Source: Owenia fusiformis | Lineage: Eukaryota > Annelida > Polychaeta > Sabellida > Oweniidae | Reading direction: 5' to 3' | Assembly (NCBI GenBank): GCA_903813345.2 | Contig: CAIIXF020000010.1 | Coordinates: 15,616,181-15,680,180, forward strand | DNA: 64,000 bases | Shown: positions 1-64,000 of the stretch, in pieces | Layout: each line of letters opens with the position of its first letter | Numbering within the stretch: position 1 is the first letter of the stretch | The notes under the pieces: generated by a model | Told to the model about the DNA's origin: nothing | Database searches by the model: none | Seen by the model: the letters and a program-made list of their open reading frames with translations, nothing else | Position numbers and translations under genes: made by a program

Positions 1-2179
1 GGAATTCATAAAATGTAAGATGTTTCAAGCAATTTCAAGATGTCTGAGACACCCTAACGTTGGTACTCGATTTCTACAATATATGAGCTCAATTGAAAAT
101 CGAATATCAAGTTATTCTATGATATCGCAAATATTCATATGCATACTCTCGTTGAGAGAAAGTATATTATTTTGCCATAAAATTAGCGGAAACGAGTGGT
201 ACACTTGAGCGGTATAAAAGAAATACTCCACCGACAGATTGCTTCGCCAACCCTTCTACAAAAGCGAGGTCTTTAGTGAGCCTTTCTTTCAAATCCCGCA
301 GAGACCATTTCTTTTATAATTTTGATTTATTAGCAAAGAATTCAATAGAAACTCGCTGATTATTTTAGAATGGTATAATGAATTTAATAAGCGTTTCATA
401 TTGGCCTGATTTGACAGGACTGAAGGTTTGATTAGGCGGTTGTGTGAGAGAATAGACTCGGATTAAACAACGATGCTTCAAATAATTAGGACGACTTCAT
501 CCCGACTTGATTGCGCTATTGATAGGTCCAGTCGTGCTAATCCAGAACCTAACCGTATTTTCATCACTAATACGACCAAACTGGTCGTGAGTCGTGACCA
601 TTTTATAACGTAAATCCACCGCAACTGTGACATACCTGGATCTCAGGCCAGTTTCACTTTCGAAAAATTTAAAGAATGTAAAAACGACATGATTTGGCAA
701 TTGTTTAAACGATTACATATCATAATTCATTAAATAAGACATAGCGTTTCGCTCATGTGAAATAAATAAATTAGAAAACAATTTTTACCGGGGCGATAAT
801 CTATCCTAAAACAAACACTTGAATGAGGGTCTACATATTTAGGGGAAGACTCCGTTGGACATCGCTCTTACTGCAACGCAGGGGTCAACCACGGTTCGTT
901 AGAGAGCGACATCGCAAAATGAACCACCGCGGAGCATGAAAAATTCTGCCCAGCACTTTCAGAAATGGCTGGTTAAATTTAACCGTGTTGTGTCACCACA
1001 TACACAGCTAGTTGGTGAGTTGACACTTGTTATGGCGGATTTACATCAACGAGAAGATACATCGCATGACGACACGGTCATCTTCTGAAGATTAAAAATA
1101 TGTTTTATGTCCAATGTAAAAGTCGCCAGCAGCTTAGCTAACCATTGGGTGTCGTGTAGTCTACGTAGACCCTGGGAACTCTTACATGATTTTAATTCGA
1201 GCATGGTTAGATATGAAATTAGTAACATTACATGTGAGCGAAACAGTATATTGCAATTAACAGAGCCGTTTTTTGGTTACACGTGTATTTTGCCATCAAC
1301 CCCAGGCTGACTGTGCTTCTAATTAGGTAACAATCTTTCTCTCCAACAGTCTATGTAAGTGATATAGAAGAAAACGATACAGGAGTCATCAGAGTTTCAA
1401 GTGACATTGTGGGAAAAGACTTAAAAATGACTTTAAAAACACAATCATCCTAATTGCTGACATTTTAGAGTTTGGGAATCTAAATATATTAATAACCGTT
1501 TTTTAAACAGTCGGTCACATGTTAATTCAAGTGAAAATGACTTATTTTTGTACGATACTGGATACGGTAATTAGTGGGCATTTTATCGTGGGTCAGATCA
1601 TTATCGCCGATGTTTAAAAACAACGATAAGAAAGTGCTAAAAGATGTGAAAGATATCCCATAATTGGCAAAGCTTTAACTGACTGAAGAGTGATGCAAAA
1701 CGTCCAACTCAAAATGACCCTATTGCTTTATTAGAATTTGCAGAATGATTCCTCCTATGAGCTCTTAGGAATGTGAGATATCATATTTCAACAGAGAGCC
1801 GTGTATTGGATAACCGGTGTCCATGGACGGGGTAGAATAACATATCTCTATAGGATTGTTCTCTTGCACCAATATTTGCGGACTATTTGTTTGTGTTTGG
1901 AACGAAGAAAACATGGTTCTTGCTACTCGTTGCCTTGGATACATAAACAGAGAGCTAGAATAGCTGTGCCGTACTGTCTTATACTTCTGCTAGTCTTCTC
2001 CATATCACAACCCACAAATGAAGTAGACCTATCAAGATTCAAAGAGCAATATCTCTTACTTATTCTATTTCCTTTATTGGGTTTGCTACACTGCACTTTA
2101 TGTATGTGTGTGAGGGGGGTAAGGGGGAGTGCTTGGTGTAATTTATTGTATTTTGATTTTTTTATTATTGTTTGCTTAC
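1..2179. other. Islet intron 3 (partial), no gene seen
   Basis: This stretch follows the donor of Islet exon 3 and, as the LIM exons are not yet joined to a homeodomain, is most simply intron. I looked on the minus strand for a homeodomain helix 3 (WFQNKR) and its coding variants and found none. The short open frames here have no recognisable family features. A long plus-strand frame over 1801-2382 is antisense to the LIM2 exon and its intron. Confidence 0.6.
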
Positions 2180-2463
2180 CTGCTAATTGTAGTCCACCCG
2201 TTCCCATCCTTGGGTCATTATTGTTATTATTAACTGGACTGCCTTCCTCTGGCTCCATCCCAGAGGAGCGTTCTAATACTTCATGGTCCGCCTTACAAAA
2301 CAAGCCATCGTCTCTGAGGGCAAACTCGTCGCCGGGAATAAGCTGGCGACTGCAGGCTACACATCGAAAACACTCTATGTGATATATCTTGCTTCTAGCT
2401 CGCATCACAAAGTCATTTTTACTAAATCCTAGATTGCACTTTGCACATTTTGTTCCAAATAAT
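2180..2463 (-). CDS. isl: Islet exon 3, LIM2 domain and linker
   Basis: Begins after TATTTGCAG and ends before GTAAGC. It completes Arg72, then encodes LFGTKCAKC and the rest of LIM2, followed by a linker with EPEEGSPV and five Asn residues. The exon leaves phase 1, so the next, unseen exon must begin with two bases of a Gly codon. Confidence 0.95.
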
Positions 2464-5400
2464 CTGCAAATAAAAAAATTAATTTTATAAAAATATTGCT
2501 ATGAAAAACAACGGATAAAAGCAATTGACAATATCGCATGAAATAAAAGTTTTGAAAAAGAATTAATTTTGAATCACTGGCGAAGTGCATCCGTTGTGTT
2601 GTGTTATGCTAAGTCATTTGTTTTTTCTTACTCGTGTGTTAGGAACAATTGATTATCAAAGAAATCTGATGTTCTAAATGGGAATGAAGAAAAATAGGAG
2701 GAGGTCGGAACATCTTTTAATCAATTCATTAATAAAGTATTTGGTGTGTGTTTGTTCTCTCCAGGAAGAGTTGACAGTTGAAGATCTCGCATGCTAAAAC
2801 ATGCTTTATTTGATTCAAAAGAAAGTTTGTTGTATTGATCAGTGGCTCTTGATTAGCGTGAAGTACATATCAGGGCCGAGAACACGCAAACTACCACCCC
2901 AGTCTCCCCACAACAAAATAAACACATTTAGAAAGACACGACACTAACAGGGGAAAAGAACGGACCAAGCCACGATATAGTAGGAGATGGTGCCAATTAT
3001 CGAATTAATATCACACGAAAATAGGGCCTAGCATTATTGCTTGCGTTAAACTGTTGTTTTATTTTGGTTGAATTGATTGGCTTTTGGATGGGACTGAATC
3101 GTGTAAGGAACAGACTACTTCAACAATAACACCACCAAACATTGTAATTCATAATTCATAAGGGCGGAAGGTTCGTGTACGCGGGTTAAATACATGTCAA
3201 ACTTTACAATATAATTAATATTAATAAAAAATGTTGTGATTTATTCATGTCTCAGAATGTTTGATAAAAAATAATCGATTCATCATATCTTAATATATTT
3301 TCAAAATTAATTATTAATTTTAAAGCATTTGTGTACACGAGAATCGCAAATATCTCACCGACTACTACTTTGCATTTCATATAAATACCATTATTCCATA
3401 TAACATACGATATATAAATAAAATATAATAAAATTATTTTTGGAGCACAGAACGTTGGTGTTTTCCAAATATTTGCATCTGGATTATCGGCTTATGCTGG
3501 ATCAAATTAAAACTTGTATCAACCATGAATTATTTTATTATATTAATAGCCTAAGTCAACACTCGCAGGTGTGTGAGTCTTCGAGATTAATTATTACTGG
3601 TATGGATGCATCATTGACCCGGATTATCACTGGCGTTTTTATAATTTTTATTATTTAAAGATGCAATAAAATTAACATACACAGAATAATTGAGTTTGTT
3701 GAATTTTTTAGACAGGTTAGACCTGGGATATGTTGGATCGATACAGGATTTAATTTGAGGAAATTGTATCTCATACTCAATACTTCATCAATGCATTGAT
3801 TACTATTAAAGAAATCTAATTATCCAAAATATTGTCTTCAATATTTCACTTCATTCAATCTCCAGCTCATTAGCAGAAAAAATACCAAAAAGAGCGCTAC
3901 GTGGAATCATTAATATTTGGGTATAATTAGCGTGAAGAAAATTATATAGTACTGAAATTATTTCTCTGAGAGTTTGTATAGAAATATGGTCCTGTATATC
4001 GACCAGGGCAGAGTTAATATTGAGTATAAATAGTCTCTGGATTCAAAGCAGGGTAGATCGCTGTAAAGTCTGCCTTTGAATTTTTCATTTCAGATTCACG
4101 GCTCAATAGAATTGATAGGGTATAGTATGTATTTCCATATTCATATCATACATTAATCTTTTTAAATTTACTTAAATTTGAATACAGAAATGTAGTCAAT
4201 GTCACAAGATATTGTTCTGCATTCATGAAAATATTCATAAAAAATATTTCTAATAATGATTATTGATATTCATCGATAATTTGGACTAGTTTTTATTTTT
4301 TACGGCTTCCGATTAGGGGCATTTATTATTCTGATAGAAAAAATAATTCTGCAGATTGACACGGTCATTCGTCCACATAGTTCCTTTTCACCACTGGCTA
4401 TCATTATTTTAATCAATGTATGCAAGTCATTCGATTAATTATAAGCAGACCCACAAGTGAAAATTCAATAACACAAATCGGATAAATTAGATGAAATCTT
4501 TGAAGCCATGACGGGATTAATGGAAAGAGGCTGTAACGTGGTGTGCGAACTGTAAGGAAAACTCGCAAGGAAAATCGTCAAATTTTTGCCCCGGGGTCGG
4601 ATTAACGGGCTACTCAGGATTTTGAAAATCGCTGATCCTTTACAACTACATAAGGGAATAAAGGATTGAATGAATAGTTCAGGTGCATGTGATTACGTCT
4701 CATTAATATACCAAATAAATATCACCATTCTAAACATTGCTCTTGTGTGTGGTAACATGTTACGTTACGCATAACTCTAATATTATTTGACCCCTTAGTA
4801 TAGGCTTTCAACCATGTTCCAAATCGCTCCTTCGGTATTTACACCAAAGTAATTGATTAAAAAATTCATACAGGGCCTAAACTCCTATGGTACCTGTACA
4901 CTTGATATGTTAACATGTCTTACCTTACGTAATCTCTTTTACAATAGGTTTTGCCATCTCTTACGAAGCACGTACAGCTCTCGTCGAGGTACTGGTTACA
5001 GTCGGCGCATTTGAGGCAACTAGCGTGCCATTCTAGGTCCGGGGCCACCCTCAGTATGAACTGATCCTGTATCTGCGCCCCGCACCCCACACACATTGGC
5101 ACACGACGTTTTTCTAACAAACAAATAAAAACAAGTTAAAGTATGTGGGCATGGGGCAATAATAAATGTATGTTTAAAATTTATGCGTTTGCAATTATTA
5201 ATTAAAGTTCAAATTTTAAATGTTTTCATTGAATTAAAATGAACGATAGTTCTGGCAAAAATACTCATAGATATTGTATATAGTAGTTTTAATAAAAATA
5301 AATAACTCTTGGAACAGAACAAGAAATGTACAAACCACCAATATATATTAATGATAAAAAAAATCAGATTTAAAATTGTTAAAAAAAAGTTTAATAAAAC

Positions 5401-5805
5401 TGAAACAGGCCAAATGAATTAAAAAAGAGACTCAGAAAGAGTAAAATAATTGTATAATTGCTAAACGATTCTCTAACTTGAAGGCATGCTTTAAGATCTT
5501 TTATGTTTGTTTACCTTGTATCAAAATCGTTTAACAAAACGTAAATAAACCGATTTTTCAAGCTATATATCTCTAAATGTTCCCCATGACCATTCATTCG
5601 GACATGACAAGACGCATATGATTGCATACCCCCTTTGCCCCCTCAACCCAGACTGTCTCTGCACGTTATATACTTGTCAAACTCCAAATGTCAAAAATAA
5701 AAAACAACTTCTAACTTTAAGGCTTGACACTAAACACACTTCGGGTAAACGTTTTTAAAGTTCTTTAAAAGATTACTTACTTTTCGGATGAGGTTCCACA
5801 GTCAT
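2180..5805 (-). CDS. isl: Islet-type LIM-homeobox transcription factor, 5' part (3 exons)
   Basis: Islet proteins are nuclear LIM-homeodomain transcription factors that specify motor neurons and other cell types; the LIM domains bind cofactors such as Ldb/NLI. Exons are 5781-5805, 4924-5113 and 2180-2463, joined in phases 1 and 2, giving 166 residues that run off in phase 1. The start [12 protein letters not shown] resembles the vertebrate MGDMGDPPKKKR start. LIM1 covers about residues 16-69 with zinc ligands C16, C19, H38, C41, C44, C47, C66 and D69. LIM2 starts at C78 and contains the Islet signatures [13 protein letters not shown] and [14 protein letters not shown]. After LIM2 come an acidic linker and an Asn run. 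The homeodomain is not in the window, so the gene continues left of base 1. Islet is preferred over Lhx or Lmx because of the near-identity of both LIM domains to ISL1/2. Confidence 0.95.
2464..4923. other. Islet intron 2
   Basis: AT-rich intron between the LIM2 and LIM1 exons. I see no further exon, repeat family or RNA gene in it. Confidence 0.7.
4924..5113 (-). CDS. isl: Islet exon 2, LIM1 domain
   Basis: Preceded by a TTTGTTAG acceptor and closed by GTAAGA. It holds the whole first LIM zinc-binding domain, including the family-typical [18 protein letters not shown] tail. The last two bases start the Arg codon completed by exon 3. Confidence 0.95.
5114..5780. other. Islet intron 1
   Basis: AT-rich intron between exon 1 and the LIM1 exon. 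Nothing else is recognisable. Confidence 0.7.
5781..5805 (-). CDS. isl: Islet exon 1 (initiator)
   Basis: Encodes MTVEPHPK plus one base of the next Lys codon, ending at a GTAAGT donor. Its brevity and position match the tiny first coding exon of other Islet genes. The methionine is the only one that gives the family's basic pre-LIM leader. Confidence 0.88.
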
Positions 5806-8800
5806 CGCGTCACTATTAGTCGATGGTAAAATTTTAATTCTCATATGCGTTTTTAGATATTCTGGGTGGTCAAATAATATATCCTTGCTTGTACTATAAC
5901 TACTTCATTCTATCTGTACCTTAAAACCATTGCTTCTAGTATACATTCAATCTCTCATCGTTTCTTACTTCTGATTGGCTGGTGGATGATTAAAATAACC
6001 ACGTGACTAAATCGATTTCAATAATACTCCACCGGCGGTGCACCGACTGTAGCGCCATGGTTTGGGAGAATCACGAACTAACGCCTCGTGAATGAGCTAT
6101 TCTATTTAGTACTAGCAATAAAATACACAAAGTTAATTTCCCGTCGTGGAAAAGCATACCAAAATATTATCGGCACAAGTGATTCCTGAGCCATCTTTAA
6201 AAGAAAAAATCAACGAAAACAGGCTATTAACGATAAAACCTAATTGTACAAAACAATTTAAATTATTCATTGAAAAGGTCAAATTATCGGTCAAATCCCT
6301 CTGATAAATGAGATATTGAATACTTTGTGGTCGGCAAAACGTAGCTTATTCAATTATGAATATGAGCTGGTATTTTGTGAACGTTTGTTAGAGTCTACAG
6401 TAGGCGGGGTTTGTTCACAATCCTACCTACCAAAATGTTTACTAAGGCCACCTCAAATAAACAAACATCTTTCACTGCAAATTCCGCCACATTACTAATC
6501 TTTAGGGAAAACATGGACGGTTGATTTTAGGTTAGAAGGGATTCCGTTGGTCAACAGAGGGGACAATCTCCGGTATGCCACGAATTCAAAGTGTTTCAAA
6601 GAGTTTATACCTATTTGGAGGCCGAGGTTGTCTATGTAATTTTTATACGCAATCGACACCTTTATAATTAGTTATATTATATCTAATTTATATCACATTC
6701 TCCACATCTACCCAGCTCTAACCACAGCTACTTATAAATGTGATTGAAAATGAAGAGATTGACATTGTACACCACTATGGCTTATTGCTGTTTACTAAAT
6801 ACCAACAATTAAAAAATAAGAGCAAATTAGTGAATTGTCATTTGAACAAGTTCTCAACGTTATTCATCATATTTTAAAGGATTCATGGGCCTAACCAATT
6901 CTCATAAAAATAATCCTAAAATACGTTAACTCCTTACAATGATAGGTAACTTATATAATTTATAGACTATGGACAGCAGCCTTTTTTCTAAAATCATAAC
7001 AGCCTGAAAAAAGTCCAAATTCCAAATTGAAACAAGTACTTTTCAATTTTAAAAGACAATTCATCACTTTATTCATGAACGTTTTTTACAAACTATTACA
7101 GAAAAGGAGTCAATTGACTTTGTAAGTTACATACGAATTAAAAATAGGATTATCATTTAAGATTAGAATATCTGCCCTTAACAGCTGTTTGGAGTTGGAC
7201 TCATTTTGGCAAAGATCGAGTAAAACCTATTTAATAGCTAAATTCGAAAAATGAACGGGGTCACTAATAAAAACATATTCAATCATATAAAAACATTCTA
7301 AACCAAAGTGAAAACGTGATATTGAAAATGCTCAAAATGCCCATGGATGATAAATTGTCCCATGATACCAATATTCAATTGAGATTTTGTCATTTTCACG
7401 CATGTCTATTTTATTGTCAATTTAGCATTCCTCGAACCCTTGAACTTGGATCCTTGTATGCCATGTTGCTTGGCATTTTAGAATTATTTTGGACACTCGT
7501 GGCTTACACACGGATTGAAACCATGAATTCTATTAGAGAAATCATTAATATTGTAATTTTTTAATTCAAAACTACTGTTTAATTTTGAAATGATATTGCA
7601 ATTTGCATTCCCATTCACTTGTATCAAACTGGTCAGTATCAAGCGAAGGTAACGGCCGTCACCTTTGCAGCTAAGATGGCGGACCGGAAGTGTCGATTTC
7701 GATATTTTTTAGTTTTCATCGAATTACTCTACTTTATAGTTGACGTAATGCTTTGATGATATTTGAACTATATCAGGCATATAGGACATAGAAACTCTAT
7801 ACATGAAGTATGAAAACTTAGATGCGAAGGTGGGACATTACCTTCGCTTGATACTGTCCAGTGATAAAGGTTATTTGTAATTTCAAAAATATCAATATTT
7901 CTGATTCTGTCTCTCCGATACTATTCAAAAAATTCCAGTCCGCTTTTTTTATGAAAAAATAATGGTTGATTCTAAATGATCGATGTGCATTGTTTATGAG
8001 TCCACGACCACACAAGTGTAGCAGAAGTTTGAGACCGATGGTAATATCTGCTTCAATCCAAGATCCGAGTCTTTGGTTTGCGTGACCTATTGTAGTTAAA
8101 TACAATCAGAGGAAAATGTATTGTTTAATAGCAAGTGATTTTGGCACAATGATATGTGTGATTTGCGTGTTTCTCCAGCACATCAAACGCTAGTTTCTTC
8201 TCTCTATTCAATGTTATGTAGTTTAAATTGCCCGGACTGGCATTTATTTTTCAAAATTGACATTTGACACTAAATATTGTTGGAATAATTTGATGTCTGG
8301 TTCTACGTTTTCATTACTTTTCTAATGTGCCAAACTGGGAGGGGTGGTGCCAGAGAGGAAATATGACCAATTGAAAGTCTGATTTATATGTGAAAACAAA
8401 ATGAAGTAAAATGAACTTCATAGATCTCCATTTCTTTCAATGATTATCTTATGGGGTCGATTCTTCAATCTAAATATTCCGATCACTTCATGGTTCTTAG
8501 GAATGATCTCGGCCAATATCGAAATGTTAGCCATTGTTAAACCAAGGGCGTTACAATACCCGGGAATTTATCGGTTCGTGCAGTACTTGTTTGTGATAGC
8601 GCCCTCTGTAGGTCACTGTGCTTATATTGGATAATCACATTTATGCGTGCGCGCGCAGCTCATCCACTGAACGAAACGCCACTTCCCGCTGAAATCACCG
8701 GGTATTGATCTTTCCCTTGGTTAAACCATATACTAAAATGTTGCTTATGTGTTTTTGATTTAAAGGCAGAATCAGATCAATAGGGGTGAAATGAATTGCA

Positions 8801-9300
8801 AGCAATATCATTCTCCCAAATAATGAAATAATGTGGTGACCACGTTTATAAAAAAATGATCTACATTACCTAAAGTGCATACTTTATTTCAGGAAAACGA
8901 TTGATTTTTACAAATCAAAAATATTCCAAATTTAACACAATATCTGGTGAAGGTTACCTCCTCCAATGACTGGCATCGAGAAAATCAAAGTGCTGTTAGC
9001 ACAATTTTGAAATAATGTTTACCACATGGCCTGATTCCAATGAGAGGTGCTGCCATCTTTCTATCCTACCCAATAAAAAATACTAGTACAAGTTAATAGA
9101 GATGTGTGGATCATCATTTTGTTCAAGGATATTGTATTGTATTGTATCTTTATCTTTATTAAGGGGTTGGATAATCTACAATTTGCCAACCAATGTACTC
9201 TTTCCAATTTCAATCTTCCGACTATATTTAGGCTAATCTGGTTTATGGTATTAGTAGGGATAGAGAATGTAAAATGCTGGAAGATTTTTTTATAATCTTT
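5806..9300. other. Islet 5' flank / intergenic
   Basis: Contains the unseen 5' UTR and promoter of Islet. Apart from one MITE (7629-7861) I see no gene. The short open frames are not supported by any family motif or splice context. Confidence 0.55.
7629..7861. mobile_element. MITE with ~24-bp inverted ends
   Basis: The left end CTGGTCAGTATCAAGCG is matched inverted at the right end as CTGGACAGTATCAAGCG, and the match runs on for about 24 bp with one or two changes. The 233-bp body has no coding capacity, which is typical of a non-autonomous DNA transposon. The superfamily is not assignable. Confidence 0.75.
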
Positions 9301-9329
9301 GGCAATGGCCCATGGACAAATAGCACCTG

Positions 9330-9860
9330 GACCTTTTTTATAGTGATGTCACGATCACGCTGATGCCATACACGAAGAGGACCTTTATCTTTTACACTGA
9401 TGTTATAAGCACGCTGATTTCATGTGCAAACAAGACCATTTTCAGTGATGCCACTGCCCACGAGCACACTGATGTCATACACAAAAAGGACCTTGACCTT
9501 GCACACTGATGTTATATGCACACTGATGTCAAGTGAAAACAAGACCTTTTTACAGTGATGTCACGAGCACACTGATGTCGTGTGCAAAAAGGACCTTGGA
9601 CCTTTAACCCTGAGGATATGTGCACACTGATGTCATGTGCAAACAAGACGTTTTTACAGTGATGTCTCGAGCACACTGATGTCATGCACTAAAAGGAAAT
9701 TGTCCTTTTAGTCCTTTAACGCTGATGTTATGTTCACACTGATGTCATGTGCAAACAAGACCTATTAACAGTGATGTCATGCACAAAGATAATAATGACC
9801 TATTGCATTGATGTTGAGTGCATTGATGATGTCCTGAGCAAACAGGAGAAAGTCCATTCC
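9330..9860. repeat. Tandem array of CACTGATGTCA-type units
   Basis: A degenerate compound array of about 100-125 bp per unit, each holding copies of AGTGATGTCACGAGCA and CACTGATGTCATGTGCAA followed by an AAGGACCTTT-like spacer. Four to five units are visible. It lies in the spacer between Islet and the arrestin gene, downstream of the arrestin 3' end. Confidence 0.8.
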
Positions 9861-9879
9861 ACTTTGCTCACCTTAATAT

Positions 9880-10035
9880 ATACAGTAAAACCTGTCTTAG
9901 TGAACAACTCTCTCTAGTGAACACCCATGTTTAGTGAACACCACTTAAACACACATTTTACATTGACTCCTGTGTAAAATCCTCTTTTTGTGGTAAACAC
10001 CTACTTTCAGTGAACACTTTTTTTATGGTTCCATA
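9880..10035. mobile_element. Fragment of a TTAGTGAACACC-type MITE
   Basis: Starts with TACAGTAAAACCTGTCTTAG, a pogo/Tigger-like end, followed by several AGTGAACACC repeats. The opposite end is not found, so the copy looks truncated or diverged. Related copies lie near 10960, 18962, 34180, 37900 and 51778. Confidence 0.5.
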
Positions 10036-11525
10036 AGTGTTTACTATATAAATGTTTTATAAAGTATTAGCTTACTAACTTCTGACTTCTTACATTAGAT
10101 ACAAGGAAAAATATAACATTCATGTTCAATTTATCACAAGATTTATTTTGCATTATTGCATGTCACAAAAATATATTACTTTAAGCATATAACAAATACA
10201 ACATTACATATATCTCTTTTAATAAAGCAGAGACATATCTCTGATAAAGGCAATGGAACACATACATATACACAATACCACTCTACTATACCTAACCCCT
10301 AGAAATGCATAAGCCATTCTGTTTGTCTAATTGTATCGTTAAGTATATTTTTGAAAGTACCTTATTAACATTTAACAGTCATCCAATAAACCATTCATAA
10401 GCAGCAGACACATAAAAACAAATATCATAAGCATTACTGATAGGCCAAATGGGTTGCTCATGAACACCAAATGCAAGGTATAGTAGAGTGAATACAAAAA
10501 ATGAAAGCTTGCATAGTTTCTCCAAACTAAATGCCAAAATATACTGTCATGTATGAACTTGTCTGTGCTTGGGTTTAATCGCATTTCCATTTTTGCGGAT
10601 TATTTATTGTTTACATATCGTTCAGTATAAAATATGAATCTGTTTATTTAAAGGCATCAAGGCATTTTATTCAAAACATTGATTCTGTGAATATTGAATA
10701 TCCCATATTATTACCCATATTTCTAGAAACATATATTAGAAATCAAAGCTGAATATGCGAGTGCTATGTGGTACATGTATTATGTATTATATACAAACTC
10801 ATTTTCATAAGAATTTGTTTGAGAAACTTGGAGAAACTGGAATCAACTGTAATCAACTGGAATCGTGGTTGTTTTAAATCTCAAATGGATACATTGTCTA
10901 GTTGTAAAAGCCAAAGGTTTACTGGGAGATTACTTTATAATGGAGCATACATAATCACTGAAATTCTGTGTAAGGTAAATATTCCACTTGAGAGATGTTC
11001 CACTTGGGAGGTGTTCCACTTCAGTTTATTTTACATAAATCTAATGAGTAACTGGACTTCAAAATGTGTTCTACTCATAGAGGTGTTCCATGTTATACTT
11101 TGTATCCTAAGTCAGACAATTTAATTTTCTAAAATCTAACGAGGCGATCCTCCAAATTAACCATGCAATGTTCATGGTGCCTTTTGTCAAATATAAAATA
11201 CTGAGTTTAACAAATGTAATACTGCAGTCAAGTGGCAACACATTCAATCAATTAGAAGTGACCCAATTGTCATAAATGTTTTATGTTGGCAAATATTTTT
11301 GTACTTAAAAAGTAAATAGTTTATTGGAATAAATGTTATCCATCCAATGGATGAGATCACACAGAAATAGGCAATAAGGAGACAAAGTTATATTTTTTGA
11401 GTGTCTTCACTAGAATATTACATGAAGAGGGAGCTGCTGATCAGTGTTAAAACCTGATCTATAATTTGACATAGGGATATCATAGTGACCATCAATGGTG
11501 CTTTTTAAATTATAATATATTGGAA
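10036..11525. other. Intergenic, no gene
   Basis: AT-rich spacer. The only thing seen is a degenerate TTCCACTTGGGAGGTGTTCC repeat near 10985-11100, related to the MITE family at 9880. Confidence 0.5.
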
Positions 11526-11529
11526 TATG

Positions 11530-12240
11530 TGTTATCCATTTAGGTGGGCCAAGTAAGAGTAACTAGAAAAACAGCAACTCCACGGAGTAGCAGATCCCAC
11601 CAAACAAAACATATTATGCTTATTATAGCTAGTGTAAATGTTGAAATGTTTGTGCTCTTTGTGATAGAAGCATGAAATTTGGCACAAAGTTAGTTTATAC
11701 CATTGTGAACTAGGCATCATCATATAAAATTTGAACCAAATCCGTTCACTGGTATATGAGTTATCAAAGATTATGTTTTTTACGAAAATTGGCCGCCATC
11801 TTGAAATAACAGCCGCCATCTTGAAAATTATTTCTTGAACAGAACTACTGTGTCCCTAGGCATAATAATGTAAAATTTCAACCAAATCTTTTTACTGGTA
11901 TTTGAGTTATCAAAGATTACATATTTTTACGAAAAATGGCGGCCATTTTGAATCTCTTTTTGAGCGAAACTCCTTTGTCCCTAGGCATCAGCATATAAAA
12001 TTTGAACCAAATCCGTCTACTTGTATTTGAGTTATCAACGATTACATTTTATACGAAAAATGGTGGCCATTTTAAAATTGAGCGGCCATATTGAAAATTC
12101 CTTCTCGAGCAGAGGTCCTACACTCATAAGGCATAAGCCTATAAAATTTTAACCAAATCCGTCAACCGGTATTGGAGTTATCGCCCAGACACACGGACGG
12201 ACGGCTTCTCTATATCCCCCTCGAACTTCGTTCGGTGGGA
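11530..12240. repeat. Interspersed repeat with ~130-bp internal subunits
   Basis: Four diverged subunits each contain AAATTTGAACCAAATCCGT, GTATTTGAGTTATC, a GGCGGCCATTTTG element and GTCCCTAGGCATCA. The right end runs CACACGGACGGACGGC, then a TCGTTCGGTGGGATAATAA end. The same end in the opposite orientation occurs near 37995, so this is a dispersed family. No coding capacity is seen. Confidence 0.7.
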
Positions 12241-12497
12241 TAATAATTAACATTTTACACATAGATTTGCACAATGGCATCATGCAAAAACACATATGAA
12301 CTTAACCCACCTTAACCAACCCACACCACTATAGTCCTAGGACTCATAAATCTTCAGTTGACTCCACATGGTGAGGTCACACAGTAGTAGCCATTCAATG
12401 TATATAATAAATACATACAATAATACATGTGCATGTATACAACAAGACAATGACTGTCACATTTACAGTGTTTCTAGCACCGTGATCAGTGTTCTTA

Positions 12498-12712
12498 CTG
12501 TACTTCTACTTAATTTGGCGGACCCGCCAAATTGTTAAAGTCCGCCAAATTAAGTAGCCGCCAAACTCCCCAGTAATTTTAGTACCATGTAAATTACAAG
12601 TAGTACCATTAGTACATTGTAATATTGCAAGTCCATCAAATTAAGTAGTTGCTTAATGCTCAAAACAGCAAATCTGCCAAAATAAGTAGCGCCAAATTAA
12701 GCAGAAGTACAG
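12498..12712. mobile_element. 215-bp MITE flanked by TA
   Basis: The inverted ends CTGTACTTCTACTTAATTTG and the reverse complement of CAAATTAAGCAGAAGTACAG are flanked on both sides by TA, as for Tc1/mariner-type insertions. The interior repeats GCCAAATTAAGTAG-like words in both orientations. Confidence 0.85.
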
Positions 12713-12790
12713 TAGTTGGTCTTTTACGTCTTTTTTCGTATTTGACCAATTATGAAATAATTGACAATCAATGGAGGATTAAATAAACTT

Positions 12791-13278
12791 CCCAACACCA
12801 CTGTTATTATGGGACTATTATTATGGGACCACTTTGTTCATTTGGTCTATTTTTAGAGTTGAGTAATATCAGAGATAGCTGCAGAATTCTGCCAACACCA
12901 CTGTTATTATGGGGCTATTATTATGGGACCATTTGTTCATTTGGTCTATTTTTAGAGGTGAGTAATATCAGAGATAGCTGCAGGATTCTGCCAACACCAC
13001 TTTTATTATGGGACTATTATTATGGGACCACTTTGTTCATTTGGTCTATTTTTAGAGGTGAGTAATATCAGAGATAGCTGCAGAATTCTGCCAACACCAC
13101 TGTTATTATGGGACCACTTTGTTCATTTGGTCTATTTTTAGAGGTGAGTAATATCAGAGATAGCTGCAGGATTCTGCCAACACCACTTTTATTATGGGAC
13201 TATTATTATGGGACCACTTTGTTCATTTGGTCTATTTTTAGAGGTGAGTAATATCAGAGATAGCTGCAGTATTCTGCA
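12791..13278 (-). repeat. Tandem array over the arrestin stop codon and 3' UTR
   Basis: Five units of about 100 bp (one of 87 bp) share the end of the arrestin coding region. Read on the minus strand, each unit repeats the last ~30 coding bases, the ACTCACCTCTAA stop context and about 65 bp of 3' UTR. The unit nearest the gene is the real 3' end; the others lie downstream of it. The variant CCATAATAAAAG in some units contains an AATAAA poly(A) signal (for example 13188-13193 and 13002-13007). Confidence 0.9.
13188..13193 (-). terminator. Probable poly(A) signal of the arrestin gene
   Basis: AATAAA on the minus strand about 45 bases past the stop codon. It is repeated within the downstream array, so several cleavage sites are possible. 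Confidence 0.5.
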
Positions 13279-13683
13279 CAGTCTGGGGCTCCTGTTCTGG
13301 TCTAGCTGTGAACTCAATTGCTCCTGGTTCACTCGCATACTCAGGTGAAAGTTCAGCCGAGTTAACGTTTGTATCAATAGTAATTGCACTTGGATCAGTT
13401 GGTAATGGTTGCATCACTTGTGGTTGTGTAGTAATGGGTTGTACCCCCATACTAGTTGATGGACCAAGTGAATGGTCTGATTGCACCGTAGCACCCTCCC
13501 CCGTAAGTGTCGGAGCAATGAGTGCATTGTTAGTGTATGATGCGTTACGTGAAGGTGGTGGTGGATTACGGTAGAATGTATACACTGGAGCATAGTTGAC
13601 TGAATCCCCTAGCTCTGTCTCATCCTCATCATCGTGAGTATTAACCTGGCCAAAGACACACTCGGCATAGGATGGTGGGGCAC
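13238..13683 (-). CDS. ARRDC: Arrestin exon 7, third PPxY and Pro/Thr-rich tail
   Basis: Acceptor ATTATTCCAG. Opens with APPSYAECVFGQVN, the third PPxY, then an acidic stretch and a low-complexity Pro/Thr/Gln tail ending NTAAISDITHL. The last ~30 coding bases belong to the tandem array that runs past the stop. Confidence 0.88.
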
Positions 13684-16600
13684 CTGGAATAATTCACAAA
13701 GTTAGGTTCTAGTCTTGCATTAAGCCTATTTAACACCTCAAGGGGAAGAAGAAAGAAAAGGGTAAGGTATTGAGACTCAATGCAAGGCTATTTAACATGC
13801 AAAATGCAAGCACCTGCCATTTGTTACAGACTCCTGACTTTGACCACTTAACAGCATTCACCAACAGCCGAACACCATCCACAAAAAAGAGATTTGTGGT
13901 GGTGACATGACTTAAATATTTTATTTATATACACAATTCTAATGGGATAAATGAATCATAAATATTAGGATTTGGACACATACTGGGAATTGCATCACCG
14001 AATGATTCCTCGTATGTTGGTGGCCTGAGGTACTCCTGACCAGGTGGTATTGGTACAGCTGCTGGCTGGCTTATGATTGGACCCTCTAGATGGTTGTAAG
14101 ATGGCGGAGAGAACAAATTCAGGAGTGGTATAGTTCCAATCTCAACTGTAAGGGGGAGCTCTATGGCTTGTGAGAATTCTGATTCTGTGTGTACTTGCAG
14201 CTGAAAGAATTTAAAGATATAATCTGGTAACGATATTTTTCTTTTTTACATGTACACTTTTAACAAGGCACATTTAAAACAGTTTGATTTCTTGGAATAT
14301 TGTATCAAGTCTAAGCCATGTATTCTACATATCTGATGTAATACAGTGGATGTGGATCCACAGATGTGACACTCTAATACTTATATATTATGAAAACCTA
14401 TGAATTATGCTTCCTCATGCCAAAGTGTACTATTCACACCATATTACAGGGTGTTTCATATGTATGCATCCCTTCTAAACTCATACATGTAGTATTGTCT
14501 CCCTATCATGTTATAGTCTTTTTTGAAAAGTTACATAACATTACAAAGTTTCAAAATCAAGGGGTGTCCATAAAAAAGACACAATGTATCAAAGTTTGCA
14601 GGTATGGGGTACTTTATAATATATTATATTTTTGTAAACATTATCTGTTCACTTTATCTGTTACCCATTTCTTGTAATAAATGTGGTACTATGGTCCCTG
14701 ACCTCCCTACAATGCACTGCATGAATCCTGTCTATACATTATGTGAACTCCAGAACTCTGGACTGAACTCTTCCATGATGACAACTGCTAGAAATGTGCA
14801 ATTTGTCCTTTAAATTGCCCTCAAAACCAAAAATTGCCAACATTGACCAAAAATTGCCCACATATCTTTTTTTCAGTAATACCCCTGGATTCTGGAATTT
14901 TGCAGTCTAATAATGTTACTTTCTGTGAGGAACAAAATGATAAAACATGATAGGGTGGCAATGCTACATGTATGAGTTTAAAGGGGGTGCATACATATGA
15001 CACACCCAGTAAATGCTTGTTATCGCTTTATCTGAACTGACAGTTAAAAAGGAATTAAATGTATGTTATAATGTAAAACATGTCAATGAACAGCAAGTAA
15101 CACAGCACATACCAGTAAAGTGTATTTAATATCAATGAAGGCACAACCAAGTAGATGGGAGGGAGGTACGGGTGGAATAGTGAGACCTTCATCCCTCCAC
15201 ACCTGAGTTCCCCCTGCCTCGACACCCCCCTTTGCAACACTAGCCACCAGTTTCCACTCATCCTTAGTACGATCTCGCTCCATTAAGAATATCGCATTTC
15301 GAACACCTTTGTATACTACATGCTGCAAGTACATGTAAACATGTGTTATCAATTTTGCTGTCAGTTTGATACACTTATTGTATTGCAAATACAAGATGCT
15401 CTGATACAGCAACCAAGAATTATCAAGTATAATTTTTCCACATAGATACATATACATGACCATATAAGGAATTACCTAATGATATATGTGAATATCCCAT
15501 ATAACATAATTGACCATATAAGGAATAGTCATGTGACATACAATATAAGGAAGTTCCTGTTCAATATACAGGTGAAACAATTATAACACTACCTGTGCAG
15601 GTTTAGTCAAAACCTATTCCTCAGGTAAGTTTAATCAATAATACTGTATACAACTCAGCAAAACTGTCATACTATAAATGCTAGGTATGTGTGACCCTTG
15701 AGGAGAGTGCAGCCAAATTCCTCATAGATTGTAACAATGTAAGGGGCGGGGTCAAAATATCAATGTTCATATGGAGACGAAAGTAATTTCGTTTGGACAA
15801 CAACCCCCCCACCCCCCCTCTAGACCAAAGCTTAGGTCACTTCAAAAAAACATTGATTTTGAGAGGCATAATCGTATCCTATTTGCCGGGTTATTATTAC
15901 GGTGAATTAACACACGTTCGCAATTTAACTGCATTGAACTCTTCAAAAGGTGGAGGGAAAAGTACGGAATTTATTTGAAAAATGATCGAATTATCGTCTT
16001 TATCTACCGATATTTTGGACCTATCACACAAAAAAGCTCACGAACTATTGAAAACAAGCCTTTTTATCAGAACATAGTGCCAGAAAAAGTGGGTAAGTCC
16101 AATTATTTTTTGTATATCAGATCCGAATTATCGATGTTTTTTTGGTCAACGAAAGTGCCCAAAAACCCCCTCCCCCTCGCGAAAGTACTTTCGTCTCCAT
16201 ATGAACATCGATATTTTGACCCCGCACCTAAGAGCATTCATATCTAGTCTCTAACATTGTAAAAGTTTGTAACTTTTTGTAAATTTAGTTTGTATCATAG
16301 AATGTAAATTTTGTAGCAATTAGGCGTTTTCAGTCTGAATGTATATTATCAACACTACATTAGAATCATGATGTTATGATTTTTCTATTTTGCTTATGAC
16401 TGTATATTTGTATATAAAACACATGTAAATAACTGTATAGTGACCCATGTGTCGGAAAGACTGACATATATAAGAGTCAATAAAAGAAAAAAAAGACTGT
16501 ACATTTACCTGATAAAGAGCAGCCCTCACATTCGTGACCTTCTCTGAACTCTCATTACATACTTCGGCGTTAATCAAAATAGCTTCCCCTGGAACATAGC

Positions 16601-18863
16601 CCCATCTATTGAGCATCACACTAGCGCGAACCTTTCCACGGTTAAAACAACAGCATGTTATCTCCCGTTCTGTACTTTTAGTTTTTGGAACCTGGAAGAA
16701 GAAACGGAAGTAAATGCAAATCTGTATATTGGCTTCTTGTTCGTTCATGAGGTGTTGTCATTAGAAGTCAAACACAGATGCAAGTAGGTAGTTACCAGTT
16801 TCACCACCAGGTGGCTCATCCGAGTTTAGATAGCATGACGGGTACAGTAAAAAGTTCCCTTTAACTTAAATTACATCTGTTTCAGTAGTTTACTTTTCAT
16901 ATAACCCTTATGTATCTAATAGTTATGCTAATTAAAACATGTGCAGTAAAAGAAAATGTTATCTGTCCAATACAGGAAGATATTTCACTTTTTGTGATTT
17001 TGTAACATAGGGTCTATGGGGAATCAACCCAAACTAAAAGTCACATTTTCAAAAAAAATTAAATTTTCAAAGTTGATAACCAATTTTCGAAACCATATTT
17101 AGATGTACTTTTACATGTAGCATGTAGATTTCAAATATGACATCACTTTGACTGAATTTTGAATATTTTAGGACATAAATCACGATTATTTCTACTCGCA
17201 TCTAGTCTATTAGCCACATGAATTATGTGCAACCGCATTGTCTATTTGAATTTGAAGGATACTCATGAGAGCCAAGATGAACATCTACTTGTTTTAATAT
17301 CCAAAAACTAGTTTTGGACATTTTTAATAGCGTAACTTGAAAATTGAGAAGTCTGCTCCTAGTTTAAGATTAAAATACAGAGGCCCATAGCCAGCTTTTT
17401 TCAAGGGGTTTTCACTTTCAAAAAAATTCAAGGTGGGGTTCACGTCACTCCCCCCACCCACCCCCTGGCTACAAGGCTGACGCACTTACCCTTATTTCAG
17501 TCATACAATTTAGGTCAAGCATACTAACAACACTGAATGCTTGTTTGGTGGACACATTAGCCTTCCATGGTTTAAAAATGGTTGCCTTGACTGTGTACCT
17601 CACTGAACCATATCCTCCCTCAAAGGTTGATGGCAATGTAGGTTTCATATGGAGACTGAAAGCATGGCGTGTTGTTCCAGCTTCTAAGACAACAGTCTCT
17701 GTATGATGCGAATCATTACCTACAAGTTACACAACCAAATAATGTGAAACATGCTTTTTACTGTTATGTACAATACAAGTGGAACACTATTTTGAATAAT
17801 ACAAAAATTGGATATTAATTAAATATAAATAAAACTATATACCGTATATTCAATTAAAAGCCAAACTGTTACAAAATGCTGTATGTTAAAAAATGTTTTC
17901 AAATAGAATTTTAAAATGGCGACTTGTAGTTTTTGTAGCGACCCTTGGGCACGCTCGTCGGGGAGCTGTAGCGTACCGAGCCAGATACTAGACTCCATAG
18001 AGAATGTGCTAAATTCAATGCCCCGTACGGGAATCAAACCCAGGACCTTCCGCTCTCGAGTCAGACGCTCTACCCCTGAGCCATAAAGGCTAGCCACTAC
18101 AGCTGAGACTGTAGTAGCGACTTGCTATCGAAGGTCATTACATTTTTTAAAAATTTGACTTAAAAAACAGCGCTTACCGAACACAACAAAAGTATTATTA
18201 AAGTAAGTTTCGGAATTCTTGTAAGTTTCTCGGGAACGTCCTGAACCTCGCTGCCACTTGGCTTTGGCTTTTCCTAATAACCTCACTGTTATCCCTATAA
18301 TAAAAAAACAACTTACTCTCAACATATACTTTACACTTAATACCTGAGGCCTTGGTATACGTTATAAAATGTTAAAAATCCCCCAGTGTACTTATGTTGG
18401 TAATGCCTAGTATATATGTAAATATACTAGATTTTACTATCTTAAGCTACTTACTCATGCAAATGAGTGAATAAGATGTAACAAAACAAGATAGATGTAA
18501 AACACAAGAAACTTTATTTTACTGTATACCCGGGCCTCAGCTTAATACTGTACTTAACACATACTACATGAAGCTCTCCACATAAGAACCAACCATGCTA
18601 CATTATACAGCCTTCTCGCCAGTGTAATATTTAATGTTATTTTTCAAGAAGATTCTATCCTAATTGAGAAAGTTATACCAAAATGAGAAGATTGTATTCT
18701 TTAGTGTTACCTTATATTTTATATTACTTTTTCAAATTCACTCACCTTTGATTTTAAGTGGGTTTTCCAAGTCTGTGTAGACATGGCCACTGAGTGACTC
18801 CCCAGCTCTTACGGCATTACTGTGATTATTAAAGACGATCTTGAAACTCTTAATCTTTCCCAT
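13238..18863 (-). CDS. ARRDC: Arrestin domain-containing protein (alpha-arrestin), 7 exons, 506 aa
   Basis: Alpha-arrestins are membrane-trafficking adaptors: the two arrestin beta-sandwich domains engage cargo receptors or transporters, and C-terminal PPxY motifs recruit NEDD4-family ubiquitin ligases. Exons are 18746-18863, 18178-18294, 17490-17719, 16509-16691, 15113-15322, 13984-14200 and 13238-13683, summing to 507 codons including stop. The N-arrestin domain starts MGKIKSFKIVFNN and carries GHVYTDLENPLKIKG, ITVRLLGKAKAKW and TFEGGYGSVRYTVKA. The C-arrestin domain carries EREITCCCFNRGKV and GYVPGEAILINAEV. PPxY motifs are PPSY at 318-321, PPTY at 346-349 and PPSY at 361-364. Order and spacing fit vertebrate ARRDC2/3/4, though the tail after the third PPxY is longer and Pro/Thr/Gln-rich. 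Which vertebrate paralogue it matches is not resolved. Confidence 0.93.
13984..14200 (-). CDS. ARRDC: Arrestin exon 6, two PPxY motifs
   Basis: Completes the C-arrestin domain (ELPLTVEIGTIPL) and carries PPSYN and PPTYEESFGDA, NEDD4-type WW ligands. It ends phase 1 at a weak CCCA|GTATGT donor. If that donor is not used, translation continues 22 codons into the intron and stops at an in-frame TAA (13925-13927), giving a shorter tail ending LELCI. Confidence 0.88.
14447..15009. mobile_element. 563-bp MITE with ~67-bp inverted ends, in arrestin intron 5
   Basis: Both ends, flanked by TA, share CATATGTATGCA, AAACTCATACATGTAG and CCCTATCATGTT in inverted order over about 67 bp. The CAGGGTGT-type tip links it to other TA-flanked elements in this window. 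No transposase is seen. Confidence 0.85.
15113..15322 (-). CDS. ARRDC: Arrestin exon 5
   Basis: Encodes the middle of the C-arrestin domain, ending LTIPPVPPSHLLGCAFIDIK, the family's IPP.PPS.L.C..I...Y motif. Phase 0 at both ends, with an ACTTGCAG acceptor and GTATGT donor. Confidence 0.93.
15743..16228. mobile_element. 486-bp inverted-repeat element in arrestin intron 4
   Basis: The ends share GCGGGGTCAAAATATC followed by ATGTTCATATGGAGACGAAA in inverted orientation, with two mismatches over ~43 bp. The interior has no coding capacity and contains C-rich tracts near both arms. It is a probable MITE of unassigned superfamily. Confidence 0.85.
16509..16691 (-). CDS. ARRDC: Arrestin exon 4, start of C-arrestin domain
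   Basis: Encodes the CCCF cluster and GYVPGEAILINAEVCN, matching the CC.F....GYTPGE pattern that opens the C-arrestin domain in ARRDC proteins. Phase 0 at both ends. Confidence 0.93.
17490..17719 (-). CDS. ARRDC: Arrestin exon 3
   Basis: Completes the N-arrestin domain with PSTFEGGYGSVRYTVKAT and FKPWKANVSTKQAFSV, the most diagnostic alpha-arrestin stretch. It ends phase 0 at GTAAGT after a conserved D.N.M run. Confidence 0.93.
17930..18100 (-). mobile_element. tRNA-derived SINE copy
   Basis: On the minus strand the sequence contains a box A (TGGCTCAGGGGTAGAGCG) and box B (GGTTTGATTCCC) at tRNA spacing, followed by a non-tRNA body. It lies inside arrestin intron 2. It reads through as an open frame, but that is a shadow. 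No CCA-type ends or full cloverleaf argue for a functional tRNA. Confidence 0.65.
18178..18294 (-). CDS. ARRDC: Arrestin exon 2
   Basis: Acceptor TTATAG, donor GTAAGC, phase 1 at both ends. Encodes GITVRLLGKAKAKWQRGSG and a segment ending FNNTFVVFG; the G.A...W pattern is a conserved N-arrestin strand. Confidence 0.92.
18746..18863 (-). CDS. ARRDC: Arrestin exon 1, N-arrestin strands
   Basis: Starts at the methionine of MGKIKSFKIVF, the standard alpha-arrestin beginning, and ends phase 1 at GTGAGT. It contains the AGESLSGHVYTDLE turn that begins the arrestin fold. Confidence 0.92.
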
Positions 18864-20430
18864 TCTTCAATGTATATGTAGAGCCTTCTAGTATATTCAA
18901 TCATCTATACTATATCGTTTTGCTGTTTTGTATGCAGTATTTTGGCAGTATTTCTGCAAGTATAGTAAAAACTATGTTAGGGAACACCTCTCTACAGTGA
19001 ACTTTTTTTCACAGTTAACATTTTTCCTATGTTAAATGTCTACTAGGGACCACTTCAATTTTTGGCAAATTCATTGTAAACAGATGATATACACTGTATG
19101 TAGTTGCGATGAAACATTATAAATCATCATAATTTATAAAACACTAGAAGGAGCAGTTAAAAAATTAATGGATGATGGTGAAAATGATGAATGTATTTTG
19201 AATGGGTATGTTGATGGGTGGATTAAACACAGATTATGAGACAATCCAATTTATCTTGCTATAATTTTTTGAACTTTCCTTGAAAAATACAGGAAAAGTG
19301 TTAACACAAATGGTTCTAAAAGTAAGTGAGGTTCATTGAAGTAAAAACAAAATCATAAGTATTTATATATTTTCACCACCTAGTTGCTCACAATCTTGTC
19401 AGAGTCAGAGTTGAATTTATGATTTTGAAAACAAATTGGTCAATTTGAAGCAAGTTGAAAAAAGACATTTTGACCTTGAGAAGGTCATTGAAGGTCAAAT
19501 ATTTTTTTACTTTGAGAATGTTATTGAAGGTCAAATCTATAGTCAGATTTGAACTTCTGAAAACTTGTAGATGATTTTGAAAAACAATTGGTCAATTTGA
19601 AGAAAGTTGAAAAAATACCTTTTGAGAAGGTCGATGAAGGTCAAATCTAAAGTCAGATTTGAACTTCTGATATCTTGTAAATGATTTTGAAAAAATCTGA
19701 AGTCAGTCAGTATTTGTTAAATTATTGGAAGTTTTAAGAATTTGTTACAGATGCCAACTGCCAACCGGGTTACATTTATGAGTGTCTTCTACCTTCTAGG
19801 AGGCATATGAGGGTACAATTCATGAGGTCACTCTTATATTTCTAACTAAACTGCTTGCCTTCTTTCATACTTAAAGATGCATTATGCCATAGGTTTCTCC
19901 CCCAGACAATCAATGATGTCCTATTGTTATTGCTCATATGATAACTCACATACCATGGATATATCTTGAGAATAACTTTTGGGTATATTATTGCAGAAAT
20001 ATCGGAAATAATCAACAGAACAACCAAACTCCAGAATTAAACACAATCGATTCCTCGGATAGCAAGGGGAATCCCCATTGAGTCACACAAGCGCCCAAAA
20101 GCGCCTTGAACCAGGCAGCCAATCAGGTTTATGAAAAACAAATTCAACGACCAATAAGATAACAGGAGGACTTTCCCTGAATATTCAAACTTCACCTTGA
20201 ATTAATTTCTTCGAAAATAATTAGACAGCCAGCACAATTGCAAAATTAACACTGAAACAACTGTTAACAACTGTTTACATCAATAAAAATAAGACGGCTG
20301 GGCAATTTAAAGGCAAATTCAAAACAACAAAGAGTGTCTTATTTATATTCTATGGCCACACTCAGTGGCCATAGAATATCGTAATTCTAGCCCTACCAAT
20401 ACCCACGATGCCATCTATTTTCCATTTTCC
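18864..20430. other. Divergent spacer, arrestin side
   Basis: Holds the arrestin promoter and 5' UTR, a TTAGGGAACACC-type MITE fragment near 18962-19060, and a reversed copy of the TGACCTT repeat family at 19410-19745. A short hairpin, ATTCTATGGCCAC with its inverted copy, sits near 20349-20380. No gene is seen. Confidence 0.55.
19410..19745 (-). repeat. Reverse-oriented copy of the TGACCTT-rich repeat
   Basis: Shares, in reverse complement, the ATGATTTTGAAAAA, CAATTTGAAG.AAGTTGAAAA and TTGAAGGTCAAAT words with the array at 39620-40790. About three subunits are seen. Confidence 0.75.
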
Positions 20431-20436
20431 AAAAGG

Positions 20437-21330
20437 TCAATTGAGTCACATATTATTTTTCAAACAAGAATTACTCCTTCCCCACATTGTCTACATCTTC
20501 CAGGTTTGCACAAAGAGTGCAATTATGTACCTAGAAAAGCATTGTGAGAAAAAACGAAAAATATGAATATACAATTTAAATTTAATATATAACATGACAA
20601 ATCAATCTTACTCTATTTTCAATAGTTCGTATGTTGGTACGTGAATTGTTTTTACATACACGATTTAAATCTGTAAATAGCTATCGTTACTTTAGCAGAG
20701 AGGTGTTAATTTACATGATGCTAAGTGTAAGATTTTGATTATTAATCATAATTTAAGTTATCCCAATTTTCGACGAAACGTCCACTGAAGTGTAAATTGT
20801 TATGTCTCACAATGTCATAGGCGTAGCCAGGAGGGGATGCGATGGTGCCCCCCCCCATAACCAATGGAAATATGACCATGGTGATAGAGGAAAAGAGCCT
20901 TAAAATGCTTTTTATTTGAAGCTTCTAGCTCAATTTTGAAGGAAGTTACATACATTTTTATAAATTCAAAACAAGTTGTTGCTTAGTCGTTGCTTATGCC
21001 ACGATCACACACCCGCTGACTGAAAGCTGGCTACGCCCCTGAATGTACTTCGTGTGTTTGAAGTGATGATGTCATGCTGGTAAAGGGATTGCAAGCTTTA
21101 TTCCTGTTCTGGTCTACTGCAAAGAAACTTATGTTTTTACATACCCGTTTTTGGGGTACCCAGTTTTTTTCGACCGGGTACCAAGTTTGAACCCAGCATG
21201 GAGGATTTACTACCCGGTACCCGGTTTTTCTACAAACTCTAAATGCACTCTTTGTGCAAAACTGGAAGATATAGACAATGTGGGGAAGGAGTGATTCTTG
21301 TTTGAAAAATCACATGTGAATCAACTGAGG
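20437..21330. mobile_element. Inverted-repeat element, ~88-bp arms
   Basis: The arm at 20437-20522 is found inverted at 21243-21330, sharing TTTTTCAAACAAGAAT, CTCCTTCCCCACATTGTCTA and TTTGCACAAAGAGTGCA. The arms are not at obvious target duplications. It is probably a foldback-type non-autonomous element or two inverted MITE copies. Confidence 0.7.
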
Positions 21331-22004
21331 AATGCAGAAAATTTCCCACCATGCACCCTGACCCCAGAGAGTAGATCCTCAGCTTCCTGATGAATTTTCT
21401 TGGTCATTTTAGCACCTTGTGAAAGTTGAAACCCATTTGACCTTATCTAGTGTTGATTATCAAAGGGCCATATATAAAGGTATATTCAAGTGCGTGTCTT
21501 GTTGCCAAAATATACATCAACTACACAGTAACTGGCTGAAAAACACCCCCTAAAGTAATAAAACTTACTTTGTTTTTCTTAACATCCGGGACATTCAAGC
21601 ACAAGAAGAATAAAACCTAACTTCAATTATGATATCTCTGTATCCGATGTATTTAATAAAATTTAACATCTATTTTGAGACAAATATTTAATTGCTGATA
21701 TAAATTATAGTTAAATTTTGTCGAATGATTGGATTCCATGCAGAAAATTATGATGCCATCCTTATTGACATGATATGAGGTTCAAGGTGATCCCAAATTT
21801 TCGAATTTTTATGAAAGAATCCTACATTGATTTATGGTCGTCTTTGAGTTGGTAAGTAGTTCACTTGATATTACACCTATTATAGTTGATTTCGTTTATA
21901 GATAACATTGAAGCATTTTGGTATTTACTGTTGTGTTAGTTATTTGAAAGGTTGAAACAACTTTGTTATTTTTCAGTTTTTGAATCAATCCAAAATCGAG
22001 GATC

Positions 22005-22560
22005 ACTCATTCTTATCCCGTTCCCGGACTATAGTCCTGCACTGATCGCATTCATTTGCCTGTACGATTACAACTTGGTAGAATTATCTACGCCCCTCAC
22101 ACTTAAGATACCTACCTCAATGCATTATAGAACTCAAGATGTAACTTCTAATATATTGGAACCGCCGATTGTCTGGGTATATCGGCAGAACGGGAACATT
22201 TTCTCTTTTTCATCGAGAGAGATTCCATCACTTTTCAAAATGGCAGTTGGATTTAAAAGGGGAATCCCCCGTTTGGCTGTCCCGGATGTAGCCCGGAAGT
22301 ACCAATATGGAGGAATTTGACGGTTGAAATAAGTTAAATGTTACACGCAAATATTGCGATCAAAAACGAAAATGTCTTCGTTCTGCCGATAAACCCAGAC
22401 AATTGTGGATTCAACTACACGAAAAGAATGCTAAATTACCAAGGAATCTATTGAAGTAGGTATCTGAAGTGTAAGATCAGTAAAAAATTCTCCCATGTTG
22501 TAATCGCACAGGCAAAAGATTGAGATGTTCACAGGACCATAGTCCGGGAACGGGATAAAC
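22005..22560. mobile_element. Foldback element with two pairs of inverted blocks
   Basis: TATCCCGTTCCCGGACTATAG near 22014 recurs inverted near 22535, and GCCGATTGTCTGGGT.TATCGGCAGAACG near 22163 recurs inverted near 22390. The blocks are ordered as a palindrome with a loop of about 200 bp. The 122-residue open frame over this element has no recognisable domain. Confidence 0.7.
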
Positions 22561-22574
22561 TCATTCCACCATAG

Positions 22575-23595
22575 GCTAAGGGAAAAGTCACAGGCAATGG
22601 AACATAGAAATAATCCCCCCCCCACTCTCTGTACATAAGTAAATAAAACAGGAACTTATCGTAGAAACTTGACCCCGCACTGTATCCTCGTTGCATCTCA
22701 CCTCCTATTGCATGGAAGTCTCTAAAATTTACAGATAATATGAATAAATACCTTATGTACGAATTAGTCCACTCGTAGATAAATGTTAATTCTGAGAGTG
22801 GAAGTACAGCCGGCCTTTTTGTGACCTACCTGCGGTCACAACAAATTGACGTCCAACTGCCATCTTGTTTACCTCGCAGTCGGCCAATCAAATGACAGCG
22901 ATTATTAATTAAAAGTGTTTAATTAAAATATGCATTCAATTAAACTTTTGTACACACATTTATTCTTTTAGTATTTTTTAAAGAAGAATTCGATACAAAT
23001 TTGATTTTTAACGGCCTAAATATTCGAACGGTCACTCATTAAAAGGTCTGACGATTGACCAATCAAATCACCAATAATTTTAAGTCCGGAATGTCACGAC
23101 GATATTTTGAATTCCAAATTTCTACAATGTCAAAAATAACAAATATTAGATGGAAGACGTATCAAAACCAGACATGACTTATAATTCATAATCACTTTAG
23201 AGCACCCGATCTATTTCAAGCCACAAATCCATTGTTCAAGTCTCACTTGTAGTTATTTTCAAATAAAATAAAATAATGAAATAGTGTGACACTTGTCTTG
23301 GATATGATAGATGTCGCTGTTGGTGGCTGTCGAAATGTGGTGAATCCAAAACGGTCAATTTTTTCGTCACAATTTTGCAATTTTCCAGTATAACTAGGTT
23401 GAGTTGGTATTGGTAAGTAAGTATAAATCGTATTCAATGTATAATCTTTGCATAGGTATGAAAAATACGAAATGACAACCCTCAGTAGCAGTAATATGAC
23501 TGGGTAAAGTTTCTACGATAAGTTCCTGTTTTATTTACTTATGTACAGAGAGTGGGGGGGGGGGATTATTTCTATGTTCCATTGCCTGTGGGAAA
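22575..23595. mobile_element. Inverted repeat with ~90-bp arms containing a poly-G/C tract
   Basis: The arms 22591-22669 and 23508-23590 are almost identical inverted copies, both containing GTACAGAGAGTGGGGGGGGG and TTCCATTGCCTGTG. The high arm identity suggests a fairly young element. The interior of about 840 bp shows no gene. Confidence 0.75.
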
Positions 23596-23657
23596 AGTAA
23601 TAGTAAGCTGTATATTAGAAGATACAGTGTCTTCTATATACAGCTTACTATTACTTT
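23594..23657. other. 64-nt hairpin
   Basis: Two arms of 28-29 nt, AAAGTAATAGTAAGCTGTAT on one side and its inverted copy on the other, pair with a single bulged base around a 7-nt loop. The size is like a small pre-miRNA, but it abuts an inverted-repeat element and may be a MITE remnant. Confidence 0.6.
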
Positions 23658-24292
23658 ACCCTTGGCCAATGCATTCCACCATCCTCAAGCCACAGGGGCT
23701 TGTCTGGAGGGTCGGGCAAGCCCTCCGATGAGTGTGTACTTCTTATTAAGAGTATAAGGGAGGTCGTTTTCGATGCTTCCTGAAATTTGTAGAAAATGAT
23801 TGTTAGATATATCCAGTAAAAACATAAGAAATCTTTTTTCAATAATCGACATGCTGATTCAAACAACACTACAGAGCAAAGTTACCCAAAATGGTAGCAA
23901 TCCATCTACTAATTGCTGAGAAATCCGAAGAATATGTAAAGAAGTGATTAAAATGCAAAAAAAACAATTTTCACCTCCAAATTATTAGCTCCAGAGTCGA
24001 TTTCTTCCTCAAGACGCGTCCACTGTTAAAAATTGGTAGTTCCTAGAGTTCTTTGTTTCCTTAGGTTCATTCCCATATATTATTTTTAACGAAGGACAGC
24101 CTATGACGACTGCTATACGCAAAAAGATGCATGAAATTAGAAGTTTCGAAACTGAAAGTTGAAAATGGCCACTTTCTCGTGTTCTATGTACAATAGAACT
24201 AGTAGTACTATAATATAATAGTATTCTCACCATTTCAACTTGTAATAGATAGGCATATATAGTAACCATGTTTCTTTTCTGATGTTTTCCAG

Positions 24293-24444
24293 AATTGGAT
24301 AAGTTGAACACAGGTCTAGTTGGTGCAGATTTAGTAATACTGGTACTTAAAGAGAAATACTACATTACTAGATTTTGTAGTAAACTGAACAAGATGGTTG
24401 GTGGTCAAATCCATGCTGAGGCGCAAGTTGATGCAATAAAAAAG
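24293..24444 (+). CDS. HK: Hexokinase exon 1 (initiator at 24394)
   Basis: The exon seems to start after TGATGTTTTCCAG, so an upstream 5' UTR exon is likely. Coding is taken from the ATG at 24394 (MVGGQIHAEAQVDAIKK), which gives the usual short leader before the first helix. The frame is open upstream to the acceptor, so an earlier start cannot be excluded. Ends phase 0 at GTAATT. Confidence 0.75.
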
Positions 24445-27400
24445 GTAATTTTTGAAATCTACTTGTTTTAATTTTTTGCTGTAAATTGTATATAGTTTCA
24501 AAGGGAAATATTAGAAGCTGCTTACTACACATATGCCAGCTTATCATGGTTTTTTTCATTTTGCCAAGACATGCCTACATGTACTGGTCATCGTATATTT
24601 GAAGGCTTACCGGGTTTTCTGTTGTTTCCCAGGAATGTGTTGCAAGAATTCCTTAAAACTCATCCACAATCAAAAATGTTGGATTTTCAGTCATTTTGAT
24701 TGAAAATGAGAAGTCTTTAGTCTTATGATACCTATCAATTACAATCTACTCCAGTCTTCTTAAGGGGTTTCATAAGCAACAAATCTCTCCCTCTCGTTGT
24801 TACCTAAAAAATCCTGTTGTATCGAGGAATTTTCCACTTATTAAGTATTTACAAGTTTACTTTGCAATATTTTTTTGCCTGTTATTTTCATCAATTTTGC
24901 CTGTAATTAAAAAGGCTAATGAAACCCATGCTCATCTTTCAATATTTTCAGATTGAGAATGTATGCCATGAACTAATGCTATCTGAAGATGACTACAGGC
25001 AGATAATGAACCTGCTTCACAATGAGATGAATAAGGGACTGTCTAAAGAGATGCACGACACTGCTGATGTCAAAATGTTTCAAACGTTCATCCGATCACT
25101 TCCTGATGGCACAGGTCAGTAAAGTCATGATCATCAAAAATACATTAACAATCCTATTGATTCTCTCTGTATACATATTACATGTTAAAACTGCACAAAT
25201 GGTAAATGTACATATTTTGAGAATATATTTATTTATTCCGAAAACAAGTAAAACAGTATAAGATATAAATTTCATATTTGGCCTCAATGGTAGGTTCAAA
25301 ACACAAGTTTCAAAAGTCATTTTAACTTTTCATGTGGCCTATTAAAATTTTTGCAGATTCTCAACATGGATTTGAAATAAAACAATTGCATTTACTGTAA
25401 AACAATTCAATTCCAGAGGATGGAAGCTTTCTGGCATTGGATCTGTCGGGTCAGAGTTTCAGGGTGTTATATCTCACATTACACCCTGGTGGTGAGACTA
25501 AAGTGGAGCACAAGACCTTCCTTATTCCGCAGTCTATCATGACAGGCAAGGGAGAGCAGGTATGTTAGCCTTCCTTATTCTCCAGTATATCATGACAGGC
25601 AAGGGAGAGCATAATGTTAGCCTTCCTTATACCCCAGTATATCATGACAGGCAAGGGAGAGCAGGTATGTTATCCTTCCTAATACCCCAGTATATCATAA
25701 CAGGCAAGAGAGAGCAGGTATGTTAGCCTTCCTTATACCCCAGTATATCATAACAGGCAAGGGAAAGCAGGTATGTTAGCCTTCCTTATACCCCAGTATA
25801 TCATGACAGGCAAGGGAGAGCAGGTGTGTTAGCCTTCCTTATACCCCAGTATATCATGACAGGCAAGAGAGAGCAGGTATGTTAGCCTTCCTTATACCCC
25901 AGTATATCATAACAGGCAGGGGAGAGCAGGTATGTTAGCCTTCCTTATACCCCAGTATATCATGACAGGCAAGAGAGAGCAGGTATGTTAGCCTTCCTTA
26001 TACCCCAGTATATCATGACAGGCAAGGGAAAGCAGGTATGTTAGCCTTCCTTATACCCCAGTATATCATGACAGGCAAGGGAGAGCAGGTATGTTAGCCT
26101 TCCTTATTCTCCAGTATATCATGACAGGCAAGGGAGAGCAGGTTTGTTAGCCTTCCTTATACCCCAGTATATCATGACAGGCAAGGGAGAGCAGGTATGT
26201 TAGCCTTCCTTATACCCCAGTATATCATGACAGGCAAGGGAGCACAGGTATGTTAGCCTTCCTTATACCCCAGTATATCATGACAGGCAAGGGAGAGCAG
26301 GTATGTTAGCCTTCCTTATACCCCAGTATATCATGACAGGCAAGGGAGAGTGGGTGTTTTAGCCTTCCTTATACCCTAGTATATCATAACAGGCAAGGGA
26401 GAGCAGGTATGTTATCCTTCCTAATACCCCAGTATATCATAACAGGCAAGAGAGAGCAGGTATGTTAGCCTTCCTTATACCCTAGTATATCATAACAGGC
26501 AAGGGAGAGCAGGTATGTTAGCCTTCCTTATACCCCAGTATATCATGACAGGCAAGGGAGAGCAGGTATATTAGCCTTCCTTATACCCCAGTATATCATG
26601 ACAGGCAAGGGAGAGCGGGTGTTTTAGCCTTCCTTATACCCCAGTATATCATGACAGGCAAGGGAAAGCAGGTATGTTAGCCTTCCTTATACCCCAGTAT
26701 ATCATGAGAGGCAAGGGAGAGCAGGTATGTTAGCCCTCCTTATTCCCCAGTATATCATGACAGGCAAGGGATAGCAGGTATGTAAGCCTTCCTTATACCA
26801 CAGTATATCATGACAGGCAATGGAAAGCAGGTATGTTAGCCTTCCTTATACCTCAGTATATCATGTCCTTTTGAATAATTCATGGGTAGAACAGTTCACT
26901 AATACTGCAGTGGCTCAGGTTTAATCCCCAGTTCATGCAAGATAAGATTGTTGGGCTATAAGTGGTTCAGGGTGTTTTAGCACAGGTGGCAAAGATTTTG
27001 ATCTAAAGATTCGAAGTGACGAAGATCTATGAAAAAAACTACCTGAGAAACAGATAAACCATCAAAAGCGAATTTGATTTTAACCACTTGTGCTAATATC
27101 TTTTGAGCTTATCATTTAGGTAATTCAAACCAAGTTGAAGTATGCTTGAAGTACTAGGGAGTTATCTCAGTGTATTGTAATAGTTGACTTGTCCGATATC
27201 TGGTACAAATGCAATGAAATTAACATGTACATGGATAAAACATGATAAAATCTATGATATGTATTTGTATGTCCTCTCTATGACCCTTATGAGGTGAACG
27301 CATTTAGACTAACAGCTGATGGATGAATGCAAAGTGACTGAAATTTTGTTATTTTTAAGATATGGCTCTATAACTCAATGTCAATGGATTCTCCCATCCT

Positions 27401-30400
27401 GTTATATGTTGAAGGATTTCTAAATCAGCATCAGCAACCATTCACTAAATTATATAGAAAACAATGAATTCTTTGATATTATGAAAATTTCAAAACATTG
27501 TTTACTTATTACTGATGCTTTTATTGTCATGATTATCAATTTGGAAGGGATGACTATAAGTTTTAAAAGCCTAGATAACGAGACATGAGGAGTACAATGT
27601 AACTAGTAATCTCCAAATTAAAGTGGCACCAAATGAAAACAATATACAGTAATCACTTCTCAGTGATCTCTCCAGCATTAAAGCAAGTTGGTGTAGCACC
27701 CACCTGAGATTTTGAAAAAAGGCTATGGAAATCCATTTGCACCGACTTGAAAATGAGAAAATCATGAAAAATTGGCATATTTTGACAAATTTGGGTCTGA
27801 ATTGTGAAAATGGGAATTTTGCACCTACCTGAGAAAAAATCCTGGGGAGATCACTGCTTCTATGTACCAGGTCTTTTACAAATATATCTTGTGTAACTAA
27901 ACTAACTGTTTTTTCTCAATCATGATTTTCATCGATTAAGTCTTGGTTTAGTACAACTTAATAAAAGCTGAATTTGCATGAGATTAGTTCATGCTAACAG
28001 ATATGCTAGAGTTGGAATATATATGGTAATATTTTAAAGCAATGATTTAAAAATGAACTTTTTATGTCACCACAACAAGTGTAGAGATACAGGGTGATCA
28101 TTAAGTTCTGGGAATTGGTCTGCCATTTCAAGATTTCTCAACCATTTGAGTTGAAATTTTCAGCAGGTGTACATTGTATAATTCTGAATTGACAAGCAAT
28201 GTTTCATATACATATCACATCTACAATTTATTTTATTGTAATTACAAAAAAAGTAAAAGTGGTAAGTGGGTCAGCAAATTTTGACTGATGTTAATCTGAA
28301 AATTTCCTGCCAAAACATATTCAACTTGCCCAGATGGTTGCTTCAAACTACTTGTACTAGAGGCAGAACAGTACTCTTGAAGTCATTTATTCAGAAGTAT
28401 TCTTCATTGCTGAGAGGATCATTTCATTTATAATTGTTTCCATTAGCCTGGACGCACATGCGTTGTTGACAAACTTAGTCCATAAAGTTGTGTTCCAGTC
28501 CTCCCTTTGGTATCCTTTGAAGATTTGCCCAAGCCGTTGAAATCAGTCCCTCATCGGAATCAAACTTATGACCTCTCATATAATGCTTTAGCACCCAAAA
28601 TGTAGTGAAGCCTAATGGTGCTCCATGTGGTGAATATTGTCTGGTGAATATGGGGCAGTAATAACTTGTGTGAACCCTAATTCTTCAAGAGTAGTATGGG
28701 CAGCTTGAGTTATGGGAAGGAGCATAGTCATAATGGAAGATAATTCCCCGCTATTTTGAGTCACGATTGTGACTTTGAGATGCTGATGGATGATACAAAA
28801 ATAGAGCAAAGTACAGTCTTATATAACAATACAGATGTAACTTTAGAAACTAAAGTAAGAAGTATTTGAAAATATGAAAAATATGAAAAATCACAGAAAT
28901 ATGTCCACCAAATAAGTATTTATTAATCATACTTTTGGATCAAGCAAAATTTGAATTTATTTTTATTTTACTTGACCCGCTACGCCATTTGTCATGTTGC
29001 TATAGTAACAATAATTATCCATTGTGACATCAGATGACAATGAGACTGTTTTATCCAACCCAAAATTACATTCCCCATTTACCTTGAAAATTTCAAGTAA
29101 ATTGGTTTAAAAATAATGAAATGACAGATAAATTCCCAGAACTTAGTGATCACCCTGTATTGTTATAGTCTCCAAATTTTTGTGAACAGTGTTCAGTATA
29201 GTTCAATATGGTGACATTTTGCATGTTAATGCCTTGTAATGAACTTATTAAGAAATATAACTCATTTGATAGTTTATGTTCAGATCTGTTTTGTTAATTG
29301 CAAAATAACAGTAGAAAATAAAAATTTGACCAATCTGTTGAATCTGCAATATCAGAAAACAGGAAATTCAGAATATTCATTTCCTGGAAAACGGCTGAAT
29401 CTAAAGAATCAGAAACTAGGGTATTTCAGATTTTGTAAAAAATGAAGATTCTGTGTACACATCCTGATAAAAACAGAAACAATTGGCTTTTCTGGTCATG
29501 ATAGTAGGTTATGAAGATATTAAAAAATAGTTATACGGAGAACATTTAAGAAATAAAAACTTACCTTGCAGACAGCCTCTGTAGCTGCAAATATGTATAC
29601 TAAGAGCTATTGGGTCCACTACTATCCCATTGCATATTTTTGTAGTGTGTATCAATAGAATGACAAAGAGGACACCTATTCTTGTAATAATTTTGAACAT
29701 TTGTATTTTTGTTAACTTTTACGTTCCCTTAGTGCACAAGGAGAGTGATGTCCACATGTTAATGATATCATTCTTTTAGAGCCATGAGAATACATGATTA
29801 AACTATCACAAGGCTAACACATGTCAAGCTCAGTGTAAGCTATTGGTAATTATTTTGCCTACTGTTGTTGCCAAATATGTGGACAGACCCATTCTATTAA
29901 GATGTGCTGAGTACCAGAATGTCTTAGGTTAGACATGTTTTCTTATTTCAGTGAAAACTTAGACTGTGCATATGTAAGATAACTCAAGTTTGAAAAAATG
30001 CACTCCAGCAACTTTTTGGGCAGGTTGTACATGCAAGTAAGTGGCTAGTATTCACATTCGAGTTTACCCCCTGCTACTTCATATATTGAAGCTGTTTGAC
30101 CACATAGTTACATTGCAGGTATTTGACAATATTACTTTGTATATTGCAGTTATTTCACAATTGTACACTCCATATATTGCAGCTATTTGACAATTCTACA
30201 ATTTATATTGCAACTTTTTGACAATGCTAGATTTTAAATTGCAGCTATTTAACAATTCTACAATTTATATTGCAGCTATCTGACAATGATACAATTTATA
30301 TTGCAGTCATTTGACAATTCTACAATTTATATTGCAGTCATTTGACATTTCTACAATTTATATTGCAGCTATCTGACAATGATACAATTTATATTGCAGT

Positions 30401-33400
30401 CATTTGACAATTTTACGATTTATATTGCAGTTATTTGACAATTCTACAATTTATATTGCAGTTATTTGACAATTCTACAATTTATATTGCAGCTATCTGA
30501 CAATGATACAATTTATATTGCAGCTATTTGACAATGATACAATTTATATTGCAGTCATTTGACAATTTTACGATTTATATTGCAGCTATTTGACCATGTA
30601 GCAACTTGCATAGAGAAGTTTGTGAAAGATCGAGGTATTCCAGAGGGTGAGCTTCCGTTAGGGTTTATGTTCCCATTCCGTGTACGGAAGACGGGTCTTG
30701 CCTCTGCCACCCTGCTGGCTTGGGGGAAGGGCTTCCAGTGCAGTGGGGTCGTGGGGGAAGATGTTGTCTCTCTTCTACAACAATCTCTAAACAAACTACA
30801 GGTGGGTGATTCAACTTGTAATCCAGGATGGATTTTAAGTCCCTATATGAGTTCCTATACATTTTGAGCACATTTATATGGTTCAAGCTTCTTATGACTT
30901 GAATCTTATTTTTTGACATTTTTGATGAGTTTTCCATTTAATTTTTACAATTCTGCAAGATGAGCATCACTTAATATTTCCAGGGTATACGTGTGAAAGT
31001 GGTTGCCATAATGAATGATACTGTAGCTACCCAGATGTCTTGTGCCCATGCAGATAAGAACTGTCTCATTGGCTTAATACTTAGTAAGTACCCAGAATTC
31101 CACAACATGGGAAATCAATATCATGGTTGTCATTTTGTGAAGTAAAAAATGAAGAGCAGAATGATAATGTTGTCAAAAATATTTGTTATTACCTGAAAAG
31201 CTGTTTGACTCGATATGTAGGCACATTATGCCAAAGGAAAAGGACTGAATTGTGTGTCAAAACCCAGCAAGAAAAGTAAAAGATCTAAGTGTACACCAGT
31301 CATAATGAAAACAAACCCTGTCTTTCCCAAAGAATAATCCATCATGAAAAGAAACAATATTTAATACCCCCTCCCCACTGAAGTTTTTACAGTTATGTAT
31401 TGATCTGGAACCCTGTTTAATACCCCCTCCCCACTCGAGTTTTTAAACTTATGTATTGTTCATTAATTTGTATATTTTGCAGAGACTGTTCTTTATATAG
31501 TATATTGAATGGATTGTGTTCTTTAGGTAAAGGTATCAATGCTTGCTACTTAGAGAAGTTGGAGAATGTACAGTGTTGGGAGGGGGACCACAATGAACCC
31601 AAAACTGTGAGTAGACATGGATAGGTTATTATAAATACAACCAGCATGTAAAAGGAGAATATAAAGGGTGACACAAAAATGCAGCCCCTTAATTGTGATG
31701 GAATCTTTTTGAACTTTTCTCATTTGATAGTGTTTAGTCGGTGAAACAGTGGTAAACATAATATCATAGAAATCGAAAAATTGTGATGGAATCTTTTTGA
31801 ACGTTTCTCTCTTGATAGTGTTTAGTTGGTGAAATACTGGTAAACATAATTCCATAGAAATTGAAAAAGTTATTCTTCGGCTAAAATTAGAGTGTAGCAT
31901 TGTTCTATCAACTTGTACATAAAAATGTTCATGTACTTATTCCTCAGAATTCATTCTCAAAAGTATTTCAAAATTGAGAATTTCGCATCAAGTTCTGATC
32001 TCTCCAACACATGTAAAATCTTGTTTCTTATATTTTAGGTGATAGTTAATACAGAGTGGGGAGCATTTGGCAGCAATGGTGTTATAGATCAATTCAGAAC
32101 AGGCTGTATGCCCATGTAAAATGTTGTTGTTTTATGTTCTAGGTGATAGTTAATACAGAGTGGGGAGCATTTGGCAGCAATGGTGTTATAGATCAATTCA
32201 GAACAGGCTGTATGCCCATGTAAAATGTTGTTGTTTTATGTTCTAGGTGATAGTTAATACAGAGTGGGGAGCATTTGGCAGCAATGGTGTTATAGATCAG
32301 TTCAGAACAGGCTAGAATGTTTCTTATGTTTTAGGTGATAGTTAATACAGAGTGGGGAGCATTTGGCAGCAATGGTGTTATAGATCAGTTCAGAACAGGC
32401 TAGAATGTTTCTTATATTTTAGGTGATAGTTAATACAGAATGGGGAGCATTTGGCAGCAATGGTGTTATAGATCAGTTCAGAACAGGCTAAAATGTTTTT
32501 ATGTTTTAGGTGATAGTTAATACAGAATGGGGAGCATTTGGCAGCAATGGTGTTATAGATCAGTTCAGAACAGGCTAAAATGTTTTTATGTTTTAGGTGA
32601 TAGTTAATACAGAGTGGGGAGCATTTGGCAGCAATGGTGTTATAGATCAGTTCAGAACAGGCTAAAATGTTTCTTATGTTTTAGGTGATAGTTAATACAG
32701 AGTGGGGAGCATTTGGCAGCAATGGTGTTATAGATCAGTTCAGAACAGGCTAAAATGTTTCTTATGTTTTAGGTGATAGTTAATACAGAGTGGGGAGCAT
32801 TTGGCAGCAATGGTGTTATAGATCAGTTCAGAACAGGCTAAAATGTTTCTTATGTTTTAGGTGATAGTTAATACAGAATGGGGAGCATTTGGCAGCAATG
32901 GTGTTATAGATCAGTTCAGAACAGGCTAAAATGTTCCTTATGTTTTAGGTGATAGTTAATACAGAATGGGGAGCATTTGGCAGCAATGGTGTTATAGATC
33001 AGTTCAGAACAGGCTAAAATGTTCCTTATGTTTTAGGTGATAGTTAATACAGAATGGGGAGCATTTGGCAGCAATGGTGTTATAGATCAGTTCAGAACAG
33101 GCTAAAATGTTCCTTATGTTTTAGGTGATAGTTAACACAGAGTGGGGAGCATTTGGCAGCAATGGTGTTATAGATCAGTTCAGAACAGGCTAGAATGTTT
33201 CTTATGTTTTAGGTGATAGTTAATACAGAATGGGGAGCATTTGGCAGCAATGGTGTTATAGATCAATTCAGAACAGGCTAAAATGTTCCTTATATTTTAG
33301 GTGATAGTTAATACAGAATGGGGAGCATTTGGCAGCAATGGTGTTATAGATCAATTCAGAACAGGCTAAAATGTTCCTTATATTTTAGGTGATAGTTAAT

Positions 33401-36400
33401 ACAGAATGGGGAGCATTTGGCAGCAATGGTGTTATAGATCAGTTCAGAACAGGCTTTGATAAAGAATTAGATCTAAACTCAAGCAACCCTGGACACCAAA
33501 TGTAAGTTTATAAATGTATTTTTTATTGAAAAAAGTACCTCAGCATGGCTCATTAGTGAATTACAAACTATGCAAATACATGCATAAAATTAAATCTACA
33601 TTTAGGAGGGAATTGGTTTTAATTGAGCCTTGGACTTGTCAATTAAAAGGAATTATTTCAATATACAATGTACTTGTATTGTATGAGAAAGTTTGAATAT
33701 CTATACATTGACGTCATCTCTCCCCATTACCAAATTTTTCGGGAAAGAACAGCATATGACTTTAACAAAATGAAGGAATGTTATAATGATAATAGAATTA
33801 ATACCTGCGAGACATCAGTTTTCACTCTTTGTAATAACAGAATTATATTTACATGTACATATATCCTTTTGTTCACTAATTATACTGAGAAGTGAGATAA
33901 TATGGAAATTTATCCTTGTTTCAGATTCGAGAAGATGATATCGGGAGAGCACCTCGGAGAAATAGTTCGTCTAATAATGATGCGACTTGTCAATGAAAAA
34001 CTCCTTTTTAATGGAGCTGTCTCAGAAGAATTGCTTACTGCCAACAAATTCCACACAAAATATCTATCGGAGATCGAAGGGTAAGCAAAATGTACAGAGA
34101 GTAAGCGGGTTGTCCAAAAAGAAAGATCAAAAATTATGACACATTGAAATGAATAGGTTGATGTGTTTGGTCTATACTACAGTAGAAACTTCTTAGTGGA
34201 ACACCTCACAAGTAGAACAGATTTTTAGAGTACCTCAGCCCATTGACTCTTATGTTAATGAACCTCTATAAGTGGAACACCTTGCAAGTGGAACACGGCC
34301 TTATGACTCTATGTTAATGGACCTTTGTAAGTGGAACACCTCGCAAGTGGAACACTTTTCTATGGTCCAAAGGGCTTTCCACTTCCACAGATTCTACCAT
34401 AGTTCCCATTTGATTTGAAGTTGTTTCATGATTTTATGTCATCACCAAGAAATGTCTGTAACTAACTGTTACACTTTTATCACCAATTGTAACATACCCC
34501 GTTGGTGTCATTTTGTCATTTTAATGCCTTGTTCCAAAATTTCTGTAACCATAATACATACAGTTATTCTATAAGTTCTGTGTCTTCCTTGCAGTGACAC
34601 AAAAATGAAGGAAGATTATCGAATTACACGTATGGTTCTCCATGAAGTAGGTCTGGATGACGTCACATCTGAAGATTGCGCACATGTGCAGTATGTCTGC
34701 TCTGTGGTCTCAACACGTGCAGCTTACCTTATCTCTGCAGGTTAGTATTTTATATTATTTCACACACGGTTTGAATCCTGTGATCTAATTGGTTAATAGC
34801 TGACTGGAATTTTTTATATCTCACAGTCCAGAACTAGATTTTCTGTCCAATTGCCAAAAAACTTTTTTTTTCATTTGAAATGTAATCAACTTAATTGGCA
34901 GTTTATTTCATTTGAGGGAGGGGAGTAAAAAGGAAGCAGTTTGTAATTAATACAATAGACAAATATTCAAATGGTGCATTATTCTATGAACAGCGTCTAT
35001 GTCTATAATTTCAGCCCTAGCTGTGTTATTAAATCGTATTGGGCAAGCTGAAGTCACAATAGCAGTGGATGGACCTCTGTACAGGTTCCATCCCAAGTTT
35101 CACGACAGAATGATGGACAAAATAAATCAACTTGTAAATACAGACATACTGGTATGTAGTATTTTGGTGATTTGAGTTGTTAATGTTCATGTAGTATTTG
35201 TCATTGAGTGGATAAAAAAGGTCAATAGTAATAATTACAATTAATCAACTAATGTCATACTTACCATTTGAAATATCTCAAAATCATGGTTTGAAACATG
35301 TAGCATATAAGAAAATAGCCATGATAAAGAAATGGCGCCAAAATTTGCTTGATATACATTCCATGAACCTTGGTTGTTTAATAATTTGAATGTTGGCATT
35401 TTACATCTTAAACTTAAGTTAGTGCATGTTAGCTAGTGAACATTTAATATCACTTTTATACAATTATAATGAATTAATTTGCATGCATTGATATACTAGG
35501 TTAAACTTAAGCTTAATCCAGAGGGTCTTGCAAAGGGGGCAGCACTAGTGGCTGCAGTAGCAACAAAACCTTTATAATTGTAAAAGTTTTGTGCAGTTAT
35601 TCTCAGGGAGTTGTAAGTGTTTACACAAATAAAACTGACTTTTAAATTTGATACACTGTAGCACTTTATTAGCATCACTTTTTGTAACAATAGAGTTGCA
35701 CTAATGTGTCTTTATTCACTTAATAGATGGCACTGTCTACAGTTAAAAAGCTGTTTTTATTAACATTTTAACATTATCACTGGTGATCCACTCGATTATG
35801 TTAAATGTCGGAACGTCGAAGGTACGATTTTTCTTTTTTCCTTATTTCACGCATTTCACGCGTTGTAGACAGAATCCCCATGACGTTTTTTCTCACAAAC
35901 GTATATCAGTATCATATGTTTTAGAAAATGTTCATGTTAGCAAAAAAATAGCTCAGAAGACAACAGAATCGTCGATTTAATTCCTCACTTTAGTTACATA
36001 AACGGTTTTGGTTAAAAGTGCAGATCTTAAATGTTTTTCGAAAAACCGTTTATGTAACTTAAGTTAAGAATTAAATCGACGATTCTGTTGTCTTCTGAAC
36101 TATTTGTTCGCACATATGTACATTTTCTTAAACATATGATACTGATACACGTTTGTGTTAAAAAATGTCGCGGGAATTCTGCCTACAACGTGTGAAATAA
36201 GGAAAAGAGAAAAATTGTACCTCGACATTCCGACATTTTGTTACCAAAACGAACCGTTTCAGTAACCAGCGTAATCGAGTGGATCACCAGTGATCATGCA
36301 GAATTGGAATGAAAATACCTAGAACAAGTCGATAACGATTCTACCTTCATGTTTGAATGGCATTAAGCAGAATATGCTTGGAATATGTGAAATAGTTTGG

Positions 36401-37453
36401 TTCTTGCAATATTGAAGCATAACCATATTTACATTTCTTTTTTTATTTGTTTATTTATTCATATATATTTCAACATCAAATGTACAGTAAACGGGTGACA
36501 CTTTTCGCTGCTTCTCGTGTATATTTCCGTGTTTATAATCAAACATGAAATGTACAGATTGGTGATCTTCTTGTGTGATGGATGCTACTATCTATGTCTG
36601 ACTAATTATGTGTCATAATAATTTCATCATTGAGTAGAACAAAAAATAGAAACCATCATGTCATCTATACCTCCACTAATATGATTATATTTCTTTTTGG
36701 TATTACAGCTATTTTGTACACATAAACAATAAAACACTACCAGACACTCTAAAGCTTATTGAATAAAATGAATTCTTTTGTAACAAGTATGTTGAAGAAC
36801 TTTTGAGAATAGTTTTTCTGTTTCACCAGTGTGGTAATGTGTGAGGTAGCAACATGTATTAAAACATATATCTAACATAACTATCCATTTTGTCTTTTCT
36901 TTATACTATTATCATTAGGTTTTTAGCCATGTATTTTACCAGGAATTATGTTGTAATTTTTGTTATGTAATCTTATTTTGTTTTGAAATCTAGTTTTGTT
37001 ATGTAATCTAATTTTGTTGGTAATATAATTTTGCTTGAAATGTCAGAAGAGTTACATAACTGATTGAATATCAATACTTGATTGAATAGAGATTCAGGGG
37101 TACACTACTTTAACATCATACTCTAGTATCAACAGTGAATTTAGAAGTTTTAATATGTAGAAATGCTCAATAATCATCCTCGATTGCATGAGGCCCTAAA
37201 TGTAACAAATGTAAATGACTTATTTATTTTTATTTTTGTTGATTATTGTTTGTATTTGTGAGCCAGTTGAATACTGTCAAATATAATTATAATATACCAA
37301 AACAGTACATTGTGTAAATCATTCATAATCTTTCATTGTTTTTATTTTCCTAAATTATGATTTCAGTTTACTATCAAACAAGGAGACCGTCATGGGAAAG
37401 GTTCAGCGCTGGTCGCAGCAGTAGCACATCGAATCCTTTCCCAGGGGCACTAA
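24394..37453 (+). CDS. HK: Single-domain hexokinase, 11 exons, 463 aa
   Basis: Hexokinases phosphorylate glucose or other hexoses with ATP in the cytosol. Exons are 24394-24444, 24952-25114, 25417-25559, 30586-30801, 30984-31083, 31527-31606, 33389-33501, 33925-34080, 34595-34740, 35015-35151 and 37367-37453; phases match and the sum is 464 codons. Family landmarks in order are MNKGLSKEMHDTADVKM, LPDGTEDGSFLALDL, AIMNDTVATQMSC (catalytic D203, sugar ligand N202), INACYLEKL (N229), NTEWGAFGSNG (E257), IFEKMISGEHLGEIVR (E291) and a C-terminal GKGSALVAAVA. Length fits a 50-kDa single-domain enzyme. Several normally fixed positions differ: phosphate loop SGQSFR for GGTNFR, M147 for the glucose-binding Ser, G166 for Thr, and SKGIN for GTG.N. 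The catalytic Asp is kept, so altered specificity or a weak enzyme is as likely as a pseudoenzyme. An alternative last exon lies at 35500-35577. Confidence 0.93.
24952..25114 (+). CDS. HK: Hexokinase exon 2, N-terminal helices
   Basis: Encodes IENVCHELMLSEDDYRQIM, then the signature MNKGLSKE and VKMFQTFIRSLPDGT. Acceptor TATTTTCAG, donor GTCAGT, ending phase 1. Confidence 0.95.
25417..25559 (+). CDS. HK: Hexokinase exon 3, phosphate loop 1
   Basis: Encodes EDGSFLALDLSGQSFRVLYL; the canonical loop is LDLGG(T/S)NFR, so Gly is replaced by Ser and Thr-Asn by Gln-Ser. The last 44 bases plus the first 9 intron bases are the unit of the donor-side tandem array. Only the first GTATGT keeps the frame. 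Confidence 0.93.
25516..26865 (+). repeat. 53-bp tandem array at the hexokinase exon 3 donor (~26 units)
   Basis: The unit is the last 44 bases of exon 3 plus GTATGTTAG. The first unit is the real exon end; about 25 more follow directly in the intron, most keeping CAGGTATGT. Shared variants (GTTATCCTTCCTAATACC, AAGAGAGAGCAGG, GTGTTTTAG) recur in blocks near 25666 and 26406, so multi-unit segments were also duplicated. Confidence 0.95.
27661..27856. mobile_element. Short inverted-repeat element
   Basis: CAGTGATCTCTCCAG at the left is matched inverted at the right (CTGGGGAGATCACTG), and ACCTGAGA-like words recur inside. Likely a MITE of 196 bp. Confidence 0.5.
28065..29237 (+). repeat. Host repeat split by a mariner insertion
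   Basis: The pieces ATGTCACCACAACAAGTGTA (ending at 28088) and TATTGTTATAGTCTCC (from 29158) together match the intact start of the repeat at 39640-39660. The right end GGTGACATTTTGCATGTTAA and TGCCTTGT matches the other family ends at 34521, 40766 and 59479. Confidence 0.75.
28090..29157 (-). mobile_element. Mariner-type DNA transposon, decayed copy
   Basis: Inverted ends of ~30 bp (CAGGGTGATCA.TAAGTTCTGGGAA) lie between TA dinucleotides, and the length is 1,068 bp. A minus-strand frame at 28612-28809 includes TLEELGFTQVITAPYSPD, which resembles the mariner transposase segment ahead of its last catalytic Asp (HPPYSPDLAP). The frame shifts directly after PYSPD, and the rest of the transposase is not open, so the copy is dead. 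It lies inside hexokinase intron 3. Confidence 0.85.
30085..30597 (+). repeat. 31-bp tandem array at the hexokinase exon 4 acceptor (~17 units)
   Basis: Units read TATATTGCAGCTATTTGACA plus an 11-bp spacer, that is, the intron's acceptor and the first ~12 exon bases. The last unit is the true acceptor. The most upstream unit (30085-30111) resembles the exon over a longer stretch (GCTGTTTGACCACATAGTTAC), as if copied from it first. Confidence 0.93.
30586..30801 (+). CDS. HK: Hexokinase exon 4, sugar-binding loop
   Basis: Begins LFDHVATCIEKFV and carries PLGFMFPFRVRKTG and LLAWGKGFQ, where most hexokinases have FSFPC.Q and TWTKGFK. There is a two-residue insertion between them. The acceptor ATATTGCAG is the last of an array of similar acceptors. 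Confidence 0.93.
30984..31083 (+). CDS. HK: Hexokinase exon 5, catalytic Asp
   Basis: Encodes GIRVKVVAIMNDTVATQMSC, with the catalytic Asp203 and Asn202 intact and Ala for the Gly of NDTVGT. Ends phase 1 at GTAAGT. Confidence 0.95.
31527..31606 (+). CDS. HK: Hexokinase exon 6, ATP-loop region
   Basis: Joins the previous exon as GLILSKGINACYLEKLENV, corresponding to GLI.GTG.NACY in typical hexokinases; the Thr that contacts ATP phosphates is Lys here. Donor GTGAGT, phase 0. Confidence 0.93.
31665..31890 (+). repeat. Two ~98-bp direct copies in hexokinase intron 6
   Basis: TTGTGATGGAATCTTTTTGA, GATAGTGTTTAGT and GGTAAACATAAT each occur twice about 98 bp apart. The flank AAAGGGTGACACAAAAATGC resembles a transposon tip, but no second end is visible. 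Confidence 0.65.
32039..33455 (+). repeat. 88/104-bp tandem array at the hexokinase exon 7 acceptor (16 units)
   Basis: Each unit holds the first 67 bases of exon 7 (GTGATAGTTAATACAGA to ACAGGCT) and 21-37 bases of intron ending in TTTTAG or TTCTAG. The first two periods are 104 bp, the rest 88 bp. Only the last copy runs on into full exon sequence. Every upstream copy meets a stop codon in the exon frame just after ACAGGC. Confidence 0.96.
33389..33501 (+). CDS. HK: Hexokinase exon 7, NTEWGAFG
   Basis: Encodes VIVNTEWGAFGSNGVI and a segment ending SSNPGHQ, with sugar-ligand Glu257 kept. It is the last of 16 tandem copies and the only one that continues past ACAGGCT into exon sequence and has a donor. 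Ends phase 2 at GTAAGT. Confidence 0.93.
33925..34080 (+). CDS. HK: Hexokinase exon 8
   Basis: Encodes FEKMISGEHLGEIVRLIMMR, with sugar-ligand Glu291, and the helix following it. Acceptor TTGTTTCAG, donor GTAAGC, ending phase 2. Confidence 0.95.
34180..34399. mobile_element. Tigger/pogo-like MITE with GTGGAACACC repeats
   Basis: Left end CAGTAGAAACTTCTTAGTGG and a diverged inverted right end lie between TA dinucleotides. The interior has three partial repeats of AAGTGGAACACCT. It sits in hexokinase intron 8. The CAGTAGAA..T tip is like pogo/Tigger ends, but the assignment is tentative. Confidence 0.6.
34521..34532 (+). repeat. Repeat-family 3' terminus
   Basis: TTAATGCCTTGT preceded by GTGTCATTTTGTCATT matches the 3' end of the copies at 29237, 40780 and 59493. 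The body to the left is diverged. Confidence 0.55.
34595..34740 (+). CDS. HK: Hexokinase exon 9
   Basis: Encodes the large-domain helix region DYRITRMVLHEVGL and VQYVCSVVSTRAAYL, matching the VC..VS.R.A.L motif of the family. Ends phase 1 at GTTAGT. Confidence 0.93.
35015..35151 (+). CDS. HK: Hexokinase exon 10
   Basis: Encodes ALAVLLNRIG and AVDGPLYRFHPKFHDRM, equivalent to V.VDGTLYK.HP.F. It ends phase 0, so both possible last exons can follow in frame. Confidence 0.95.
35500..35577 (+). CDS. HK: Hexokinase alternative last exon (proximal)
   Basis: After a GATATACTAG acceptor the phase-0 frame reads VKLKLNPEGLAKGAALVAAV, then ATKPL and TAA. It aligns with the terminal segment of hexokinases (SE.GSGKGAALITAVA) and parallels the distal exon at 37367. 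AATAAA follows at 35628. Joined to exon 10 it gives a 460-residue protein. This looks like a duplicated terminal exon used by alternative splicing and polyadenylation. Confidence 0.8.
   Translation, partial: VKLKLNPEGLAKGAALVAAVATKPL
35628..35633 (+). terminator. Poly(A) signal for the proximal hexokinase end
   Basis: AATAAA 51 bases after the TAA of the proximal last exon. Further AATAAA motifs occur near 36728 and 36763 in the same intron. Confidence 0.55.
35776..36294. mobile_element. 519-bp near-complete palindrome between the two last exons
   Basis: Arms of about 235 bp start with ATCACTGGTGATCCACTCGA and are matched inverted through GACAACAGAATCGTCGATTT to a short central loop near 36010-36045. 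It fits a foldback MITE. Transcribed as part of hexokinase intron 10 it would form a long RNA hairpin. Confidence 0.88.
37367..37453 (+). CDS. HK: Hexokinase last exon (distal)
   Basis: Acceptor TATGATTTCAG. Reads FTIKQGDRHGKGSALVAAVA, then HRILSQGH and TAA. The GKGSALVAAVAHRI segment fits the ATP-binding C-terminal helix of hexokinases. Poly(A) site not identified. Confidence 0.9.
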   Translation, partial: FTIKQGDRHGKGSALVAAVAHRILSQGH

Positions 37454-39615
37454 TACAGGAGGTCCTACACCCCAGATCCAACAAGGGTGCTTCATATTTC
37501 TCCGAGATGTGGAACCAGATTTTAACCAGCATTTGAAGGGAGTATTAACGCAAAGAGAGACGTACCAGATCGTGTATATACTCAAATTGCTGAATATATT
37601 GAACAATATTCACCTGAACAATTTAGAGTCTATAAAGGAAAAGTATGTTGAAAATGACATTGGATAAATATGGAAAGATTTGGAAATTATGTAGTATGGT
37701 ATGAGGCAATTGTATTTATAGCTAGAAATATCTCATATTGAAGAATAAGATATGTCTAGGAGCAGAAACAGTTCAGTTTGACACTTAAACTTGTCTATTG
37801 TGAGAACCGATATACTTAAGTAATTGGTTGAAATGTTCATATTTCAGGGCCCTGCCTGTAATGGTAGTAGAATTTGGAAATACATTGTTACCAAAAGGTG
37901 TTTACTTTAGAAAGGTGTTCACTTTCACCCTAGAAAGGTGTTCACTTATGTGAGGTGTTTGCTTACTCAGGTGTATTGGACTGCACAATTGATTATCCCA
38001 CTGAATGAAGATTGGTAGGGATAAAGAGAAGTTGTATGTCTGTCTGTCTGATTCTTTCATTCTTCTGTCTGGGCGGTAGCGTCTGGGCAGTAGGTCAAAT
38101 ATCGATGGTCAGAACAAAGATAATTGTATAGGTACAGCTTTATGGCCATGGGTGTAGAACCTCTATTCAAGAAGGAATTTCCAATATGGCAGCTCGATTC
38201 AAAAATTGAAAATCTCAATACGAGGTGATGGAATTGGCTCAGAATTTGTATTATGGTGCCTCGGGGACATTGTACCTCTGTTCAAGAAGAACTTTCTTAT
38301 TTGGCCAATGAATTTGAAATGGCTTTTTCAGAATTGGGCATAGTTCCTCTTTCCAAAATAATTTTGTGTCATATACATCCAGGGTGTAAGATTACCAAAA
38401 GGAGACAGTACTACTGGTCAATTATTTACGAGTATATCTTGAGATGTTCAAAATGACGAGTGATTTGATAAAATGTTTTGTTCGATGGGATTTGCTTCTC
38501 CGGGGAGATGCTGTTTTTCTAGTTCAAGAAATGGCTTATAAAAACAAACTGATCGACTTATCAATATCAATATTGCATTTTTAATGAGGTGTTGATTGCC
38601 TCATAGGTTTTAAAAAATGTTGTTATAAAGATTTGTACAATATATGGTATTAAAATTAATCAAATGAGCAATAATATCAATGGAGTAAATCAAAAGCATT
38701 CATTGCCAAAACTCAAATTTTCCTAAGAATTATTGCCAATTTGTAAACTTTATGGACTTCTACGATATTTAGTACATATAAAAATGATTACGTGAATGAT
38801 CTTGTATTATACGGAGACCCGGCTATAGATAGGTATAGTATTGCTATAGAAGGTAGCACAAATGGCAGCTGAAATGTGTAGAGCATTTAAAATGTACATA
38901 CTGTATATGAAAACCCTAATATTGGTGGATAAAACATGATGTGTGTATGCTAATTGATTGAGGATATATACAGGGTGTCCATTTTGTCTCTTTTAATTAT
39001 AATACAGTCTGTGTGAAGTGTATGGACGCCCTGTATATAAAACATACATTAAGATTCAAGTAAGGGTGATCATGCTATAAATAATTATATTTTGTGTGGG
39101 CCGAGTATGGTGTAGGCTTGATTTTTGTCTTAACTATTTTAACTCATATGTGCTCTATACATATAGAAGATAGAAAGTATGATCAAAAATGGGTTAAAAT
39201 AAATTTTTAGATATTTGTTAAGTTGTTATTACTAGTATAGAACAACAATTATATATTTTACTTTTCTCAGAAGAATAGAGATCTAAAGGCAAACTATGAT
39301 CAAAACTTGACTTTCCGTTGGTATATTAAATTGTCAGATTTATCATGTTTTGTTTTTGGAGCTTTCCTAGAGCTTGTCTCGGATTTATTTAAATAATCAT
39401 GTGGTGTAACTGATTTACTTTTGACACTCTTTGATTTTAATTTTTTGAATTAACATACACAAATTAATACTTCACCGTATAAGTCTATATTACATTTGCC
39501 AAATTAAAATGCCAAAATAACCTCAGTTACATTGTGTAACATTAGTATGATGTAGATGTTGTTATAAGCCTTGCATTTGTTATGAAGCTGCACTATTGAT
39601 TTAGCGCATTTTGTT
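37454..39615. other. Hexokinase 3' UTR and convergent spacer
   Basis: No gene. It contains a GGTGTTCACTT-type MITE piece (37900-37985), a reverse copy of the 11.5-12.2 kb repeat starting TATCCCACTGAATGAAG (37995-38300), and a 63-bp TA-flanked mini-element (38971-39033). Confidence 0.55.
38971..39033. mobile_element. 63-bp mini-MITE
   Basis: CAGGGTGTCCAT and inverted CAGGGCGTCCAT ends lie between TA dinucleotides with only about 35 bases between them. The tip matches other CAGGGTG elements in the window. Confidence 0.65.
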
Positions 39616-39619
39616 ATTA

Positions 39620-40790
39620 TGTCACCACCAAAAGTGGTGACATATTGTTATGGTCTCCGTTTTTTTGTGACGGCGGTTGGTGGTTGGTGGTTGGCGTCCG
39701 GCGTCTGTAACAATTTCTTACAACTTCCTATAACTTTACAAATACTGTTTAGACTGACTTCAATTTTTTTCTAAATCATCTACATGTTCTCAGAAGTTCA
39801 AATCTGACTTTAGATTTGACATTTGACCTTCAATGACCTTCTCAAGGTCAAAAAGGTCTTTTTTCAACTTGCTTCACATTGACTAAATTTTTTTCAAAAT
39901 CATCTACATGTTCTCAGAAATTCAAATCTGACTTTAGATTTGACTTTAGATTTGACATTTGACCTTCAAATCTGACTTTAGATTTGACATTTGACCTTCA
40001 ATGACCTTCTCAAGGTCAAAAAAGGTCAAAAAGGTCTGTTTTCAACTTGCTTCAAATTGACTAAATTTTTTTTTCAAAATCATCTACGTGTTCTCAGAAA
40101 TTCAAATCTGACTTAAGATTTGACATTTGACCTTCAATGACCTTCTCAAGGTCAAAAAAGGTCAAAAAGGTATGTTTTCAACTTGCTTCAAATTGACTAA
40201 ATTTTTTTTTCAAAATCATCTACGTGTTCTCAGAAATTCAAATCTGACTTTAGATTTGACTTAAGATTTGACATTTGACCTTCAATGACCTTCTCAAAGT
40301 CAAAAAAGGTCAAAAAGGTCTTTTTTCAACTTGCTTCAAATTGACTAAATTTTTTTTTCAAAATCATCTACATGTTCTCAAAAATTCAAATCTGACTTTA
40401 GATTTGACATTTGACCTTCAATGACCTTCTCAATGTCAAAAAAGGTCAAAAAGGTATTTTTTCATCTTGCTTCAAATTGACTAAATTTTTTTTTCAAAAT
40501 CATCTACATGTTCTCAGAAATTCAAATATGACTTTAGATTTGACATTTTACCTTCAATGACCTTCTCAAGGTCAAAAAGGTCTTTTTTCAACTTGCTTCA
40601 AATTGACTAATTTTTTTTTTCAAAATCATCTACATGTTCTCAGAAATTCAAATCTGACTCTAGATTTGACATTTCACCTTTAATGACCTTCTCAAGGTCA
40701 AAAAAGGTCAAAAAGGTCTGTTTTCAACTTGCTTCAAATTGACCTTTAGGTGGTGACATTTTGTCATGTTAATGCCTTGTTTCATCTTTT
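39620..40790 (+). repeat. Repeat element with ~7 TGACCTT-rich internal units
   Basis: Starts with the self-complementary TGTCACCACCAAAAGTGGTGACA and ends GGTGACATTTTGTCATGTTA then ATGCCTTG. Between lie about seven units of ~115-150 bp holding CAAAATCATCTACATGTTCT, ATTCAAATCTGACTTTAGA, ATTTGACCTTCAATGACCTT and CTCAAGGTCAAAAAAGGTC. No coding capacity is seen. Confidence 0.88.
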
Positions 40791-43700
40791 CTGTTTGTGA
40801 ACTTCATCCTTTGAACTTTCCTTTAATGAAAGTTAAGAATGAAAGTCATAGGTTTTCATTAATTTATTCATGTTTCTCAAACCATGGGTGTTCTAGTCAA
40901 ACCTAGCTAGAATCTCATATTGCCCAGAACAAATTATTGCAAAGTGTATGTACTTTTAAAAGCAATTACTGTTTTTGATGGATAGTTACTCCAATTAATT
41001 GAACATTTTCCAATATATATTCAGAGTTCATAAAATTGAACACAAATGTTAAAATCATAGATTTACCTTGAATAAGGTTGGAGTTCTTGTGATTTTTAGA
41101 AAATAAGTGAATGTTAATTTCTTGAAATTGGGATAATTTAGACAAAATGGCTCATTATGTCTCATTTACTCCAATGCATCAATTAAGGACTCGCCAGGAT
41201 TCAGCCATTTTACACTGTAATAAATTACTCATGACATGCTTTAAGTTTTCTAAGATTTCTACTTTACATTTTAAGTCATTAATTCTTGATTTGAGAGTAA
41301 AATCCTGATCATCAACAAGGAGCGACATATTTACAGGTTTTCATCCAAAATCCTCTATTCTAAAGTGTGTGATAAGAAATGAAATATCATTTATTTGTAC
41401 AGTATAGATGTCAAACTAATCATGTGTGCTGAAAACATGTGGCTCAATAGCTCTGAATGTCTTGTAAATAATATTTAAAAAGTGGGTACTATTGGTATGT
41501 TTTCTCAGATAAAATGAAATCAATGTTTATCTCACTTATTTGAGGAGTTACTGTAGGAGTACATGTATTTCTATTAATACAGGTGTATTATTCACAAATG
41601 CCACAAATTAAGTAAGGTATATTGAATTTTATTGTGTTTTCATTAACTGTTTATTGCATCACAGTCATGTGCAAGATATAAAATAAAACTTCACTTAATG
41701 ACAAGTTTATAATAAATAGATGAAAAGGACCTCAAAATTAGGTTTAAAAGCTATAAAAACAAATTGAGGGACCTCCAACTGAAGGACTCTTCTGACAGAC
41801 AGTTTTGTTGTATCTGATGAGGACATTATCTGAATATCTGTTACCAGTGGGTTGTTGACTTGCAGCTAATGATACTATGATAGTTGTAAGAATTGAGATG
41901 TTTGCCATAAGTTGTTAGCTATAAATAGCTATGATATCATATATTTATTTATGTAGAGCAATAAAGTGGACTAAAAGGAAATCTTCTATTCTGTTCTTAA
42001 GTTTTTGATACATATGGACTGGTTCCCACCTGATAATAACCATGTTATGTATGTGTTTATTACAAAATGGATGAACTTCTGTTGGAGAAAATTTGTATTT
42101 ATACAGGTAAAATATTTAGATAAAAAGCAATCTCTTTGTTGGCGAAAATGATGAAAGTAAAAATTTTGCTAGAAAGTCTTTATAACCAGGTGGGGGCCAG
42201 TGATATCCATTATTAATTCAGCATTCTTAATTAAAGAGTCCATCAAATAATGAGACAATGCCAAAGGCAATTAAAGTGAATGGCAAAATAAGGTAACGTC
42301 ACAATATGTCCCAAGTGGTGACATGAAAATACAAGATTCATAATCCCTGGAACAGCTTATATAAAGTGAATAAAACAGTCATGTTTGATTTATAACATTT
42401 ATTTTTCAGCTCATAAATAAAAATCCTGCACTTATAATTGGAAAAACATTCCGATCAATTCCAATAACATCTATGAATAATTCAAATGTAACCATTTTTG
42501 GCAAAGTTGTATTTTAGAGTTTCGGCTACTTTTTACTTTTCCTCAATGAACAAATAAGTTGTAAATTGATGAATAAAAAGGTGTATGTGAACACAGGGTG
42601 ATTTTGAGTTCAAAGCAACAGATAAAAGAAAGCCAATTTCTACTCATAAGTTATAGTCTAATATCAAAGCAGTGGCAAAATGATGCCTACATGGCGATTA
42701 GTAACCGATTATGTATCGCCTTAAATAAAAGTGTACTATAAAAAATGCCAAAATGACAAAAGTATTAATACAGACCTTGGAATTACTTAATATATCTATA
42801 ACATGATATAAACTTAGGACGGATTTATATGACTATAATATTGATAAATAATAATATTCTATCAGTGTCACTGTTTAAGCTGCATAATAAGCAGCCTTGT
42901 TGAAACAGGTACATACAATAAGTGAATGTACTGAATATTCAACAAATGATACAAGACTCCACAAAGTCTTGGAAACTTCAATGACTGATGTTTCACGTCT
43001 TGAGAACAGGGTATCATAAAATAACATGAGAGTTTCTGGTGAAAATTGAATTTCATACAAACTGATATGCTATTTTGCTACACTCTGGGCCATCCATAGC
43101 TCATGTCACACCCTGACTCAGACCATTTCTAATAAACTTCCAACTTAAACATCACAGAAATAAGTCAGAAGAATAGATACACGATAATTAATTAATTGAT
43201 AACATCATCCTAAAAAGATGAATAATGTAAGCAAAATGCCCATAACAGATTGAATAGCCAGCTCAGACTGAGATTATGTCCATATATGTACTGATATCTT
43301 ATACCTGACCAAATTTGGAATGTATGGAAAATATAAAACTGGAATACATGAAAGGAAATAGGAATGTTTAACGTTAGTATGAAAAAAATATGGAATAACA
43401 TTTTACAGCAAAATGTTTCAATTCTCCAATGTAGTTTTGGAAGACAAAATAATAAAATAAATGCATACAGTATTGTAGTTTTGAGTTGGCAAAATTGGCA
43501 CAAAAGTACTACAAAGGTAACAGTAAAATCATGAATAGTATAGTTGACATTTTCATTTTACACAAATCCAACATGTTTCGTTGAGTACTATTATAGCAGA
43601 GTAATATTATAAATGGTTACAAACATGTTCAATTCCTTCACATTATACATGCATTATGCCATACATAACCACTCAAAGCATACAATAATTTTGAATAAAT

Positions 43701-44093
43701 TGTCATTCAACCACTACACAATTGTCATTCAACCACTACACAATTGTCATGCAACCACCTGTTCCTCATCTTCGCCTTTTCCTCAACACCGCTATGGCTA
43801 ATCAAGGCTGAAGTGTTCCAAACAGTTCACCACTGATGTTTTGTAAATGAACAATTGGCAATACATTTCCTGTTTACCTATGAGATTAATTTATATTATC
43901 ATTTTGCTAAGTCAATTTCCAGTTCCCAGTTATCCTGTATTTGTATCATTCATTTATATATTGCAATGTATTTTTCACAGCTACCTTTTCACCATTGAAG
44001 TGAAGATATCACATATTTTCATGATGTCTTTATTTGGAGTAGTATTGATGGTATTCCCATCATTCGTCTGGTTCAGTCCCATAATTCATAGCA
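40791..44093. other. Convergent spacer between hexokinase and Dixin
   Basis: AT-rich, no gene. AATAAA near 41952 (plus) and TTTATT near 42390 (minus signal) are possible distal poly(A) sites. A small direct repeat of ATTGTCATTCAACCACTAC (three copies, 43697-43755) is present. Confidence 0.5.
44029..44034 (-). terminator. Probable Dixin poly(A) signal
   Basis: AATAAA on the minus strand, 60 bases after the Dixin stop codon. It is the nearest such signal. Confidence 0.5.
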
Positions 44094-44168
44094 TTACCCA
44101 TGATCCTCCTCTATCCATGCCACTATCTTGCCTTCCCATCCTGGTATGATGTCATCATCTTGATCCAT
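44094..44168 (-). CDS. DIXDC1: Dixin exon 17, end of DIX domain
   Basis: Acceptor CATCTTCCAG, then [20 protein letters not shown] and EDHG before TAA, matching [20 protein letters not shown]. Confidence 0.97.
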
Positions 44169-47100
44169 CTGGAAGATGGATGGTAAACATGTTAAGATAA
44201 TTCAAAGGGTAAACACTTGAGAACACAAGATGTAAATTAACCCTACTATCACACCACACTAGTTCTCACTACGTTCTCGAAAACGGGCTTCAACTGTGTA
44301 CGAACGGACTGGACCTACTGAGAACCGTTTGGGATCTATTTACAAACTTCATCAAACGTACTCGAACGGGTAGGTCCTCTAGAACTCAGACAATGCTCAA
44401 AATATTCTCGTGGTCGTCACGTTCTACAATTAGAACGAGTGAAAACGTACTAACAACGAGCTGGACGTACTACGAACGGAACCGTCGTACTTCAATCCTA
44501 CTAGGGACGTTTTAACAACAAGTAGAACTGTCTGCGGACGTGTTTAGAACGAGGTAGAACTAATTGCAAACGGGTTTAAACTGATTAAGAACGTATTTAA
44601 CACTGCTTATGAACGAGTTAGCAAAAATATAGCTATTTACGAACTTACGAACTTACGAGATGGACGTATTGAAGACTGTTTAAGAACGAAGAAGCTAATT
44701 ATTTCAGACATATTTCCCGACCACAGCCAGATTGAGCCTGTTTTACGACGTTTTCGTAGGACTGGCAAGAACGGGTAAGAACTAGTTTGGTGTGATAGGG
44801 GGGTTAGAGGGTAAACTTAAAAGGCAAACTGACAAGATATGTTCAGGAGAAAATTCCTAAATTAGCTACAAAAACTCATCAAGAACACATTTCAGAGCAA
44901 TATATATTACACATTGAACATCTTTTTATTTTAATTATGAGCATTACACAAACAGAAAATACCTCTTCTTTTACAGTACCAAACTCTGGATCTAGTGCTT
45001 TAAAGTGGTACTTACCTCTTCTTTTACAGTGCCAAACTCTGGATCTAGTGCTTTAAAGTGGTACTTACCTCTTCTTTTACAGTGCCAAACTCTGGATCTA
45101 GTGCTTTAAAGTGGTACTTACCTCTTCTTTTACAGTACCAAACTCTGGATCTAGTGCTTTAAAGTGGTACTTACCTCTTCTTTTACAGTGCCAAACTCTG
45201 GATCTAGTGCTTTAAAGTGGTACTTACCTCTTCTTTTACAGTACCAAACTCTGGATCTAGTGCTTTAAAGTGGTACTTACCTCTTCTTTTACAGTACCAA
45301 ACTCTGGATCTAGTGCTTTAAAGTGGTACTTACCTCTTCTTTTACAGTACCAAACTCTGGATCTAGTGCTTTAAAGTGGTACTTGAAGTTTCCAGGTCGT
45401 GTAACAATCTGTTTGATATCTCTAAGAGTAATCTCTCCTAACCTAAAATATAACAAATGAAATCTATTTTTATTTACCTCCCAAAGTAATATTATTACAC
45501 CTAGTGCCAACTATGCAAAAGAACCCCGTATTCTTGTTGATTGTGCAGACAGTCTGATACAAATGTACACAAACACACCACATTCTTTTATAGAGGTTAG
45601 AGAATGGAGACCATTTAGCCAAGTAATCGCAAAAACCAATTACCCCATACACTGCCTGACTGTTATTAGTCCATCCATATAGCTCAGCTGTAGCGCGGGT
45701 ACCTCTTATGCAATAGGTCCCAGATTCGATCCCTGGTTCAGGCAAGACTTAATTTTCTCGTTTGCGTAAAGTACTTCGGGGTGTTTGACTGAGTGGTCCA
45801 CAACTCGTACAAAAGGCTGTGGTGTGTACTTGTATGTCCAAGTATGAGTGCACATAAAGGAACACAGGGCTCCTTCAAGGAAGGGTTTCTGGGTTCCAGG
45901 CTAATTACGTTAATTACTACCGTTTATGTACGGAATATACCCAAGAGGTATTGCTCACCTTAATTGGTGATAAACAAAAATACAATACAATTAGTATTAC
46001 CCTACCCACCCATGACCCAACGAATTTCAATATAGGCTCACCCAATTTGACCTGACTGACCTCAAATTTGTAGTTACCTTTTTGGAATGTTGCACATGAA
46101 TGGGGTGACAGTTCTGTCAGTGAAGTATAGCACCTTTGTCAATTGTTGGCCATTAGCTGGTTGGTTGTCAAGTCTCTGTACAGGAAAGCCTACAAAAGCA
46201 TTCAGTTCAAACTCAAAATTGTCCAATTCAATATGAAAGATATTTAGTACACAATAATGTGGAAGCACAGTGTTTTACTAAACATCCCAGATCTGCAATG
46301 AAGTTTATATGAATAAATTATGTTCTACCAAAGGAAGAAAATACATAAGCTTCATTCATGAAGAGATATTTCTTTGTTTCTATTAATCTTGTAAATAGCT
46401 TAGTATTTCAGTTAGTCTTACCTGGTAATGCTGTAATAGGGGACCGCCTGGTGTCCCCAGTGGAATCAAAGTTCAGTCTTCTAGTTATGCTGTCACTGGA
46501 ATCCTGAAACATAATATGGATGACTTGTTGAATTGAAAGTGGCCATATAAAAAATTCGAAATGGCCACCAAGTAATTTACCCAGCATACCCTAAACCTAA
46601 TCAGATTTTGGCACTAGTCCATTCTTGCATCTGCAAAAATTTCAAGTTGAACGGGTTAACAGTTTTCCTGAAATTTTGATGACAAGAATTGATTCATTTG
46701 GCGTCCACTTGCACATCTAAACACCCACACACCCATCAGCATTAGATGACAACAAAGTGCCATGTATATGTACAGGGTGGTCCAAAAAATGGGACACTTG
46801 TATTACAAAAATAAATATTGATTTTCTTTGGTTTTTGCAAATTTTGGAAAACCCGTTTTGAAACGAAAATGACGTCATTTATATAATGGACGCTGATTGA
46901 CAGACATAATAAATTTGAACTCATGATGTACCAAATTTTAAATAAATAAATTCCCTATCCATTGTTATATAATATGATATATTTTCATAAATAAAATCAA
47001 TATTTATTTTTGAAATATGAGTGTCCCATTTTGTGGATCACCCTGTATAAGTATATTGGTGTAGTAATGTCAGCAAATCCAATGGAACAAAATTACCATA

Positions 47101-50100
47101 TTCATTTCTACTGATGAAACATAGACCCAATTTTCTGCAATAATAATCAATTTTACTCACCCTCCTCTCTCGAGTGACCTGAAGTTGTTCCAGTAGTGAT
47201 GAGACGCTCTGTTCTAGTGTGTCAATGGTGTGATGATGGGGGTCGTTGCGGGGAAAACTGCCCCGTAGATTATGTAGAGATTCTTTCATAACCATGATTT
47301 CCTCTGTGGTACCAGGCTATGGTAGAAAAGAATCAATATACATTTTTTTAATATGCCATGAGATTTTTCAGGGTGTTTTTTATTTCATTTCTGTGCATCA
47401 GACTAAAATTGTTTTAATTAATTTTTTGTTGGACTTTGTTACATTCTACAATGTTTCTCAAAAATAATATCCACTCAATTCTGTGGAATCATGATGGAAA
47501 TTGGAAACAGTTGACAAATTCTTCAAAAGTACAGGAAATTTATGTAAAAATAACTTGAGAAAATTGTCTGCTGTGTGCTGCTAATGAAACCCCTGCCCTT
47601 TACACAACACTGTATAGAAGGGGAGCCAGGGGGCCAAAAATTGGATCCTATGACCCACTCGTAAATAAGAACTCAAAAATCATATACCAAATTAGTAGTA
47701 TTTTACTTACATGTACAGCTTTAAGCGGAGATTGTCTAGGAGAGCCATCTATACTTTGTAATAGCTTCCCCTCAAGCTGAGCCATTTTCTGATCATGTGA
47801 CGCAATTTTTGCAGAAAGTGAGGCCTCAGATTCTCCGACATGTCGTAGTTTTGAGTTAAGTTGGTGAACTTGAGATCTTAAATTGTCATTGGCCTAATAA
47901 ATAATGAAGAAAACAACAAATAAATAAAATTACAACATATTGCATGATTATTCAGTGAAACCCTATAAATGGTATCATAACAGTCTCATAGCAAGGCAGG
48001 TGCTTATGCAGGTCAAAATGTAAAATGGTTGGTTTTGACAATTTAACCTTGCAAAACCCTTCCAAAAGGTTACTTGGAAACAAATTCACTCCTTTGAAAC
48101 AGGACACATATGGTATGAATCACCTACAATTCAATGAGTCCTTCACTTAAATCCTTAAATAAATTATCGCTACATGTGTCTCAACATTACGTGAATTTTG
48201 TTTCAATCAACCCATACCTGTGACTGCTGTAGATGTATGTCTCTCTGGTGGACCTGTTTCTTCAACTCTGAGATCTGCTTGTCCTTCTCATTGAGTCGCT
48301 TCTGCAACTCAATCTGTAATCAAACATTTGTGCTTAGTTTCTAAGAGGTTTTGTAGCACACAACCCGAATTCAAATGGATAATGAGGAGTCAATCGTATC
48401 TCAGAAACTTTAATTGGCATTTTAAGAAACATTCAACCATCAAAAAAACAAAAACAAAATTCAACCATGTGTCAATAATCAGATGAATGCTCTAATTGAA
48501 GAAATGCACTACAACTTTAAATGTATGAATCAATGAAATGAATCCTGTCCGTCCCAATCCAAATCAATCTGACTTGTTCACACCCAATCTGTATCTAAGC
48601 AAATTTTAAACCTTTCGGCACTTATCTTATTTGGACCATTATCATTACTCCAAGGTAATACATCTTTTATTTACCTTTTCCGATTCTAAATTTTCTTGTG
48701 TGAAGCCTAAACGTAACATCTCTGCCTTCATCTGTAGTAGTGAGCTCTCTTGTTCTGACAGTCGCTGTTGCAAGCCAGACTGAAATCAAATACATAATCT
48801 TAGAAATAAAAAGCTTTTCAAAGTACATATACGTCCCTACCATCAGAGGTTTTATGTCATAATTCAAGTGTTTTAATTTTACCCTGAACAGGGACAAAAT
48901 TGTTACAGTAGTAGTTTTAGAAAGTAGAATAATACATCTACCTATATTTGCTTATTTCCAAAAATGCCTTTAATCTGACAATTCCAGAATTCACGTAGCA
49001 AGACTTTTGAGACAACCTTAATCGTATTTACCTTCGTCCCTTGTAGCTCCATGCAGTCAGTTTTCACCTTTGACAGCTCTTCCCTCAGGTCATTGCACAG
49101 GCTCTCTGACTTGATGAGCTTCGCATTCAAAATCACCTAAATAAACAAGGATATTTTTGACCTCCTATTGTTAATTATATGTGTAAAACCTTTTAGAATA
49201 ATGAATACTTCATTAGCCAAAACCAAAGGTAAAAATATGTGAAAGTTATCAATAGGATGACGTTGTACTTTCTATTATGAATGAATTTTCAATGCATATA
49301 TTCAGGCCACACATTTTGCTAAATATGAGTCTTAAAAGATAATAAATACATATTATCACAAATCAATGTTATGATGATCGTTTTTCTCAGTTACATACAA
49401 GACTCAGTTTACACATTTATAGGCAACAAAATACATTTCCATGACAACGCTTGTACTTACAAGTTGATCTGAATCATTGGTAGCTTCTATACAGTTACTA
49501 GAGTCTTCTCCATCTGGTAAGTCTCCCCGCAGTAACTAGAAGAACAAGAAAATTCTTTGCATTTATATGAATAATTATGAACGGTTAATAAGAAAATGTA
49601 ATTTTAGACTGCTGATTATCAAAAAAGTTTAAGGCCAGGGTGCATGTTGGAATTTTTTGCAATTTTGAAAAGTAAACCACTGAATATTCTAGTTATTAAA
49701 CAATCTGAATAATTATCAACCCTCAATTAAAAGTCTGGGTACACTAATGCATCTTTTGTGCAAGAATGAAAGATGAAGATGATGTGTGGAATGAGTTATG
49801 TTTATCTGAAAATAGCACATGGTCATGAAATTTCATCAAAGTGCACCCTGACCTTAAATTGTGTCTGGATGATACTTATACATGTATACAGCATTAACTT
49901 TTATCATTTCCATTCATCTTCTCATTCATAATATACATTTAAGTGAAGGCAATGAAATGTGAACACTTTATTTTATTTTAGGGTATTTTTTTGAAGTTTG
50001 TACATGTTCAATTTGTCTACTCACTAGGTCTTGAAGTTGTAACAATGTGGTCTTGGTGTCCGACATATCATACTGGAGAATACTGTGCTCCTGTAGTAGA

Positions 50101-53100
50101 CCGATCCACATGTTTTCAAGTTTGGCATCAGAAACAGCAGCTTTTACATCTTTTTTATGCGAGTCATGTAAACCTAGAAAGAAAGAAATTAATAGAATAG
50201 GCAGCCCAGAGCAGTACAACATGCCAAACATGATACTGTCTTAAGAAAATAAATGGATGGATTTTTGAGCAGTCAAAAGATGCAAAAAGAAATTTTCAGG
50301 TTGAGAAATATTTTACAATATAAGATCCCACAAACAAACATAGGAATTGGGTCATACCAAAACAACTACATATAGACCATAAAAAGAGTATAAATTATAA
50401 CATGTATATAAATTGGAATTTTTCAATTGCCAGGTCAAAGCACATATCAAGTCATATGATCATAGCTCTTTCATACACTATAAACCTTTTGTATTAATTT
50501 CAAAATAAATAACAAATACTTACTTGTTTCAAAATCTTGGGACATACTCTTTGGAAGACCATTTGGCCTCACTGGTGAATTCCTACTTTCATTAACCGCA
50601 TGCAAACTAGTCCTTGGACTCCCATGTATACTGGTGTTTGGGCTGCCATGGCAACTAGCGCCATCAGCATCTCGCTGGCTACTACGAGATAAAGGCTGTG
50701 AGCTTGCAAAGCTGTATTCGGAGGAGTCAGCGTCAGAGCTGCTGTAATAAGGCCTGCAAGATGTAATATAAGTGCTGTAGACAGATCTGTACATTGCCAA
50801 GTGTACTTTACATTTACCAGCTGTACTCCTGTACTCCCAAATAATCCAATTTTCACTTTCAAAAAAGTTTGCATTTTTTTTATAAAACTTTCTCTATTAT
50901 ACATGTACAGTATAATGTAGTCCTGCATATGAAATAGGCATCTCCAAGATCTATTTTGCCATACACATATCAAAAGCAACAAAGGACAGATAATATTCTA
51001 TCGAATCAATTATTTTGCATTTATTAATTTCATCCAATCTTAGACTCCAACTTCTAGCGCTTAGCGAACTTTTATAATGTAAAGGTCATATAAATTAGTC
51101 CTTATAAATGCCTTTGAGGATTTTTCAACCTGTTTTAAATTGGAATGTTCGTGTGAAAGACCTTAATACTTAAAGTAAATAATAAAATGCTAAACTCTTT
51201 GTAAAAAACATACTAAATAAATACCAGCCTTTGAAATATCAACAATACAGTCAAGAAGTTCATTGATTTGCATTGTTAGATAAAATGATCATATATTTTT
51301 TGAACCACAACTGTTCATGGTTTTCACCAGATATTAGTTAAATAAACAGTTTAACATTATGAATGTGTTAAATATCATGTATCCAGTGCTGAATAATTGA
51401 TGTAAAGGAAATTAAAGTATAAAATCGAATGCTATTTTTGGCCAAGTATACAAGACGTTAATACAATGCATTGACCTTGAAAATGTCTCATATTTTTCGC
51501 ACTTAAGAATAGCATAGTACAAGTACATGTAGTGATGTAGTGCTCAACTTAGGAACAAAATTAAATTCTAATTATCAAAAGGTTCAGTGTATAGTAATTA
51601 CTATCAGAGGGTTGAAAATGAGAAGTTGAGAACTGTAGCCCTAAATTGGACTTGTTTTCCAGTAAAACGACAATACAAATAACAATAACTTCATTTTTGT
51701 TTGAATATACTGTACATAGGTCTGTCATTGGACTGTATGTATGTAAATGTTCTCTTAAAATTAATGATGCAACACAGATACAGAAGAACCTGTCTAGGTG
51801 GAACACCTTTGGTACCTCTAAAGTGTTCCGCTTGGGAGGTGTTCCACTTATAGAGTTTTATTTACATTAAGTAGTTGGCCATAGGACTCTTAAAAGTGTT
51901 CCACTAACAGATGTGTTCCACTTTACATGTTTCAATGTATGCAGTATATTATGATCAATAGAGATATCTATATTGGGATAAACATTAACAGTGCATACCT
52001 GTGATCTCCATTGAAATTCAATGGTCTCCTGATCTTCTGCCCTACTCTGGCTACATCCCTCCTGGCATCAGACAAGGCAACCATTGCACCCTAAAACATC
52101 AAAATTAGCCTTACTATGTGAAACCTTTCAAAGGGAAACACATTCAATGTCTAATGTTGTGGCAAATTGAATTACACAAATACTATTGAATCACAACCTA
52201 ATTTGATAACAATTGTCCATTAGGGCCATATCGATACTGTAAACCAAATCTGTAAGTTTGATTAAAAACCAGTTTAGTTTAGAAAACACAATGGGCAACA
52301 CTTGAATCTTGAATCTCTGCTACTTCTTATTAGAATAAACTATGAATTTGTCTATCTTAGCCAGAGGCTCTATATTATTACTCTTGCCCCAGGGTGTTCG
52401 AACTAGAAAATAGACACTCACCTGGGCCATACCAGCCAGTCCCATGTTAGCAGTGTTCTTAGGTGTTGACTCAATATTGCTGGATTGTCTGGTGGACTGT
52501 TTCACACTGTTGGGTTTGTAATGTGCAGCCAGGGCCAGTATCAATCGCATTATGGCCTTCAAGTTCCCATCTACTATATCTAAATAGAGATAACATGGGG
52601 AGATAAGTATCTGATAAGATCTAAGAACTGGATATCTTTTATATAGTTATTATAGCCTATTAATTTGATTTTTTTTGATATAAGACCAATATTAAAAGAA
52701 TGATTGATGCAACTGACAAAACAAGAGATGTACTGTATATTTTTAGAACCACATTCTGCCAACATTTACAGAACTAATGAACAAACAAGCAATTCCATGC
52801 CCCCCCCCCCCCCCAATATATTTTAAATCAGGTTTATTTAATTATACACACAAATGACGTATGTTACCATTAACATGTGTCCTGTGCATCCTTATCTTCT
52901 TCATCTGCATGAACTGTAGCACCTTATCCACATTGTCTCTCATCTCATGTATGTTGCTAGGTACTTTATGTACACCTGCCAGTGGTTCTTTACCTTCAAA
53001 TATAACAACCAAGCTGTCAATCACCTATTCGTTAGGGTGTGTAATTACTAATTATACATGTAAATTGAGATTCCAGGTCTACCAGTAGGAGGTAACATGT

Positions 53101-56100
53101 CACTTTCAACTGATTTTTGAAAATATCAGCTTCTCAGCAGCCAAACAATAATACTGACTTACAAGATAACACTGACTTACAATTTGTATAGATCAATATG
53201 TACATATAGAATTTATGCTCCACTTTTTGAACTTTCATTTACTTTTCACTTTTCATTTAATAATTATGAGTTTCACATCAACGTTTCACATACATTTAGA
53301 GTTTGTTAAACTATTAAAAGTGCATTTTCTTACCAACAACCTCAATGAGAGTTATAAGTGCAACACCATCTTTTATATCATTGCGTAGATCTTCAATTAG
53401 TCGGACCCCTGGCCGTTTCTTCAACTGAGAGTTTATCCAGTTCACATAAGCCTGTAGTTGTTGCTGGAACAAAGAAAATAACTGTAAAACTTTAAATTGT
53501 AAACTCATCTTTATATAAGAAATAAATGTAATGGATTTTGACTTGCCCTTTTGAATGATATACATGTACAGGGTGTCAAAAAACAACGGCACCCCCCCCC
53601 CTCTACAGCAAAAAGTACTTAATGTAAATGAAGATAAACCTAGTTATTGTCACTCTCTAGACATTTGCATAATGCCAATCAACTTCAATTTATCAAAGCA
53701 TCGTCATTAATTACATTATTTATAAACTTAGGCTACATTTTTGTACATGATTTTTTGACCCAGAGCATGATTTTAATCCTAAAAATGAACTTGATCATGG
53801 TTAAATTGAATGATACTCGCGATTAGAAGCTTAAACGTAACGCAACATTATCAAATTCCCTTTCTCCGCAGTCTTACAAAAATATGCCTTTGTACTGTAA
53901 CTTCATGTTAAGTTTCACCAGCACAAATGTGCAAAATAAACCTAAATACTAAATATTTTATTTCAAATAATTTATGTATCACCTGGCCTTGAATGTCATC
54001 CATTGTTTGATCAGAAGTTTAAAACTCAAATGAGTCTGTGAAAATGTTACTGCAATGGAGTGACCTCCAAAATGTGACATTCAATAACATTAGTAATCAA
54101 TAATCATCATGTTATGTTATGCAACAAATGAAACAGATTTCAACCCTATAGGGCAAAGGGGTAAAACATTGACACCATTTTTGAGTCATGTCCCATGAGT
54201 ATGTTATGTTTAATTAAATGACCACACAAAGATTCTAGATCTAAGGATAAACAGAAAAGATAAAGGACTGAAAAAACTGACGTCAAAGTATGACGAAAAT
54301 TCAGGATTGCGACATAAAAACCAGAGTGCTACTTTTACACAAAAATATAGATCTGTCTTCAGACATCACAATGCCTAATCATCAATGTAATTATTCTTAA
54401 TGATTTAACAAAGTTAGTATAATTAGGATGTTCCATGCAACTAGCTAGTTGTCATTGAGCCAAGATATATTTGATTTGTGACTTACAGTATACTGAATAA
54501 GCTATGTTTAAAATTCTTTTAAGGAAATCATTTTTGAATTGGGCGCTGATGGTTGCATCAGATCTCAGTTATCAATTGTACATGTCATAACTGAAATAAG
54601 CAAATAAAAAGTAGTTGATTTGTTTAATAATGCAAATGTGATGAATCATCATGATTCATGAAGAGTGCCCATATTATATTAAGGATGCTAATTGCTATTG
54701 TCTCGGATTAACATAACAAATGAAATAAACTTTGGGACACACAGTTTGACTCATAACTTTTTTTGGTGATTATGAACTGCAGTCTACATTTTGAGGTTTC
54801 AAAGTGGCCTGTATAGCCATTGAAACTCAACTTTAGTAAATGCCACTAGTGTGAGCAATAAATGAATGAGTAGTTGATTTTCCATCACGACTTCCAATCC
54901 AAAGCCAATAGTTTTCAACATAGCCTAAATACATATCCCCTAAAATGTGTATGCTTCACATTTTGTATTCTCTCATCCACTGGTACATGGCCTCCTGAAA
55001 ATTCTCCATTTTTTAACATGGGAAATCCACACTTTATCAAATCTACTTCTCATTTATCTATTGTTCAGACTGTAGACATTTGATGATTTTACGAAATTAT
55101 TCCTGAAATACATGTATTCTTCAAAATTCAGAATTTCGTATGGCTGCATATGGTCAAAGTGAGTCATTTACAACTGAGTCTATTCGTCCATGTTCCATGG
55201 AAAAAGATTCAATAGTATACCTCCCAATCCATCCATCTAGATGGTGATTGAGGCGCACTGCTGCCAGCACTACTTGGTGCACTATGCTGCCTCTCAGGGG
55301 TACCACTGTAATGCTGATTAGTTCGTTGATATGGAGTTCGAGGTGATGGTTTATACATTGACATTCTAACTTGTTCTGATCACATCTAGATCATCAAACA
55401 ATGTTTCAGCAAAGGCATTACAACAGTGATAACTGAATCAACCACGATACATCCTTAGACTACCTTCTAATTCTCTGACCGTCGATATTCAAATTTTGTT
55501 TTGATTTTTCATAAAAAATTCGGCAGACATTCAAAAAATATAAATTATTAACGCTTATTTTGGTCCTCTTCAACGACCCTTTCACATGGATTTTATATAT
55601 TTAGATCCAGGAAATATCCGTTTTGAGTCCATTGCAAATGCATGTAGAATACTTGCACAGTTCGTGTTAAAAACAGCTTTTGGTTTTGATTTTTGAAAAA
55701 TAAATTCAAATCAAAATTCAATATGGCTACCAAGAAGTCTCGAAGAAGTCCCATATTTTGAATATAACTAACTACGACTTAATACAACAGTCATGTGATG
55801 AAAAACAGCAAATTAGAATTAAATTTTAAAAATTAGATATATTTTTTGACATAAATAACAAATATATACAAAGATATTGTCATAATGAGAAAACAAATTC
55901 GAGACTAAAGTTTGATATTTAAGGGAAGTACATGTGTACTTAGAATCAGTACATTACCCTAACATTATTTAATAATAGGCGATCAGCCTGGGGGGTTGGT
56001 CGGTACCAAATCAGGGGAATAATGGCCATGGTGATTTTTGAGAAGGTCTAGACCCCTAAAGTAAGAAAATATGTGATAGCATTGCAGAAGTGGTAGCTTA

Positions 56101-59100
56101 ATAGGTGTTATCACCCATTTTTCAAAATGGCCGCCGGTGCGCTTGCTACCAAATAAAAGAAGTTATATCTAAGCATACTGAGAGGCAAAATCAGTGATTT
56201 TAGGGTCTAATTTTGAGTTTAGGGGTCAATGATTTGAGTTATGCCTAAATCCAAGTCATCGAAACATTAATTCATATGAAAATCCAAGATGGCCGCCAAA
56301 TTTGGTTCAAAAACAAATATGTACTAATGATACAAGCTCAAAAACATTTCAACATGATTTTGAAGAGTTTTAGAAGAGGTTTTAGAGTCTTCAGATTTTA
56401 TTCATGTCTAAAGCTTTGTCATCAAAGGATTACCTTGTATTGAAATCCAAGATGGCCGCAAAATAGGTGCCAAAACGAATATGTTATTACAGTATTGATA
56501 TATATGCAAGCTCAAGGAACAGATAAAAAGCAATTTTGTAGACAATGAAAGGGTTTGGGGGCCTCATTTAAGTCTAAGTCAGCAAAGAATTGCTTTAAAT
56601 GAAAATCCAAGATGGCCACCAAAATGAAAATGCAAACATGTATTGATATAAGCTCAAAGAACAGATAAAAATTAATTTTATAGACCATGAAAGTGTTAGG
56701 GGATCAATGATTTTATTCTCTTAGTCATCAAAGAATAACTTGATGTGGAAATCTCAGATGGCTGCCAAAATGAATATGTTACTATTAATATATGTTCAAA
56801 GTGATTTTGGAGACCATGTCTAGGGGATCAATGATTTTATTCTCTTAGTCATCAAAGAATAACTTGATGTGGAAATCTCAGATGGCTGCCAAAATGAATA
56901 TGTTACTATTAATATATGTTCAAAGTGATTTTGGAGACCATGTCTAGGTTTCAATGGTCAAGAACTTTAATTATGTATAAAACTTAGTCATCAAATAATT
57001 ATTTTATTTGGATATTCAGGATGGCAACCAAAATGGCTGCCAAAAGAATAAGTAATTTTGGAATACATTTATTTGAATATCCAAGATGGCCCTGATGGGA
57101 TGTACCATCTCAATTGTACCCTCTTCATCGCAGCAATGAACTGGATTGTGAAAGCAGAAGAATCCAAGTAGGGAGGTCTCAAAGTGAATGATGACACAAA
57201 CCATCCTTCTTGCCAAGCCTTTATGGACATCATCACTGTTATGACCTAGTCATTCCCTGGAGCACAACGGATTCTAAGCTGCCTCGAGATGATGGCCAAT
57301 TGGGCATGTATTTAGTGCAATCCAGGGAATCTTTTCAGCTGAGTGGTATACAAAGGCAGCTAATGTGCAATTATTCATACTATCCATGATGAGAGAATTG
57401 AATATCTAGGGAAATATTTTGATGAGTTTCTTAAAGATATCAACAGCATCTGTGAGAACTAGAAAAATGAATGAAAGCTATTGACCTTAGCCATGTAGGG
57501 AGTTGGTTCAAAGTCTCATGCTTTCAGTTTGGTGTTGTTCTATGACTTTTCCAACTATGTAACTTCCATTACAACAACAGAGGCTGAGGAGAAAGAGCAA
57601 CATCAACAGAGTAAGAAGGGGTAACTTGCAAAGGTTACCTGGGAGTAGATAGGCAACTTTGGTTCCAATAATCTCAAACAAACACACACCCAAAAAAAGG
57701 TTAATAAGTATTTTAGCACTCTGGGAATCAGCTCTTGACAATGGACCAAGTTAAATTTTGGTGTATCCCAAAAGCTCTAATTGACTCTAATTCCAAGAAA
57801 AAAGAAAAAGAGAAAAACAAAGAAAATGAAAAAACAAAGACAACACAAATGAGAAAACACAAATAAAACAAGAAAATTGAAAGGCAGCAAAGAAAAAAGA
57901 AGAAAGAAAAACAAAAATGAAAACAACAACAAAAAAGAACACTGAAAAATATAGAGGTTATAACAGATAAAGAGAAAATAGGAAAAAACTTAACCAACAG
58001 CCAATTTGGCAGCGATTTTGGCAGCCATCTTTGATTTTCATCAAGACAACAATTTAACAATTAAAGTGAAGAGAAAAAATTTCAGTTGTAACTGAAATCC
58101 TCAATCCCTAGATCCTAGTTAACTAGTCAAAGATACCACAATCACTTGCCAACATCCTCTGTTAATGCTTATAGATATACATGTATGTACATGTAAATAT
58201 TCATTTTGGCAGCCATTTTGGTGATCATTTTGGATTTTAATATGAGGAAAGGTTAAGATGACTTTGGTAAAGTCTAAATTGAAACCATTTTCCCCTGAAA
58301 CCTAGTTTCAGATATCTATTACGTACATTACTTTTCTAACTTTTCTATGTGCGTATAAATTCATTTTAGCAGCCATATGTTTGGCCATTTTGGCAGCCAT
58401 TTCAAATTTCTATATAAAGGTATTCTTTAATCTTTAATTAGATTTATCCATGGATGGAATCCGTATAAACCTCTAAAACCCTATCATGGTCTACAAAAGC
58501 ACTTTTTAACTATTCTTTGAGTTTATATAAATAGTTTACATATTCATTTTGACACTCATTTTGGTGGCCATCTTGGAATTTCATATAGAGGATTTCTATT
58601 ATTACTTAAATTTAAACACAAATAAAATCCCCAGCCTTTAAATCCTATTCATGGTCTCCAAAGTCACTTTTTAACCGTTCTTTGAGCTTTTTTTTAGCTT
58701 ATATCAATAGTAACATATTTGTTTTGAGACCCATTTTGGTGGCCATCTTGGATTTCCATATAAAGCAATTTTTAGATGACTTAGATTTTGACATGAATGA
58801 AATCCTTGACTCCTAAAACCCAGAAATAGACTTCAAAATCACTGATTTTGCCTCTCATTATACTAAGATATGATCTCTTTTATTTGGTCAAAAGCGCAAA
58901 AGCAGCCATTTTGAAAAATGGGTGATAACACCCATAAGCTACCACTCCTGCAATGCTATCACATATTTTCTTACTCTGGAGGTATTTACCTAGCCAAAAA
59001 TCACTATGAGCATTATTCCCCTAACTTGGTACCGATAAGCTAAATTTTGGGGTGAAGCTGATGGCCTATAACGACGTCTACAGGGATCCAATTACCATAA

Positions 59101-61969
59101 AGTAAATATCATCTGTCCTTGATATAAGGATTGTTTAAAACAAACTGACCTTCAACAAACAGACCATTATTAAATGCAGGTTTATAATAATATTAGTATA
59201 AAGTTAATTAAGAAATGTAAAGGTCAAGTATTGAATCTCTAAAACTGAATTATTTAGCTAAAATACATGGACGAGAAAACGTCAGTGTAAACATGTACAA
59301 ATACCACTAAAATGTAGTTTTCTAATTAAAAAGATGGTTTTCTAATCGACCTTCAACTGATTAAATTCAACATGGTAATAGTCGGACCTCTGTTTGCTTG
59401 TAGACGGTGTTCGGTGGTTGGTATTCGGTGATGGGCCTATTGTTCGGCGCCTGCAAGTGACAGGTGGAGGCGTTATGTATGTTAATGCCTTGTCTATAAG
59501 TGTTTTGGGGGACTGGATCTCCGGTCTCGGGTACGACTGAATAAAGGTAGGCTTACTCCTGGGGTTTCAATAACAGCCGGCGGGCGGCGAAAACGCCGCT
59601 TCAAATCCCAGTTACGCCGGTTCAAATTTTGAGAGAAAAAAAAATTGAGAAAAAAATTGCCGGTCCAAATGATGAGAGATTTTGCTGACACATGAGACAA
59701 ATCAATTTAGTTTGACATATCAAATGAAAGAATATAAATTGGCCTACCTTGTGAAGGCAAAATCTAAGTATAATAGGCAGATAATCAGCAGTGTTTTAGA
59801 GAAACACTAAGATAATTATCAGAGGGGGAGAAACACCAGGGTTCAAAGATGACATACGCTTATAATGTAAATCTGTATTGAGATGACACGGTCGCTGATT
59901 GGTCAAAAGTCGACAAACAAATGACGTCATCAATGGCGATTTCAAAATTTTCGAAATACGCTTCGAATAATATTATGTTCATTTCTGGCGTGTTAACCAA
60001 TATCATAGCTTCTCATTTCACATCAAGATAAAGAAAGGTGTACGGAATATGCCTATATCAATTATAACATCCCATCGAAGTGTAGTATTTGATAGCTAGC
60101 CGATGAAAATTCGAACGAACGAAGGTGGTAAGCAAGAGAGGTAATTATGTCTGTCATCTTGAAACTCTGGGGCTTTCCCTCCTCTTGATAATTATCTTAC
60201 TGTAATCCGGCCACCATTTTTATTGACCTACTCTCAAACCAACATTGCTTTGAGACTAATGGGTCAGTAGCAAAAAACCTTTATCACTGTCCTGTCAACT
60301 TTCAATGGACACTATATTATTAACAATTACACATGTACTTGAAAACAAACAGTATAATCAATACAATTGATCTTCTTGGTATTATCTTACATCATAGTGA
60401 GGAAGCACAAAGGGCAACATTTGAAAACAAATAAAATATTACAAGTCAAAAATGCATATCAAACTATTGAATGTTAATCTTTATACAGTATTTCATTGAG
60501 ATTAATAATGTGTCAGAAAGGAATATTGAGTTTATTACTTTACATGAGTCAACATTTAAAAAACACCGTAATAAAGAATGAACAAGTCAAATAGATCTAT
60601 TGCTCATACTGTTTGTATTAAAGTGACAGGAAAATACTGATTTTATTGTTTTACGTCACAGTGAGGAAGCACAAGGGGTAACATTTAACTCCAAATATGA
60701 ACGAGAATGCGAGCGAAGCGAGCGGCGAATGGTCGATAAAAAATTCAGCCTGTTGAAATTGCCGAAGGCCTGTTGAAAAAATATTTATTGAAACCCCTGT
60801 TACTCTAGTTGCAATTTGTTGGCTGGACTATACCATGCTGAATTTTCATTCAGTTGAAGGTCGACGTTGAGAGATTTCTCTTGGAGTTTTATTAAATCAA
60901 CTAAACCCTCGTGCCATTCATTACATCAAAAAGCTGAACTACAAATATTTGTTTATGTGCTTTATCTGAAGGTACAATTACAATACTATTGTTGGCCCAG
61001 TAATAGTTTGTTGGCTTAATCTAATTGCATTTCGAAAAACATACGGTAACGTTTGAGAAACGAAAATATTATGATAGTGAGCAAAGAAAACAATTGATCA
61101 TGAACCTTGAAAGTGTCTCTCACAACAATGAAGCATTGGATGTTAAAAACGAAAACAAATTTTAATTTAAAAATTCATTAAACCAGATTAGCATCAACTG
61201 ACTTGAATACATGCATTTAAACACTATTGACCATAGGGGTCTATTCATCCCAATTTCAGTATACATTGCTAAGCCGAAAGGACCTGAAAAGTCCATTGGA
61301 CTTACGGGGAAAAGAAAAAGCATAAAGCAACACAAGACATCCAAAATACAAGGAAACAATATCAACCGACCCATTTTCTTATGGCCGTCCAATATTCAAA
61401 AATGCCAAGCATGTAAAATGTGAAAGACAAATGAGTGCACAGTGAGAAAAGGAACATCAAATTATCCGAGCACAATAAATTTATTTGAGCACAACACTCT
61501 CCCAGAAGTCGGGCTTAGATCGGATTATTTAAATCACTCAACCACGGACCTGAAGAAAAAAGTCCGTGATTCAACTAACCTGTCTTTCTTCCCCAGTACT
61601 GACAGAAGACGTAATTCCCCGGGGACTCCCACGTGGACTAGCACGGGGGCTGGCCCGTGGACTCCCAGCCCATCCTTTTCCTAATGGTGTTGTTCGTGGA
61701 CCAATTATGGGATTTGGTTGAATAGCCCCTCCTTCAGTTTCCTCTGAAAATCTTGGAGAAGATAAAGGACTCATTGCTTTTTGTCTGGTCAAGTGATTCA
61801 AGAATGGCATCGACCTGAGCAGTTGCTCTGTTGGAAGTGATGTCCGTCTTGGTGACATATTCTGAAGGCCATTAATAGAACTATTCGACGGGGAACCAAA
61901 TATAACTGGTCTACTTTTCACCTCGTTGCTAATTGTTTGTACATTGTTTTTGGTAGTTATGGCAGCCAT
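44094..61969 (-). CDS. DIXDC1: Dixin (DIX domain-containing 1 / Ccd1), 17 coding exons, 790 aa
   Basis: Dixin is a cytoplasmic adaptor in Wnt/beta-catenin and JNK signalling that co-polymerises with Dishevelled and Axin through its DIX domain and binds actin through its CH domain. Exons from the start are 61580-61969, 53334-53463, 52868-52993, 52422-52579, 51999-52090, 50524-50753, 50025-50173, 49461-49535, 49032-49136, 48675-48779, 48218-48313, 47711-47893, 47161-47316, 46422-46503, 46078-46189, 45334-45442 and 44094-44168; phases match and the sum is 791 codons. A Ser-Pro-Arg-rich leader (1-130) precedes the CH domain (about 131-238: [52 protein letters not shown]). A coiled coil spans about 376-610, then [19 protein letters not shown] and the DIX domain (about 709-788: [53 protein letters not shown]). 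A second first exon (55221-55364) would give 708 residues. Confidence 0.97.
44241..44803. mobile_element. piggyBac-like MITE, interior rich in GAACG/ACGT words
   Basis: Ends CCCTACTATCACACCACACT and, inverted, CCCCCCTATCACACCAAACT share 26 bp with three mismatches. The left flank is TTAA and the right flank TTAG, as expected of a decayed TTAA duplication. The interior is crowded with GAACG, AACGGG and CGTAC words on both strands and has no coding capacity. It lies in the last Dixin intron. Confidence 0.7.
44959..45384 (-). repeat. 53-bp tandem array at the Dixin exon 16 donor (8 units)
   Basis: On the minus strand the unit is AAGTACCACTTTAAAGCACT onward to GAAGAGGT. The first unit is the exon end; seven more follow in the intron, each but the last ending in a perfect GAG|GTAAGT. 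Copies differ only at a G/A position in the ACTGTAAAAG region, so the array is young or homogenised. Confidence 0.96.
45334..45442 (-). CDS. DIXDC1: Dixin exon 16, DIX domain
   Basis: Encodes [20 protein letters not shown] and [15 protein letters not shown]. The last 51 bases are the founding copy of the 53-bp array. Only this first GTAAGT donor joins the last exon in phase 0 as family alignment requires. Confidence 0.95.
45674..45987 (+). mobile_element. tRNA-derived SINE
   Basis: Box A (TAGCTCAGCTGTAGCGCGG) and box B (GATTCGATCCC) lie at tRNA spacing in the first 70 bases. A ~240-bp body and a simple A-rich tail ending AAATACAATACAA follow. It lies in Dixin intron 15. The body word TACTTCGGGGTGTTTGACTG suggests the degenerate copy near 26930 belongs to the same family. 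Confidence 0.8.
46078..46189 (-). CDS. DIXDC1: Dixin exon 15, start of DIX domain
   Basis: Encodes [20 protein letters not shown], matching [20 protein letters not shown] of vertebrate Dixin. Ends phase 2. Confidence 0.97.
46422..46503 (-). CDS. DIXDC1: Dixin exon 14, linker
   Basis: Encodes [20 protein letters not shown], a Ser-rich linker before the DIX domain. Ends phase 1. Confidence 0.88.
46773..47045. mobile_element. 273-bp TA-flanked MITE
   Basis: CAGGGTGGTCCAAAAAATGG and inverted CAGGGTGATCCACAAAATGG ends between TA dinucleotides, with match continuing to GGACACT. Mariner-like tips, no transposase. It sits in Dixin intron 13. Confidence 0.88.
47161..47316 (-). CDS. DIXDC1: Dixin exon 13, conserved pre-DIX block
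   Basis: Encodes [20 protein letters not shown] and [20 protein letters not shown], very close to vertebrate LRSLRNSFSGHDPQHHTIDS. Phase 0, donor GTGAGT. Confidence 0.96.
47711..47893 (-). CDS. DIXDC1: Dixin exon 12, end of coiled coil
   Basis: Encodes [20 protein letters not shown] and [12 protein letters not shown], then DGSPRQSP. Phase 0, donor GTAAGT. Confidence 0.92.
48218..48313 (-). CDS. DIXDC1: Dixin exon 11, coiled coil
   Basis: Encodes [20 protein letters not shown] and RDIHLQQSQ, matching VDLQRKLDERNRLLGEYKKE. Phase 0. Confidence 0.93.
48675..48779 (-). CDS. DIXDC1: Dixin exon 10, coiled coil
   Basis: Encodes [20 protein letters not shown] and a continuing helix, matching ALQQRLTQQDTSVLQLKQEL of vertebrate Dixin. 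Phase 0. Confidence 0.93.
49032..49136 (-). CDS. DIXDC1: Dixin exon 9, coiled coil
   Basis: Encodes [20 protein letters not shown] and [13 protein letters not shown], heptad-patterned, 35 codons. Phase 0. Confidence 0.93.
49461..49535 (-). CDS. DIXDC1: Dixin exon 8
   Basis: A 25-codon exon, [20 protein letters not shown] and DSDQL, equivalent to the LLLNGSLPEDEQ hinge of vertebrate Dixin. Phase 0 at both ends. Confidence 0.9.
50025..50173 (-). CDS. DIXDC1: Dixin exon 7, coiled coil
   Basis: Encodes [20 protein letters not shown] and a heptad-patterned helix ending LLQLQDL. Ends phase 0 at GTGAGT. Confidence 0.92.
50524..50753 (-). CDS. DIXDC1: Dixin exon 6, Ser-rich linker
   Basis: Encodes a disordered stretch with repeated HGSP(N/R)TS motifs ([17 protein letters not shown]) and many candidate Ser-Pro phosphosites. 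Ends phase 1 at GTAAGT. Confidence 0.92.
51778..51955. mobile_element. GTGGAACACC-type MITE fragment in Dixin intron 5
   Basis: Begins TACAGAAGAACCTGTCTAGG and contains GTTCCGCTTGGGAGGTGTTC and TGTTCCACTT repeats, as in the element at 34180. The right end is unclear. Confidence 0.5.
51999..52090 (-). CDS. DIXDC1: Dixin exon 5, linker
   Basis: Encodes [20 protein letters not shown], corresponding to the AALADV..DMSR segment of vertebrate Dixin. Ends phase 2. Confidence 0.9.
52422..52579 (-). CDS. DIXDC1: Dixin CH exon C
   Basis: Completes the CH domain with [20 protein letters not shown] then YKP, followed by a Ser/Thr-rich linker. Ends phase 0 at GTGAGT. Confidence 0.96.
52868..52993 (-). 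CDS. DIXDC1: Dixin CH exon B
   Basis: Encodes the middle CH helices, [20 protein letters not shown], the most conserved block with vertebrate Dixin. Phase 1 at both ends. Confidence 0.96.
53334..53463 (-). CDS. DIXDC1: Dixin CH exon A
   Basis: Starts the calponin-homology domain with [20 protein letters not shown] and [19 protein letters not shown], close to vertebrate Dixin. Phase 0 in, phase 1 out. Confidence 0.97.
53464..55220. other. Dixin intron 1b
   Basis: Between the proximal first exon and the CH exon. A single CAGGGTGTCAAAAAACAACG transposon tip followed by a C run lies at 53569. No other gene or RNA is seen. Confidence 0.55.
55221..55364 (-). CDS. DIXDC1: Dixin proximal first exon (isoform b)
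   Basis: ATG then 48 codons ([14 protein letters not shown] through SPSRWMDWE) ending phase 0 at GTATAC. No acceptor upstream keeps the frame, which argues for an alternative first exon with its own promoter rather than an internal exon. Like the distal exon it is Ser/Pro-rich. In-frame joining to the CH exon supports it. Confidence 0.8.
55974..59070. mobile_element. 3.1-kb palindromic element between the two Dixin first exons
   Basis: Terminal inverted repeats of ~190 bp share TAGG.GATCAGC, AAGAAAATATGTGATAGCAT and GTTATCACCCATTTTTCAAA. Inside, each arm holds diverged ~130-170-bp units with AAAATCCAAGATGGCCGCC in the left arm and its reverse complement in the right, so the element is inverted over more than 1 kb per side. 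One left-arm unit is tandemly duplicated (56699-56822 and 56823-56947). The centre (57050-57750) has no recognised transposase. Confidence 0.85.
57780..57985. repeat. Polypurine A/G tract
   Basis: About 200 bases almost free of pyrimidines on the plus strand (AAGAAAAAGAGAAAAAC-like), inside the 3.1-kb palindromic element. It creates a spurious Phe-rich open frame on the minus strand. Confidence 0.8.
59371..59493 (+). repeat. Short copy of the ATGCCTTG-ended repeat
   Basis: Contains GGTGTTCGGTGGTTGGTATT and TTCGGCGCCTG, like the GGTTGGTGGTTGGCGTCCGG start of the 39.6-kb copy, and ends ATGTTAATGCCTTGT. The TGACCTT units are missing. Confidence 0.6.
59550..60795. mobile_element. Possible element with short GGGGTTTCAATAA inverted ends
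   Basis: GGGGTTTCAATAACAG at the left is matched inverted by TTATTGAAACCCCTGT at the right. A ~45-bp direct repeat (AGTGAGGAAGCACAA.GGG.AACATTT) occurs at 60397 and 60660. The boundaries are uncertain. Confidence 0.4.
60796..61579. other. Dixin intron 1a, 5' part
   Basis: Directly follows the distal Dixin exon in transcript order. No exon, repeat family or RNA is recognised. Confidence 0.5.
61580..61969 (-). CDS. DIXDC1: Dixin distal first exon (isoform a)
   Basis: ATG in AGATGGCTGCC context, 130 codons, ending phase 0 at GTTAGT. The product is disordered and Ser/Pro/Arg-rich, with SPRRTSLP and the short repeat [16 protein letters not shown]. No domain is recognised. It joins directly to the CH exon in frame. 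Confidence 0.85.
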
Positions 61970-64000
61970 CTTGTTTCAATCTCTGTTTTTTATGAATTTT
62001 TTCCTTTCTGCTAAACATAGATCTTTTGTGTCATGGTCATCATTTTAAGCTCTGTCATCCTCTGAATTTTGCTTATCTACTCCTTGAATTGGACTGCATT
62101 CGTTTTCTTTTTGACTTTAGCTTTTACATTGTTAATGTGGCTTCCACAATATTACACTATACACTCATCAAATAAACCAAATGGACCATTGATTAAAGTA
62201 GCCGAGATTCGTAATCCTTGGATCACCTTTTGCCCTAATTGGATAGGGTTACTGATTGCCTTATATATCATGGGCCTAGTTGCGTGCAATTAGAAACCTA
62301 ATCCCTATACGTCAGAAACATGTCAAAGTCGAAGCAGGTGTAGACAGGTCCCATATTATACCTGAAAGTAAACAGGTGTATTGTACATGTATATGTATTG
62401 TATATATGCATAACAATAAATCAATTGATAATTTGGTAAACATCTCGAAAATGAAATAATTCATATTTTAGCATGCTTTGTGCAATTTGCCTCCTGGTTG
62501 AGTCAATATAGATTACTCTCATTTTAAATCTTACATAACAATAATCCAATACGGAATTCAATAGACAATATCGTATAAATATTATCATAATGTTCAATTA
62601 ACAATACAGATATATTTAGTAACTGATATATTTAAGAACCGTACTCCAACTAAAATACTCTCTCATTCGATTGTCTCAAAATAACGAGGGACAAACTGAC
62701 CACTTTTGCTATCAAGCAACTATACATATTTTATAACCCTTCATATAAACAAGCCAAAGTTCATTCTCATTGTTTTCATATGTCTTTTGAGAAGCGTCCA
62801 TTGTGATTGATGTGATTTATTGTTTAAAAATATATAAAGACTGAGTAACCACCAAGATCACATTTGTGATTCCTTTGATATACCATAACAGCCTCTTAAA
62901 TAAAGGGTTGGTCTATAACCTTGTACCAACAATAATAATTATATATATCCTTAAAATGGCGAGATTATTCTGGTTGGGTGACATAAACCTTTTACAGAAA
63001 ATTGGAATGACTGATCTTCTCCACGAGAACAGTTACATTGTATATATCACTGAATTTGTATGTGCATTCCATAGAAAGCCTGATCTAGTGATCCTCTGAT
63101 ATTATTAAGTATTATACAAACAATAAAATATATCCTAAACTAATGTCAAGATTATTCCAGATGAGTGACGTTTCTGCAGGAAATCTCACTGAATGAACTG
63201 CCCCAAGATTGGAGATTTGGATATATTCCAGTGGCGTCTTCAGGTCTTTTGTCCTGTGCGTGTTCAAATGAGTTATAGCCAAAAGCCTCAAGTTATTCAT
63301 GGACCAAATCTGCTCTAATGGATGGTTGATCTTGCCCCGTTTTGCCTTATCTTACATTTCGATTTGAATACCTTCATGTTGAGCTCATTTACTTGTTTGT
63401 TAATCGTATGACTAAATCCTATTTCTTGTCTTTATGACACGACTTTGTTTGTTGTTCAGCTTATAAAGTAGTAAGCACCTATTTTGGGGTAGGTACTCCA
63501 AGAGTACTTTAAAATGTCTGAAAGACCCATAGGCTCCACAAACTGTCCAAAGAATTATTTCATAATTTCTCGACGAACTAAATCAATACAGTAATGAAAA
63601 TGACTAAGCAACACGTTCATGTTACAGTGAGAACATATGTTCAAAACACAGTTCAGTTCATATTGGAAAACATTTTATTTTACAAATACATGAATCCTTA
63701 GGACAAAAAGAAAGAGGAGCGTGGAGTATTGGGTTAGAGCATGATTAGAGATGACAGTATAGTTGTATTTGATATCGATTAATCTAGAAATGAAGATCAT
63801 GAAATGCATTTCACTGCCAACTAATGTTTACCCCGAATATTTGAGTCATGACGTCAAACCCAAATACAACACAGCATAAAGACTGTGAACTGAACAATGT
63901 CTTAATCATCTTATACAATCATATGTAGTAGTGTTAAGTAAGATTTCACTAAAGGTATCATTTTCACTGCGATATGGTTTGAACTTGATACTTTAAAAGA
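61970..64000. other. Dixin 5' flank / intergenic
   Basis: Holds the unseen Dixin 5' UTR and distal promoter. The short open frames here lack family features and splice context, and no repeats were recognised. Confidence 0.5.

Follow-up and report, generated by a model that had tools for sequence, protein, structure and literature searches.

Five tandem arrays in three neighbouring genes of Owenia fusiformis copy exon–intron junctions (four arrays) or a stop codon (one array), and they are most probably mirage-type minisatellites, that is, in-place duplications straddling a junction, or once the stop codon, that grew into arrays and are tolerated by splicing. The duplications are in tandem and in place, nearly all of the decoy splice sites that they carry are intact, the use of any decoy examined would lead to a stop codon, and arrays of this kind recur in other genes. 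The DNA that was analysed is a stretch of 64,000 nucleotides (the window) on a 37-Mb contig of a 498-Mb assembly, and the coordinates of the arrays and genes below are positions in it. Array calls were made by Tandem Repeats Finder, which finds all five arrays at the places given by the initial annotation, with scores of 566-2343. The arrays and their host genes are as follows.

A1: 12792-13277, minus strand, 100/86-bp array of 5.0 copies on the stop codon and 3′UTR of the arrestin-domain gene
A2: 25516-26865, plus strand, 53-bp array of 25.5 copies by Tandem Repeats Finder (25 analysed) on the donor of exon 25417-25559
A3: 30099-30596, plus strand, 31-bp array of 16 copies on the acceptor of exon 30586-30801 (by Tandem Repeats Finder 30108-30594, 31 bp, 15.6 copies)
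A4: 32010-33455, plus strand, 104 bp x 2.9 and then 88 bp x 13.9, on the acceptor of exon 33389-33501
A5: 44960-45384, minus strand, 53-bp array of 8.0 copies on the donor of the DIX-domain exon 45334-45442
Arrestin-domain gene, incomplete model: 13238-17655, minus strand, from Pfam hits and splice-site scores, with exons 17490-17655, 16509-16691, 15113-15322, ~13935-14200 (donor uncertain) and a last exon at ~13238-13683
Hexokinase gene: 24952-35151, plus strand, nine exons joined (first and last exons not found), at 24952-25114, 25417-25559, 30586-30801, 30984-31083, 31527-31606, 33389-33501, 33925-34080, 34595-34740 and 35015-35151
CH/DIX-domain gene: 45334-53463, minus strand, 11 exons modelled by splice-site score, most of them without domain support

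The exon edges on which the arrays had been placed are real. The joined nine-exon hexokinase product matches two hexokinase Pfam models (5e-67 and 6e-62) and aligns to hexokinase-2 (PDB 2nzt) over residues 5-413 of 418, with no gap at the junction common to A2 and A3 and 3 inserted residues adjacent to the A4 junction. On the minus strand, Pfam finds Arrestin_N (6e-16) and Arrestin_C (7e-8 and 2e-8) in the first three exons of the arrestin-domain gene and no hit in its last two, as well as CH (1e-7) at 53317-53643 and DIX (7e-15) at 45313-45510; from this combination of domains we take the CH/DIX-domain gene to be DIXDC1-like. Some residues of the hexokinase are altered in otherwise matching stretches, namely LALDLSGQSFRVL vs LALDLGGTNFRVL and LSKGINACYLE vs VGTGSNACYME (in each case the second is hexokinase-2, PDB 2nzt), and judging by these changed residues the hexokinase activity may be altered.

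Two other elements were seen in the window. The stretch at ~45678-45760 resembles by eye a tRNA-derived element, and a scan of the window with ARAGORN gives no tRNA gene. At ~20591-20974 there is a high-copy repeat of ~390 bp, which has at least 39 other copies with 84-91% identity (40 scored of 3204 candidates), most of the scored copies having a nearby inverted partial copy of up to ~170 bp.

In the initial annotation the arrays were described as starting exactly on the exon boundary, with the real exon edge as an end copy. The first part of this description has to be corrected, as the arrays span the boundary: the A2 unit is composed of 44 exon bases and 9 intron bases, the A5 unit of 48 exon bases and 5 intron bases, the A3 unit of 20 intron bases and 11 exon bases, and the 88-bp unit of A4, which is preceded by ~3 copies of 104 bp, of 22 intron bases and 66 exon bases. 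The second part is right, and the copy on the exon side is the true one in 4/4 junction arrays of the window. At donors the true site comes first among the copies and at acceptors last, so that all of the extra copies fall outside the coding sequence. The near end of A4 continues into the remaining exon and its far end into intron sequence, which is what is expected for a tandem duplication across a junction. In mirages the inner units are homogenised and those at the border are left out of this; for the arrays here, the border copies were compared with the consensus used, with a mixed result: 3 bases are different in A2, and those of A4 (0.98) and A5 (1.00) are nearly identical to it. A2 and A3 occupy opposite ends of one hexokinase intron, with donor copies at one end and acceptor copies at the other.

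A1 has no splice edge, and its stop codon lies within the last coding exon. Its unit repeats the final codons, the stop and the beginning of the 3′UTR of the arrestin-domain gene. The assignment to two donors, two acceptors and one stop codon stands, and the poly(A) signal that was said to go with the stop codon is there only in part, with the stop triplet kept in 5/5 copies and the canonical AATAAA in 2/5. Two further sizeable arrays of the window, at 9330-9779 (104 bp) and 39929-40743 (136/284 bp), lie on no modelled exon edge.

The most probable origin of these arrays is that a short segment which by chance straddled an exon–intron junction, or in A1 the stop codon instead, was duplicated in tandem at its place, and that the array would then have grown by slippage or by unequal exchange. 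A neutral origin of this type had been taken as the default explanation from the start, and it is a sound one.

The initial annotation knew of no named class for such arrays, yet the class already has a name. Such repeats were reported earlier in the lancelet Adh3 gene and named mirages (PMC3087553), and PGBD5 (60/108 bp) and troponin C were described as further lancelet cases (PMC3902484). According to the description of the Adh3 and globin cases, both exon boundaries can be affected, many repeats retain AG/GT, and the units are 10-72 bp long in Adh3 and 150-160 bp in globins; in one globin gene the copy number differs between two haplotypes, and, to judge by the Adh3 data and by RT-PCR of globins, regular splicing seems to be undisturbed in lancelets (PMC3087553). 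A mirage-based model of intron gain was proposed in the same work (PMC3087553).

Judged by their sequence, the junction arrays of the window have the structure by which mirages are defined. The units of A2-A5 span exon and intron, a feature that A1, being without a splice junction, does not share. Both kinds of edge are hit here, donors by A2, A5 and the arrays at the kinase loci L057 and L072 (described below) and acceptors by A3, A4 and the arrays at L056, L057 and L089. AG or GT is kept in many, though not all, units of the window (60/62), and the lancelet unit lengths that were described bracket those found here. The arrays differ from the lancelet ones in a copy number of up to 25 and in the position of A1 on a stop codon and 3′UTR, for which no counterpart was found among the lancelet cases described. 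The G+C content of the window is ~35%, and that of lancelets is ~41%. In the literature searched, mostly at title level, no report of mirages outside lancelets was found, and nothing further was recognised, judging by titles, as similar arrays under other wording.

Two other known systems are close to these arrays. The origin of introns by tandem duplication has been reviewed (PMC3443670), and the AGGT model of intron gain by tandem genomic duplication has in common with our arrays that splice-site sequence is copied in tandem within a gene. However, in that model an exonic segment makes a new intron, whereas here an existing junction is copied and an existing intron is lengthened; nothing seen at the four junction arrays (between hexokinase exons and beside the DIX-domain exon) indicates that the duplicates have given rise to a new intron. 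Intronic minisatellites or VNTRs are similar in period, copy number, local origin and, probably, growth in place, but in the arrays described here a splice site and exon sequence belong to the seed.

Junction-spanning arrays had been suspected to be recurrent, and they are indeed present in other genes. We sampled kinase exons across the genome, with 227 edges in 76 loci and 173,154 bases. From 144 kinase matches, 87 in these 76 loci were taken as exons, leaving out 14 of 30 returned loci (for the most part with an almost complete domain in a single open frame) and the unfetched matches. Removing 20 edges for which no credible splice site was seen close to where the match ends from the 174 possible ones gave 154 edges, and a home-made kinase profile added 39 more exons with 73 of 78 edges, for the total of 227.

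Junction-copying arrays span 5/227 of the kinase-exon edges (the acceptor and donor of one exon at L057, the donor at L072 and the acceptors at L089 and L056), and in 5/5 the junction copies are confined to the intron side. A sixth array, at L025, abuts a donor: it is a 23 bp x 35 array that begins exactly at the donor, with zero exon bases. By their translations, the exons at these loci presumably belong to kinases resembling PAK, MEK, CDK-like, PKN and NDR/LATS. The kinase exon of L057 carries separate arrays on its acceptor and its donor, at positions 525-853 and 1066-1206 of that locus. L102 is a borderline case (21 bp x 2.0, score 70), counted as spanned at a score threshold of 60 and gone at 100, and no junction copy was seen in it. 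With the abutting L025 included, the sampled rate is 6/227 edges, or ~2.6% (95% interval 1.0-5.7%).

One possible option is that junctions are genuine hotspots, either because arrays start there more often, through transcription- or splicing-coupled breaks, R-loops or the composition of the edges, or because arrays are preferentially retained there. Random seed placement speaks for it: at a score of at least 100 (24 arrays), 6 of the 227 kinase edges are spanned or abutted vs 2.16 expected (P 0.023), with 7 vs 2.70 (P 0.021) at a score of 60, where weak arrays are included, and 6 vs 1.87 (P 0.012) at a score of 200, where only the strongest are counted. Also on this side are the 4/48 modelled window edges that are hit and the exon of L057 with both its edges affected. 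These seed-placement results hint that junctions may be hit somewhat above random. Yet, when 17 edges of hexokinase paralogues, none of them spanned, are added, the result becomes 6 vs 2.55 expected (P 0.046), and it becomes 5 vs 2.55 (P 0.12) once the abutting L025 is also omitted.

A second null, the position control, gives no peak at the edges. Edge-centred 40-base windows were duplicated (tandem duplication at 80% identity within 600 bp) in 4/154 cases, against 5-9/154 at intron offsets of 100-620 bp; this control covers 154 edges and is the less strict null, as it counts bases, so that long arrays weigh more. In the 64,000-nucleotide window itself, 4/49 listed edges compare with 4-7/49 at intron offsets of 100-300 bp and with 155/1565 windows overall, where one of the 49 is spurious (a weak donor inside the terminal arrestin exon), which leaves 48, and the edges of unfound exons are missing. 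The 4/48 edges of the window vs 6/227 in the kinase sample give a Fisher P of 0.077, for a window that was chosen for this feature. The exon-proximal ends of the arrays numbered 3 in the bin from -75 to -25 and 3 in the bin from -25 to 25, vs a mean of ~2.2 per 50-bp intron bin, in a count that lacks the 54-bp array of L072, which was merged into a longer row; this is weakly the same picture as in the other tests.

The comparison with random placement that was originally called for therefore has a divided outcome in the kinase sample, with a borderline excess in seed placement and none in the position control; the two nulls disagree mildly and there is no clear excess. True hotspots are unlikely in our view, though a moderate, two- to three-fold excess at junctions may exist. 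A special process that amplifies junctions, as first proposed, is not needed for 6/227 kinase edges with a borderline excess and no edge peak, and the premise that exon sequence should seldom be part of an ordinary intronic minisatellite holds poorly, given that ~5% of the sampled kinase loci is taken up by arrays with a period of at least 15. A wider form of the idea is that junctions are the preferred birthplaces of arrays (~two- to three-fold) and that thousands of them carry intact stacks of decoys and are an ongoing source of new introns. Scaling to thousands of junctions is an extrapolation from 5-6 of the 227 sampled edges, and we regard this proposal as doubtful; if true, such birthplaces would amount to a permanent experiment of nature on the choice of the correct site by the spliceosome.

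Another question that is raised by these arrays is how the true splice site is chosen among its copies. With the true sites counted, GT or AG is intact in 24/25 copies of A2, 8/8 of A5, 15/16 of A3 and 13/13 of A4 (the 88-bp copies listed). In 39/59 cases (A2 19/23, A5 6/7, A3 3/14 and A4 11/15) the score of a decoy is no lower than that of the true site on a simple consensus whose frequencies come from general knowledge rather than from this genome. The true site gives an open frame, and the use of a decoy would give an in-frame stop in 59/59 cases examined (A2 23, A3 14, A4 15 and A5 7). Because so many decoys equal or exceed the true site, motif strength alone is unlikely to be the selector, and pairing across the exon likely picks the true site, as established splicing knowledge would suggest. 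Under exon definition, the true site would be paired across the exon with whichever partner site is closest, and extra copies on the intron or 3′UTR side would leave the coding sequence unchanged as long as the exon-side splice site is used. It is likely that the arrays are tolerated in this way; nonsense-mediated decay may be a further reason for the tolerance, and the arrays may be nearly neutral.

Another hypothesis is that the decoy arrays are functional, for example in that decoy splicing and decay would reduce the output of hexokinase, or in that the arrays regulate splicing. The retention of nearly every splice dinucleotide, the stop that follows from each decoy and the presence of donor decoys at one end of a hexokinase intron and acceptor decoys at the other would all fit such a role, and in A3 the AG is changed in 1/32 bases vs a unit average of ~0.115 per base, which may be a weak hint of constraint. 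However, young homogeneous arrays retain their sites without selection, and the GT of A2 varies by 0.04 per base, similar to its neighbours (0.035 for exon-derived and 0.080 for intron-derived bases). Such arrays are also found in other gene families, and the related hexokinase exon on contig C5 has no array. A function of the decoys is therefore very improbable.

Arrays of near-identical copies are prone to assembly error, by which repeats are collapsed or over-expanded, and the exact copy numbers given here could be wrong. That the arrays as such are an artefact of this type is scarcely credible, as the copies differ mutually (by the per-base values given above for the exon-derived part of A2 and for A3), the true edges are coding and correct in the hexokinase-2 alignment, and similar arrays are found at other loci and were described in lancelets (PMC3087553). 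Finally, although introners are known to supply intron sequence (PMC9860276), the insertion of dispersed introner-like mobile elements at exon edges has practically no probability, since every unit holds exon sequence of its own gene and the units searched are not dispersed in the assembly.

This search, which needs queries of 60 or more bases, took in A1, A2, A4 and A5 and skipped very common words, which limits its sensitivity. The unit stretches of A1, A2 and A5 match nothing but their own locus, and the only match of A4 elsewhere, at 74%, is to a single exon of a hexokinase paralogue that lies on contig C5. At this sensitivity the four arrays are local duplications, and for them a mobile-element origin was ruled out by the lack of copies in many genes. 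The repeat finder detects no array at the paralogous exon (locus L045), and A4 is not common to the C5 paralogue. Apart from paralogues, no second copy of the searched parts of the window was found in the assembly. COX1, sought as a mitochondrial marker for placing the animal, was not detected in the assembly either. Elsewhere, three mitochondrial-carrier exons are present both at G000:C2:17735848-17738577 and at G000:C483:308525-311197 with similar but not identical spacing; this pair may reflect a haplotype that was not purged or a recent duplication, and it could serve to test the variation of array length.

What is new here is a further case of the already named mirage class and not a new class, and a new junction-amplifying process is not established. 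Mirages would probably occur, with this case, in a phylum other than that of lancelets. If the sampled rate holds genome-wide, this genome would hold far more mirages than the few lancelet genes described in two studies (PMC3087553; PMC3902484). With up to 25 near-identical donors beside the true one, these arrays may be natural substrates for tests of exon definition and splice-site fidelity, and the same arrays may serve as substrates for testing the mirage model of intron gain.
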